Shown: positions 1-64,000 of the stretch, one piece after another | Layout: each line of letters opens with the position of its first letter | Position numbering within the stretch: position 1 is the first letter of the stretch | NCBI GenBank assembly: GCA_031763025.1 | Contig: JASSKH010000017.1 | Coordinates: forward strand, 8,844,254-8,908,253 | DNA: 64,000 nucleotides | Direction: 5' to 3' | Origin: Macrocystis pyrifera | Lineage: Eukaryota; Sar; Phaeophyceae; Laminariales; Laminariaceae | Translations under genes and position numbers: made by a program | The notes under the pieces: model-generated | Seen by the model: only the letters and a program-made list of their open reading frames with translations | What the model was told of the DNA's origin: nothing | The model's database searches: none

Positions 1-516
1 AATAGAGGGTTTTTAGTCAATCGTTGTAGTAGGCGATATGTCTACTAAATAGTACGGGTATGTCTGCTGGTTTCCGCCAACAACAGACCACGATTAAAGG
101 CACTCGTGCCACTGCTGTGCAAGCACAAAAAATAACAATGACATACCTTGTGCGTGGTTACCGATTATGTTGGGATGGGAAAGCAAGCCTCGCGATCGGG
201 TGTGCCTGACATTTTGTTTGCCTCAACTTTTTCGACAATCGTGTTGATGAAATATGGAGCCCCGTGGCCAAGATGATATGGCCGGCTGTTGAAAAAAAGG
301 GCAGAAGCTTAAACTTCGATGTTGACGCTCTGATCTATTTTTCTTTTAAGAAACTGCGGACGCCGAAATGTTTAGATTTGTGGCGCTACGGCGAGTTCGG
401 CTGTCGAGGTGTGCTGTCACGGCGGTCGCAATGCAACAATGCAGCATACCTATTGATAGTACTTCGGGGGCGCACGACAAAAAAGAAGAACGACATTACA
501 GTCCTAAGCAGGTCAT

Positions 517-840
517 TTTTCTTTTTTTAATCATCACTTTTACTTTCCAGCCTGACTCGTAGGAGGTTTTACCCTCAGCGATTTTCTGGACAAGCCGTGG
601 TCTCAGGCGTTGTCCCTTCTCCCCCCCGGTACGTGCCTTTATTTTTGTCCCGCATAGGGTTCAACATTCCCATTGCTCGTCGATTTTCATCGAATGTAGC
701 TAACTCACGCTCTCGCGCTTTCCGCTAATCATTTTTTTATGCAAGAAAAAGTCCCTACGAGCATGCCCTCGGTGAGACTCGAACCCACGAAAGTGATCTT
801 GATAGGCACGCGGACCACCTACCGAGCCACCGGGGTCGCA
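517..840 (-). mobile_element. SINE-like insertion with tRNA-like head
   Basis: On the minus strand the segment starts near 840 with a tRNA-like head. It has an A-box-like TGGCTCGGTAGG (828-817), a B box GGTTCGAGTCT (785-775) and a T stem GTGGG/CTCAC around the TTCGAGT loop. The acceptor stem pairs only partly and no clear anticodon stem forms, so it is not a functional tRNA. The other end is A-rich (534-517 on minus). The mirrored right-arm site (about 49,925-49,945, GGTCATGATAATG read on minus) lacks the segment. The target duplication is very short or degraded. Confidence 0.5.
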
Positions 841-1327
841 TGATAATGAAAAACAAACCTGTGGGGTCGAGGATTTCTGAAAAAAAAATAAAACGGGAAT
901 GTGTTTTTTTTTTTTTTCTGTTTCTAGTTTTGTCTTACCTGTGGGTTTCATTTACACGTATATATGCCCCCCCCTCCCTTGTCTGAGTCTCGAAAGTGGG
1001 TAGTGAGGTGTCGGATTTTGTTTTTTAGTTCACCCCCGAGCACCTACTGCAGTACAAGTATGCCTGAGAATACGGCATACGATAATAGAGACCGTTGAGT
1101 GCGCACGCGGTTTTCGGGGCTCGTTGTCTCGATAACGGTAAAGGGTGCTACAATACAGTCCAACACAATGCTTTAGGGGTAAAGGCTCTCTCTCGGCCAG
1201 ATCTTTCCGAAAACGCCTTGTTGCCGTTCGGTGCTGTATTGGCAACCTTTCCTGGTTCTGGAAAAACCGAGCGCCCGAAAGACCATCCCACCTCTGTGCG
1301 AACTCAACTCCCTTTACTATACGGTAC

Positions 1328-2511
1328 TGCGCATCCGCCGTGGGTGGTGTCCAAGGGAATGGGGGGGAGGGGGGGCAAGAGGAGGAGTGGCAGAAAACCC
1401 GACCAAAGGAATGTGGGGGGGGGGGGGGGGGGTGTACTCGATAAGAGAGATGTACTCGATCTCATGCATGGCCGTAGTCGTATGACCATAGACCCTCGCA
1501 TCCCTACAATGCCGGGACGGAGCATGTCGGGTTTTCACCGACCAGGCAGACATTGCTTGCACCAAGCGCGAAGCGCCGTGAGGTGTCCGGCGAGTCGCAT
1601 GAAGGGTGAGCTGCATCCTACTAAGAAGAATGTGGGGGGGGGGGGGGGGGCAGGAGGAGTAGAAGGGAAACTGCGGTGGGCGAAAGTAGGAAGGACACGG
1701 CAGACAGGGTAGCAAGGCACCTGGCCGACTAGGAAGTAGAACATGCCTATGCTACTCGTGCCGCCAACTGGTGCAGCTGGTTCGAACGTGGTATTCATTT
1801 GTCTTCTTTTTTTCCTCTGTGATTTTCCATTTTATTTATTTCTCTTCCTTTCTTCTGTTGATAAGCCTTATTACAGGAATCGTGTGGCGTGGGTGGATGA
1901 CGAGCCAGCTTTGCTTGTTTCTTATTGTCTGACGCCGAGGGGCGGGGCATAGTTGACGAACGCAGGACGGAGACGGCAGACAGGGTAGCAAGGTACAAGG
2001 CGGACTAGCAGGGAGAACCTGGCTATGCTACTCGGACCACAAACTGCTGCCGCTTTGTGCTTTGGTTTGCCTGTTATTTTCCCTTGGTTCTTAGTCTTAC
2101 TATGTTTACAAGTAGTTGTGTTTACTTCTTTTTTTTTCCAGCTCGTGATTTTCAAGTGTCTGCCACATCCCCTGCGGAGGGGGCACGACAGTTTGTTTCT
2201 TCTATTTTTTTTTTCTCTGTTCTTTCTCTTTCGAGTTGTCTTCTTTGTTTTCGTTTTTAGTGTGTTTTCTTTCGTTTCTCTACTTCATAGAATGTGTATG
2301 TCGTGCCTGTCGTATCCAGTATGATGACATGGCACTGCATTGTCCACTGTGCTTACTGCATACGTGGCAACGTAGGATCTCTGTGGCGTAGTTTTGTGAC
2401 CACAGAACTTGTATCTCTCCAGGATTGAAGAATCGGCACGGACACTGGTTGTGCTGGATGTCGACGGGTAGAAAGGACGGTTTAATGTGAAGCTCACACA
2501 CACTACTACGT
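1328..2511 (+). repeat. Dispersed repeat R1, copy A
   Basis: It matches 7,346-9,057 in the same orientation. Shared blocks are CATCCGCCGT..GGTGGTGTCC at the start, GGGTGGATGACGAGCC in the middle, and the segment around CGATCCAGTACGATGACATGGCA / GTATCCAGTATGATGACATGGCA near the end. It contains two internal direct repeats (about 1,696-1,780 and 1,970-2,055, starting ACGGCAGACAGGGTAGCAAGG). The mirrored right-arm sequence (about 49,430-49,450) runs straight across the insertion point, so it arrived after the arms formed. No coding capacity is seen. A poly-G-associated element is nested at 1,433-1,628. Confidence 0.7.
1433..1628 (-). mobile_element. Poly-C-tract retroelement, copy 1 (truncated)
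   Basis: In the orientation used here the constant end is ...GGCCATGCATGAGATCGAGTACA, followed by a C tract (G tract 1,415-1,432 on plus). The other end is cut at CTACTAAGAA. Both sides carry the same target sequence GAATGTGGGGG (1,409 onward and 1,629 onward), a clear target-site duplication including the G tract. R1 copy B shows the site without the element. Confidence 0.75.
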
Positions 2512-5500
2512 ACAGTAGTAGTGGCAGTACGGGTGCCTGCGACGATACGGGGAGTAAGTTTCATCAAAGCTGTTTCTGGCTGACGGGGCTTCTCGGTTGA
2601 GGAACCACAGTACCCGCTATTGATAATAACATCGTTTGTTCGTACAGTACTTTTAGTATTAGACTTGCAATAGCTACGCTATGGGATTGCTTATCGGTTA
2701 AAGAGTACCTGGTACAACTTTTTTTGACAAAGCAGTTTTTGGGTGGATTCCTAGTAGAATGGAGCTCCTCAAATCAAGTAGGAGGAGCCCCTATACGAAG
2801 AGCTTGCGCAGGCTATATATCCATCTAAATATATCATACCCCTACCGCAGCACGCGTCTATACTAGAATCAAGTTGCTTCTCCATCGAGGCAGACTCAAG
2901 CTGAAGGTGGCGTGACCACAGAAAACATAAACACATCAGTCCCGCTCGACGTCATTTTCCTCTGCTTGGTATTATATCGGCGACTGGGATTAGACTCATT
3001 CATCAACCAAGCTTCAAGTCTCATAGAAACAAGTTTTACGTACGTACGTACTCGAGATCAACATGTACGTAGGTACTTATCGATATTGAGGCATTCAAGA
3101 CTGATGAGTACCAGTATATTCGGCGAAAACCCGTCCCCTCACGTACCCCCCCTGCACGCCCAGTATCCATACACAATAATACAAACATAGTCCAATCAAA
3201 GCGGCAGACGACATGTACGGACACCTCCGCGGCATCATCGTCATAATCGTCATCTCTACTCGTACCACCACACGACGATCTGAGTCAAGATCAACAAACG
3301 CCCGGAGCAAGCAAGCAAAGAAGCTGAACGTCAACCGGGCAACCACATCAGGACGATAGGTGGAATTTCAAGCGCACCTCAATGTCGACTGATGCCCCCC
3401 CCCCCCCCTCCCCTCATGAAGCCTCGGCAAGCGTTTGATCGGAAACTCCGTCCCCTCTCCTCCTTCCCAAACCTCTGCAGCTCCGAATTGATCGGAACGG
3501 AATCGCTCGAAACCGAATCGTTCAAAACCGAGTCGCTCGACTGGTCCGTCCGCGTGGAAATAGGGGCCGCCAATCTCTGACAAGGCAAAGCAGTACACTA
3601 CGCCACATCTCCGTCCCTTCCTCCCTCCCTCCCTTCATCTCTGCACTCCACCAACACTTTCGCGCCAGCAACGCTTAAAAACAGCAAACCACGCGAAACG
3701 GCCACTGCAACGTATTATTGGTCAGCGTACTCACTCTAACGCCGATACGGTGAGCGCGCGGGAAGGGGGGGGATCAGGAGCGCAGTGGGGGGTTGTATCG
3801 GAGGGGGGGTGATAGGAAAGGGCGTTTCCTAGAAACGTTAGAGAACCCCCCCCCCCCTACTCGGAATCCGGAAACGCCTTCGATATGGCTTCATACCACT
3901 ACTGCCTGTTCGACGGGTCATATTTACTGTCCCCCAGATTGCCTTCCTCTCGGACGCATCCAATTAGCACTCCCCGCCGCACTTTCTAGTTTAGTTTTTT
4001 TCCCTCGGCCTCTATACTGCCTTCACCTCACGGCAACGTTCGTCCAATACATAGTACATGTACAGCACACCCCACCTCCCACCCCCCGTCCCCTTCGTGA
4101 TGCCCAAACTGAAACTGCTTGTCGTGGTTCTTCTATGGCGCCACTCTTACATCGTCTCTAGTTGCTACTGCTATATAGCAAGTGCCGGCAAACACGGGGG
4201 AAAATTGTTGGCTTTGGGCGACTGCGCCATCCACTCTCTGACATCGCCTGATCTCCGGCACCTTGATCATCTACCCGGTGCGTTATTGCCCACGTACTAT
4301 TAACGCTATCTTGGTCCAGGGAGCTGAAATGTCGAGGGCGCTTCGACAAGCCAAGCCTCTGCCCCCTGCATAGCACCACAGGGCCCTCAGTTACCCACGG
4401 GAGCAACAATCTGGTTCTGATGGGGGGGGGGGGGTGCATATTTCGCCCGTACTAGCAGCAAAGGCTCTCTGGTGTCGGTATGGTCGTGGTGCCTGCGTTG
4501 CCACCGGTGGCACGTGGGACGTGGGTTGGCAGATGTCACGTCAGTGCTAATACGGTACTCATGGGGGGTAGTCAACATATGCCAAGCCAAGAGGGGAAGT
4601 TTTAAACTGAAGAAACTAAAGTGTTCGTGTACGTGTACAGTAGTCACTTTGTTCGAGCATCGAACACTGCCGTGAAAACAACAACCGGGTTATCGTTGCT
4701 CGTTGTTTCAGTGAGATGTGGCGGTGTGTCTGTTGCGGGCGATCAACTGAAGCAACCTTCTTCAGCTACTTCAATTTACGTCGGCGACTGTCGTTAGAGT
4801 ATGCTTAGTTCTGACCACAAAGGCATGCCCCGAGGTACTCGTCGTCATCCTCAAAATGGGGACCACAGGGTACGCTCTGCTCCTTCCCGCTTCCATGTTC
4901 CAGATGAGACTCCATTGTACGTAAGCGAGAAGCAGCTACAGTTTAGGAAAGGGTGCCGCCCTCTATATGAACGGTTGTTGACGGACATCAACATGGTGCT
5001 AAACTTGGCGCTTAGCCGGCCTGTTGGTTAGGCATGACAGTCGACCACGGTCTTTAGCACTCTTAATGACGAAAAATCAATCGCCTAATAAGCTGGAAAC
5101 CGTCACTCTACAAACTTCCAGCACGTTGAAACAGAACCCGCTGCGCATAACGGAAATCAGCACCTGACCAACCTATGAACGGCCCCGTGTACCAGCTGAC
5201 CATCACATCATACCCCCCCCCCCCCCCCCCCCCCCCCCCGAAAATTGAAATAGCGGTAAGTACATAACATGCCTTAAAGGGATGCCAGCCATAGCTGACA
5301 GAGCTCTACGGGAGAACGTAACACAAGGGCGAGCTGGAGCAAGGTGGGATCGCGTAAGCAAGAAAGTGTGGGAGGATAGAAGTTAACCAAGAAGAGAAGC
5401 TGTCCATAGATAAGTTTGGGGGGCACAGGACAAAAGTAATAACAAGAAAAGAAGGAAGGAAAAGGCTAGCGCTAAGAATTACGGCGAAAGAGGATAAACA

Positions 5501-7130
5501 TTTAGAGATATTCGGGGGGTTAAGAGAAGGGTTAGGAATGAAAACGTATCTGCACGACCCAACGGACTTCGCGAAAAAGCTGAGTTTGCGATTTCGTGTA
5601 TGGGGCCTGGACCTGCCACAAAAAAGAAAAAGGTATACCAGTAGCCGGGAGAAGGTACTGTAGATGCACATATGTGCCCTTGTGGCAAAGCAATAGAGAG
5701 TGTCACTCACGTAGTGGGAGAGTTGTGAAATATACAAGGAGGAACAGGATGTGTTAGATATGAATAAAATGGAAGAAAGTGATATGGAGAAGTTTGGTAC
5801 ATTTAAGTAGTCCCGATAAAACGATCGCTATCCTGGGAGATAGATGGTGGCCACACGAGGCGAAACAGGAAGGGGAAAATAACAGCAAAAGCTCGATGTA
5901 CTATATGGACACAACACAATGAACGCCCAACTGTTGGAGGTATCGCTACTAGAAGTAGGAACAGTGCTCCGTCTCGAAGGGGATGCATGGTCCATAGTCT
6001 AATGACCAAGGCAAGCAACAAATTAGTACGCTCCCCTCCACGCCGATTAACTGCAAGACTGAGGCCGTTGTTAGCTTGAAAGAGACTCTACATAAGTGTT
6101 CCCGAGGTGGAGCACATGCTGCATACCTCATATGCACTTTTCTACCTGGTACACCATTGTCACCGTAAGCACACACAACGGCAAGGCCGAAAAGCAGTCG
6201 CAAACCCTCCCTTGCCTGAGAACTGTATAGCGCGGCCCACGGAATCAGTCCAGCAGAAGGCCTTGAAGTGGAATCGGAAACGCGTGGCAGCCTCCCTCGC
6301 TTCCGTCCTCAGCAAGGGGGTCCTGGGTCTTCATTCGTGCCAATCAGTCCAATCCAATCCAATCCACCGTAGTGGTCGTGGAGAATACCGTAGCGTGGGA
6401 GAAGGTCTGATGCTGGCGAAATCATCCTGCTACAGGGAACGACGAACAAAAGGAATACCATTAACAGCCACAAATTTAGGCAGGTGCCGTCATTTAGAAC
6501 AGCGAGCGACAACATGCTGGAGACATTAAAATTTCCGAGCCAAAATCCCTGCCTCGCTCCCGTACCTAGCAGTTTAGCATGGCGCCACGACACCGAACGA
6601 AGCCAAAATGTGGCCGAGCCTCCTGCCCAATAGTGGATGGCACACAACGCGCCGGCGCAGCCAACATCCGGCACGTGTGGAGCAAGCAAGGCTACTCCAG
6701 TTCATATCTGGTATATATATATATTACAAGGTTCCTCTTCGGGTTTGTGGTTGACTTGAAATACCCGGGGGGTGTCGCAAGCTGAAAAGGGAGGACACAA
6801 GAACAGACCAGGCGTTCGTCCCTCGTACCAGGTACTCACACGTCGCAACCGGGCAAGAACGAAAAACATGAAAAAGCTCTTGAAAGCTACGTAAAGACAA
6901 AGAAGTCCCCGGGCAAGCAACCGGGCGAACAGCACCGACCAGCCCAAACGAGTTGATAAGTGGTTAGAATAGGGTCTACATCGCCTTGGGTCTTGTCCTT
7001 TGTAGGCGGAGCAACGAGTTCACTGCCGCGGAGGCTTCAGGCTGAGGAGGGCCACCTCCACTGCCCCCCAAGTAATCTTCAACTAATTTGAAAGCCGCAT
7101 ATATACTTCAACCATGCCAGGAGTATGCAC

Positions 7131-9057
7131 AAAGACTTGGCATAGATGCATAGTCGAAGACCTTAGGGAGTTCCGAGCCATCGAAGGATCAACGGGACAC
7201 TTCCCCTTGGTGTTTGGAGTTGAGATCGCGCTGTGGTCTATTGCAGCAAAAAAGGCGGGGAAGTGGTACCGGGGGGTCCTCGAAGTAGCCGAATGGTTCA
7301 TGGTGAGATGGCACGAGGATGAGACACAGCTGAGTAGGCAGTGCCACGCATCCGCCGTCGGTGGTGTCCAAGGGAATGGGGGGAGGGGAGGCAACAGGAG
7401 TGGAAGGAAACCCGACCAAGGGAATGGGGGCAGGGGGGGCAACAGGACGAATAGAAGGGGAACCGGATGAGGGTAGGAATGAGACGGCAGACAAGGTAGC
7501 AAGGCACCAGGTCGACTAGTATGTGGCACATGTCTATGCTACTCGTGACGCCAACTGCTGCAGCTGGTTAAAACGTGATATTCCTTTGCTTTAGTTTTTG
7601 CTTTTGCGCTTTGATTCTCCGTGATTTTCTTATTGTTACTTTTTTTCTAGGGTTTTAGCCAAAAGGTATACCTGGCCACTTTTGGGCTAAAAGCAGTTAC
7701 CAGTACATACTAAAAACAAGTAAAAATCACACGTCAGGAGCCCTGCTATTGGCCAGACTGACATCGTACCTGATTTTGGCTCGAAAAGGCCAGGGTATAC
7801 CAGGATTTTCTACTCCGTCTAGCTTTCAACTGGTGTTGGCCAGTTTTGAACCAATCAGAGAGGCCATCGTACGTCCACTGTTTTTTCTCTGCGTACGCGT
7901 CTGCGGTCCCTCGGTTTGTATAAACTCTGTACACATACGTACGCATTTACGCACTACTTACTCTCTGTACTCGTACGTACGTATTTATGCATACATACGT
8001 ACGGTGATTTCACTTTTCTTATTTTTAGGAGTGTACGACAAAGATGTCAGGAGACAGCCTTTTCACCCCTTGACCGACAGCAACTTTGCCTCGACATGCC
8101 CCGGCTGACACCAAACTACAAGGCTTTAGTGTGGAACACTCGGCCCTACACCCTTGACAGCGCACGTTTTGCCTTGCTAGACATGTCTCTTGACATCTTT
8201 GGTGTACGATCTGCTTCAGTTGGTATGATGTATACTCTGTTGTTTTCTATGGCCTATACCCTAAAGAAAACAAAACAATTCAAGTTTTTGGAGGCCACAC
8301 CCTTGATGTTCAGGCACAATTTTTTTAATGGATTTTCATGAAAACACCGCTCGTGGCGAGTTTTTTTTACTTGGTTTTATTATTACTTGTTTTCGACCCA
8401 AAAGGATCAGATATACCTGATTTTGGCCACAGATTGTTTTTCTATATTTCTTCCTTCTTTTTTCCATGTGAAAAAAGTCCTGTTTCGTGGGTGGATGACG
8501 AGCCTGCTTTGTTTGTTTTGTACTGTCTGACGCCTCTTCTTCGGGGCTGGGGCATATCATGGTTGACGAAGGCAGAAAGGAAACGGCAGACAAGTTAGCA
8601 AGTTACCAGACCGACTAGTAGGCAGAACCTGTCTATGTTTCTCGTACCACAAACTGCTGCTGCTGCCTGGAGGGTCCTTTTTTTTTCTCCGGTTTGCCGG
8701 TTATTTCCCTTCGTTCTTAGTCTTACTCTGTATATATGTGGTGGGGTGTTGTTTATTTAGCTCGTTCTGTATTGTCTGCCAAATCTCCTACAGGGGGGCA
8801 CGACATTGTTTCCTTTTTGTATTTCGATTTGTTTCTTTGTTTCTTCCGTTTATATATTTCATAGAACATGTCGTTCCTGTCGATCCAGTACGATGACATG
8901 GCATTGCATTATCTACTCTGTTTACTGCATAACAATGTAGTATCTCTGTGGGGTAGCTTTGTGACCACATAACTTGTATCTCTCTAGGATAGAATCGGCA
9001 CGGATGTTGGATGTCGACGGGTAGAAAGAACGGTTTAGTGTAAATAACATACACACA
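7131..9057 (+). repeat. Dispersed repeat R1, copy B with extra 5' segment
   Basis: Second copy of R1 (7,346-9,057), with about 215 bases of additional unmatched sequence upstream and a 0.77-kb element inserted at 7,657-8,430. The right arm near 44,110 lacks the entire stretch. It preserves the uninterrupted form (GGAATGGGGGCAGG at 7,421-7,434) of the site occupied by a nested element in copy A. Confidence 0.68.
7657..8430. mobile_element. Terminal-inverted-repeat element nested in R1 copy B
   Basis: Copy A of R1 is continuous where copy B is interrupted here. The ends are imperfect inverted repeats of about 40 bases: GCCAAAAGGTATACCTGG...CTTTTGGGC at the left and its counterpart CCAAAATCAGGTATATCTG...CTTTTGGG on the opposite strand at the right. 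Related GGCCAG/GATTTTGGC subterminal blocks occur at 7,750-7,870. No transposase frame is present, so it looks non-autonomous. Confidence 0.6.
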
Positions 9058-11499
9058 GCATGCGTCGTGATGTCAATAACCCTTTCGCAACTGCGCCCTC
9101 CTTCCGGTGAAAAATACTTGGAATAAGAGTTGGGTATGTCATACAAACGTCTTACTGAGACGCTGCATTTCATGGAAATTTACTGATGCGTACGTACTAT
9201 CCTTCTAACGGTAGTCACAGGGAAAAGAGGAGTCATGGGCAAGTTGACACCAAACGTGTTACTACTACATAAACACGCTCAACCATTCATCGTGCTTGCT
9301 GTCTCCCGCTCCCCCCACCTCCACTTCCGGGATGACTGCGGTAGATTCAGCGATGAGAGCTTCGATGCCGTGGAGCATTACGATGCATTTCCTGCTCTCC
9401 AAAGGGGACGCCTGTGAATAGTCTCCCACACCAAGACCTACGCTGTCGCCGGCGGGCGCTTCACGGGCGTCGCTTTCATCTCCTCATACGTGAGAACGAA
9501 CGATGATTTTTTCCAGCAAAACAACCCACCACCATGTGCAATTATCCTGTGTCCTTTGTGGCTGTGGCGTGAGCATTCTTCCGACGAGTAGAGAGTAAGG
9601 GAAACATGATAGCAGAGAGAGGAGCAGGCGGAAGGTGTCACAACGTCGGTGCCGGCAGTATCGTCAGAACCGCCACCCCTCTCTGACATGCTGTAAAAAA
9701 ACCTTGCAAACCAGTCAATCGTTCGGATACAGGCCGGGGGTTGGAGATTAGTCTTTCCATCCTCACTTTTTTGTTTTACTCGTACGTTGCTTAGAGAACG
9801 CTATTTTGCCTCCCTATCCCCGCTGTAACTTTCAGATTTGTTTTAGAAGGTTAAAGTTTTAGAGTAGGGAATTTTGAGTCTGGCAAGAAGAGTTTCAATA
9901 ACATCCACCGCCAAAGGCCCCGGGGGATCGACTTTCCCTGTGGAATTCTATAGTGAGGGAGGTGGACGTTGTGGCCGTGTCCATGAGAGCTGTGTGGCTC
10001 GAGGTTGGTGGATAGCACGAGGAGACACTGAGAACGAAGAAGCAACATAAATCAGACCTTTTCTGAAAACGGCCTGAGGATACGGCTCTAGGTTGCACGG
10101 CCGCCACCAGCTACAACAGCTGGCGAAGGCCGCGAAACCGAGCACCATGCATGTGGTGCGTGAGAGGAGATTTACGTCGAATTCGACGGAGGCTGGGAGG
10201 AATAAGTTATCAAGATACTGTCTTGGTATACGGTGATATGGTGATGGTCATTGGGATTTGATCTGGGCAGAAATTCTGACTCTAAACAACTTGGTGCTGC
10301 CCAAGCACCGTTCGAGAGGCCAACAGCTCGTAGAGAGACAACTGTGGAGTCATGTTCTGGCTGATGCCCTTCTGCAACATATCAGGGATTCCTCGTAATC
10401 ACCTCGGCAGCAAATCGCGAGAGAAAGCGATTCTACTCGACCTCGCTCTGAATTGATCTGAAAAGTACTATTAATAGCTGTATTCCCAAAGACTATCTTG
10501 TCTTGTGTTGTGCCTGTTTCGCCTCGCGTGGGCGGGACTGCCACCGATAGCATATTCTTCTGGAAACCTATTGGTCGATTGTCGAATAGAACCGGAGGTG
10601 GTGGAACATCTCCAATGTAAAATACGCCTCCGATTTACAAAACTTCCCCTCTTCCGACCAACGGCCTTCAAATAACTGCTAACATTAGAGCAGAACACGT
10701 CGAACAGCCACTTGCTGCTGCTACTGCTGCTGTTGCTACGTTGTAGTTGGTATAGGTGCGCAGGGAGCGAGACTGGGTACTGCTGCTGCACTACAGACTG
10801 GATAAGACCGCACGGTACAGGCATTGCATACCTGCTGGGTACACTGCTGCGCAAGTTGAAGCAGTACGCACGTAGCGCAGGCAGTTCTGCACCAACAGGC
10901 AGGCAGTATCGTCTCACGGCAGTACGAGGTCAGTCGGTACATCCAGCATCCACCATTCACCAGCAGTGCCAGTACAAATCAGTCAAGCGTTGATCGAAAA
11001 AGGAGCACTATTAATAATATGCAGACCACTATTAATATTAATACTGCTGTCACTACTGTGCGGCGCAGTGCGGTACCAGGTACCAGGTAATCAGTCAATC
11101 GTTGATCAACTGGAAAAAAGCGGACCAGTTGGCAGATCACTACTGCTGCCGTGCGTCGGCTCTATTGATACTAATAGTAGAAGGTACGAGTGCTAGAGCG
11201 CAGAGAAATAGGAATGCCGTTGTGCTTGAGCTGCAGCCACGGAATAGACTGCGCTGGTGAGGCTACTTCTCTCAAGCGCAGGTGGTGTTACACATTCGTA
11301 CTGCTGTAGCGGTAGGCATTTTCTCAGTACAACACCTGTATCGCAGTGATACTCGTACAACATCTCAGTATCTGTCACCGGCGCAATATTGGAACACTTC
11401 CTCCGTCGTGTAGGCCCTGGAGGGAACCTGACGACGCTCCACCCCTTCAAAAAACGCCACCGCACCCACCCTGCGATGAACTGTCGTTGGCTGCAGGCT

Positions 11500-11720
11500 C
11501 ACGTTGCGGCGGCCAGGAAGGGCTCTCTCGCTACCTCCATGCGCCAGGAAATACCTCCACCGTCATCAGCTCGTCCAGTGCCTCCTTTGTATTTGCGCCC
11601 CTGCAAGCGCGCGTTTCTTATCCGCCATATTTCAGGGTCACGCCTGCGCGAGATCAAAGGGGTAAGGCATCCCCTGGGCTACGCTACTGCTACACAGGCA
11701 GCTGGGAGCCCTCTCCTGTT
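11500..11720 (+). other. Conserved block open in two frames, left arm
   Basis: It aligns with 39,725-39,945 on minus. In both arms two overlapping frames stay open: one reads SSSSASF.FAPLQ..V.YPPYFR.TP.RDQRG.ASPG, the other QEIPPP..ARPV.PL.LR. The run CATATTTCAGGG and the CACAGGCAGCTGGGAG block are near-identical. It may be a coding exon transcribed towards the centre, or a slowly evolving non-coding element. No splice context was established. Confidence 0.35.
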
Positions 11721-11930
11721 GTGCACTTTGCACTTTGGTACCTTGATGCGGCGCAAAAGCTGGAACGATCAGGTTCCACCGCGTTTTTAAAGCCTTTCTA
11801 TTGACTGTGCTTTCCATATACTGATTTTGATTGGGTAATGGCCTTTTTACGGCCCCTTTCCCCTATCACAGTAGTAACGTTTGTGCGTGAATATGGCAAC
11901 CCGCATGATTCAGAGCCTCTGATCAGTAGA

Positions 11931-12420
11931 GACAAACCTTGATAGTAGATCTTCCTGGGGTAGCTAATTAGGCACTCTGATTGGCTAGGGGTATGTTTAC
12001 GCGGCTTAATCAACTTTCGAGTATTTCTCAGCCACAGCATCCCGAGTCATCCCGAGTCAACCCAGAGTCTTCCCAAGCTCAGCATCCACGCCGGCCGAGC
12101 CAACCTAGAGTCTTATTAGTAGATCTTTATGGGGGTTTTGTGTTGGACGCCTGAAGCCGACCCTCCGACTCGAACCCTAACCCTCACCCGAACCCGAACC
12201 CTATGCCAGTGGTCAGTGCTGGGATAACTTGTTAAGACTCTAGGTTGGCTCGGCCGGCGTGGATGCTGAGCTTGGGAAGACTCTAGGTTGACTCGGGATG
12301 ACTCGGGATGCTGTGACTGAGAAATACTCGAAAGTTGATTAAGCCGCGTAAAACATACCCCCCTAGCCAATCAGAGTGCCTAATTAGCTACCCCAGGAAG
12401 ATCTACTATCAAGGTTTGTC
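11931..12420. mobile_element. 490-bp fold-back element with telomere-like spacer
   Basis: Arms of about 187 bases (11,931-12,117 and about 12,232-12,420) are near-identical inverted repeats ending GACAAACC / GGTTTGTC. The similarity is far higher than between the giant arms, so this is recent. The spacer of about 115 bases contains CCCTAACCCT and CCCGAACCC (12,172-12,203). No coding frame is seen. Confidence 0.75.
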
Positions 12421-12920
12421 CACTACTACTCTGTACTACTGATACAACAACCCAGCTACCAGCGCAGCAGAGGACAACAGCACACGGCCAAACCCACAGC
12501 AGCCTACATCCCACGCAACACACATCATACATACATAACACGTCATCAGCATATATATATATATAGCGCACCGTGCACCGCACAGCAGTAGTAGTAGTAC
12601 ACAGTACACAGCGTGGGAGCATTGCAATGCACCTTGACGAAGGAGAATGGCCAGGCACGACGCCTGACACGCTTCTTGCTCAAAGTAGTACCGGTGACGA
12701 ACAAGAAGAGTACTACTACTGTTATACCTCCAGAGCAACCAGCGGCGACCAAGACCCTCACAGCCCTCGAACGAAGGAGAGGGAGTGGGAATCGTCGGCA
12801 ACAAGACTGCTACCGGCGATCAGTCCTGTGTACGCATGCCATGAAGCTGATTCGGCCATTCGGATAGGAAAACACTCACCACTGTTGTGCCTGACAGTGT
12901 GCTACGCTGTACCTGGTAGT

Positions 12921-15141
12921 GCGTTAGTGGATCCCCTGGTTTAGTGGATCGTCAAAAATGAGTGGTGTGGATCACCGGGTTAGTGGATCACAATTTCAAA
13001 AATAGCAGGTGGATCACCATGTTTAGTGGATCACATTTAGGAAAATGAATGATGGATCACCGGTCCGGCTTAGTGGATCACATTTTGGAAAATGAGTGGT
13101 GGATCACCGGGCGAGCGGATCGCAATTTCAAAAAAAAAATAGCTGCTGGACGTGAGTCATGGCATTTTTCTGTGTTATTTGTTATTAAGGGCGACCCTTA
13201 CGAGTACGAGATCGTACGTACCAGAACAACATACTGATACAAAAAGTACGACATCGTACCAGAGATAATTAAACACCAGGCTTAGAGCCCATCTTAACGG
13301 AGAGAACACTAAATTTCGGTCAATCACATGTAAATTAAATCAGAAAAAAAAAAATCTAGTCAAATTGAAAGAACCGAAAGTCCTCGACAAGATGGGCCCT
13401 TAAATTAAATTAGGAAAAAAAAATCAAGTTAAATTGAAAGAGCCGAAAGTCCCCGTTAAGATGGGCCCTTGGTGATCACACTGGAAGAAAAACCTCTGGA
13501 AAACCGGATGGAAAGTGCATCACAATGTAAGAAGTTGATAAGTTGATGCGAAACAGCGTTAAAACCAAACAAACAACCACGATAGCGATTTCGCACCAGA
13601 AAAACATTAAAGAGGTACGATATCGTGCCAGATATGAATAATAAAGACCATGCTCAGTGGATCACACTGTGGCAGAAAAACCACTGGAAAATCGGATGGA
13701 TATTAACAGTGCATTACAATGAAATGTGTGAAGTTGAGAAGTTGATGCGAAACAACATTAACACCAAATGAATAACCACGATTTCGCACCAGAAAAATAT
13801 TCAAGAAGTACGATATCGTACCAGAGACGAATAAAGACCGTGCTTAGTGGATCACACTGGCGGAAAAACCGCTGGAAAACCGGATATTAATAGTTCATCT
13901 TTGGTACGATATATCGTATTTCTTGTTGTTTTTTTCGGGTTCAAAATCGGCGTTGTCTACTCTTCGTAAAGCATCTACTTCTCAACTTCACACATTTTGA
14001 TGCACAATCCGTTTTTCCAGCGGTTTTTCCGCCAGTGTGATCCACTAAGCATGGTCTGTATTCATCTCTGGTACGATATCGTACTTCTTGAATATTTTTC
14101 TAGTGTGAAATCGTGATTGTTCATTTATTTGGTGTTAATTAATAATTAATGCTGTTTCGCATGAACTTCTCAACTTCTTACGTTGTGATGCACTATCCGG
14201 TTTTCCAGTGTGATCCACTAAGCATGGTCTTTATTCACCTCTGGTACGATATCGTACTTCTTGTATATTTTTCTGGTGCGAAATCGTGGTTGTTCATTTG
14301 GTGTTAATGCTGTTTCGCATGAACTTCTCAACTTCACACATTGTGATGCACTATCCAGTTTTCCAGCGGTTTTTCTGCCAGTGCGATCCACTAAGCATGG
14401 TATTTATTCATCTCTGGTACGATATCGTACTTCTTGTTTATTTTTCTGGTTCGAAATCGTGGTTGTTCATTTATTTGGTGTTCATGCTGTTTCGCATGAA
14501 CCTCTCAACTTCACACATTGTGATGCACTATCAGGGTTTCCAGTGGTTTTTCTGCCATTGTGATCCACTAAGCGTAGTATTTATTCATCTCTGGTACGAT
14601 ATCGTACTTCTTGTATATTTTTCTGGTGCGAAATCGTGGTTGTTCATTTGGTGTTAATGCTGTTTCGCATGAACTTCTCAACTTCTTGCATTCATTGTAA
14701 TGCATTATTAATATCCATCGTGGTTGTTTATTTAGTTTTAACGCTGTTTCGCATCAACTTATCAGCTTCTTACATTGTGATGCACTATCCATCCGGTTTT
14801 CCAAAGGTTTTTCTTCTAGTGTGATCCACTAAGCCTGATGTTTAATTATCTCTGGTACGATATCATACTTCTTGTATGTTTTTCTGGTACGTACGATCTC
14901 GTACTCGCAAGGGTCGCCCTTAAAAACAAACAAACAAAAAATGTCATGACTCACGCCCAGCAGCTAAATTTGAAATTGTGATCCGCTAGCTCGGTGATCC
15001 ACCACTCATCTTTCAAAATGAAATGTTGTCCACTAAACATGGTGATCTACCAGCTGTTTTTGAAATTGTGATCCACTAACCCGGTGATCCACCACTCATT
15101 TTTGACAATGTGATCCACTAAACCAGGGGATCCACTAACGC
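12921..15141. mobile_element. 2.2-kb palindromic element of GTGATCCACTAA repeats
   Basis: The ends are long inverted repeats of about 200 bases, perfect over the outer 30 and starting GCGTTAGTGGATC. The interior consists of units of about 180 bases pointing towards the centre (about 13,920). Each carries TTAGTGGATCACAC, a GAAAAACCNCTGGAAAACCGG segment, GCGAAATCGTGG and the dyad GTACGATATCGTAC. Units start on the right half near 14,035, 14,212, 14,383, 14,558 and 14,820. A pair of about 72-base tandem units sits at 13,325-13,470. The right arm (about 38,640-38,650, CTACCAGGTA region) preserves the empty site. No transposase frame and no clear target duplication are present. Confidence 0.78.
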
Positions 15142-15231
15142 CATTTTGAGCAAAATAGCAGCAGCAGTGGTGCGACTCGTCAGGGGAGTTTAATCGCAAT
15201 TTTATATTTTATGTCTGTCTGAACCCTCGAT

Positions 15232-16193
15232 TAGGCAAATTAAACGTCATGGGACAGCTTTCGCAGACTTTAATTGCGCACCGCGCAATGTATAATAAAA
15301 CCCCTGTTCTGGCAGGCTCTGGAGACTAATGTTTGGTCATTCCCATGGCTAGAGACTATAGCCAACTTTTACGAGAATCCTCGGCAGACATCGATCGACA
15401 AAACCAACGACGCCGTCATGAAATCTGAACGGAATGCGCTGGTTGGTTATTGTCTCCGATCCACCCCAGTGTCACAGTGCTCACACCTCGGTCTGTGGCG
15501 TGGGCTTACCAGGCATCTGATATAAAAACATTCTGGCGCTGGTCTGTACCTGGTAGAAGACAGCGGACAAAAAATCTCGACCCCTCTCCGATGGCCAGAA
15601 ATAGACCATTTTCAGGTTTGACATCGATCGACAACCCAACAACTACGTCACGAACTCTGCGTGAAGAGCGATGGTTAGAGGCTCCGACCCACGCTAGTAT
15701 CACAGGGCTCACACCTCGGTCGGTGATATGTGGCGTGGGTAGGCCAGGCGTATACTAAACAAAAATTGGCAACTGGTGTGTAGAAAACAGACGACAAAAC
15801 TCTCGATTCTTCTCCGTTGGCACAAAACAGAACTTTTTGAATGTTTTGAGCGTGGGGCGGTGCGGCCAACTTCTCGCTCCCTAGACCACGGATTCCAATG
15901 ACATCTCCGAGGCCATCATTTACACTCATTGGGCTTGCCCGGTACGAATCTCGTTGACCGTGGGTGGATTATGTGTCGAGATCGAAGGTGAATCGTCGCG
16001 TGACTGCGGGGTGTGCGAGCTGCGAGCTGTGTCTTTCCTCTTGTTGTTTGTGTGCGGCGTGATTTCGCGTGGTTCGCGTGGTTCCCTTCAATGCAGCGAT
16101 TTTATAGGAAGATGGCTCCCGTCGTTCGCGTTATTTCAGCCATTTGATTGGAAGATAGCTGGCGTCAACTGCCCCATACTATTTTAGACTTGC
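15232..16193. mobile_element. 962-bp TIR element with 8-bp target duplication (hAT-like)
   Basis: It is flanked by CCCTCGAT at 15,224-15,231 and 16,194-16,201. The right arm has a single CCCTCGA at this point (around 38,560). Imperfect terminal inverted repeats begin TAGGCAAATTAAACG...ATGGGACAG and, on the other strand, GCAAGTCTAAAATAG...ATGGGGCAG. The interior has two to three diverged tandem segments (GACATCGATCGACAA..., CACACCTCGGTC...). An 8-bp duplication fits hAT-type transposition. No transposase is encoded. Confidence 0.65.
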
Positions 16194-16547
16194 CCCTCGA
16201 TCTCACTCCAGGCGATCCCTCAAAACATTTCAAATTACTGACGCGCATTCCACGACTGATAGCGATAGAGGATACCTCGTGCACACACAAGCGGCCTGCG
16301 CCAACTCCCATCTCTCAGCGTGCTGTGTACATTGAGCTACAGGTAGTACCTGATAAACCCCCACCCACACAAAACGATTTGGTAATAAATTGTCTGTTCC
16401 CGCCCCGTTATTTTGTCCAGCGGATCACAACATTCTAACCCAAAAAGTGAACGACCCACGCCCGTGTATCGCGACGCCTTCTACCCTCCCCGGTAGCCCC
16501 CCTCTCCTCCCCTCTCTTCCCCTACCCCCCCCCCCCCCCCCCCCCCC

Positions 16548-17067
16548 ATGGATTATATATGGGTTGGGTTGGTGTCGGCTGGCAACGACGCTGTAAAACA
16601 TGCCGCTCACTACGTGAGCTAGACATCTAGGGCACCGTTTTTTTTTGTTTTGGCGGTCGCCCACAGCTGGTCGTCTAGTTAGATCATTTGTGCGAAGGAA
16701 AGAACCTTTACTCTGCACAAGGGAATTGATCGTATCACGTAGTGTTCAAGGTACGGCACCCAAGAGGCAGTTACATAGTACTCCCATTGCTGTCTCTGGA
16801 AGTGGCCACACCGGAAATTAAACCAACTCATTGAAGCTGTCATCCATATGCAAGTCCCCCTCACAAGCGCGGTTCTTCGTAGGATGCAGCTCACCCTTCA
16901 TGCGACTCGCCGGACACCTCACGGCGCTTTGCGCTTGGTGCAATCAATGTCTGCCTGGTCGTTGAAAACCCGACATGCTCCGTCCCGGCATTGTAGGGAT
17001 GCGAGGGTCTATGGTCATACGACTACGGCCATGCATGAGATCGAGTGCATCTCTCCTATCGAGTACA
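16548..17067 (+). mobile_element. Poly-C-tract retroelement, copy 6 (longest)
   Basis: This is the longest copy (520 bases), lying between C tracts 16,525-16,547 and 17,067-17,077. It includes the shared blocks GTCTCTGGAAGTGGCCAC, TGTCATCCATATGCAAG, AGGATGCAGCTCACCC, TTGGTGCAA and CCGACATGCTCCGTCCCGGC, and ends at the constant 3' terminus GAGTACA. It also contains about 140 bases at the 5' end seen in no complete second copy. No reading frame for a reverse transcriptase is present. Confidence 0.75.
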
Positions 17068-17160
17068 CCCCCCCCCCATGTCCCCTCCCCTCCCCTGCCC
17101 TCCCTGCCCCTCCCCTGCCCTCCCCTCTCTCCCTCCCCCTTCCCCATCGCAACTTTTAAC

Positions 17161-17640
17161 CCAAGTTTTCGAGCTGTTGAACTCTCGAGCTCTCGAGCTC
17201 AAATTCATTCAATCTCTTGAGCTCTCGAGCTCTCGAACTCCCGAGATCTAAAGTTGTGACGTTTTCGAACTGGCAAGCTCCCAAGCTCTCAATAATTCAA
17301 CCCCTCAAATATCAAGCACTCAAACTTTAAAGTAGTCTAGCTCTGAAGCAACACAAATTTCTAGCTCCCATGCACGCAAGCCCTGAAGCCTCACGCACCC
17401 AACGTCTTGATCGATCCCTCTTTCTCTGAAACTCTGAACCACCCAAGCGCTCAGAACATCAAGCCCTATAGCTGTCAAGTTCTCATGACCTCTAACACTC
17501 AAGCCCTATAGCCTCGATCACCCAGAGGCTTAGCCAATCAAGCTCCCAAACTCTCAAATACTCAAATTCTCAAACTTCGCAGCACTCAAGCTCTGCAGCT
17601 CTCAACTAACCAAGTCGCTCAAAAACGCAATTGATTTTAA
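17161..17640. repeat. Degenerate decamer satellite, left arm
   Basis: Tandem CAAGCTCTCAA / GAGCTCTCGA units of about 10-11 bases. The mirrored right-arm block at 36,890-37,470 has the complementary GAGCTTGAG pattern, so the satellite predates the duplication. Confidence 0.75.
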
Positions 17641-17699
17641 GTCCCCAATATCGCAAACTCTGGCCTAGCGAAAAAACACCCTCTGGTAACATGCCCCCC

Positions 17700-20600
17700 T
17701 TGAACATGCGGTACCAGCGAAGCTCGAAGAATCTTCGATGTCGACCAAGATGATGGCAAGCTACCGAGGGTGGCCAGGCCCCCTTAGCGGAATCCCCAGG
17801 CGTTCCGTCGTCCATATTGATCGTCCGGCCGTGCCAGTAATATTGAGATGCCTTATGACATTGATGCCACTATACAGTGATGTTGCCACTGCTGTTGATG
17901 ATGTTGTTTGCCTTTCCCTATTCCGCCGCCATCCGTTCATCCGTTTCGTTCAATGAATACTTTGCTTCATAGGTGGTTCGAGCTGTGACTTCTGCTACCG
18001 TCGACTGATGACTTCTGCTACCGTCGACTGATGACACATGTTCCCTTGCCTCGTCGAGAAATGCTACTACGGTGATCCATAGTAAATAGGACCAAAAAGT
18101 GTTAGCAAAAATAGGTAAATATCTAGGTTTTTGTTTATACCGTAGGTCCTATTTACTATGGTCCCTGCTAATAGGAATCCTTTCGTATCATTCAAAGTAA
18201 TAGTTTGCCAAAGGTATACGACTATTCAATGCCAGTGGTGCACGAGTCGAGTACGGTATTCCGATAATGCCCCCACATCTTCTCGACACGTGTTTGTGTA
18301 GTGTCGTATCGGTTTTCTCTGTCGAGCACACACGACTCGTGCTAGACATCCCCCCCCACGGCATTAAGTTTGTTTGAGCCCCGTTTACGCGTACCGGTCA
18401 CACTGATGAGATGCGCTCCTTTTCAGGGCAACTGTTGGACACGAAAGCTGTCTTTACTACCAATACTATATTGGTACAAACCGTACCAGTACACCGCCCG
18501 CAATATTTACGGTGAACAATTCAAGGCTACGTCTTTGTGGGATATTGCGGTGTTCGCCAGTTCTCAGGGGCTGTTCATATCATCGATATTTCCACAGAAG
18601 GAGGTATAACCAAAACATTTTGTCCCAATTATTGTTTTTTGTTGTTGTTTGTGACTTCTACTCGTACTCCCTTGGTATATGTAGTCGAGGGTGCCCAGTA
18701 GTTAATGGTACATTGCGTATTTACCCCCTCCAACGAGGCCTTCCCATCTCCTACAAAAGCGATGACGCATGTCCCCATACAAGTGGAAAACCCTTCTGCA
18801 CGATCAGCCTTTCCACCAGTAGCCCCCCTCGCGTCTTGAGGATATGCTATGTTAAGCGACCAGAACGAAGCATACTGACGCTAGTAGCGGATGAAAAGAT
18901 AGCCACCAGACGCGCCCGCTTCTGCCATGCCGAAAGTCCTTCTTTACTGAAGTTACGTACCAGGAATTCTGGTGGCAGAGTGCCACTGACGCCGCCCATA
19001 TAACTTGTATCGTCTATTCTGCTAAGATGAAGATACGCTGCTAGAATAGGATATGCGTGCCTGCCACGAATACCACCATATATCCGCATACAACCTTTCA
19101 CCCACACAATTCAGGCAAATCGCCCATGCCGCGTTGGCCCCAAACAACGCACGACCACCAATATCCATACGCAGATATACAAACGAACAGTGTTCTCCCT
19201 AGAGCCTCACCCCATCTTGTCCCTATGGAATCTGCCAGCGCGGGAAATTAATGAAAACCAAACACTATTAATAGCATAATTATGAACGCCAACCGCACCA
19301 TGGACGTCGACAGCTGCTACACAACTGTCTGGATCCTCCGTCGGCGCCCCTTCCCCCTCTTTCCCTCCCTCCCTCCCACCCCGCCCTCACACTCTCTGGC
19401 GCCTCTCGTGCGGTAGGCGAGGCATGCTACAAAACCAACACAACAAAGACAACAACGCCGATCACAATACTTGATGTGGCTATAATGCCCCCGTTCAGAC
19501 TGGTATTGACTCTATGCCCATCGCATGCCTCAAGACGACGACTGAGTCAACTTTCCAGGTAACAGAACCCCAAAAAAGACACCCGGAAGCAAAGCCAACA
19601 AAAGAGTTCATCGTGGTAAACACAATATTCCTCCCACTCGAAGAGATAGTCCTATGCACTACCTCGGCCAGCAGGTTATGAGACACCGCCAGGATACCTT
19701 GTGGATGGGCGCGGAAGTATCTATGGTTTGGAAACCAACAAACCACGGGTTGCTTCCCTGCTCACCCCAACAATTATCCCAACCGAGTCCGAAACCCAAA
19801 GCGCCTCCAATAAAACGAAATATGGACTAAATCGAGAGATAGAAGGTGGGAATACTGCGGGCACGATATATCCTCCTCTTCACCCCGTCGGCAAGACAGC
19901 TGTCGATAATTTTGTAACTTGTGGACGGACAGCGAAAACACGCTTGGATTGGGAACCAACAAATCATGACTTACCTTCGCTGTCTCATCGTGAACCTAAA
20001 CACGCCACCCTATCCAGCGCCCAACACGCTTCCAACAAGCAGGAGTGCCGACCCTACGCCAAACACGATAGCTCTCTTGCCTGGCTTTTCTTTGCCCATT
20101 CCTTACCTCCGGGGATTGACTAATCGGTAATGTCTCAAACAATGTCTTCAAGGTTAGGCACAGAAGGTGAACGTGGCTATGGTGTACGATTCCTGTCCCC
20201 ATCCTGTTCAGTATTATCATTCCAACACAAGCACAAATGACATCAGCGCTTCCGACGGGGAGAACCTGCGAGGGCATTGCAGGCACCGATGCCTACAGAT
20301 CATGACTAAACGACGAAACCACCTCTCGCTACCAATTAGCCTTCTGGTCTTACGATCTTGTTCCGCAGGAACTTTGTAGCACGACCCGTCAGCCTCATTT
20401 ATGTATCTACTAGCTTACAGCAGGTTCGAGGACACCACAAAAAGAGACCCCTATTCCATGCATGCATCCCTCGAGGCACGATTTCATATATATATATACC
20501 TATCCCTCATACAACATACAGCAGTACGCATTTTCTACATACGCGAGCAACGACAGTACATCCACAGGTACAGGACATAACCGTTCCGTCTCGTCTGACA

Positions 20601-21535
20601 CTTGCGATACCGGCAGCAGCCACAATCGCCACAATCGGACTGACCAAACGCACTTAAACCCTGATAACACGAGGCCTTGCCATGGTCGCTCTGCAGTACA
20701 AGGCCGTGGTTGAGCGAAACGACGGCCTGTCATCATGGATCGAAAGTTAGCGAGTATGCTTCATCAGAACCGCATGAAGCGCTTGCGATCCTTAACCTTG
20801 GGCTCGGAGGTCAGCCTGCAGATAGGGTGCAGGTCGGTGAAGGCATGGGGATTGTTCGATCAGCTAATAACGAGCCATCAATAGGGTGTCTTACACAGAC
20901 TCTACATGCGTTTCCCCAGTTTGTTTTATATATCAAGTCATACAAATACACCGGGGTACCGTATATATTACAATTTGTGCTCGAAGTCACGAATTATATA
21001 TATCGAGGTTGCCGGCGACGTCGACGAGAAGCCACACAGACAACTTTGGGCAAGGATCATTCAACTCCCGCAGCTAGGAGTGCTGGGCCGAGTACGCAGT
21101 GTTTCTGAAGAAACATGTGAGAATAAGGGCAGGCCAGGAGGGAGAGGAGACCCGCTTCCCTCGTGGCTCCGGCACTCACGAGAGCTGGGGCAACAGCCGA
21201 ATATCGTGATCAATGAAACAAACAATCGTTGAGTATATCTCAAACCGATGTAGCAGCTGCGCTACCGTAGTATGACTGCGCAGGCGGGGGGGGGGGAGGG
21301 GATTAACATATGCCAGATGTGTATGTATGGGCCTCCGGCTAAGCACGCGACACTGACAACACTCGGTTGGCGCCACTGCAGATTACATATCGGGGCAAAA
21401 TGCACACTTATCATACTAAACAAACTGCACTCAGCGCTTCCCCTGGTCCCGACTCCGATCCTCGACGATACACCTCGGCAACTCTACTACACTGTCGCAC
21501 GCCAACCTGTAACCAACCCCCAATAGGCCTGATTC
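17700..21535. other. Left-arm inner region downstream of gene L, no gene seen
   Basis: It aligns with 33,000-36,850. Frames such as PTESETQSAS..KTK.GLNREI (near 19,780) recur in both arms but break soon after. The 3' untranslated region of gene L should begin at 21,535. A related pair of segments (GGAACCAACAAA.CAT) repeats at about 19,735 and 19,955. Confidence 0.45.
18065..18174. mobile_element. Miniature inverted-repeat element, family M1
   Basis: A 110-base near-palindrome: CTACTACGGTGATCCATAG and AAATAGGACC at one end, GGTCCTATTT and CTATGGTCCC at the other, with AAATAGGTAAATAT in the middle. It is closely related to 40,421-40,530 and 40,879-40,990. It is absent from the mirrored right-arm site near 36,400. 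Confidence 0.75.
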
Positions 21536-22732
21536 TTACCGCTTGTCAGCAGCTGTGGCGGCCTTCTCCGCAGCCCGAGAGGCTGAGCGAGTCACCCGCA
21601 GCAACGACAAGGGGCTCTCGTCCTCCACACGCTTAGACCTGCGGGTTGCGACGCCTCCCCGGCGAGTGGCGATGCCGTTGCGGCTAGCCTTAGCGGCAGC
21701 GATGCTGTCCTGGCGAGCCTTGGCGGCGATGCGAGCGCTGTAGCGTCGAGGGGCAGGCGCCGTCTGTTGCACCAGGCTCTCGAACAGCGGTGAGATGGCC
21801 TTGTTCTTGTAGTCGTGGCTAGTGGAGACGTTGTTCTGCACAGGACCCTCCACCTTGAGTGACGGGGTGGTGATGCTGCAGCTGTGGTCGATGGAGACCA
21901 CCGACAGAGGGCTGTAGACGATTGACGGGGACACTTCGGGTTTGCATCGGAGGGAACCAGTACCAGTAGCCGAGGGGAACTCAGGCTTGGACACCGGGGT
22001 GCGCTGTCCCTGGCAGTCCTTCAACGTAGTCTGGTCGGTGAGCTTAGGAGGTGACTTGCCAACTTTGCCGCACTTCTTCTCGGAGTTAGGGTCTACGGCG
22101 ACAAGGGGGCGGTGGGGGGCACTTCGAGGCGTCTCGGCGGTAGCGGAGGTGGCCTGGGAAGCGGCAGCAACGGACGTGGAGGAAAGATTCACCTTGCAAC
22201 CGTCTTCGGGCTTAGACGCCTCAGTGTCATTCCTCTTGGCCAAAGTTGCCTTTAGCAGGGAAATCTCCCTTTGCAAGAGACGATTTTTGACCTGTTCCTG
22301 TGATACGGTAGCGGCCAAGGTTGCGTTTTCCCTTCCCGCGTCGGTGTTTGCGGCCTCGAATTCGTCTGCTCGACGGGTCAGCTCGACTATCTTCCTGGAA
22401 TCATCTCTGCTGTTCTCCTTCAGGAGGTCAACCTCCGCGCACAGGGCACAGTTTTTGCGCTGTTCGTCTGTTACGATAGCGGCCAGGACTGCGTTCCTCT
22501 TTCCGAAGCTGACCTTTGCGGCCTCAGACTGTTCTGCTTGGAGGGTGAGCTCGAGTATCTTCCTGGAGTCATCCGTGTCCTTGGTGCTGGCTGCCGTCTC
22601 CTCCTCCAAAACCGCGAGCGTGGCGCTGAGCTCGTCGTTTGCAAACACAAGGTTTTCCTTCTCTGCTTCACTGACGGAAAGTCGTACGGCAAGAGCTCTG
22701 ATGGCCGCCTTGGCCTCGATCAAGAAGAGACC
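21536..22732 (-). CDS. Gene L exon 3 (coiled coil and basic tail)
   Basis: This exon is 398 codons plus stop, entered in phase 0 after ATATTAG. Residues about 1-165 are heptad-like and Lys/Glu/Leu-rich, with two tandem units of about 55 residues (DDSRKI.ELT..A...EAA, 22,573-22,246). A Ser/Thr/Pro linker follows, including VSPSIVYSPLSVVS and NNVSTSHDYKNKAISP, both near-identical in gene R. The tail carries APAPRRYSARIAAK (about 21,719-21,760), TRRGG..TRRSKR and VTRSASRAAEKAA...ADKR at the stop. Retention of these blocks between two otherwise diverged arms suggests selection on protein. Confidence 0.82.
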   Translation of the reverse strand, partial: GLFLIEAKAAIRALAVRLSVSEAEKENLVFANDELSATLAVLEEETAASTKDTDDSRKILELTLQAEQSEAAKVSFGKRNAVLAAIVTDEQRKNCALCAEVDLLKENSRDDSRKIVELTRRADEFEAANTDAGRENATLAATVSQEQVKNRLLQREISLLKATLAKRNDTEASKPEDGCKVNLSSTSVAAASQATSATAETPRSAPHRPLVAVDPNSEKKCGKVGKSPPKLTDQTTLKDCQGQRTPVSKPEFPSATGTGSLRCKPEVSPSIVYSPLSVVSIDHSCSITTPSLKVEGPVQNNVSTSHDYKNKAISPLFESLVQQTAPAPRRYSARIAAKARQDSIAAAKASRNGIATRRGGVATRRSKRVEDESPLSLLRVTRSASRAAEKAATAADKR

Positions 22733-25700
22733 CTAATATTGACAAGGGAGGATGCAAACGAGACGCTTGTTGCCACAATTGTTGTAGAAGACATTTGATT
22801 GATTCTATCGGTAGCTTGATGATGTGTAAGGAACCACAGGATTAGGGTCTTCACGGCCATTGATAGTTGTAAACTCGATCGTATTTTTCTGTTGTTTTTT
22901 GCTGCAACCCCAAGACGACGACTTATAGTGGTATAACGCTCGTACATTTGCCGCCGCAACGATTGAAATCCGTAGCAGTATTCATGCTCTGACACTGACC
23001 GCACTTCCTTCTAGTTCGCATACCGCATACCATATACCAGGCACAGTGCTGTACACAGCAATGTACGAGCAGAAGAGTTTAGTTGGAGCCCATTATCACG
23101 TGCTGCCGAGCAGATTCTACATACGTTCATTCAGTACCGTTCTAACTTTTCGCTGCAGTATCAGCACGTATATCAAAAACACTCGACAAACTCTAAACGA
23201 AGGGGTTACAGTATGGCGAAAGCTACTAAGAACAAATTTTGGTGATGCTGATCAAGCACCACTATAACGAAGAGGAAATTGGTCCTACGTTTATGTCGAA
23301 ACAAGCGTACCAGGTATATGCATGACCTACTCGAATCACCTAACTGTAAGCCGGACAAAATGGAATTGAAATAAATGGGCAGTACGGTACGGACACAAAC
23401 TAAGCAAAGCACTCTCCCGCTAGATGATCCCGCCACCCCAAGGGAAGATCAAAGTGTTTTATTATCCTAACAGCATGTACCATTCCTCGATACCCGTAGT
23501 ATATTATTGGATGGTTCCAGCACTCCTTTTAGTGCTGAAAGCACCGCCTAAGAACATCGCAGATTTTAGTTCGTTGGCAAACTGTCTTTTCACTCCTATT
23601 CAACTTCCTGCGTAATACAGGTGGAGGTTGTGGCCACCTCACGATGGTGCAACAAGCGACCCCCCCCCCCCCCCCCCCCTCCTCTCACCACCATAATCAT
23701 TCAGCGAAAACCTCACCTGACTAACTGAGTTTAATACCTACCAATAGATAGACCAAACTGAAGCACACCCTTCGATATCGGGTAGCGCACGGGTGAGTGG
23801 ATGACAATCTGTGCTGACCCCCATCATCGTCGCAAGATTCACACTACAGTAGATTATATAAAGTCACACTGCTCTGCATTGCACTGCACTGCACATCACT
23901 ACACTGAGCTACACTGCAATAGGCACCGCACTACACGGCACAGCATTGCACCGCACTGCACTGCACTGCACATCACTACACTTCACTGCACGGTCCTCCA
24001 TTGCAATACACTGCAATGCACTGCACTACTCGGCACAGCACTGCACTGCACATCACTACACTCCACTGCACGGTCCTCCATTGCACTACACTGCACTACA
24101 CTGCACCGCACTGCCATGCAATGCACTGCACTACACTGCACTGCAATGCGCTGCACTACACTGCACTGGACTAGGGTACACTACACGGCACTCCACACCA
24201 CTGCCTGGCACTGCACTGCACTACACTCCATTGCACTGCACTGCACTGCATTGCACTGCATCACACCGCATTACGCTGCACTGGCAATGCACTGCACTAC
24301 GCTTCGATGTATTGCACTAGGGCACACGGCACGGCACTGCATTGCATTGCACTGCACTGCACTGTGCTACACCGAGCTGCACTACCGCACTGAAATGCAC
24401 TAGGTTACACTACGGTACACTACACAGCACTACATTGCACTGCATCGCACTGCACCGCATTGTAATGCACTGCACTGCACTACGGTGCACTACACGGCAC
24501 TGGGTTGCACTGCACCGCACCGCACTGGACTGTACTACAGTAGGGTACACTACACTGCTCTGCACTTGACTGCACCGCACCGCATTGCACCGCACTGCAC
24601 CGCACTGGACTGCACTGCACCGCACTGCAATGCACTGCCATGCACTACGGTGCACTACACAGCACTGTATTGCACTGCACTGCACTAGGGTACGCTACAT
24701 GGCTTTGCACTGCACTGCACTGCACCGCCCTGCACTGCACTCCACTGCACTCCACTGCACTCCACTGCACTTCACTGCACTGCACTCCACTGCACTGCAC
24801 TGTACTGCACTAGGGTACACTATACGGCACCGCACTGCACCGCACCGTACCACACTGCACTGCATCGCCCTACACTGCACTGCACTGTATTGCACTGCAC
24901 TGCACTGCACTGCACTGCACTGCACCCGCACCGCACCGAACCACACTGTCTCGTAACTGGTATTTGTTATGTCAGCTGCTACGTATTGCCGGAAACATGG
25001 AGTCATGCCTGCACAAGCTGTCCTGGTTTGTCTTATATTGCTGTAAGACACTGGTATTGCTCGATGCATTTAAACCACACACGCGTATACATCCAATTCA
25101 CCCACCTGACGCCCTACACTACACTGCACCGCACCGCACCACACCGAACCGCACTGTCTCGTACTTGGTATGTGATATGTCAGCTGCTACGTATTGCCTG
25201 AAATATGGGGTCATGCCTGCACAAGCTATCCTGGGATTGTCTGATATTGCTGGAAGACACTATAGTATTGCTCGAGGCATTTGAACAGCACACGCGTATA
25301 TATCCAATTCACCCACCTGACGCTGCGTGTTTGCGATGTTCTCTTTGACAGCGGCCTGTGCATCAGACAGCAGGGCAACCGTGCTCCCCACCGTGGCCGC
25401 CAATTCATCGCTGACACCCTCTCTTTTCTTGCCAATGACGATGTCCATGCCCCTGCCAAAATTACAGCTTGCACCCATGTCAATCCCCCCACTGCGATCG
25501 TTGAGACCCAGCGAAGTATCGCCTTCTTCGTAGCTCGTCTCTGATGAAGCGCACTCTCCGACATCTGCTCTTCCTGTGCGGGTTTCCTCTTCTCCCCCGC
25601 CTCCGACAACCTCCCCACCGACGCTGCTGTGCGACGCTAGGCTGCCACCCTCGTCATCGTTGCCGCCGCAAAGAGCCTGGCCGATACCACCGACGCTCCA

Positions 25701-27235
25701 GGGATTGGCGCCAATGACGTGCTGTATGGTGGGCGAGTTGCCGTCATCGCTGCCGCTGCATGGGTTGTCATCCTTGATGCTGCTGATGATGTTGCTACTG
25801 ATGCTCCTGCTGCCGCTATTGTTGTTGACTCTGCTGCTGCCATTGTTCTTGTTGTTGTTGCTTCTGAGGTTCGACATGCTGGCATCCTGTCCTGCGTCAC
25901 GTTCACCATAGTGGTTGATGTTGCTGATGTCGCGGATGATGTTGCTGTTCCTGTCGCGGTTGCTGCTGGAGAACGAAACCTGCCCATCCTCACGGCGTTG
26001 GGTGCAGTTGAGTTCCTGCGGGAGGGTGCACGTGACCATGACAACATCACAACCGATCAAAGCCGAATGAAGGGGTCGAAGGGTGGGGGGGGCAGAGAGA
26101 GGAGAAGGGATGGGTGAGCAGAGGGTGGAAGCTACAGTATAAATAGGGCAAGACCGTCAGGGAGACAGTTAGTGAAGGATGCATAAACAACAAGCCGTAT
26201 GGACACCGACGAGTACCAGGTAATATGCACAACGTTGCACTCAAAGTTTGGCACTCATTCTACAGTAAACATACAGTGGTGCACTTGGTGTATTTTAACA
26301 CCTATCACTCTGGACGGAAATATAATGACCGTTCAGGAAATCATATGAATACACAGACGGTTCTTAAATTTCCGTCCAGAATGGGGTTTATTTCACTACC
26401 TTGCACTGATGAAGGGGGCTAGCAATTTTGGCCTCCATCATGTACTCTCAACAGGCATGTCGCCTTGGCACTACCTCGCGCTGCTAATAAAATGACGGCA
26501 ATGTCGCAGAACGTAGGGCGGTGTATTCTGTTGCAGCACTGGTGTTCTGGCGTGCAATCCCGCTGCTGGGAACTCGTGGTCTACCTTCGGAACGGCATGC
26601 CCCATCGTGAGGGCATGAGTCGAAAACACTGATGTAGCATGTATTACCCAACGCATGATGTGAATAAATCAAGAGAAAAGACACGAAGGGCCATGAAGGT
26701 GAACACCAGGAATCAGGAAGCCAGGGCACGGATCCATTCGAGAACAGAGGAGAGCGCAGCGGTGGAGATACCGCAAGCCTCTTGTCTCGTTCATACGCGG
26801 CGGGGTTAGTGGAGCAAGCTGGCAGCCATCGTTCGATGTCTGTGGGCGAAGACGAGAGAGACTCCGCACTCTCTACTCGTATCATACTATTAATACCAGT
26901 CTACGCATGACGCCACAAATCGAACTGTACGTTCAATCGTCTACGCGTCTCATTGCATCCCCTCAAAGCCACACAAAGTTCCGGCAGCGTCGTCAAGGAT
27001 CAAGAGCTGGCAGGGCCATCTCAGCCAAACGAGAGCTGTGGTTTTCTCTCCGGCGCCTTCCTTCTGTTTGCAAAAGAAAGACGGCAGAGGGAGAGCTGAG
27101 ACAAAGAGAGAAGGAGAGGGAGAAACAAGACGGTATCACCACTACTACACTGCCTGCCGCTGGGGACAACAGAGGAAGCAAGAACTAGCCCTTGCTTACC
27201 AGCGGGCGGCCGAGGTTTGGGTTGTGCGTCGCCAT
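21536..27235 (-). CDS. Gene L: three-exon coiled-coil protein, left-arm copy
   Basis: Gene model: exon 1 27,235-27,200, exon 2 26,015-25,317, exon 3 22,732-21,536, together about 643 residues. All junctions are phase 0. Donors are CTG|GTAAGC and CAG|GTGGGT; acceptors are a pyrimidine-rich CCCGCAG and ATATTAG. The same junctions occur at mirrored places in gene R, which is the main support. Order in the protein: 12-residue leader, Ser/Asn/Gly-rich region, a helical segment (VGSTVALLSDAQAAVKENIANTQRQ) continuing across the exon 2/3 junction into a coiled coil of about 160 residues, a Ser/Pro-rich linker, then a basic tail with PRRYSARIAAK. No enzyme motif, signal peptide or membrane segment is seen. 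A chromatin-associated structural or scaffold role is an inference from the basic tail. The start codon is the weakest part. Confidence 0.72.
23866..24950. repeat. CACTG pentamer satellite in gene L intron 2
   Basis: More than 1 kb of degenerate tandem pentamers (GCACT/ACACT) fills the intron. Long open frames across it on both strands are artefacts of stop-free 5-base periodicity. The gene R intron has the mirrored satellite at only about 70 bases (30,922-30,990). Confidence 0.9.
24951..25322. repeat. Tandem duplication spanning the gene L exon 2 donor
   Basis: Segments 24,951-25,110 and 25,158-25,322 are direct repeats (GTCAGCTGCTACGTATTGCC, GTCATGCCTGCACAAGCT, ATCCAATTCACCCACCTGACG). The unit includes the 5' splice site, so a second copy of the donor (CAG|GTGGGT on minus) lies at about 25,105 inside the intron. 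Gene R has a single copy. Confidence 0.8.
25317..26015 (-). CDS. Gene L exon 2 (Ser/Asn/Gly-rich)
   Basis: This exon is 233 codons. It starts after the acceptor at 26,016-26,017, preceded by a CT-rich stretch, with ELNCTQRREDG, and ends at ...NTQRQ before the donor GTGGGT at 25,316. Low-complexity Asn/Ser runs are followed by IQHVIGANPW...CGGNDDE...SSETSYEEG, which matches gene R (VQHVSGVDPW...CGGNDGE...SAETSYVEG). It ends in a helix-forming segment that leads into the exon 3 coiled coil. Confidence 0.7.
26310..26382. mobile_element. 73-bp miniature inverted-repeat element
   Basis: The ends TCTGGACGGAAAT / ATTTCCGTCCAGA form an inverted repeat, with inner GACCGTTC / GACGGTTC blocks. It lies in the gene L first-intron region. 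No further copy was seen in the window. Confidence 0.5.
27200..27235 (-). CDS. Gene L exon 1
   Basis: ATG at 27,235 encodes MATHNPNLGRPL and ends at CTG|GTAAGC in phase 0. Gene R encodes MATHNPDLDRQL with the same donor at the mirrored position. The frame stays open upstream in both copies with similar residues, so translation may begin earlier. Confidence 0.55.
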
Positions 27236-27446
27236 ACCAGGTGCTGTTGCTTCTGCTGCTGTTCCTTGTCGTGTGGTCTGCGTTGGTTCTGTCACTTGGC
27301 TAAGAAGGCTCGCTTGCGTGGTTTGGTGTATTGTGGTGAGATGAACTCAAATCATCAACGACCAAATATTCAGAGCCACGACCTACTGTAGGCAATATTT
27401 CGTTTTCGTTCAAACCTAGTGGAGTGTGGTTCCAAGCTTGGATTAG

Positions 27447-28465
27447 TCTGCACTGATTTTTCGGCGCTTCAACACAAACTCATGCTCATCACAACTATTC
27501 TGTAGTGCGTACACGTACAGAGTATTTTATTTGCATTCGGTACCTACTGGGTCCCGCTGTAGTGTGACTCATTTTTCAAAATGTGATTCATTAGCCCGGT
27601 GATCCACCACTCATTTTTCAAAATGAAATGTTGTCCACTAAACATGGTGATCCACCAGCTATTTTTGAAATTGTGATCCACTAGCCCGGTGATCCACCAC
27701 TCATTTTTGACAATGTGATCCACTAAACATGGTGATCCACTAACGCACTACACCGTGTTTCTGTGGTGAGAGGCCCGAATTTAGTACGATGCTAATCGCA
27801 TGTCACTAACTCGTTCTACAGGGAGTTCGGCTGACGCGCTGACGCACTATCATCGCGAGGCCGCGGTCCTTCAATAGTGCGGGCCCCGCATTGTAGCGGG
27901 ACGTTCACGTCTCCATGTCACAACACACGTCAGCTCAGTACATCAGAACAGCCGTAATAGTAGTACTGTAGTACCAGCACACTTCGACACCACTCCTCAG
28001 CTCGCTGGAGCCCCATCTACCAAGCAAAACCGTATATTACTGCAGTAATAAGCACGCTTTCACCGTCATTTCCGCCGGAGCCCGGGATCACCAGGTCATT
28101 AATGCACCCCCAGTATTTAGGTTACGTACGCTGCAATTTACATGAGTGCCCATTGATATCTAGCCCGGGGTACCGCACTACACGGGAACCCATTTTAGTG
28201 CGGTACCGCACTATCCTGTTATAGCGCGGAGTTCCACTGTGTTGCGGGTACAGTTGTCGTGTGGCAAGGCGCCGCACTGCAGCAATGAGGAACACCAAGA
28301 CTACTCCAGGCCTTCCTCATCAAATTTGATGGAGCCCTGCCTCTACTGTACACTATTATATATGAATATGGTATGATATGTCGGTAAGAAATGGACTCAG
28401 TGACATCGACGTTTGATGTATGATGTGTATGCGTTTGTGTGTGAAGCGCAGAAAAAATCAAGATA
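27447..28465. other. Central spacer of the giant palindrome
   Basis: This stretch of about 1 kb separates the two arms and has no mirror partner that I can see. It contains a fragment of the GTGATCCACTAA element (27,560-27,745). It also has several short GC-rich dyads, for example GGTACCGCACTA with TAGTGCGGTACC near 28,169-28,210. I find no coding exon. It lies between the first exons of the two divergent genes. Confidence 0.7.
27560..27745. mobile_element. Terminal fragment of the GTGATCCACTAA element
   Basis: It closely matches the last about 150 bases of the 2.2-kb element (14,990-15,141): CGGTGATCCACCACTCATTT repeated, AAATGTTGTCCACTAAACATGGTGAT, and the terminus CCACTAACGC. Only one end is recognisable. 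It lies in the central spacer of the giant palindrome. Confidence 0.65.
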
Positions 28466-28661
28466 ATCCAAGCTTGGAACCATACCCCGTCACCACACTT
28501 TTCCGTGAAAATAGTCGCATGTGGCGTCGGTCGTCGGGTTGCAATTTGGTCGTTGGCAATTTCAAGTTCTCACCATCACGCAAAGAAGCCTGCTAAGCCA
28601 AGCGAGAGAGACAGCGCAGACCACAGGGCCAGCAACAGCAGCGGAAGCAACAACATCCGAC

Positions 28662-28697
28662 ATGGCGACGCACAACCCAGACCTCGACCGCCAGCTG
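28662..28697 (+). CDS. Gene R exon 1
   Basis: It encodes MATHNPDLDRQL followed by the donor GTAAGC at 28,698, phase 0. It matches gene L exon 1 in length, phase and residues. The open frame extends upstream to about 28,521 with residues resembling the gene L upstream frame (SLLSQ, TAAEAT), so a longer first exon is possible. Confidence 0.55.
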
Positions 28698-31600
28698 GTA
28701 AGCAAGGGCTAGTTGTGCCTGCCTCTCGAGAATTTTGGGGGGCGTGTTCCACCTCGTTGCGCTTTCCCCAGGGGCAAGCAGTAGTGGTCGGCGGTCGTGG
28801 TTTTTCGCCATCTCTCCTTTTTTCTTCGCCTCTGTTCGGTTCTGCTCTGCTCTGCTCTCCGGCATCTTTCTCCTTCTCCCGCCGTTCTTGCGAAAAACAT
28901 TTCAAGTCGCGGGAGAGGAAACCACAGCTCTTCCCGCTGATAAGACACTGCAAACTTTCCGTCTTTGACGATTCTCTAGGAGGGCCACTTATATATCTGA
29001 GGCGTAGTAACCTGAACTCACTATGTAGTATACGAGCATCGTGTGTAGATATTGGTGGTGCGATACGTAGAGAGTGCGGTGTCTCTCTTGTCTTGCCCAG
29101 CAGTCGAACGATGAACGCCCGCCTTCCCCAGCAACCCAACAGCATGTGGGCGAGAACGAGTCTTGCGGTATCTCCGCCGCCGTGCCTTCTCTCTTCTGGC
29201 ACGGCGCTGTGTCCTGGTTTGGTGCTTACTGTTGTTTACTCAGTCCGGCATACCTGGTATATCCGATCAACAGGAGCCTTTATACTTCACACCTCCCGTG
29301 TATTTGTTTATATTTTGTTGTTCCCATTCGTTCGCTGCCCGAACTCTCGTATATCTCTCATCCATTGTTCCCGATCTGGCTGCATGTTTGCTCAAGTGAG
29401 GCTACGCATTCCTGTATGCGAGATTGCAAGGTCGCATCGCCAGATCACCGATGCAATCTATCTCGGAATACATCGTTTCACGCACTCCCGTGTATGCAAT
29501 CGTTCTGAAACCCTTGCGGCACGAGGTCGCGCCAAGGCAACAAGTATACACGTATAGGCCTGCGACGAAGGGCCATCTTAGACCAGGCTTTAGAGTGGAA
29601 TCGCCGATAGGTGTGCCTGACGGCGCCTGAATTGCCGTCCCCTGGCCTATTTTATGTCCAGAGTGCATGCTGGAGGCAGATACCGTACTTATAGTCTACT
29701 CTTCACCAACGCCAGGTCCATGAAAAATTGAAAAAATGTTTCTGCACCACCACAAGTGCATCAAGTGCTTTATCCCAAGTATATATATAATACAGTTAGT
29801 ACTACCTGGCCGTCCACAGTAGTAACATGAGTGAGGTTCATTTTTTGTGCACTGAACGGTGCCAGGTAAACTATTTCCATGGTCTACGCCGCTGATTCAT
29901 GGTGCGCTCTTCAGTCATTGATAGCCTGACGATTTCCTCCCTCCGTCTACCCCTGCTTTTCGGTTCTGATCGGTTGTGGTGGTACCATGACGACCAGTCT
30001 CCTCTAGTGGGAACACATCTTCTCCCGAGGCCGGCCGATCTATCCCATCGTGTCGCGGACAAGTGTTCCTCCTCGTCCTTCGATGTCAGCCTCACCTACA
30101 GCAGTACCAGTAGTAACTACGACCACCATGTCCGTCGCGATGCCGGTGCAAAGGGCACCACCAGCAACAGCAACAGCAACAGTCACAGCAATAGCAGCAG
30201 CAACAGCACCGGCAACAACCCCAGCCCCGTACAGCACGTCAGCGGTGTCGACCCCTGGTGCCTCGGCAACAAGGGGCAGGCTGGTTGCGGCGGAAACGAC
30301 GGCGAGGAGAAGGGAGAATGCGGCTCGGCTGAGACGAGTTACGTGGAAGGGTTTACACAGATGTTAGACGGAATTTTCGTGGACATCGACAGTTGCCCGG
30401 GTATGAACACTGTCATCGGCAAGAGAACCGATACTGGTGCGGAAGAAGTAATGACGGTGGGCAGCACGGTGGCCTTGGTATCTGAAGCGCAGGCAGCGGT
30501 GCAGGAGCAGATGGCCAGCATGCAGCGCCAGGTGGGTGAAGTGGATATTACGAGCGTGCTGTTTGAATGTCACCTATACCTGGTACAAGTATAGAATGCG
30601 AGTCATGGCTCATGAAACAGCATACAATAATAAGCACCGAAATACATACTTGTTGTGGTTCTGTGTGCACTTGTGCAAACGGTTTAGAAAGTGAAACCCA
30701 CTGGTTGGTACTGTCGTAGAAGATAAGAATACCGCATGCAGTGCTTCGTGTTTTATTAATCGTTTTGTTGTACAGCAAGTATTGTTGTATGCATCACTAC
30801 ACTCGTAAGTATCTAGAGAATGTATAATGTAGAATGGTGTTGATCGCGTGGTTGGCGCGGCTGATTTGCATATATCAGTTTTACCGACGTCACGTGTAAT
30901 TGTAGTAGTGCAGTCATCGTGCAGTGCAATGCTAAGTGCAGTGCAGTGCACTGCAGTGTAGTGCAGTGCAGTATAGTGCAGTGCAGTGTGGCCATATTTT
31001 TTTGCTTGTAAATCTTACGACGATGACAGTGGTCGATGAAGTTGGTCCTACCTGCCTCCTCGCCCTCCCGTGCGCCGTAGATGTTTTTTAAGGGTGCAAT
31101 GCAGGGCGGTTTCCCTGCCTTTTAGAAGACTCGTACGTCGATGGTGTTTACGTTACACACTGGCGATGGTTCAGCTGACTCTCTAGTCCGACTTTAGTGA
31201 GGTGGTCAAAAAAGGATATATGTCCTACCGCAATGAAGGAGAGCCGGTTAATACAACAAGAAGTAGAAGCAACAAGGCGGAATATGTCAACGCACTTTCT
31301 TATGAGATTATTCTGGGATGCCGCTAATGGTATAATGAGTGCTGGAACCATGTAGCTATTAATAGCTTTCATCGAGTAATGGTACGTGCGGGCAGGAGTA
31401 TGTACAGCGCGTCACTTTCACCACCTTAGGCGGGATTATCTCGCGGGAGACTCCCTCGCCTATTTCGTGTTTATGTGTGATAAAGCCTGCTTCTCTCAAC
31501 ACCATTTGGTCCAATTTCGATCATTCGAGTAGGTCATACATCTCTTACGACACAAATGTAGGAGTGATTTTCCCCGCCATCACGAAGCTTGACCCGTGAA

Positions 31601-32972
31601 GGAACAAGAAGCGTGCTCAGTGTAGAAATCACAGCACTATTACCACTACTACAGGACATGGTGCAGATACTGCAGCCGTTTGGGTCATTGCAGCAGCTAC
31701 AACTATGCTCTGCCGTTCGTCTTGGGATGTAGAAACCGACATCATTGATCGATCGATTTCCCCTTTATTGGCGGTCGTGACGTCCTTACTTCAATGTGAG
31801 CTACAAACCAACATACTATATTTATGGAAACACCCACACATTCCAAAGGTGTGTCACTGCAACTGTTCTAGAATCGAGCTTACTTATTGTTGTCATTCCG
31901 TTGTTTTCAAATGCAGGAGCGCATCTTGGGCGAGGCGAAGGTGGTCCTTAGGATTCTCGCCGAACGGCTTTACACCAGCGAAGAAGAGAAAAATAAACTG
32001 GTGTTCGCTAACGATGAGATTAGCGTAAAGCTCATGGTAATGGAAGAGGAAGAGGAAGCCCGCACGAGCAGCAAGGATGACTCCAAGCAGATTGTCGAGT
32101 TGACCCGCCGAGCAGAAGAATTCGAGGCCGCAAAGGACCACTTCGGTAAGGAGAACGCGACCCTGGCCGCTGCCGTATCTGAGGAAAAACGCGTTAACCG
32201 TGCCCTGTGCGCGGAGATTTCCTTCCTAAAGGCAGAGTTGGCCAAAGGGAAAAACGCTGAGGCATCCAATCCCGAGGACGGTTGCAAGGCGACACGTTCC
32301 TCCGCTTCCACTACCCCTATCGCTCAGGCCACCGTCGCTGCCGCTGAAATGCCCCGGAGTACCGCCCCCCGCCCCCTCGCCGCCGTAGACCCTAACTCCG
32401 AGAAGAAGTGCGGCAACGGCGGCAAGTCACCTTCTCCGGTTACCTATCAGACTACGTTGAGGGACGGCCAGGGACAGCGCACCCCCGTGTCCAAGCCTCC
32501 TCCCCCTTCGACTGATGGTACTGGTGCCCTCCGATGCAGAGCCGAAGTGTCGCCGTCAATCGTGTACAGCCCTCTGTCAGAGGTCTCCTTCAACCGCAGC
32601 TGCTGCATTACCACCGCGCCACTCAAGGTGGAGAGTCCTGTGCAGAACAACGTCTCCACTAGCCACGACTACAAGAACAAGGCCATCTCACCGGCGATCG
32701 AGAGCCCAGTGCGGCAGATGGCGCCCGCCCCTCGCCGCTACAGAGCTCGCATCGCCGCTAAATCTGGAGGATATGCGGCGCCACCCCCGCGCCGTTTCAG
32801 CGCTCGCATCGCCGCTAAGGCTAGCCGGGACAGCACTGCCACTGGTCAGGGGAGCGTCGCAACCCGCAAGACTAGGCGTATGGAGGACGAGAGCCCCTTG
32901 TCGTCGCTGCGGGTGACTCGCTCAGCTTCTCGGGCTGCGGAGAAGGCCGCCATAGCTGCTGACAAGCGGTAA
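28662..32972 (+). CDS. Gene R: three-exon coiled-coil protein, right-arm copy
   Basis: This is the mirror copy of gene L, transcribed in the opposite direction. Exon 1 is 28,662-28,697, exon 2 begins near 30,007 and ends at 30,531, and exon 3 is 31,917-32,972. Junctions: CTG|GTAAGC, then CAG|GTGGGT in phase 0, then ATGCAG|GAG in phase 0. The exon 2 acceptor is uncertain. CTCCTCTAG at 29,998-30,006 lies at the position of the gene L acceptor but enters the conserved frame out of phase, so either another acceptor is used or there is a frame lesion. Total is about 535-540 residues. Introns are shorter than in gene L (intron 2 is 1.39 kb against 2.58 kb) because the CACTG satellite is small here. 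Domain order is as in gene L, with one coiled-coil unit instead of two and two RRY/RRF motifs instead of one. Confidence 0.7.
30007..30531 (+). CDS. Gene R exon 2 (Ser/Asn-rich); start uncertain
   Basis: The frame that is open into the donor at 30,532 encodes SNSNSNSHSNSSSNSTGNN, then PVQHVSGVDPWCLG, CGGNDGEEKGECGSAETSYVEG and VGSTVALVSEAQAAVQEQMASMQRQ, clearly homologous to gene L exon 2. The 5' boundary is not secure: the best acceptor by position is CTCCTCTAG ending at 30,006. The same stretch is also open in a second frame (Thr/Ala/Pro-rich), which I consider a low-complexity shadow. Confidence 0.6.
30922..30990. repeat. Short CACTG satellite in gene R intron 2
   Basis: CAGTG pentamers on plus, the mirrored counterpart of the large gene L satellite. 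Its presence in both introns indicates that a seed existed before the arms diverged. Confidence 0.8.
31917..32972 (+). CDS. Gene R exon 3 (coiled coil and basic tail)
   Basis: This exon is 351 codons plus stop, following a strong acceptor (TTGTTTTCAAATGCAG ending at 31,916). It begins ERILGEAKVVLRILAERL, then EEEKNKLVFANDE as in gene L (EKENLVFANDE). A single coiled-coil unit (DDSKQIVELTRRAEEFEAA) and the linker VSPSIVYSPLSEVS...NNVSTSHDYKNKAISP follow. The tail has a duplicated motif, RRYRARIAAK (32,733-32,762) and RRFSARIAAK (32,790-32,819), then VTRSASRAAEKAA...ADKR. The end is at the same residue as gene L. Confidence 0.82.
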   Translation, partial: ERILGEAKVVLRILAERLYTSEEEKNKLVFANDEISVKLMVMEEEEEARTSSKDDSKQIVELTRRAEEFEAAKDHFGKENATLAAAVSEEKRVNRALCAEISFLKAELAKGKNAEASNPEDGCKATRSSASTTPIAQATVAAAEMPRSTAPRPLAAVDPNSEKKCGNGGKSPSPVTYQTTLRDGQGQRTPVSKPPPPSTDGTGALRCRAEVSPSIVYSPLSEVSFNRSCCITTAPLKVESPVQNNVSTSHDYKNKAISPAIESPVRQMAPAPRRYRARIAAKSGGYAAPPPRRFSARIAAKASRDSTATGQGSVATRKTRRMEDESPLSSLRVTRSASRAAEKAAIAADKR

Positions 32973-35900
32973 GAACCAGGCCTGCAGGGGGTTAGTAAAA
33001 GTTGATGTAGGCAATTGTAGAGTTGCTGAGGTGTACTGCCGAGGATTGGGGTCGGCACCAGGAGAAGCGCCGAGAGCAACTTATGCTCCGTCTGAAATGT
33101 GTGTGGTGCCTTGTGATGCTGTCTGCAGTGGCGCATACCGAGTGCTGTCAGTGTTGCGTGCATAGCCGGGGAGCCATATATATACATGTATTATACATCT
33201 CACCTACGAGAATCTCCTCCGTTCCCGAACCTCACCCCTCCCCTCCCCAGCGCAGTCATAGCACGGTAGCGTACCTACTGCATCGTTTGGGCACAAAACA
33301 CGTAGGGTATGTTTCATTAACAATTATATTCGCCTGTTGGTCTAGCTCTCATAATTTCTGGGGTCACAAAGAAGGTGAGTCTCCTCTCCCTTCTGGCCTA
33401 CCCCTGTTCATACTTTTTTATTCTCAAATACTGCGTACTCGGTCCAGCACTCCTGAGTATGGTCGATGGGCGTCACTTTTTTCTTGCTCAACGCTGTCTG
33501 CGCGGTTTACCGTCGACGTTTCTCTCAACCTCGATAGATTCGCTTCGTGCTTTCGAACATATCCCATCAGCTATCAAGTGCCCCGGGTGTAGTTAGAAGA
33601 TGCAAGACGCCAAAAACGAATGCCTGTCGTTTTGGGGAACTCGTATATTGTATGTGCAAGCTACCTTAACATGCTACTACTAATTTCTCGAACAAACTTC
33701 ATGTCTTTGCCGATCTGAACCCTATTTTCAGGCTGACCTCCGAGCCCATGGTTAAGGATCGCAAGCGCTTCATGCGGTTCTGATGGAGCAGACTCGCTAG
33801 ATTTTCGGTCCATGATGACAGGCTTTCGTTCACCCACGGCCTCGTACTCCAGAGCGACCACGGGAACCCCTCGCATTGTTTGGGTTCGCGTGTGTTTGCT
33901 CAGTTCGATTGTGGCCATTGTGGTTGCTGCCGGTACCGAAAGTGTAATACGAGACGGAACGATTGCATCCTGTAGCTGTACCCGTAGATGTACTGTCGTT
34001 GCTCGCGTATGCAGAGAATGCGTACTGATGTATGTTGTATGAGCGCTATATCTATATCTATATATATGTATGAAACCGTGCCTCGAGGGACGTATGCATG
34101 GAATAGGGGTTTCAGTATGTGGTGTCCTCGAACCCACTGTAAGCTAGATACATAAATGCTGCTGACGGGTTGTGTTACAAAGTTCCTGCGGAACAAGATC
34201 GTAAGACCAGAAGGCGAATTGGTAGCGAGAGGTGGTTTCGTTGTTTAGTCATGATCTGTAGGCATCGGTGCCAGCAGCGCCCTCGCAGGTTCTCCCCGTC
34301 AGGAACGCTGAGGTCAGATGTGCTTGTGTTGGAATGATATTACTGAACAACACGGGGGCAGAGATCGTACACCATAGCCACGTTCACGTCCCGTGTCTAC
34401 CCTCAAAAACATGACTCGAGGCGTTGCCGACTAGTCAGTCCCCGAGGGTGAGAAATGGGTAAAGCAATATCGGGCAAGAGAGCTATCGTGTAAGACGTAG
34501 GGTCGGCTCTCTTGCTTGTTGGAAGCGTATTGGGCGCTGGATAGGATGGCGTGTTTTGGTTCACGATGAGACAGCGAAGGTAAGTCATGATTTGTTGGTT
34601 CCCAATCCAAGAGTGCTTTCGGTGATCACCCACAAGATGCATTATTCTCGACAGCTGTCTTGCCGACGGGGTGAAGAGGAGGATACATCGTGCCCGGCAG
34701 TATTCCCACTTTTTATCTCTCGATTTAGTCCACATTTTGTTTCGCAGGACGCGCTTTGGGTTTCGGACTCGGTTGGGATATTTTGTTGGGGTGAGCAGGG
34801 AAGCAACCCATGGTTTGTTGGTTTCCAAACCATGGATACTTCCGTGCCCATCCACAAGGTATCCTGACGGTGTTCCATAGCCTGTTGGCCAACGTAGCGC
34901 AGTGGACTACTTCTGCGAAAGGGGGGAGTACAGTGTTTACCACGATGAACACTTTTGTTGGCTTTGCTTCCGGATGTCTTTGTGGCAGTTCTGTTTTCGA
35001 AAGCTGACTCAGTTTGTCGTCTTGAGGCATGGGAGGGGGATAGATTCAAGACCAATCTGTACGGAGGCATCATAACCACGTCAAGTATTGTGATCAGCGT
35101 TGTTGTCTTTATGGTGTTGTTTCTGTGGCATGCTTGGCCTACCCCATGAGGGGTGCCAGGAAATGTGAGGGCGTGATGGGAAGGAGGGAGGAGGGGAGAC
35201 AGGAGGGACGCGGTCGAAGGGTCGGGACAGTTGTGAAGGAGCTGTCAATGTCTATGGTGCGGTTGGCTTTCACTGTTATGCGGTTTTTTGGTGTGCATCG
35301 ATTGACCGTGCTCGCAGGTCCCGTGGTGGGCAAGATGGGGCTAGACTCTAGGGACAACACTGAATGCGTGCATGTCTGTGTATGGATATTGACGTTTTTG
35401 TGTGATTTGGGAGCTACACGACATTCAAGTGCTGCTTGAATTGTTTGGGCTATATTTCCCGTCTTCTGCCCCCCCACCCGACGCGGACGACTGTGGTAAA
35501 AGTTGTATGCGGGTATATAGGTGGTGTAAGTGGCAGCCATACATGTCTTTCTAACAGCCAAGCTTCTTCTTAGCAGAATAGACGGTATAAGTTTTGTGGA
35601 TGGTGGCATTGGCTCTACGACACCGGGACTCCTGGTACAAAACTTCCGCAGAGAAGAACTTACGGCATAGCAGCAGCGGGGACGTGTCGTGGGCATCGTT
35701 TCATGTGCTTCTAATGGTGGTACGCTTGGTTGTGGTCGCTTAGCATAGGCATATCTTGAAGATGCAAGGGAAGGGGGGGGGGTATGTGTAGAAAGACTGA
35801 TCGTGAAAAAGGATTTTTCGGTTGAATATCATCGCTCTTGTGGGAGATGGGAAGGCCTTGTTGCAGTGGGTAACTACTAGTGTATAGTAAACTACCGGGC

Positions 35901-36889
35901 AGCATCGGCTACACATAGCAACTGAGTATGAGCAGAAGCCACAAGCAATAAATAAGAACAATACTGTGGGCAACAATAGCTGGTTACTCCAACTCCTGTG
36001 AAAATATACCTGGCACACACGAAATCCTGAAAACTAACCGACACTGCGATATCCTACCGCTATGTAGCCTTGAACTGATAACTGTAACAAAATGTGGGTG
36101 TACTAGCATACATTTTATCAACACAATAATGGTAGTAGAGACAGCTCTCGTGATCAACGGGTGGCCTGAAGAGAGGCGTCTCTTATCTGTATGACCGTCA
36201 CGCGTGAACGGGGCTCAAATAAACGTATTGTCGTGGAGAGGTGGAGGGGGGTGTCTAACGCGCGGTCCGTACGTACTCGACAGAAAAAAAAGAAACGATA
36301 AGGCACGAAAACGTGTCGACGAAGTATTTCCAGCTTACCGTGTACGGCTCATGCACCCTTGAGATCGAAGCATCGAATACTTGAGGAGACGGTGACTTTG
36401 AGCGATACCGAAGGTCCCCTACCGACGCTCGACGAGACATGGAAACATATACCATCACAGCATGTCGACGGTAGCAACAGTCGCGGCCGAACCACAGGCA
36501 AAACACGTATACGTTGAACGAAACGGATGAAGCGGTGGTGGCGGTACAGCGCCTCCTTGGATGTACAGGGGGGGGGGGCAGGCAAACAACATCATCAACA
36601 ACAGCAACGACATCAATGTTTAGTGACATCGGCATCATAATAAGGCGACACGATGTTGCTGGCACGGTCGGAAAATCACAATGGACGACGCAACGCCTCG
36701 GCATTCCTCTAGGGAAGCCTGGCCACCCACCGCTTGCTTGCCGCCTTGACCGGCATCGGAAACTCTTCGAGCTTCGCTGGTACTGCATGTTCAAGAGCGG
36801 CATATTTCTGGCGGTTGTGTCTCGCTGGGCCAGAGCTTGCATATCGAGAGCTTGGGCAACTACGTGTTTGAGTGGTTTGATGATTTGAG
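32973..36889. other. Right-arm region downstream of gene R, no gene seen
   Basis: Mirror of 17,700-21,535, holding the gene R 3' untranslated region at its start. Short frames do not persist between arms. AT-rich microsatellite (TATATCTATATCTATA) occurs near 34,050. Confidence 0.45.
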
Positions 36890-37470
36890 ATAATCAGAGT
36901 TTGAGAGCTCGAGGGTTCGACAGCTTAAGCGTTTGAGTTTGGCTGGCTAGAGCCTGGGTGCTTGAGGGTATAGGGCTTGAACGTTCTTGCATTATTTGAG
37001 GTCTTCATAACTTGACAGCTTTAACTTGAATGATTCAGAGCTTGATTGGTTCAGAGATACAGAGACAGAGGGATCAATCAAGAGCATAGGTGCGTGACGA
37101 GGTGGGGCTTGCGTGGTTGGGGGCTAGAAATATTCACTTCTCCAGAGCTGGACTGCTTCCGAGTTTGAGTGCTTGAGGATTGAGGGCCCGGGATCTTGAG
37201 AGCTTGAGGGCCTGGTGATAGCTTGAGGACTTGAAAGCTTGAGAGCATCAGAGCTTGGGGGCTTGAGAGTTCGAGAGCTTGGGTGCTCGAGTACTTGAGC
37301 GCCTTAGGAATAGGAACCCGGAAGGCTAGGGAGTCTGGGTGCTGGAGTACTAGAGAGTTAGAGTGATGGAGAGCTTGAATGCTTGAGTGTTAGAATGCTT
37401 GAAGCTTGAAAGCTTCAGCTTGGCGCTTGGATATGGGAGCGTCTTGAATGCGTGAGTACTTGATACTGTT
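36890..37470. repeat. Degenerate decamer satellite, right arm
   Basis: GAGCTTGAGNG-type units, the reverse complement of the left-arm block at 17,161-17,640. Individual units have diverged and the lengths differ. Confidence 0.75.
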
Positions 37471-37771
37471 AATGTCGGTAATCAACTACTGGTATGGGTG
37501 TTGGGGAGGGCGGCGGGGGGGGCGGGGGTGAAGGGTGAACCCCAACTCCCACCCCTCGCATTGCATTCTAGGCCTGCCTGTGCCCGGACCGCATGACCGC
37601 GGCTGCTGTCACCAAGTACCAAATTATCCCCCTTTTGCTAATAGTGTTGCCGTGCGCTTAGTTTCGGGAGTGAGCAGAGGATGCGAGATGCGACATCTTC
37701 CCCCTCTTCCTCCCCCCAACCCTAGGAGTTGCGATGGGTCTGCGGGGGGCGAGGGGGGGGGGGGGGGGGGG

Positions 37772-38041
37772 ATTAATTTTATTGCATGGCCGTAGTCGTA
37801 TGACCATAGAGCCTCGCATCCCTTCAAGGCCGAGACGGAGCACGTCGGGTTTTCACCGACCAGGCAGAGAGTGCTTGCACAAAGTGCGCAGCTCCGTGAG
37901 GTGTTTGGCGAACAGTTTTTGATGGGGGTTCTCTTGTATGGAAATTGATTAATATTTTTGGTGTGGTCACTTCCAGAGACAGCAATGGATTCACTATGCA
38001 ACTGCCTCGTGGGTGCCTTACCATATATATGCACACTACGT
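37772..38041 (-). mobile_element. Poly-C-tract retroelement, copy 2
   Basis: The constant end near 37,781 (ATTGCATGGCCGTAGTCGTA on plus) adjoins a G tract (37,753-37,770). The other end, at ACACTACG, adjoins a second G tract (38,042 onward). It lies at the mirror position of copy 6. Its truncation point differs from copy 6, so shared ancestry and independent insertion into one G-tract hotspot are both possible. Confidence 0.7.
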
Positions 38042-39397
38042 GGGGGGGGGGGGGGGGGGGAGGGGGGGGGGGGGGGGAGATGGGTCAAGGAAGGGGGACT
38101 CTAGACGCTAGGGTGGAAACCGTGAGGTGGGGGTTTGGGTGGGGGGTTGTAGTGAAGGGCACGAACTGTTGGGAGATAATAGAGAAAAAAGAGAGGATGG
38201 TGGTGAGAAGGGCTTGTGCATAAGATGGGGGTGTGATGGGTGTGGGGGGGGGGGTATAATGAGTCGCGCCATGTTAGCTAGCGATTCCTGTCGCGATATA
38301 CGGGCGTGAGCCGTTCACTTTTTGTGCTACGATGTTGTGATTCTCTACGAAAAAAATGGGCAGGAAACGAGATATTAGATCAAACGTTTTTGCTCGGGTG
38401 GGTATCAGACAGTGCTGTAGTCCAATGTACGGAGCACGGAACACGCTGGAAGCTGAGAGTTGGCGTCGGCCGCTAGTTTAGGTATCCGCACGATATCGAC
38501 ATCGTCGTGGAATGTGTGTCAGCCAGTCATTTGAGATATTTTGAGGCAACGCCTAGGGCAAGGTCGAGGGGTCAAACAGACAAGGAAAAACAAAATCGCG
38601 CCCAAGGTGAGGTGTCCCACCGCTGTTATTAAATTCAAAATAGCTACCAGGTATCAGACATGTACGAATATAACACGGGCTGCAAGCGTTTCCTTATCCG
38701 AATGGCGGAGTCAGCTGTGTGACACGTAAACAAGTCTAACTGGTAGTAAGTAACCAGGACAAGTGAACGCTTTTTGGATAAAATCACCCACAACACCTGC
38801 GGCCAAATTTTTTGGGAGTAGTCTTCTTGCCGACGATTTCCATTCCCTTTTTTTTATCGTAGGGCTACGAGAGTCTTGGTCACCGCTGCTTGCCCTGGGT
38901 ACACCCGCCATCAGCAGCACTGCTGCTGCTATTATATATATTTGATAAGAAAAGCCCGTCGACGGTCGTGGCTGACGATTGTCCTTCATCGAGGTCCGGT
39001 CGTGGCTGACGATTGTCCTTCATCAAGGTCCATCACTGTATGTGTTGTGTGCGTATACTTGTTGTGATGTGCGGTGTGTTATAGCTGTCTGTTAGGTGTT
39101 GTGCGCTATGCTGTGTGCTGTGCATGCTGATGTGTGCTTGTCTTGTGTCGGGTGGGAGTGTGGGAGTGTGTGATGTGTTAACCTTGTGAACGTCTGAACT
39201 ATGAACCGTGAACTATCCAGTACGTAGAGGTTTTTCAATCTGTGAGCTAGTATCTTTATTGGTGTTTTGACTTGAAAATTGCGTGGCGCGGTCTGCACTC
39301 ACATCGGAATCGTCGTCCGCAATCGAGAAATTTCCTGGATAGATGCAAACGCGGCACAGCGGCGCTTATGGCCAGTTTTGGCCCGTTTTGGCTGAGG

Positions 39398-39429
39398 TTT
39401 AGGGTTAGGGTTAGGGTTAGGGTTAGGGG
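39398..39429 (+). repeat. Interstitial telomere-like repeat
   Basis: About five consecutive TTAGGG units, preceded by TTTAGGG. A degenerate CCCTAA patch lies at the mirrored left-arm position (12,172-12,203). The repeat is internal, not a chromosome end. Confidence 0.8.
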
Positions 39430-39724
39430 TTGGCTTGGGTCTTCGCCGGTACCTTGATCCCAACAGGAACCAAAATACCTGAATAGCCTACCAACCTGAA
39501 GATCCGAGCTCACAGATTGTACTGGGACCTCGAATTGTGTGGGTTTCAAGATTTTCCCACATGAAACGTTATTTGGAATAGGGGTAGGGGGACATAACAA
39601 TCAGTGTCATTACTCAATCAAAATCAGTGTATGGAAATCGTAGCCAATAGAACGAATGGCTTCTAAAGCGCGGTGCAATTGCACTCGTATTTTGCACCGC
39701 ATCAGCACCAAAGTGGCCAACTTG

Positions 39725-39945
39725 ACATGTCTCCCAGCTGCCTGTGTAGCTGTAGCATGGCCCAGGGGATGCGGTACCTCTTTGGTCTCGCACAGGCGTG
39801 GCCCTGAAATATGGCGGATACAATACGAGTACTTGCAGCGGCGCAAAGCCAAAGGACGCACTGGACGAGCTTCTGGCGGCGGAGGTATTTCCTGGCGATG
39901 ATGGAAATAGCGAGATACGTAGTCCTGCCTTGCCACCGCAGCTTG
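39725..39945 (-). other. Conserved block open in two frames, right arm
   Basis: Mirror partner of 11,500-11,720 with the same two open frames. It is preceded (39,930-39,990) by a right-arm-specific tandem pair of about 29 bases (CCACCGCAGCTTGAGCTTGC repeated). No product was recognised. Confidence 0.35.
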
Positions 39946-40186
39946 AGCTTGCAGTCAACGGGCCACCGCAGCTTGAGCTTGCAGTCAACGGCAGTAGTTC
40001 CTCGCAGGGTGGATGCTGTGGTGGTTTGAGGAGGTGAAGAGTTGTGAGGTCCCCTCTAGGACCTACACGACGGAGGACACGCTCCTTTATTGCGCAGGTG
40101 ACATGTATTGTGATGTTGTATATTCGAGTACCACTGCGATATTCCTGAAAATATGCCTACATCTGGTATGAACACACCATGTGCCC

Positions 40187-40268
40187 TTTTAGGATTGCAG
40201 TCCCGTTTTGGGGACAAACTACTTAGAATTGGGGTGATTTTTCCCAAACGGGACTGCAGTCCTAAAAG
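40187..40268. mobile_element. 82-bp miniature inverted-repeat element
   Basis: The termini TTTTAGGATTGCAGTCCCG / CGGGACTGCAGTCCTAAAA form an almost perfect inverted repeat, continuing as TTTTGGG / CCCAAA. The mirrored left-arm sequence near 11,330 lacks it. Confidence 0.65.
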
Positions 40269-40420
40269 TGAAGTAGTCTCCCTGGCGGAAGTCTATTGCC
40301 TGTACCGTGCAGGTTTCCCTGTCGTAAAACGGTACGAGTGCTCTTTCTTTTGTGCTACAGCAGACTGTATCACTTGTACCTTCTACAGTACTATAATAAT
40401 AGAGCCGCGCAACAGTATCG

Positions 40421-40530
40421 ATATTACGGGGGACCGTAGTTAATAGGACCAAATATTGTCGGTAAAAAAGGTAAATATATAGGTTCTTGTGTGTACCATA
40501 GGTCCTATTTACTATGGTCCCCCGTAATAG
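40421..40530. mobile_element. Miniature inverted-repeat element, family M1
   Basis: The ends TATTACGGGGGACC / GGTCCCCCGTAATA are near-perfect inverted repeats around a 110-base body shared with the other M1 copies. It is absent from the mirrored left-arm site near 11,160. Confidence 0.78.
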
Positions 40531-40878
40531 TATTAATAGCTGCCTTCTTTTTTTTGCGCCTTTTCCAGTTGGTGCACGATTGACTGATTATACTGGCACT
40601 GCTGCTGGATGTTGGATGCCGGATGTACCGACTGACCTTACTTGTACCTGCTGTACTGCATGCCTTTGATGCAGAACTATCTGCGCTACTGTACCTACCT
40701 ACCAGGTATGGTTTTAACTTGCGCAGCAGTGTACCCAGTAGGTATATAATTCCTGTACCGTGCGGGCTCCCCCCGTCTGTAGTGCAGCAGCACTACCTAC
40801 CCCCTCTCGTTTCATGTACGCCTGTGCCTACACAGCAGTACCACAACAGCAGCATTTATCTATTTGAATTGTTATGCT

Positions 40879-40990
40879 CTATTACGGGGGGTCCATAGTT
40901 AACGGGACCAAATTTTGTTAGTAAAAATAGGCAAATATATAGGTTTTTGTGTACACCATAGGTCCTGTTAACTATGGACCCCCGTAATAG
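40879..40990. mobile_element. Miniature inverted-repeat element, family M1
   Basis: The ends CTATTACGGGGGGTCCATAG / CTATGGACCCCCGTAATAG form a perfect dyad. The body matches 40,421-40,530. Two M1 copies lie within 350 bases in the right arm. Confidence 0.78.
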
Positions 40991-41865
40991 TGTGCAGCGG
41001 TTATGAGTCGGTTGAGAGAAGTTTTTAAAACCAAGGCGTGTTCTATATATTGGGGAGTTCCTCCGATTCTAACTTGAAAATCGACCCATAGGTTGCCAGA
41101 AGATGATATTGATGACGGCCGCGCACACACGCGGCGAAACCTACACAACACAAGATAAGACAGTCTTTTAGACTTGCAGGAGTTTTCAGGCCAGTTCAGA
41201 ATCGAGGCCGCTTAGAATCGCAGTTTCTCACGGTTTGCTACGGAGGTGATTACCCGAACCCCCTGATATGTTGCAGCAAGACACCAGCCATAAAATGGCT
41301 CCATGGTTCCTCTCAAGGAGCTGTCGTTCTCTCGAACGGTGCTTGGGCAGAGCACCAAGTTGTTCGGAGTTAGAATTCCTGGCCAGATCAAATCCCAACG
41401 ACCATCACCACACGCCAAGACAGCGCGTCATCACTCGCGATGATAGGGATTTGATAATGTATGCCTGCCGACATCGACCGGTTTTGACGTAGCGCTCCTC
41501 TCACACACCGCGTGCGTGGTGCTCGATTTCAAGGCCTTCGCCAGCTGTTGTAGCTTGTGGGCAGTCGGGCAGCCCAGATGATCCGTGACCTCAGATCGTT
41601 GTCAGAACAGGTATGTTTTATGTTGCGTGTTCATTCTCAGTTTGTCCTTCACTTATTCTCCGACCTGGAACCTTACCGCTCTCGTAGGCACGGCCATGGC
41701 GTCCATCTCCTTCACTGCAAATCCAGTAGGGCAGGTTGAGCCCGTGGAGCCTTTGGTGGTGGTGGGTTTCCTTGAAAATCTTATTACCAAGCCCAAAATG
41801 ACTCTGTCTATAACGTTAACATTCTCAAAATAACCTTAAGAGTTCCATCGGAGATGGGGGGGGGG

Positions 41866-43349
41866 TGCACTCATTATCATGCATGGCTGTAGTCGTATGA
41901 CCATAGACCCTCGCATTAGAGCCTGGTATCACCTAAAAATCGGGGGGGGTATATGATATCTATATATACCCCCCTAAACAACATGACTAAGTCATAGAAG
42001 TTGATATTTCTTAGTCATGTCCATATCACGGGCATTTTCTGATATATCGCTATGATATGTGATATATGCAGGGTATATGATGATACCATGTCATGTATCG
42101 TGTGATATATCATATATATAGTGTAATATCGTATATATAACGTTATATATCATGTACCTTGTATATTGTGATATGTCGTTTTATATCTGCCCTATATTTA
42201 TCGTGATTTCGTGTGCTATTATCACCTCCCATCACCTATATCTGTACGTCACCGCCGTGTCACATCGGTACTTGCTCGTGGTTGGGGCCTGTGCCACACT
42301 GATGGTAAGGCACTGGCTTGGTACTTGGCGATCTGTGCCGGCTACGTACTACAAAGCACACCAAAAGCATGAATGATGATACAGCAACCCTTTCTCCGCG
42401 AGGATATATTGCATGTAGATGTGTGGCGGCATTTGACGATGTCGAAGGCGACTGCTGTAGCTGTGGCTTGCCTGTGGCCGCAGGCGATGGCGCGTTCGAC
42501 TCGCTCATCGCGGATCAAACCCGCACGACAGGAAGACAGTAGCGGGCACCGGCCCTTGTACGTCCCCTCTTGTGTGTGCGTCACGCTTCGTACTCGTATA
42601 CTAGTACATACGCACCAGGTATAATATACTGCACGTATATTCCGCCCAAAATGTACGCCCGAAAGACGCAAGATATATCGTCAAGACAGCAAGTGGTCAT
42701 ATTATGACACATATCGGATAGCTATATCACGTATTTCACCTCATATAGGCCGATATATCATCTTATATCACCTTATATAGGCCGATATATCCCTTCATAG
42801 CGGACGTATATATCATATACCAAATATCATATCATCTTTTAGTCACATCGTGCTGAAAGCCCTTATATATAGCGATGTATTACGATATGATATATATCGC
42901 ACGTTCCGGCGAAAAAAAAACATGACTAAGTACTATGGAAATATCATATCGTATAGGGGGTATATATAGGGTAGCCCTATACTGATACCAGGCTCTAGGC
43001 CCTACAATGCCCGGACGGAGCACCTCGACCAGGCAGACATTGCTTGCACCAAGCGCGAAGCGCCGTGAGGTGTTGGGCGAGTCGCATGAAGGATGAGCTG
43101 CATCCTACTAAGAACCGATTTAGAGGCGGATTTTCTTGCATATGGATGACAGCATCAATGAATTGATTCAATTTCTGGTGTGGCCACTTCCAGAGACAGC
43201 AATGGGTTTACTATGCAACTGCCTCGCGGGTGCCTCACCATATACACACTACGTGATACGATCATCCCCCTTGTGCGGATTAAAGGTTCTTCACGCGTAC
43301 AAAAATTATCTAACTCGACGGCCAGCCGTGGTAACCGCAAAAACAAAAT
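41866..43349 (-). mobile_element. Poly-C-tract retroelement, copy 3, interrupted
   Basis: Element parts at 41,866-41,916 and 43,000-43,349 are split by a 1.08-kb AT-rich insertion. The constant end adjoins the G tract 41,856-41,865. The distal end reaches the block CTAACTCGACGGCCAGCCGTGG, also present in copy 6, and stops at a G-rich stretch (43,350-43,360). The left arm lacks it near 9,800-9,820, where CCTCCCTATCCCC is the likely empty target. Confidence 0.7.
41917..42998. mobile_element. AT-rich TIR element nested in copy 3
   Basis: It has terminal inverted repeats AGAGCCTGGTATCA / TGATACCAGGCTCT. The interior is dominated by GATATATC-type dyads, with CATGACTAAGT blocks near both ends (41,982 and 42,921) and GGGGGTATA blocks beside them. 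It interrupts the retroelement between CTCGCAT and CCCTACAATGC, which are adjacent in the other copies. No coding frame and no clear target duplication were found. Confidence 0.65.
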
Positions 43350-44960
43350 GGGAGGAGGGGTTACACGCTATACGAGTAATACCAAAAAATCGGGGACGAA
43401 AAGCCTATTCTCCGACCCCCGACCTTCCTCCGTACGATTGACTGGTTCGGAAGGTTGTTTGCAGCATGGCAGGGAGGTACTGGTGGCTCTGACGATACTG
43501 CCGGCAACGAGGTTGTGACACCTTCTGCACCCTTGTCCTCTCCCTGCAATCATGTTTCCCTTGGCGCTCTACTGGTAGGAGGACGCCACAGCCACAAAGG
43601 ACACTGGATGATTACACGTCGTGATGGGCTATTCCGCTTGAAAACGCTCTCGTTCGTTAGTACGTATATACGAGCAGACGAAAGCGACGTCAGTAAAAGT
43701 GCCCGCCGGGGACAGCTGGAATCTTGCTGTTGGAGACTAGCCGAAGGCTCTCTTCATCGAGAGGAAATGCCTCCTAGTCTTCCACAGTGTCGAAACTCAC
43801 AGCGCTTAATCTACGACTGTCGTCGCAGGGGCGGAGGTGGAGGGAACTGGAGACAGCAACCATGGTGGGCGATTCTGTGTGTACATGTACGTAGTATCAT
43901 AGTGAGGTTAGTGTCAACTTCCCCATGACTTTTCTTCTCCCCGTAACTGCGGTTAAAAGGATTGTACGTACGCATCGACAAATTTCCATGCGACGCACCG
44001 CCTCAGCAACACGATTGTAAAATATAACCAACTCTTATTCCAAGTATTTTGTTACCGGAAGGAGGGTGCAGAGGTTAGCGGCCACGCCGTATCTCATGCA
44101 TACTATTGGTGTGGTTGAGATGTATACCTGGTAAGCAGTTTTCGAAAGCGGCTTCAGAGTACTTGGCTTCAGCGGAGGCGTCCCTCCTCCGCCAGAAGCC
44201 TCCGCGGCAGTGAACTTGGCGCTGCTCCCATTTTATCAAGGAGGAGCCAAGGCGATGCAGACATAAAAAAATAAATGGGAACTGGGCTGACCTTGTTTGC
44301 TTCACACGTGCCGGGTGTTGGCTGCGCCGGTGCGCTGTGTGCAATCCACGTTCGACAGAAAGAGACTCGGTCACCTTTTGGCTTCGTTGGATGTTGTGAC
44401 TCCATCTTAAAACTGCTAGGTACGGGAGCGAGGCACGGATTTTGCTTGATTTTTTTCACCTCTCCGGCATGTTGTCGCTGTTCTACGTGATGGCGCCTAC
44501 CTAATGTTGTGGATGTTAATGGCACTCCCTGTGTTCGTTGCTCCCTTTAGCAGGATTCTTTCCCCGGCATCAGATCTTCTTCCACACTATGATGTTCTTC
44601 ACGGCTGCGACGTACGGTGGATTGGATTGGATAGATTGGAACAAATAAATACCCAGGACCCCCTTGTTGCGGGAGGAAGCGAGAGAGCCTGCCACGCGTT
44701 TCCGATCCCACCTCAAGGCCGGCTGCTGGACTGATTCCGTGGGCCGGGCTACCGAATACGGTTTTCAGGCAAGGAAGGGTTCTGCAGCTGCTTTTAGGCG
44801 TTGTCGTTGTTTTGTTTTCGGTCCTAATGATGTAGAAAAATATACTTTCAGCATGTGCCCCACCTCGAGAACGATACTCCACTAGGTAGAACCTATTTCA
44901 GGCCATCAATGACCCCGGTCTTGCAGGTATTGGCCGGGGCCGGGGGGGGGGGGGGGGGGG

Positions 44961-45183
44961 TACTCATTATCATGCATGGCCGTATGACCATCGACCCTCG
45001 CATCCCTACAATGCCGGGACGGAGCGCGTCGGGTTTCCACCGACCGGGCAGACATTTCTTGCACCAAGCGCGAAGCGCCGTGAGGTGTTGAGCGAGGGTG
45101 AGCTGCATCCTACTAAGAACCACTTTAAAGGCGGATTTTCTTGCATATGGATGACAGTATCGATGAATTGATTTCGTTTCTGG
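44961..45183 (-). mobile_element. Poly-C-tract retroelement, copy 4
   Basis: It is bounded by G tracts 44,942-44,960 and 45,186-45,198, with matching GGCCGGGGG on both sides. The mirrored left-arm site is an uninterrupted C tract at 5,213-5,239, flanked by the same unique sequence (ATCACATCATA on one side, TGAAATAG on the other). This is an empty target site. Confidence 0.75.
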
Positions 45184-45867
45184 CCGGGGGGGGGGGGGTG
45201 ATGATATGATCAGCTGGTACGCAGCATTCTGGTTTGTTCGGGTGCTGAATACCGGTATGCGTATCGCAGGTTCTGTTGTGAGCCACGTGTTGGCACTATC
45301 AAGAGTGAGGAAGTCCAGCGTTATCAGGCTGTTGGTAATTTCGTACTAGAGCGCCAAACACCGTGGTCGGCTGTCATCGCTGGCTAATAGGCCGGCTACG
45401 CGTCAAGTTTAGCACCATGTTGATGACGTCCGTCAATAACTGCTCTCAATGAAGGCGGATTGTGGCACCCTCTCCTGTTGATAGGACTGCAAATATGTGC
45501 TTCTCGCTGGGATAGCATGAGTTCGTCTGGTAGTCCCTATTTTGAGGAAGACGATTGGCCTCCTCGAGTTGTGCCTTTATTTTTTCGGAAGAAGCATGCC
45601 GTGTCGTACCATTAGACGGGTGACAGCTCTATCACACGGGTAATAAGATAGCTTATCCCCTTGGACGAATTTTATCGCCGAGTTTCTCGAGAAGGAGGAG
45701 GGCACAAACGCCGAGCGATGTACGTGTCTGCGGAAAGATCTCGACGAGATGGTCCCAACGCCGCCATCTGCGTCGTGTGCGCCCCCCCCTTGGTTTCGGA
45801 GACTTCATCTCGGAAATTCGTCCAAGGAAGTGTGTTGTATCGCGTGTTACTGGGTACACGGCCGCCG

Positions 45868-47311
45868 ACGGCCGCCGACGCAAAGTGAGCTGAAGTGATT
45901 AGTGAACTAACTGAATAAGGTTGTTTCAGCTTCAGCCGATCGCCCGCGATATGTACACAAAGACAAAATAAAATACTCTCGTCGGCAGTTTTGTACACCA
46001 GAAACACTAACCCCGTAGACTAGATTCGCACCTCGGACAAATCACGATCTAGATCATCTAAATCCTCATCTGCCGTTATGAAATGTTGTGCATGATCTGC
46101 GCCGTACAGGTCCAACGCGAGTATCATGTCCTACATCATGAAGAATATACGGACCCTACCCGGCAACATGAGCTAGATAGGTGGACCATACAGATCACGA
46201 ATGTATCTGCCCGAAAAGATCTGGAAATTGAAGTAGGAATAAATACTCTGTCCGAGGGGTTCTCTGTCTTGACTCTGCTGATGTTCTTGATCGATGCGTC
46301 GTCGTAGCAAAAGCAGCGGCAGCGGCAGCAGCAGTCGCAGCAGCAGCAGCAGCCGCAGCAGTGGCAGTGGCAGCAGTAGTAATACACGAATCCAGCGTAG
46401 ACAGGCACCGCGGTTGATCGGGGCGCATGAGTAGCTGCAGCGTGAAAATACTGCTTTTTGCCACAAAGAGAACCCGTATTCCTCACCAGCGGCGAACGCA
46501 GAATCAAGAAGATGAGACGATCCCAGAGGCTTGAAGAAGCAAACAAGGCAAAGGTTGTACCTGAATAGCTTGTCGGCTACAGTCGCTGCCCCCCCCCCTC
46601 AAGCTTTGATAGGAACTAAAGCTCGATCACGGCCGGCAAGTCTCAAGCTGCTGTAGGACGGAGTATGTGGATATGTAGGGACATAGTGGTATGTGACGAG
46701 CTATTACAACCCCCCTTTTAGCTTGTGCTGAACTACATCGCTCGAAATTCTCCACTGGAAGCTGACTGGTCAACTTCTCCGTTGAGTGTATGTGCTTGCC
46801 GCATGCTGTAATCCGATCCTCGCGTGAAGCAACTACACCTGACTAAAATAATTAAACTAAGCATAAAACATCGGCCGAAAGGAGGACGAACACACACAGC
46901 AGCTACTGTAGGAGCAACAGCAAGGAGGGTGTAGACAAGTTGCGTACAACTTGTATATTCCTTTGTACATAGGTCCCATCAAGTACGTACCCACACGTGG
47001 GAAGTTCTATTATAGGGCCATTGACAGACCTATACCCCAAAGGCAATTTCTAGGCGATGGGTCAGACCTAGGACATTTTTTCTTCGCTACCCTGCAGAGG
47101 CGAAACAATGTTTCGCTTGACAGATGCTCAAACCGCTGATTTGGTGATCGTGAGATAGACCACCAAAGCCTGCTGGGACGCTTGACCTACCTTCTTCGGG
47201 AGGCCGATTCGAAGTGTTTCGATATATTTTCAACAAGGCACATCGACAGCAGCCGACGCAAGGTCAATCAAGTAACCCTCAAGTGTTTTTCAGCCGATCG
47301 CCCGCAACAGA
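45868..47311. repeat. Right-arm stretch bounded by direct repeats
   Basis: 45,868-45,950 and 47,248-47,306 share GCCGACGCAA, AGTAAC/AGTGAAC and TTCAGCCGATCGCCCGC. The left arm has one counterpart (about 4,735-4,800). The enclosed sequence of about 1.3 kb has no left-arm match that I can see. It includes a GCA/GCC trinucleotide run (46,308-46,380) but no convincing gene. Confidence 0.5.
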
Positions 47312-48224
47312 AACACCGCCAGATCTCCCTTCTAGATCTCGCTTGAACGGCGAGCAACGATAACCCCCGTTTGTCGTTCTTTACAGCAGTGTTCGACGCT
47401 CGAAACAAGTGCCTGGTACGTATATACCGGTACACGGTTAGGTTTGTTCAGTTAGAAACTTCCTCTCTCTTTGTAAAAGTTGAATCCTCGTCATGAGTAC
47501 TTGTACTAGGGCTGACGTAACATCTGCCGCTCGCGTCCCGCGCGCCACCGATGGAAACGCAGGCATCACGACCATACGAGCACCAGGGAAGATTTACGGC
47601 TAGTTCTAGAAGAAGAAGTGTCCCCATCAGAACCGTCTTTGCGCTGTCCGTGGGTACTGGAGATGCCCTGTGGTGCCATGCAGGGTTGAAGGGCTTGGCT
47701 TCAAGCTCTCCCAACCTTTCAGTTCCCCGGACCGATAGTATTAGTGTATATATATATGTGTGTGTGTGTAAAGAAGATTAAGAAGGTGCCGGAGATCAGG
47801 CGACGTCAGAGAGCAGATAGCGCAGTCGCTCAAAGGCACCAAAACTTTCCCTGTGTTTGCCAGCACTTGATGTATAGCGGTAGCAACTATTAATGAAGAC
47901 GAAGTAAGAGTGGCGCCACAAAAGGACCACGACAAGCAGTTTCAATTCGGGCACCACGAGGGGGGGGGGGGGGGAGGTGGTGTGTACTGTATATGTACTG
48001 TGTGCTGGACGAACGTTGCCGTGAGGTGAATGCAGTAAAGAGGCCGAGGGAGAAAAACGAAACTAGAAAGTGTGGGGGGCAGCGCTAATTGGATGCATCC
48101 GAGGGTAAGATGACCTGGGGGACAGTGAATATTACCCATCAAAGCAAGCAGTGGTGGTACGGCCCGGCATCGAAGGCGTCTCCAGATTCCGAGGGGGGGG
48201 GGGGGGGGGGGGGGGGGGGTGGGG

Positions 48225-48338
48225 TGTACTCATTGCCATGCACGGCCGTAGTCGTATGACCATAGACCCTCGCATCCCTAAAATGCCGGGACGGAGCACG
48301 TCCGGTTTTCACCGACCAGGCAGAAAGTGCTTGCACCA
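48225..48338 (-). mobile_element. Poly-C-tract retroelement, copy 5
   Basis: This short copy is cut at TTGCACCA and bounded by G tracts 48,193-48,224 and 48,339-48,346. The mirrored left-arm sequence (3,846-3,857, GAGAA-C12-TACTCGGAATCCGG) is an intact C tract with the same flanks, again an empty site. Confidence 0.75.
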
Positions 48339-48427
48339 GGGGGGGGAGAGAGGGAAGTGTTCTCTAAGGTTTCCAGGAAGCGCCCTTTTATAGTATCCGT
48401 ACCCTCCATTTCCCTCCCCTCCGAAAC

Positions 48428-48428
<1 letters not shown>

Positions 48429-48479
<51 letters not shown>
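48429..48479. repeat. 51-base poly-C tract
   Basis: This uninterrupted C run is the longest G/C homopolymer in the window. Similar tracts occur at 5,213-5,239, 23,662-23,679, 38,042-38,078 and 48,193-48,224. Such tracts host or flank the poly-C-tract retroelement copies. Confidence 0.9.
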
Positions 48480-48480
<1 letters not shown>

Positions 48481-51158
48481 ACTTCGCTCCTGTCCCACAC
48501 ACCCCAGCACGCGCTCACCGCATCGGCGTTAGGGTGAGCTCGATGAACACTGATACCTTGCGGCGGCCTGTTCGCGCGGTTTGCTGTTTTTAAGCGTTGC
48601 TGGTGCAAATGGTTCGGCGGGGGGCAAAGATGGAGCGAGGGAGGGAGGGAGGGAGGGAGTTGCGGCGCGGTGTATTACTTTGCCTCGTCGGAGATTTGCG
48701 GCCCCTCTGCCCGCACGGACGAAGCAGTCGACCGATCGGGTTTCGAGCGATTCGGTTTTTGAGCGATTCGGTTTCGATCAATTCGGAGCTGCAGAGGTTT
48801 GGGGAGGAGAGGGACGGAGTTTCCGATCAAACGCGTGGCGAGGCTTGAGGGGGGAGGGGGGGGGGGATCAGTCGACATTGAGGATTGAGGTGCGATTGAA
48901 GTTTCACCTATCGTCCTGACGTGGTTTCCCGCTTGGTGTTCAGCTTTTGCTTGCTTGCCCCGGGCGTTTCTTGATTTTGACTCAGGTCGTCGTTTGGTGT
49001 AGGAGTAGAGATGGCGATTATGACGATGATGCCGTAGAGGTGATCGTATCGTATGCCGCTTTGATTGGATAATGTTGGTATTTTTGTGTGTGGATACTGG
49101 GCGCGGGGGTGTGTGTGGGGGGAGGGGTTTTTTTCACGGAATATACTGGTACTCATTTGTCTTCAATGCTTAAATATTGATAAATTCCTACGTACATGCT
49201 GATCTCGAGTACGGACGACAGGCTCAAAACATGGTTGATGAATAAGTCTAATCCTAATCGCCGATATTATAAGCGGAGGAGAATGACGTCGAGCGGGGCT
49301 GATGTGTTTATGTTTCCTGTGGTCACGCCACCTTCTGTAGTTCCTCAACCGAGAAGCCGCATCAGCCCGAAACAGCTTGGATAAAAGTTGCTCCCCGTAC
49401 CGTCGCACGCGCCCGTACTGCCACTATATACTACTGCACGTTCAGTAGTAGTGCCGTATAGTAGGCGTCGAGTCCGCACAGGGGTGCGATAGTTTTTCAG
49501 GCGCTCGGTTTTTCCAGAACCAAGGAAGGTTGCCAGTACTGCACCGAACAGCAACAAGGTGTTTTCGAAACCATCTGGTCGAGACAGAGCCCTTTTTTTT
49601 CCGAAAATATTGTATTCGACTGTATTGTAGCACCCTTTACCGTTATCGAGACAGCGAGCCCTGAAAACCGGCCGCACCCCGGTCTCGATAATGGTATACC
49701 GTGCTATCAGGCATACTTGTACTGCACTAGGTGCTCGGGGGTGAACTCAAAAACAAAATTCGACACCCCACTGTCCACTTACGAGACTCAGACAAGGGAG
49801 GGGGTGCATGCACAGATATACTGAAACCCACAAGTAAAACAAAACTAGGAACAAAAACAATGCACTTCCGTATGCTTTTTTTTCCGGGAATCCTCGACCC
49901 CACAGGTTTTTTTTTTCATTATCATGACCTTTTTAGGAGCGTAGTGTCGTTTTTTTCTTTTTGGTCGTGCGCCCCTGAAGTTTTATCAATAGGTATGCTG
50001 CATTGTTGCATTACGACCGCCGTGACAGCACACCCCGACAGCCGAACTCGCCGCAGCGCAACAACTCAAAACATTTCGGCGTCTTAAAAAAAGGAAATAG
50101 ATCAGAGCGTTAACAGCGAAGTTTAAGCTTCTGCCATTTTTTTCAACGGCCAGCCATATCATCTTGACCACGGGGCTCCATATTTCATCAACACGATTGT
50201 CGAAAAAGTTGAGGCAAACAAAACGTCAGGCACATCCGCTCGCGAGGCTTGCTTTCCCATCCCAACATAGTCGGTAACCACGCACAAGGTATGTCGTTGT
50301 TATTTTTGGTGCTTGCACAGCAGTGGCACGAGTACCTTTAATCGTGGTCTGTTGTTGGCGGAAACCAGCAGACATACCCGTACTATTTAGTAGACATATC
50401 GCCTACTACAACGATAGACTAAAAACCCTCTATTGTAGAGAGGCTAAAGAAAACCTGGTGCATAAAATCGCCTGGCATCTGCCGTGCGCCTGACATCTGC
50501 CGTGTACAAGAATTCGCCTGGCATCTACCATACAAACCCCGTGCCCCCCTCTCTTCCGTCGTCGTCGCTTCAGCCCTAGACTACAAGAACCTTCTACAGT
50601 TCCAGGCGTGCTACGGAGAGGTGAAATGGTGCCTGCATTTCCTGAGGCTTCTCCCTTAAGGCTTTAAGGCGTTATATGTATTCCTCACCCAGTAACCGGC
50701 TTTTCATAAAAAATTATAAGCTACGCCCAACACAAAACCCCGTGGGATACTGCTGTAAAGTTCGCGTCGGATCCAACGATAAAAGGTGCCGATAGCTCTT
50801 GACTCGAGGATTCCCGTCAACCAGAAAGGCTTTGACTCAAAAGTGTGAGCCCCCGCGTAGAACGCCTCCGGCCGGTGGTTTCCATAACTTACCGTCAATA
50901 CTATCAGTACTATTGAATGTAGTGCTGTATGTTTGGTGCCGTCTGGAAGGCCTCCAGCCACCACTACTCTTCGCATAAGTGCTGCTATTGATACTATGCA
51001 CTGGCATACACAGCGCTCTACATGGTAGCAGAGTTTTTTTGGAGCGAATAACACGCCAATAGTCTGACCCAGCGTTCTGGTGGTGGTTCTACTTCCAACT
51101 GAACGGGCCCAGAATTTTTACTGTACTGCTGTACCGTGTTGACAGTCCGTACCGCTGG

Positions 51159-51293
51159 ATTGTTACGGGGGGCCCTTCTGTAGTAATACACAGTAATCAA
51201 AACCCATGATAGGCCCAATAAGCATGTACCATGTACCCGCTTATGTTCATACGCCTTATTTGGTTTTGACTACTGTGTGTTCCCCTGTAACAG
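51159..51293. mobile_element. Miniature inverted-repeat element related to M1 ends
   Basis: The ends TTGTTACGGGGGG and its partner TCCCCTGTAACAG, with inner dyad CACAGTAATCAAAACC / GGTTTTGACTACTGTG, enclose about 135 bases. The terminal TTACGGGG motif recalls family M1, but the body differs. It lies just outside the palindrome. Confidence 0.55.
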
Positions 51294-51944
51294 TATAAGA
51301 GTATGCAGTATGTTACCGTATCCGACGACGAAAAATCGACCACGCAACGGCAAAAGTGTTGCGAGCGATCAACCAGGGACTGAATTCCTGTTTCCGAGGA
51401 CCCCCTTCACTTGTCATACCTCTCGAATAACCCAATCCGTCGACACCTCGGAATCGGCAAGACCGAAATTGTGCACACCAAGCACTCCGCTCGAAAAAAG
51501 GCATGTCTCTATACCCTTTTCCACCCAGACATGTTATAAACGAAAGGCGACCTCTTGCCGACCTGCTGTAGTTACCGAAGCTGCTACTATTGCACTGCTG
51601 AATGGACTATATGAATCCTTACTCCCAAGCAGTGTCAATAGTGCGCGAAAGAGGGTATGAGCCCAAGACGCTTACAACAAAATAAAAAACTGTCTTCAGC
51701 ACTGACAGGATAGCTGTGTGGGTCTCTACCCCACCACCAATCACAAGATTTTGGCGCGACAGTTTGAAGTGCGTGAAGGGGTGCGAACAGAAGATACCAA
51801 GCGTCACAGAGGAATACGTTCCGCCTCCTGCAAAACCATTCCCTTCCCCCTATTGAATAAAGCATTCATCACCACTACCAACACCCCCCCCTCACCACTA
51901 CCTATATTACCTTCACCAACACCCACCACGCAAAGGAACTAAGA

Positions 51945-52270
51945 ACGCCTGAATCATTGTCGGAAAATTCACAACAAGCGTAAATCACACAACGAAGTAC
52001 TAGCAGTGAACTATGAGACCGGCCAATGGACTCAGTTCAGAGATAAACGATAACGGCAGAGCCAGCTAATATCAACATTGCAGCACACTCGACAATCTAA
52101 TTGGAAGGCCTACTGACCCATCAACAGCCCACCATCATCCACCACCTAATGCAATAGAGCCACGAACGCCTGAATCATTTGTCGGAACCTCCACGGTAGG
52201 AGTAAACCACACATTGACATACCAAACAAACACAATAAAACACGAGAACAGTGGCCGATGGACTCAGTGT
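51945..52270. repeat. Diverged tandem repeat, about 205-bp unit
   Basis: CGAACGCCTGAATCAT..GTCGGAA, GTAAA(T/C)CACAC and GGCC(A/G)ATGGACTCAG recur at 51,945-52,030 and 52,152-52,270. No gene is seen. Confidence 0.6.
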
Positions 52271-52766
52271 AGTAAAAGCTCAGCTAAGGCGAAATGTTCT
52301 ATGCAGCTTTTATTACATGAGTGTAGCCCACTAGACGTCCATGGGCCACCAATGGCAGCGCCGAGACTCGAAAGGGAGAGAAGAGAAGGTGTGCGTGACA
52401 CCAGCATCTCCGAATATCACTTCAAACCACCCCTACCATTCATATCACCTACTGCACGATCCACGTTACAGTCGTGCACCCAGAACGTGACTTTCCCAGG
52501 CCCCGACCAACACCGACAGAGGGCACAATCGTCTGTATATGTACATCTATTTTTGTTTTATTTTATTTATGTCTTTCTTTCCAACTACGCATTTCATCCA
52601 TCCACCCACCCACCCATTAATCCATCCATCCATCCACCGATCCCTCGACAAAGTACAGCCACACTCTGTAGTAAAACAGTATGGATAGTGTCGTACGGGT
52701 TCGCAAAAGAGGGTGTGCTGTGACTGAGGAACGAAACGCTTCGTCCAATGAGCATCATCTAGAACT

Positions 52767-52935
52767 CTAAACCCACCGCTTCTTAGAGACTACCTTGCTC
52801 CTCCTCCCCGCCGCCGCCCCCTTGTTGGTGGCGGCCTCCTCCCTGGCAAGGGATGAAACCCCTGAACCTGAAACCACCTTCTGACCGCCGCCGGCGACGA
52901 CTTTGGCGTCGATTTTCCGGGGCCTGCCAGCGCTC
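52767..52935 (-). CDS. Gene T candidate terminal exon (AT-hook-like)
   Basis: It follows a pyrimidine-rich acceptor (AACCGCCTCCAG) and reads SAGRPRKIDAKVVAGGGQKVV, then an Ala/Lys-rich basic stretch ending RRSKVVSKKRWV at the stop. GRPRK resembles the GRP core of AT-hook minor-groove binding motifs. The neighbouring residues are less basic than a classical hook, so DNA binding is inferred rather than shown. It could instead end another gene. Confidence 0.45.
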
Positions 52936-55900
52936 CTGGAGGCGGTTGAGAATGGGGGGCGGGGGGCAGGCGGGAGAATTGATGTCAAATTTCCCGCGTG
53001 CTTGTTACGACAGCTGGCCCACGGTTACTACGCATTGCGTATAGTAAACTATTGACGTGTTGCCTTCCGATAATTTGCAACCTAAACGTCCATAACGAAA
53101 AAGCAATCTACACCACGAAGAGAACAATCGAGAAAATCAAGCCAGAAGCTACTGTAATAATGCCTACTGTGCCGGAATATACTTGGCAACTTCTATGTAA
53201 AAACCCAGAAAAATTAAGCCACCTTTGCAATTGAAGCCATGTGGTTTTACCTGTTGTAAACAAAAAAAGACGTTTTTGATCGTATCAACATGCAGGTAAG
53301 AGGTAGGAGCCGAAAAATGCACTGGGTGACCCGGGAATGTTTACATAGTATCCCCCCGGGAAACCCGGGGGTGCGCGCGATTTTCTTATGAAGGAACGTC
53401 GCGGTTTGCTTTTACCGAGCTCGTACAGACCGAAAAATCGAGATTGTTTACGTTTGGTTTCAGTAGGGGGATTCATGTACTTTTCGCCATCTAAAAAAAG
53501 GCTCGTTGTTATTAATATAATACCATCGCTCTCGGAAACAATAAAACAGGTCCGAGAGCTACTCTGTTGAGTAGACGAATAATGAAAACAAAACGTGAGG
53601 AAATGCAAGCGAAAAGCAAGAGAGAACAGCAGCGCTTCCCAGGGCTCGAGCTCATGTCGACAGATTAAAGTTGTATGCACCCAAACTACACGACGCAGAT
53701 CCTAAAGTCGCCTATATTCCGACACAGAATGGTACAGCACTGAAGGTTGAACCTAGCTTACGCAAACTATGTTGAATCTAGAGAAATATTAATCCTACTG
53801 AAAAAAACAACAGTGTTAATTCCAGGTATCCGGTACGAAATAACGCTTCTCCGCTGCTGTGTATATTTGACCTGGGCGTCGGTCAAAATCGCAAGCCGGT
53901 GGCAAAGCAACAACTAACAAACTATAATACCCCTACAAATATGAATTATGAGGGATTTTTCGATCTCACAGCCGAGTGAGGTGTCTTCTGTATTTTTTTT
54001 CCTATATTACGTAGTGTAATGTAATGTTGCTCACACATTTTTTGACACGTTCAAAAATCGTATTTTAGTAAGAATAGCCCGGCGAAAACTGGACAGACTT
54101 GGAGTGTTTCCTATACGGTTCAATTTCGAGCTTACATTTGTATGTTTCGATCCCCAAAATGAATGCCCATGCTTATGCGGTAAGGATGCAAAATCTGACC
54201 GGAAAATTCTCGATTTAAGAATCCAATTACCCAAGTCGTCAGATATTGGTCCGAAATCCGACGACCTGGGTCATCAGCTTTTCAGATCGAAAATGGCATG
54301 GCCTTTAAATTCAAGATGTTATGCACGCCAGCAAGCAGCAGCAGAACCATCGATGAGTTGGATCGTCACACAGCTGGATAGCGACGTTGCGTCGCGCCCG
54401 ACGCGCAATCGGCAGGTGGCGCGTCTCTCCGTGGCCAGCCTCTCGGGCCGAGATACCAAGAGAAGCGCACTCGGCGCGCACCTCTCCGTGGATACGTACT
54501 CGTAGGCTACAGCAGCTGCAGTCAGTCGCATTGCGCCACAATACAAAATATCAAGACAGGTTGACTCTAGTGCACTCGGCAAGTCTCTTCGCCGCGTCTT
54601 TCCAGAGGCAGTCAGCATGGGCTCGGACGCTTGGATCCTACCCGCTGTGCAGCGCCTCAGCGAGTCTCTTCGCGGCGCCAGACCACAACAGCAGTTGGTC
54701 TCGGCGTTTGCTCGAATCTCTGCACGCACAACTAAATCTAATTTTTTCGCATGGGAAGACTATTTTGATTTGTCAAGTTCACATCTCAAATGCGATCGGG
54801 TCACAATATGAAGCTCAAAAAGCGAACCGCATAGGAAACAGCCTAAGTCTTGTCAATTTATCCCCGCAAAAACAACAAAAACTAAGAGCGATGCGATGGC
54901 TGCAATGGGATTATTTTTGGTACAAAAACGGCAGTATAGACGTTACGTACGTATTTGACGCGGGCTATGCATATGTATAGATATGCGATAGGAGTGTATA
55001 CGAGTAGCACTCCTTGGTCGAAATATTTCTGACTAACGATTTTCGGCCAAAAAACTCCTGGACTGAGCAAGTACCGAAGAAGTCGCCCACTAAGGCAATA
55101 AGCCACCAAGCCAATAAGGCAATAAGGCACCAAGGCACGCCGTATCGCTAGAACACCATTAACTTGTGTTTCATGACACCTACCGTAGGCCATGGGTCGG
55201 ACAGGAATCCTCCATCGGGTTACACTTGCTTTTTTCGTAAAGAGGCTAAGGTCGGTTTTTGGGTGAGATATGCTGTACTTAGTACATATACTGTAGCTCC
55301 TCAGGCCAGGAGACTCAGAAAAATAGGCGCGCCGCAGTAGTAGCATGAGCATGCATCGTTTTGCTACCCCCAGCAAGAACGCCCCGAGACAATCCCGCAA
55401 CCAATCACCCCATCGTGAAGAGACCTCGTACCTCAGCCGGCCATACATCCCTTCCGGCTTCGGTCGGTTTCCGTGCGCCCCCCTGCCGTCGGAGACGATT
55501 CTCTTGACGGCCACCACGGCCGGTGCCGTCGTCGCCGCCCTTGAGCTCTCGGTGCTCCTGTAACCGAACGACACAACAACAAAAGTAAACATGTAAAGTG
55601 CGGGGTGAAGGGGGAGCAAGTATGGTTTTATTTTATTTTTCTGTTGAACACATAATAATACACAAGGGTATGCAGCGTCAAGGGAGGGGGGGATACGCCC
55701 AGGGAAGCGGGATGGCTTCAACAGTATACTATACCCGACCCACAGAGATCACCCGCTCGCTCCTATAAAACAATAAAACTGACACGAAAAAGACGCGCTC
55801 GCTGGTTTATAAACGTTTTCGCTTTCGCTCGCTCTAGGGCACAACTACCACGGCATCGCATCAATAGCACTACTTATTTTACAAGGCATGAAAGTCTTGT

Positions 55901-58900
55901 GGGGTCCGCCAAATCAGCGTCAAGTGTGACGGTGTGAGCGCAGTTCAACCTGTGCCTTCTACCGGAATGCATCGGTAATCTGGACCAGAAACCTCAAGCA
56001 CGACATAAGCGTATGTTAGTTCCGGAAGAACCGCACGGAGACACGCTACAACACTGCGTGCCGACAACCAGGTAAACGCGTTCCGGGTGCATCACACCGC
56101 GATCGCATACCTCAGCGCGTATCACCGTCAGAGGGGTCTGGAAAATCGTACACGACGTTCCCACGGGACAACCAACGGTAGCAGAACCCCTAATCAACTA
56201 GGCTACAAGTTTGGGGACAATAAGAAATAGAAGGCACCCGCAAAAAGGATACGCATCAAAAGAGTGACGACATTGAGATAAGAGAAGGGTCAGCAAGTAT
56301 GGGTGTGATCTCATGCCGCAGCAGAGAGAGGCCTCATTGATCCCAAACTATATACGAATTAACGTACGACGCGATGTTACAACAGTAATCTGGACCAGAA
56401 AAGAGGGGACGCCAGCAGGGTGGATCCCTTTTCGGGAAAGCCTCCTTGTTGTATGGGGAGACAGTGATTGAGTATCACTCCGTGAGCGATATCGCAGCTC
56501 TACAACAGCACGACAAAGTAGAAAGAGGCTAGGAAAAAAACAGACCATCCCGCCCGCCCGTCGTTGGTAGCGAGGTGTACCGTCGACAACGACATCAGTT
56601 TTGTTAGTGTTTATTTTACCGGGGTACCTACTCTCTGCGACGAGGTGCCGCGTTGATTGCTAGCCAACCAACGCGGGAGTAGTAACCCTGGGTGAGAGTC
56701 TCCGGCTGGTCGCAGCAGGAGGCCTCATTGATCCCAAACTATATACGAATTAACGTACGACGCGATGTTACAACAGAAACTTAAAGTAAGACGATCTACC
56801 AGTTATCTGAATAAAACACAGTAGGCGTGTAAACACGGATAACCATACCGCACAATACTGTACCATACCGTACCTGGTCAACGAGGCGCGGCCGGGCTTG
56901 TCGACACCCGGTGCGACGGCCTTCCTAGCCTTCCCCGCCGCGGCCGACGGCACTGCTGGGCGCGTGGTGTTGGTGGTAACAGTCGATAGCGGAGACCGCG
57001 TTGCCGCCGATGCGCGCCCCGAAGCAACACCTCGCCGCTCGGTTGAAGAAGCAGCAAGGGCTTGGACCCTGGTCCCCACGGCAGAAGGCGAGGGAAACAC
57101 CGCACCCCCGACCCCGACACCGACCCAAGGAGCGCGCCTGACCGCACTACCTCCTCTCTCAGCCGAAGAAGCAGCAGGAGGCGACATGGCTTGTGCCCTG
57201 CTTCCCACGGCAGACGGCGAGGGAAACACCGCACCCCCCACCCCGCCTCCGATCGAAGAAACGCGCGCCTCGCCGCAGCACTGTCTCGCCTCTCGGCCGG
57301 GGAAGCACCAGCAAGAGGAGTCATGGCTTGAGCCCTGTTCCCCGCGGCAGACGGCGAGGGAAATAAGGCGTTCCTGGCCCCGCCCCCGACCCAAGGAGTG
57401 CGCCCCTCGATGACAAAGTCCCCGACCTTGCCACCGCGGCGCATCGGTTTCTCGGTTACGTTTTCGGGCTGAAGCTTCGTAGCGGTGGCGACGGCGGCAG
57501 GGGCGGCGGGGGGGGGGCGGTAGGCGTGGGGGTGGCAATGGTGATGGGGGTAGAGGTGGCTAGCGTAGATAATTTGTCAGGTTGCGCCTTGTCGTTTTCG
57601 ATGGTGCGGGGCGCCTACTTGGCTGTGGAAGCCGTAGTCTCGAGGCTGGCGACGGCAGACAGGCGCGCAGAAGGAAGGGCAGTCTGGGCCAGCAGCCCGG
57701 CCTCGCGCTGTTGCGGTGCGATCGTCATCGTCGTCGTGGCGACCACATCCCTCGCACCAACCGTGGTAATCCTCGATCCCGGCTGTCCGGTCGCTGTATC
57801 ACTCGCTATAGTCGGCGCGGCAGCGGGGTTGGCGAAGGCGGCGACAGGAGCGGCAGCGGCGGGAGTGGCAGCGTCAGCGGCAACTGCAGAGACACGGCTG
57901 TTCATGGTGGTGATGGCGCTTGAGGTGTTGCTGGGGGTGGCGGCGGTGGCGGGAGCGGTGGTGGAGGTGACTGGCGTAGGGACTTTATCGGGCTGCGACT
58001 GGTCGTTTGTCGTGGTGCAGGGCGCTGGCTCGGCGGTGGGTACCTTAGTCGTGACGACGGCGGAGACGGCGGACAGACTCCCTGAAGGAAGGGCAGTCTG
58101 CGCCAGTAGCCCGACCTCGCACTGTTGCGGTGCCATCGTATTCGTCGTGGCGACTGGAGAGGCAGCGGCAGCGGCAACTACAGAGGCACGGTTGTTAGTG
58201 GTGGTAGCGATTGAGGGCATGGCAGAAGACACACCGAGCTGGCCTGTAAGACTTGTGCAGCCGATGTCGTGGTCGTGGCTGTTGCAGTTGATATTGCCGT
58301 TGCCGCGGGTCTCGGCCGTCGACCCCGCTCTGTATTCTTGGAGCTTGACGGCTAGGCGGTCGCGATCAGCGATCAAGGCCGATACCCTGTCCTTCAAGTC
58401 GATGTTCTGTTCAATCATGCTTCGCTTCTCCGCCTCAAGCGCAGCGTTAGACGCCAGAAGCTTGACATTGTCTTCCCTGAACAACACCGCGGCGGTGTGC
58501 ACCATGCTGACCACCTTCTGCCAAGCCAGGACGATCTCCGCCTGGGCAAGTAACCACGCGTGGAAAAAAAAAAGAAGTGGCTGAAAGACTTTTTATCCAG
58601 ATAAAATAACGTACCCACCTTTGGTATGTACCAGGCATATATCGATTATGGACTGACTACGCGTGCACCATTTGAACCACCGAACGTAGACTCATCTCAT
58701 GGACTATTCTATGGTACCCGTACAATAATCTATCTTATTTACTCGTCTACAGTATGGCACCGGTATAACCGTCGATGAATATTGATAGCTCACAGACTAC
58801 TTCACTTTACTGGCGGAAATTCGGGGGGGTACTTCATTACTTTGGCTACAGCAATACCCTTTTCCGCAGATGGGGAAAATAGAGCTTACTATACAAATAT

Positions 58901-61900
58901 TATTCAGGCTGGTTCAAGTTAAGCGACAGAAAATTATTTCCCGGCCAAAGCCCACGCTGTCTTTCGAGTCCGACCGTGAAATTTCGCACAAGTCTTCTAC
59001 TATGAGTCCTTACGAACACCTGACCTAACGTTTTCCCCCCACCCCTGATTTTTCGTTCTTTGTTTTTTATTTCGGCAAATTTGGACACCTTAAACCAAAC
59101 GTTTTCGGCCCCCCAAAAAAGGGAAAAAAAAAAACCCCGAAGGTCAGTCCTCGCTATGGAGATAAAAAAATGTGTGCAAAGTTTCAGGGTGTATCTCTGA
59201 AAAACGGCGGGTGAACATTTGGACTTTTCTGCGCACAAAATGCCAAAATTAGGCATGCCTCGTAATTAACTACTGTAATTTTAGCGTAAGGTCGATTTTT
59301 GGAGATGTGTTTTGCTTAATACTGAACATATGTAGGTCAGATATTCGTTTTTTTTTTTACGAAAAGATGTACAGATATGCCTTGGAATACCTGGAACGGG
59401 ACTCTTCAGAAAAATGGGGAAAAAGAAATGTATCTTCCTATGGAAACGCCTACGTTACCGTGTTTAAGGCCCGTGGTTGGTCGGGATATATTTGCGCCAC
59501 TGGCCCTAAGACCTCAACCAGAAAAAGGCAATGCCACCCTCTTCCGCTGTTCATAAAACACGGATTGGTTCAGGTCGGACCTCACCTTCGATTCCTCCGG
59601 TTTATTTTTTCATCCGATGCTAGCGTAAGTACGGAATTCGGCACGAAACCAACTGGTTCGAACCGAACAGAACCGAAATCGGTCCCGAACAGAAAAAAAA
59701 ACGGTTTTGAGATGAATCTAACCGAAATCGATTCCGAATCAAAATAAATTCGGTTCCGAAGCGAAGCGAAATCGGTTACGAACCGAACCAAAACCAATTC
59801 CAAACCGAATATCACCGAACCTGTTCCAAACGAACCGCACCAACGTCGGTCCAACTCGAACCGAACCAAACCGAAATTGGTCCAAACCAAATCAAAATCA
59901 GTTCCGAGTAAAAGAAAAATCGGTTTCGAACCAAACCAAAATATGTACCGAACCAAATCTAACCAAACCTGTCCTCAACAAACCGCACCTAAATCGGTCT
60001 GATCCGAACCGATCCGAAACGGTTCCGAACCAAATCGCATGCGGTTCAGAATCGAAGCGGAATCGGTTTCGAACCAAACCAAATTATTCTCCGAATCGAA
60101 GCGAAATCAGCTCCGAGCCAAACCATAATCGCTTCCGAACCAAACCAACGTCGGTTCTGACTCGAACCGAACCGAGCCGAATCGGACCGAACCCAATTCG
60201 GCTCCGCGTCGGATCGAACCGAGATCTCGCCTCCGAACCAAACCGAAATCGGCTTCGATGCCGAGAGAAAAAGGCTCCGAACCTCACCAAACTGAATCAT
60301 ATTGAACCGAAATCGTTTCCGAATCATAGCGAAATCGGCTCCAAACCGAGTCGAAACCGGTTCCGGAGCGAAGCGAACCCCGAGCCGAACCAAAACCGGC
60401 TTTGAACTGAATAAAATCCAGTTCCGAACCGAACCAGACCGAACCGCACCGATTTCTTGAAAAACCCTGGAACACCCTGGAAATATGAAGAAGAAATATA
60501 AATGCCTATGATCTGAAATTTTGAACAACATAATCAATATATAGTTCTACAGCATTTTCAGCAGTACCTTGCGCACGCTGAGAAAACGATACCTACGATC
60601 GGGACAAGGCATGCAAATCTCCCTCTCGATCCTTCATATCATGCAGCAGTCAGTACAATACTATACGCGAAATATTGCACATATATACCTGGTTTTGCAC
60701 TGCGACGGCGCATGCGCAGGCAAATGCATCCTTGGTGCTGGCCTCTGTTCGCTGCGTCAGCGCCATGACACCCTCGAAGGCCTCTGCAATGGGTCCGTCC
60801 TTCAAGTCCGCCTTCAAAGATTCTGCAAACTTAGCGGTGGCGATGGCGGCGGCAGCAGCGGCGATCGAGCTAGTCTCATGCTGTCGCTTCACCTCCTCCA
60901 CTGTATCCTCCCTCTCGTCGCCCTGCTGTTGCCTGTCCTGCTGCCCCTGTTCAACTTGTTGATTAACTTGCTCTCGATCCTGCTGTTGCTGCTTCTGCTC
61001 GCCATGCTGCCGGTCTTGTTGGTGCTGCTGCTGCCCCCCCCCCTCTTCCTGCAGCTGCTGCTGCAGGTTTTCGTGCTGTCCACCCTTCTCACCCGCGAGG
61101 CACAGCTCATACCCTTGGTCGTGGTCTTCCAACAGTTCTCCGATCATCGCGTCAGCTTCATCCACGTCGAAGTCGAAGTCAGCAGGTTCCGGGTTGCCGC
61201 TACTGCTGCCGCGGATGAACGGGACTGGGGAGAGATCATGTTGTTGCTGCTGCTGCTGGTGCAGCTGCTTCCGGTCGGGTGAGAAAACTTCTCCCAGCGG
61301 CGGCAGGGAGAGCGACGCGCCATTTAGGAGCCCGGCAGACTCGATCTCGACGGATGCCACACTGCTGTTAAACAGGTCGTGTTCGACATCATTGGCGCGG
61401 TGGTTGTCATTGGTCTCCGTGTCCGCGCCTCCGCCAACAACGTCGATGATCACGCACGACGAGCTGTCAGATCCGTTGTTGCTGCTGATGACGATCTCAT
61501 CCGCTCCCGCAGTGTAGCGGTTTTGGCGTGGCGCGGAGCCAAGGCTGCTGCTACGGCGGCGGGGCGGGGATGGCCACAGGTCGTCCGAGCTGAACGACAG
61601 CAGCTCACTCCCTACCGAAAAGCCCTCTTTCGGCACTGGACCGAAAGAGAGTCTGTCTTTTCTAGCAGAGGCCGGGGGGGGTGTAGCCGCCCTTGCGACG
61701 ACGACGTTGCTGCCGTTACTGGCGATGATGTTGCCGCTGCTGCTGGTGCTGGTGTTGCTGTTGCTGATTTTGTGGTTGATTTTGTTGGGCGGAACGCTTG
61801 CTGCACCCTGCAAGAGGGGGGGCGAACGGGCGACGATGTTGCTGCTGTTGCTGATGATATCGCCGATGCTGCTGCTGTTTCTGCTGCTGTTGTTGTTGCT

Positions 61901-62650
61901 GATCTTGTCGTTGGTTTTGGTGGGCGGAACGCTTGCTTCACCCTGTGAGAGCGGGGGAGGGAGACAACGGCAGCCCCAGCAGCAATCAGAACGATGACCA
62001 GCAGGAATACAGCAATCCATCGAAGGCACTTATTATTAGAGGTCGCGTGCCTGTTGAAAACATCAAACGGCCGCAACTCATGCAGTGCATACATACAAGT
62101 ACACCTCTTAAATGTTGTCGGGCCTGAATCGCCCTCTCTTCGTTTTCATGCACGCTACGAATCACTGCTACTGTACTCATGCGCAGTGCAGAACCAAGTT
62201 TTGCCTTGCGATGTTATTTCTCCCCATGCAACGGCGATATCGAGTGGAATTCGCCGGCGTACATACATGCTGGTGGTGGGCGGTGGGTGGCCTGAGAACA
62301 GCCACTCGAAATACGCCACTACGGATAATTAATGTGTTTTGTTCGAGCAAGCCCATGTGGCAGGAGAAGGGAACTGGGCCTGGGTGGGTGCGATTGGCCC
62401 ATTCCCTCTTCAGGCTCACCACCTTTTACGAGTACAACTGTGCTCTATGCGTGAGTATGCACCGCGTTGTCGTGCCACCTTGTTTCAGACTCACCAGCCC
62501 GTCGCTCGGTGTGGGGGCGGGTGTGACAAGCTTCTGTGCTTCCTGCTTCTTCTTGGGCTCCTGCTGCTTCGGCGGCTGCTGCTTCTGCTGCTGGCGCCCC
62601 TCTCGGTCGCCCACAGCGCGAGCCGACGCACTCCTGGTGCGGGGCATCAT
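52767..62650 (-). CDS. Gene T: five-exon Gln-rich, coiled-coil, AT-hook-like protein
   Basis: Proposed exons: 62,650-62,495; 61,942-60,689; 58,541-56,874 (with lesions); 55,557-55,432; 52,935-52,767. Phases match at every junction (0, 0, 2, 2), which is the chief support for joining them. Architecture: short basic N terminus (MMPRTRSASARAVG, Gln-rich), Asn/Ser tandem repeats, acidic segment (DFDFDVDEADAMIGELLEDHD), a long Gln/Glu run, a helical segment ending AVQNQ, then a coiled coil after the intron, Ala/Thr/Pro repeats and a basic C terminus with GRPRK and KKRWV. The plan and intron phases resemble genes L and R, suggesting a diverged family member. Exon 3 has a TAG at 57,615-57,617 and apparent frame changes, so the 3' half may be decayed, mis-assembled or wrongly joined. 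Confidence 0.5.
55432..55557 (-). CDS. Gene T candidate exon 4
   Basis: This is a 126-base GC-rich island inside AT-rich sequence. The acceptor is TTCGGTTACAG and the donor is CTGAG|GTACGA. In the frame entered with one base it reads STESSRAATTAPAVVAVKRIVSDGRGAHGNRPKPEG... and leaves in phase 2. Entry phase matches the donor at 56,873 and exit phase matches the acceptor at 52,936. No known domain was recognised. Confidence 0.45.
56328..56776. repeat. 58-bp perfect direct repeats in gene T intron
   Basis: 56,328-56,385 and 56,719-56,776 are identical (GAGGCCTCATTGATCCC ... GATGTTACAACAG), 391 bases apart. TAATCTGGACCAGAAA also occurs at 55,977 and 56,386. Perfect identity suggests a recent event; the type is unknown. 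Confidence 0.75.
56874..57614 (-). pseudogene. Gene T exon 3 continuation with stop and frame changes
   Basis: Beyond the TAG the second repeat unit continues in frame (IENDKAQPDK beside TTNDQSQPDK in the first unit). Three further units of about 45 residues follow (FPSPSA.G.RAQAM.P.A). The reading frame changes near the G run at 57,508-57,518 and again near C runs at 57,231-57,243. It ends at ACCAG|GTACGG in phase 2, which fits the next exon. Both frame changes sit at homopolymers, so sequencing or assembly error is plausible. The TAG is not explained that way. Confidence 0.5.
57615..58541 (-). CDS. Gene T exon 3, intact part (coiled coil, Ala/Thr repeats)
   Basis: It is entered in phase 0 after TTACTTGCCCAG with AEIVLAWQKVVSMVHTAAVL. 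A coiled coil follows (NVKLLASNAALEAEKRSMIEQNIDLKDRVSALIADRDRLAVKL), then Ala/Thr/Pro-rich sequence with two copies of a long unit containing APQQCEVGLLAQTALPSG. The second copy is interrupted by TAG at 57,615-57,617. The opposite strand is also open for 352 codons, but the splice and coiled-coil logic favours minus. Confidence 0.65.
   Translation of the reverse strand, partial: AEIVLAWQKVVSMVHTAAVLFREDNVKLLASNAALEAEKRSMIEQNIDLKDRVSALIADRDRLAVKLQEYRAGSTAETRGNGNINCNSHDHDIGCTSLTGQLGVSSAMPSIATTTNNRASVVAAAAASPVATTNTMAPQQCEVGLLAQTALPSGSLSAVSAVVTTKVPTAEPAPCTTTNDQSQPDKVPTPVTSTTAPATAATPSNTSSAITTMNSRVSAVAADAATPAAAAPVAAFANPAAAPTIASDTATGQPGSRITTVGARDVVATTTMTIAPQQREAGLLAQTALPSARLSAVASLETTASTAK
59640..60460. 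repeat. AACCGAAAT minisatellite in gene T intron 2
   Basis: About 0.8 kb of degenerate tandem AACCGAAATCGGTTCCG-like units. Each unit tends to contain the dyad CCGAA...TTCGG. The overlapping open frames on both strands reflect the repeat. Confidence 0.8.
60689..61942 (-). CDS. Gene T exon 2 (Asn/Ser repeats, acidic patch, Gln run)
   Basis: This is 418 codons between acceptor CCGCTCTCACAG and donor CAG|GTATAT, both phase 0. The first about 70 residues are two tandem units beginning GEASVPPTK and GAASVPPNK, each followed by Asn/Ser runs. An acidic segment with aromatic residues, a run of Gln/Glu-rich residues of about 70, and an Ala-rich helix (SSIAAAAAAIATAKFAESL) follow. The end, ALTQRTEASTKDAFACACAVAVQNQ, occupies the place of AQAAVQEQMASMQRQ in gene R. 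No catalytic motif is visible. Acidic and Gln-rich regions are common in transcriptional regulators, but that role is only a suggestion. Confidence 0.68.
62495..62650 (-). CDS. Gene T exon 1
   Basis: This is 52 codons from ATG at 62,650: MMPRTRSASARAVGDREG, a Gln/Lys-rich stretch, then PAPTPSDGL. The donor CTG|GTGAGT at 62,494 is a good consensus match in phase 0, the same phase and the same final CTG codon as exon 1 of genes L and R. Confidence 0.6.
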
Positions 62651-64000
62651 GCTGGTCCTCTGCTCTTCGCCTGTGGCTTGTGCACCGACTAGTCTGTCGA
62701 CACTGGCACTGCGGATGTACCCTTCTGGCTTAAGAGAGCAGATAGATGATGGGTGATGATTCTGTGAAGAGGACAGGTTGTGCGTTGTGGCACTCGAAAA
62801 AAAATGAAAAACGCGTGATGACGCGCAAATGGTTGTTGTCTAATTGATGGTTGGTTGACTGCAAGATCGCAAGATCGCGATTATTATATATGGGGGGGGC
62901 GGGTACTCATTTGTTGCTTGCCTTGTTATTAATAGTCATTTGACCATTGACCGCGCATCCGGGGGGCAAAAAAGGAGCAAGAGCAAGCCAAATGGCATTC
63001 GATGACCCCAGATAAAATGGAGGTGTAGAGCTCTTCTTGTAGAGGGGGGGCTCCAGGAGATTAGCGTAGAGTCGCCGTCTTGTATCTGCGCCTACACAGG
63101 TACCAGGTACTATGTCATATGCGCGGGCAAGCACCAACCCATACCCCTATATACTACACCTCACAAGAGGACTTCTGTGCGGAATAAAATCCGGGTAAAA
63201 AAGTTTTTTATAAAATTTTAAATCGACCGTACGCACAAATTATTTTTTAAATCTCCGAATCCCCGTTGTTCTATACGAATCGTACTGACTGGTATACATG
63301 TTCATGTGTAGTCGAATCATGTGGGATTTGGTACAAGCAGTAATGACAGCAACATGCTGCTATTGATAATTGCATGCGCAGAATGCGCGATATTATGTTG
63401 TGCTCATACGAAGGGCAGCATTGTTTGTCCTTCCCTACTACTGCTGTACGTACATTTGACTACTAACAAATACTCACAGATAGGGTTCATACAGTATCGT
63501 GGTGTCGCTGGCGACGACCCAACCAGTAATAAAACAGAACATACGAAGCCCAAACAATAGCAAGCAGCAGGCAGGTATATATGATGGAAGCCAGCTAGAG
63601 ATAAAAGTAGGGATCATCCACCTCGAGCCAGCGGACCAAGCGAACCAAAATGTTGTTTGTACACCTACCTGCAGTACATACCAGATTAGCAGTCAAGTAC
63701 GCCCACCCGCAGTTGGGGGGACCAAACTGCCTCTTACCTGTGGTTGTTGTAGGCTATTTTCTAGAGCTGCACTCCCGTTCTGGGGGCACATGACTTGGGA
63801 TTACAGGAGAGTCAATCTTGCGTTTCTGCACAGTGCGCCACTTGTATAAGAGTCAAGAGGTTAGCGCAGTACAGCAGTAATGGTCCCTGTATAGTGCCGG
63901 TTGGGTAGTGCCGACTGCCCGCTATAGTGTCTGTGGGATCGCTTGACAAGAATGGGATTCACCTGTGTGGTAGTGTGCGGAGTAGTGCCAGTCACCGCTA
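62651..64000. other. Window end, upstream of gene T, no gene seen
   Basis: Contains the likely promoter side of gene T (directly upstream of 62,650), retroelement copy 7, and TAGTGCC-rich sequence at 63,885-64,000. No exon is supported. Confidence 0.45.
62903..62959 (-). mobile_element. Poly-C-tract retroelement, copy 7 (short)
   Basis: It is a diverged fragment: GGTACTCATT at the constant end, then GTCATTTGACCATTGACC and CGCATCC. It lies between G tracts at 62,892-62,899 and 62,961-62,966. It lies outside the palindrome, so the family is not tied to the duplication. Confidence 0.55.

What the first reader, a model, noticed from the sequence alone, without database searches (positions are those of the whole stretch)
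1..50434. Giant ancient inverted duplication, at least 22-27 kb per arm
Nearly the whole first 50 kb is one imperfect palindrome with a spacer of about 1 kb. The arms are diverged and carry independent insertions, so it has persisted without homogenisation by gene conversion. That is unlike the near-identical palindromes of sex chromosomes. It contains one gene per arm and continues past the window on the left.
Basis: seen in the sequence. Interest (0 to 1): 0.9.

Follow-up and report, generated by a model that had tools for sequence, protein, structure and literature searches.

The report
Kelp gene cluster of inverted duplications
The large DNA palindrome seen here is real, but it is one pair in a cluster of at least four old, mixed-orientation copies (one partial) of a two-gene block in what looks like the giant kelp genome, and the copies have exchanged sequence since they formed.

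Summary
The palindrome is real. Arm A (27493 down to 1) pairs in order with arm B (28419 to 50434) around a 925-bp spacer: 17 blocks, 14,462 ungapped positions, 74.7% identity; six same-size controls gave 1-4 blocks. The host assembly matches giant kelp, Macrocystis pyrifera, a haploid gametophyte, so joined alleles are unlikely. With 100 kb of flank per side, the arms reach -14.4 kb and 64.6 kb and belong to a cluster A<- B-> C-> D<- of a ~35-42 kb unit, D partial. A, B and C carry a coiled-coil-like gene, an unrelated second gene and two conserved hairpins. Gene 1 of B groups with one database protein, A and C with another, so the A/B split probably predates a species split. 'Without homogenisation' fails: A follows C inside ~3.8 kb and B outside it (dLL 295 on mutually consistent sites; 200 permutations at most 7), and a 1.9-kb A-B patch is 95.8% identical against a tail mean of 85.9%. 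Verdict: a mixed-orientation segmental duplication cluster with exchange, a known kind. The hairpin pair, shared with a separate inverted array on contig C130, is the most novel lead.

The parts
1..27493 (-). Unit A (arm A), head at 27493, tail continuing left of the window to about -14.4 kb
27494..28418 (.). Spacer of the head-to-head palindrome, 925 bp
28419..64000 (+). Unit B (arm B), head at 28419, tail to about 64.6 kb; partner of A inside the window up to 50434. Right of the window, in extrapolated window coordinates: unit C 66814-101625 (+) and partial unit D 101918 to about 114396 (-), with two further short colinear blocks (342 and 122 columns, perhaps dispersed repeats) up to 125.7 kb
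21539..22732 (-). Gene 1, copy A, last exon (398-aa stop-to-stop frame, coiled-coil-like, basic C-terminus)
31872..32969 (+). Gene 1, copy B, last exon (366-aa stop-to-stop frame)
25263..26156 (-). Probable upstream exon of gene 1, copy A (homologous to 29896-30591 and to C 68077-69030)
29896..30591 (+). Probable upstream exon of gene 1, copy B
57618..58592 (-). Gene 2, copy B (325-aa frame); homologous frames in A (two overlapping, -7356..-6454 and -6550..-4871), C (96611-98302, 564 aa) and D (105217-106680, 488 aa)
19687..20003 (-). Paired conserved hairpins, unit A (cores at 19725 and 19946)
34551..34869 (+). Paired conserved hairpins, unit B (cores at 34589 and 34812)
3717..3869 (.). Switch point in arm A: inner side follows C, outer side follows B
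48429..48479 (+). Poly-C tract of 51 bases in arm B, next to the counterpart of the switch point
1..282 (.). In-window part of the high-identity A-B patch (A 282 to -1672)
50153..52093 (.). B side of the same patch (1,937 columns, 95.8% identity)

Best explanation
A mixed-orientation cluster of segmental duplications carrying a narrowly distributed gene family. An ancestral ~35-42 kb unit (gene 1, paired-hairpin element, gene 2, the two genes convergent) was duplicated in inverted orientation, leaving gene 1 copies A and B head to head so that they point outward from the centre of the palindrome. Copies C (same orientation as B) and D (tail-to-tail with C, partial) belong to the same cluster. 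SHOWN: the four-copy layout and orientations in this assembly; open gene 1 frames in A, B and C with dN/dS below 1; mosaic ancestry with one sharp switch; a high-identity A-B patch. SUPPORTED, if P0001 and P0002 come from other species: the A/B split of gene 1 is older than a species split, and A and C separated later. INFERRED: that inverted copies arose by template switching or fold-back repair; that the mosaic arose by long gene conversion, break-induced replication or a crossover between B and C; that the poly-C tract helped start or end it; that the gene products are used by the alga. The inverted layout needs no function of its own: it is what mixed-orientation duplication leaves, and recombination between copies reshuffles it.
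For: Three full-length copies of a 4.1-kb head segment in the 537-Mb assembly, all within 57 kb on C197. Four-copy layout with block lists. Gene 1 frames of 398, 366 and 397 codons; dN/dS 0.60 (A-B), 0.43 (A-C), 0.60 (B-C). Tree: {B, P0001} split from the rest at 100, (A,C) 98, (A,C,P0002) 100; of 334 four-way columns, 41 support these pairings, 5 A with B, 2 the crossed pairing. Ancestry switch: all columns, A 3761, dLL 625, inner 809 of 2487 informative sites AB|C, outer 1858 of 2262; mutually consistent columns only, A 3869, dLL 295, against a maximum of 7 in 200 permutations of those columns. Patch A 282..-1672 95.8% identical, score 99.6 against at most 22.8 in 500 block permutations; A-C identity in windows of that stretch is 42-79%.
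Against: No reads were available to confirm junctions; the layout rests on one assembly. P0001 and P0002 come from unnamed organisms. Exons are open frames, not transcript-backed; dN/dS was not tested for significance; the codon-position test flagged no window even in gene 1. Gene 2 is 564 codons in C but 325 in B and split into two overlapping frames in A, so its soundness there is not shown. The switch-point permutation ignores linkage between sites, and the patch permutation keeps it only within 25-column blocks. The window with 42% A-C identity has 0 of 250 mutually consistent columns, so it says 'not alignable' rather than a measured distance. The tail search did not report C or D, which exist at 61-68% identity in most blocks, so further diverged copies elsewhere are not excluded.
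Confidence: 0.82

Rival explanations
1. A single, simple ancient inverted duplication whose arms have only drifted apart.
For: The in-window arms alone look like this: 74.7% identity, colinear, private insertions.
Against: Third and fourth copies outside the window; ancestry switch and high-identity patch.
Confidence: 0.05
2. Assembly artefact: allelic or paralogous contigs joined head to head, or a fold-back read.
For: One assembly only; artificial palindromes are a known error of amplified long reads (PMC6218980, listing and abstract start).
Against: Source described as a haploid gametophyte with about 100x PacBio (passages); no N in 264 kb; a fold-back artefact would give near-identical arms, not 74.7%; gene 1 types A and B each have a separate relative in the database.
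Confidence: 0.05
3. A variant of the best explanation: the mosaic reflects a reciprocal crossover between B and C rather than one-way conversion of A's tail.
For: If B and C swapped tails, A would be the unrecombined copy; p-distances head A-C 0.170, tail A-B 0.141 (0.161 beyond -2 kb), head A-B 0.272, tail A-C 0.327 are roughly paired as this predicts.
Against: B and C lie in direct orientation now, where a crossover deletes or duplicates rather than swaps; an earlier order would be needed.
Confidence: 0.3
4. Inner-outer identity differences are only selective constraint.
For: A conserved island at 19.4-20.9 kb shows that constraint varies.
Against: The switch is in which copy is closest, not just in level; in A -1095..-1348 A-B is 95% while A-C is 68%, 136 of 250 columns mutually consistent.
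Confidence: 0.04

Closest known systems
Mammalian sex-chromosome palindromes
   Same: Large gene-bearing inverted repeats with arm-to-arm exchange (PMC6790999, passages seen).
   Different: Those arms show high identity maintained by continuing conversion; here arms are 74.7% identical with a patch of exchange, and the locus has further copies. Whether C197 is the sex chromosome was not tested.
Mixed-orientation segmental duplication or clustered gene family under birth-and-death evolution (name recalled, from no call)
   Same: Several large copies in both orientations, mosaic ancestry, gene 1 kept as open frames in A, B and C.
   Different: No difference of kind seen; how common such clusters are in this genome was not measured.
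Inverted duplications made by fold-back or template-switch repair (PMC3907307, PMC10622511: listing and abstract start only)
   Same: Short spacer between inverted arms at A|B (925 bp) and C|D (~0.3 kb).
   Different: The junctions here are too diverged to show formation signatures; mechanism inferred only.

Membership tests
Mixed-orientation segmental duplication cluster | Several large homologous copies at one locus, in both orientations | tested here: met
   A<-, B->, C->, D<- (partial) within about 130 kb
Mixed-orientation segmental duplication cluster | Homology extends beyond genes | tested here: met
   Blocks cover DNA well outside the gene frames along the unit
Mixed-orientation segmental duplication cluster | Recombination between copies | tested here: met
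   Ancestry switch and high-identity patch; direction and mechanism not resolved
Sex-chromosome-type palindrome | Near-identical arms kept by arm-to-arm conversion over their length | tested here: not met
   74.7% identity in the window; one ~1.9-kb patch near 96%
Sex-chromosome-type palindrome | Location in a sex-determining region | not tested
   No sex-linked marker was searched for
Known Pfam gene family (gene 1, gene 2) | Match above the curated cut-off | tested here: not met
   10 window frames, among them gene 1 A and B and gene 2 B, gave no family at its cut-off; C and D copies not scanned
Known Rfam RNA family (paired hairpins) | Match to a curated covariance model | tested here: not met
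   0 matches at gathering score in the window and 0 at E<=0.1 in L001 and L004
microRNA precursor (paired hairpins) | Small-RNA reads from both arms with 2-nt offset (criterion as in PMC4513859) | not testable with these tools
   No small-RNA data

The most novel reading that the evidence does not exclude
The unit is kept and amplified around a new structured RNA gene. Units A, B and C each carry two hairpins about 220 bases apart; five fetched loci of a separate array on contig C130 also carry two each, about 240 bases apart, and their 3-kb flanks share little else with the 264-kb region around the window. Between the two families the stem changes in a compensated way (6 of 24 predicted pairs) while the apical loop stays nearly the same. 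The C130 array is itself inverted: five matches on one strand at 2.25-2.38 Mb and four on the other at 1.82-1.97 Mb. Two inverted arrays would then have grown around one RNA element.
Probability: 0.2. Interest if true: 0.65.

Novelty: new member of a known kind. Interest (0 to 1): 0.36.

Why it matters
It gives an internally controlled record of how large inverted copies diverge and exchange sequence in a brown alga, far from the mammals whose palindromes are the ones cited here. It also shows that a palindrome read from one window can be a slice of a longer mosaic cluster, so arm identity alone does not date it. The paired-hairpin element gives a concrete candidate for a new structured RNA in kelp.

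Tried and rejected
Haplotype misjoin: made unlikely by the haploid source (passages). Codon periodicity to find coding blocks: no window flagged, gene 1 included, so uninformative. Target-site duplications at nine arm-specific insertions: longest shared words 4-7 bases, three of nine reaching 7; 200 of 2,000 random pairs reached 7 or more, so not decisive. Pfam on two of six frames of the right flank (50435-63999, minus strand): 0 families; the other four frames and most of the arms were not scanned. Relatives of gene 1 in viral contigs and genome contigs: 246 and 595 pattern matches, none confirmed. Hairpin 17-mer in viral contigs: 14 stretches, none folding into the long stem by eye, read as chance. 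Gene 1 and gene 2 as relatives: no. Telomere fusion at the centre: the tandem-repeat scan lists no telomere-like array at 27.5-28.4 kb. Print status: one paper search was answered on this subject (15 of 120 listed, none of those titles on this locus); the giant kelp paper has 0 uses of 'inverted' and 'tandem duplic' in its main text. Five further searches failed, so nothing is claimed about what is not in print.
Full report
OBSERVATION. The inverted structure is present at the stated coordinates. A sensitive alignment of the reverse complement of the first 28 kb against the rest, chained, gives 17 colinear blocks: A 27493->1 against B 28419->50434 (two of the 17 are weak on their own). Over 14,462 ungapped positions identity is 74.7% and K2P 0.315. 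The spacer is 925 bp (27494-28418). In a same-size control the real arms gave 15 blocks and 15,619 columns; six other comparisons gave 1 to 4 blocks and at most 1,583 columns.

HOST. The window lies at C197:8844254-8908253 of an assembly of 537,376,219 bases in 223 contigs. The giant kelp paper (PMC10498591, passages seen) gives 537 Mb, 223 contigs, 50.37% GC, PacBio plus Hi-C, haploid female gametophyte. A haploid source makes two alleles joined by mistake unlikely. The joined 264-kb stretch holds no N.

THE WIDER STRUCTURE. With 100 kb added on each side the arms continue to about -14.4 kb (A) and 64.6 kb (B). A direct match, -16545..-15179 to 64706..66090 (76%), suggests they reach a little further with a local inversion. 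To the right lies a third copy, C (66.8-101.6 kb), in the same orientation as B. Next is a partial fourth copy, D, from 101.9 kb, tail-to-tail with C across about 0.3 kb. The order is A<- B-> C-> D<-. A 4.1-kb head segment has three full-length matches in the assembly, all here (the tool calls such counts lower bounds). A tail segment found only B and A (40 of 4,024 candidates scored), although C and D exist at 61-68% identity in most blocks, so copies as diverged as that could be missed elsewhere.

CONTENTS. Gene 1: last exons of 398 (A), 366 (B) and 397 (C) codons, with a probable upstream exon in each. dN/dS is 0.60 (A-B), 0.43 (A-C) and 0.60 (B-C), with no significance test. A-B dS falls from 0.735 in the first 80 aligned codons to 0.175 in the third 80, which may mark exchange inside the gene. 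No Pfam family reaches its cut-off in A or B. 'Coiled-coil-like' is read from the charged, heptad-like sequence and a below-cut-off match, not from a dedicated predictor. Gene 2: frames in all four copies, 564 codons in C, 488 in D, 325 in B and two overlapping frames in A, so soundness in A and B is not shown; dN/dS 0.61 for C-D. It is not related to gene 1. In each full unit the two genes face each other. Gene 1 copies A and B point outward from the palindrome centre.

AGE. Four relatives of gene 1 passed E 0.001 (only the 7,995 and 7,994 candidates sharing most words were scored). The unrooted tree separates {B, P0001} from the rest and joins (A,C) with P0002. At 334 four-way columns, 41 sites support these pairings, 5 A with B, and 2 the crossed pairing. 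If P0001 and P0002 come from other species, the A/B split predates a species split, while A and C separated later. Their organisms are not named. One search found no further full-length copy, which argues against their being copies in this assembly; the protein search of the genome did not complete.

EXCHANGE. Three-way columns (17,638, of which 12,306 mutually consistent) show A mostly closer to C from 23.9 kb down to about 3.9 kb, apart from the conserved island at 20.8-19.5 kb where the three are about level or A is nearer B, and closer to B from about 3.7 kb outward to -12.3 kb. With all columns one switch at A 3761 (3783-3717 within 3 log units) gains 625 log units. With consistent columns only it lies at 3869 and gains 295, against at most 7 in 200 permutations of those columns. 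The counterpart in B is next to a 51-base poly-C tract at 48429-48479. Further out, A 282..-1672 and B 50153..52093 are 95.8% identical over 1,937 columns, against 85.9% for the tail as a whole. A-C identity in windows of that stretch is 42-79% (the 42% window has no consistent columns). p-distances: head A-B 0.272, A-C 0.170, B-C 0.290; tail A-B 0.141, A-C 0.327, B-C 0.299, C-D 0.248, A-D 0.316. One-way conversion or break-induced replication of A's tail from B, and a crossover between B and C, both fit.

HAIRPINS. Within the island where A, B and C are 80-92% alike, each unit has two hairpins about 220 bases apart. Contig C130 carries nine short matches. The five loci fetched there are 96-99% alike over 3 kb, and each has two hairpins about 240 bases apart. 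Outside the hairpins these 3-kb loci share with the 264-kb region only stray matches of 30-49 bases in some loci (its table was cut to 40 rows). Across 12 aligned hairpins 6 of 24 predicted pairs show compensated change. Against: the consensus fold is weak (-8.7 kcal/mol, covariation term -1.08), 16 of the 24 pairs are broken or gapped in at least one sequence, and the 12 rows are two families with close repeats, so events are fewer than cells. No Rfam family matches. The 17-base core in 14 viral stretches lacks the long stem, a useful control. Ectocarpus microRNAs are described as rarely clustered (PMC4513859, passages), which neither supports nor excludes a microRNA reading.

VERDICT. Real, larger than reported, and of a known kind: a mixed-orientation segmental duplication cluster with exchange between copies. 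The claim that it persisted without homogenisation is not supported.

Noticed in passing
window 19687-20003 (-), 34551-34869 (+); L019:9480-9798; L004-L008 (C130): Paired hairpins with some compensated stem changes and a nearly unchanged apical loop, shared between the C197 units and an otherwise dissimilar, inverted array on C130 whose five fetched 3-kb loci are 96-99% alike.
   Followed up: partly
window 55992-56779: A ~788-bp element present in B and not in A, 98-99% identical to 38 other places reported in the assembly (40 of 4,024 first-look candidates scored): a young, abundant mobile element.
   Followed up: partly
window 5213-5239, 38042-38077, 48193-48224, 48429-48479: Poly-C or poly-G tracts of 27-51 bases, some beside a dispersed repeat; one lies next to the ancestry switch point.
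   Followed up: partly
window 16529-17101; also about -30.5k, -15.2k, 149.2k, 158.7k: Dispersed repeat of about 500-600 bases, about 80-96% alike among five places in the 264-kb region.
   Followed up: no
window 23867-24925 and 30919-30988: Pentamer tandem array (CACTG-like) of about 1 kb between the two gene 1 exons of A, but 70 bp at the counterpart in B; C also has a long one (matches at 69151-69813).
   Followed up: no
window 39395-39428: Short telomere-like array, AGGGTT x 5.7, the only one listed in the window.
   Followed up: no
left flank, window coordinates -99578..-80489 (L009-L010): A separate direct duplication about 5 kb long, 91% identical, copies 14 kb apart.
   Followed up: no
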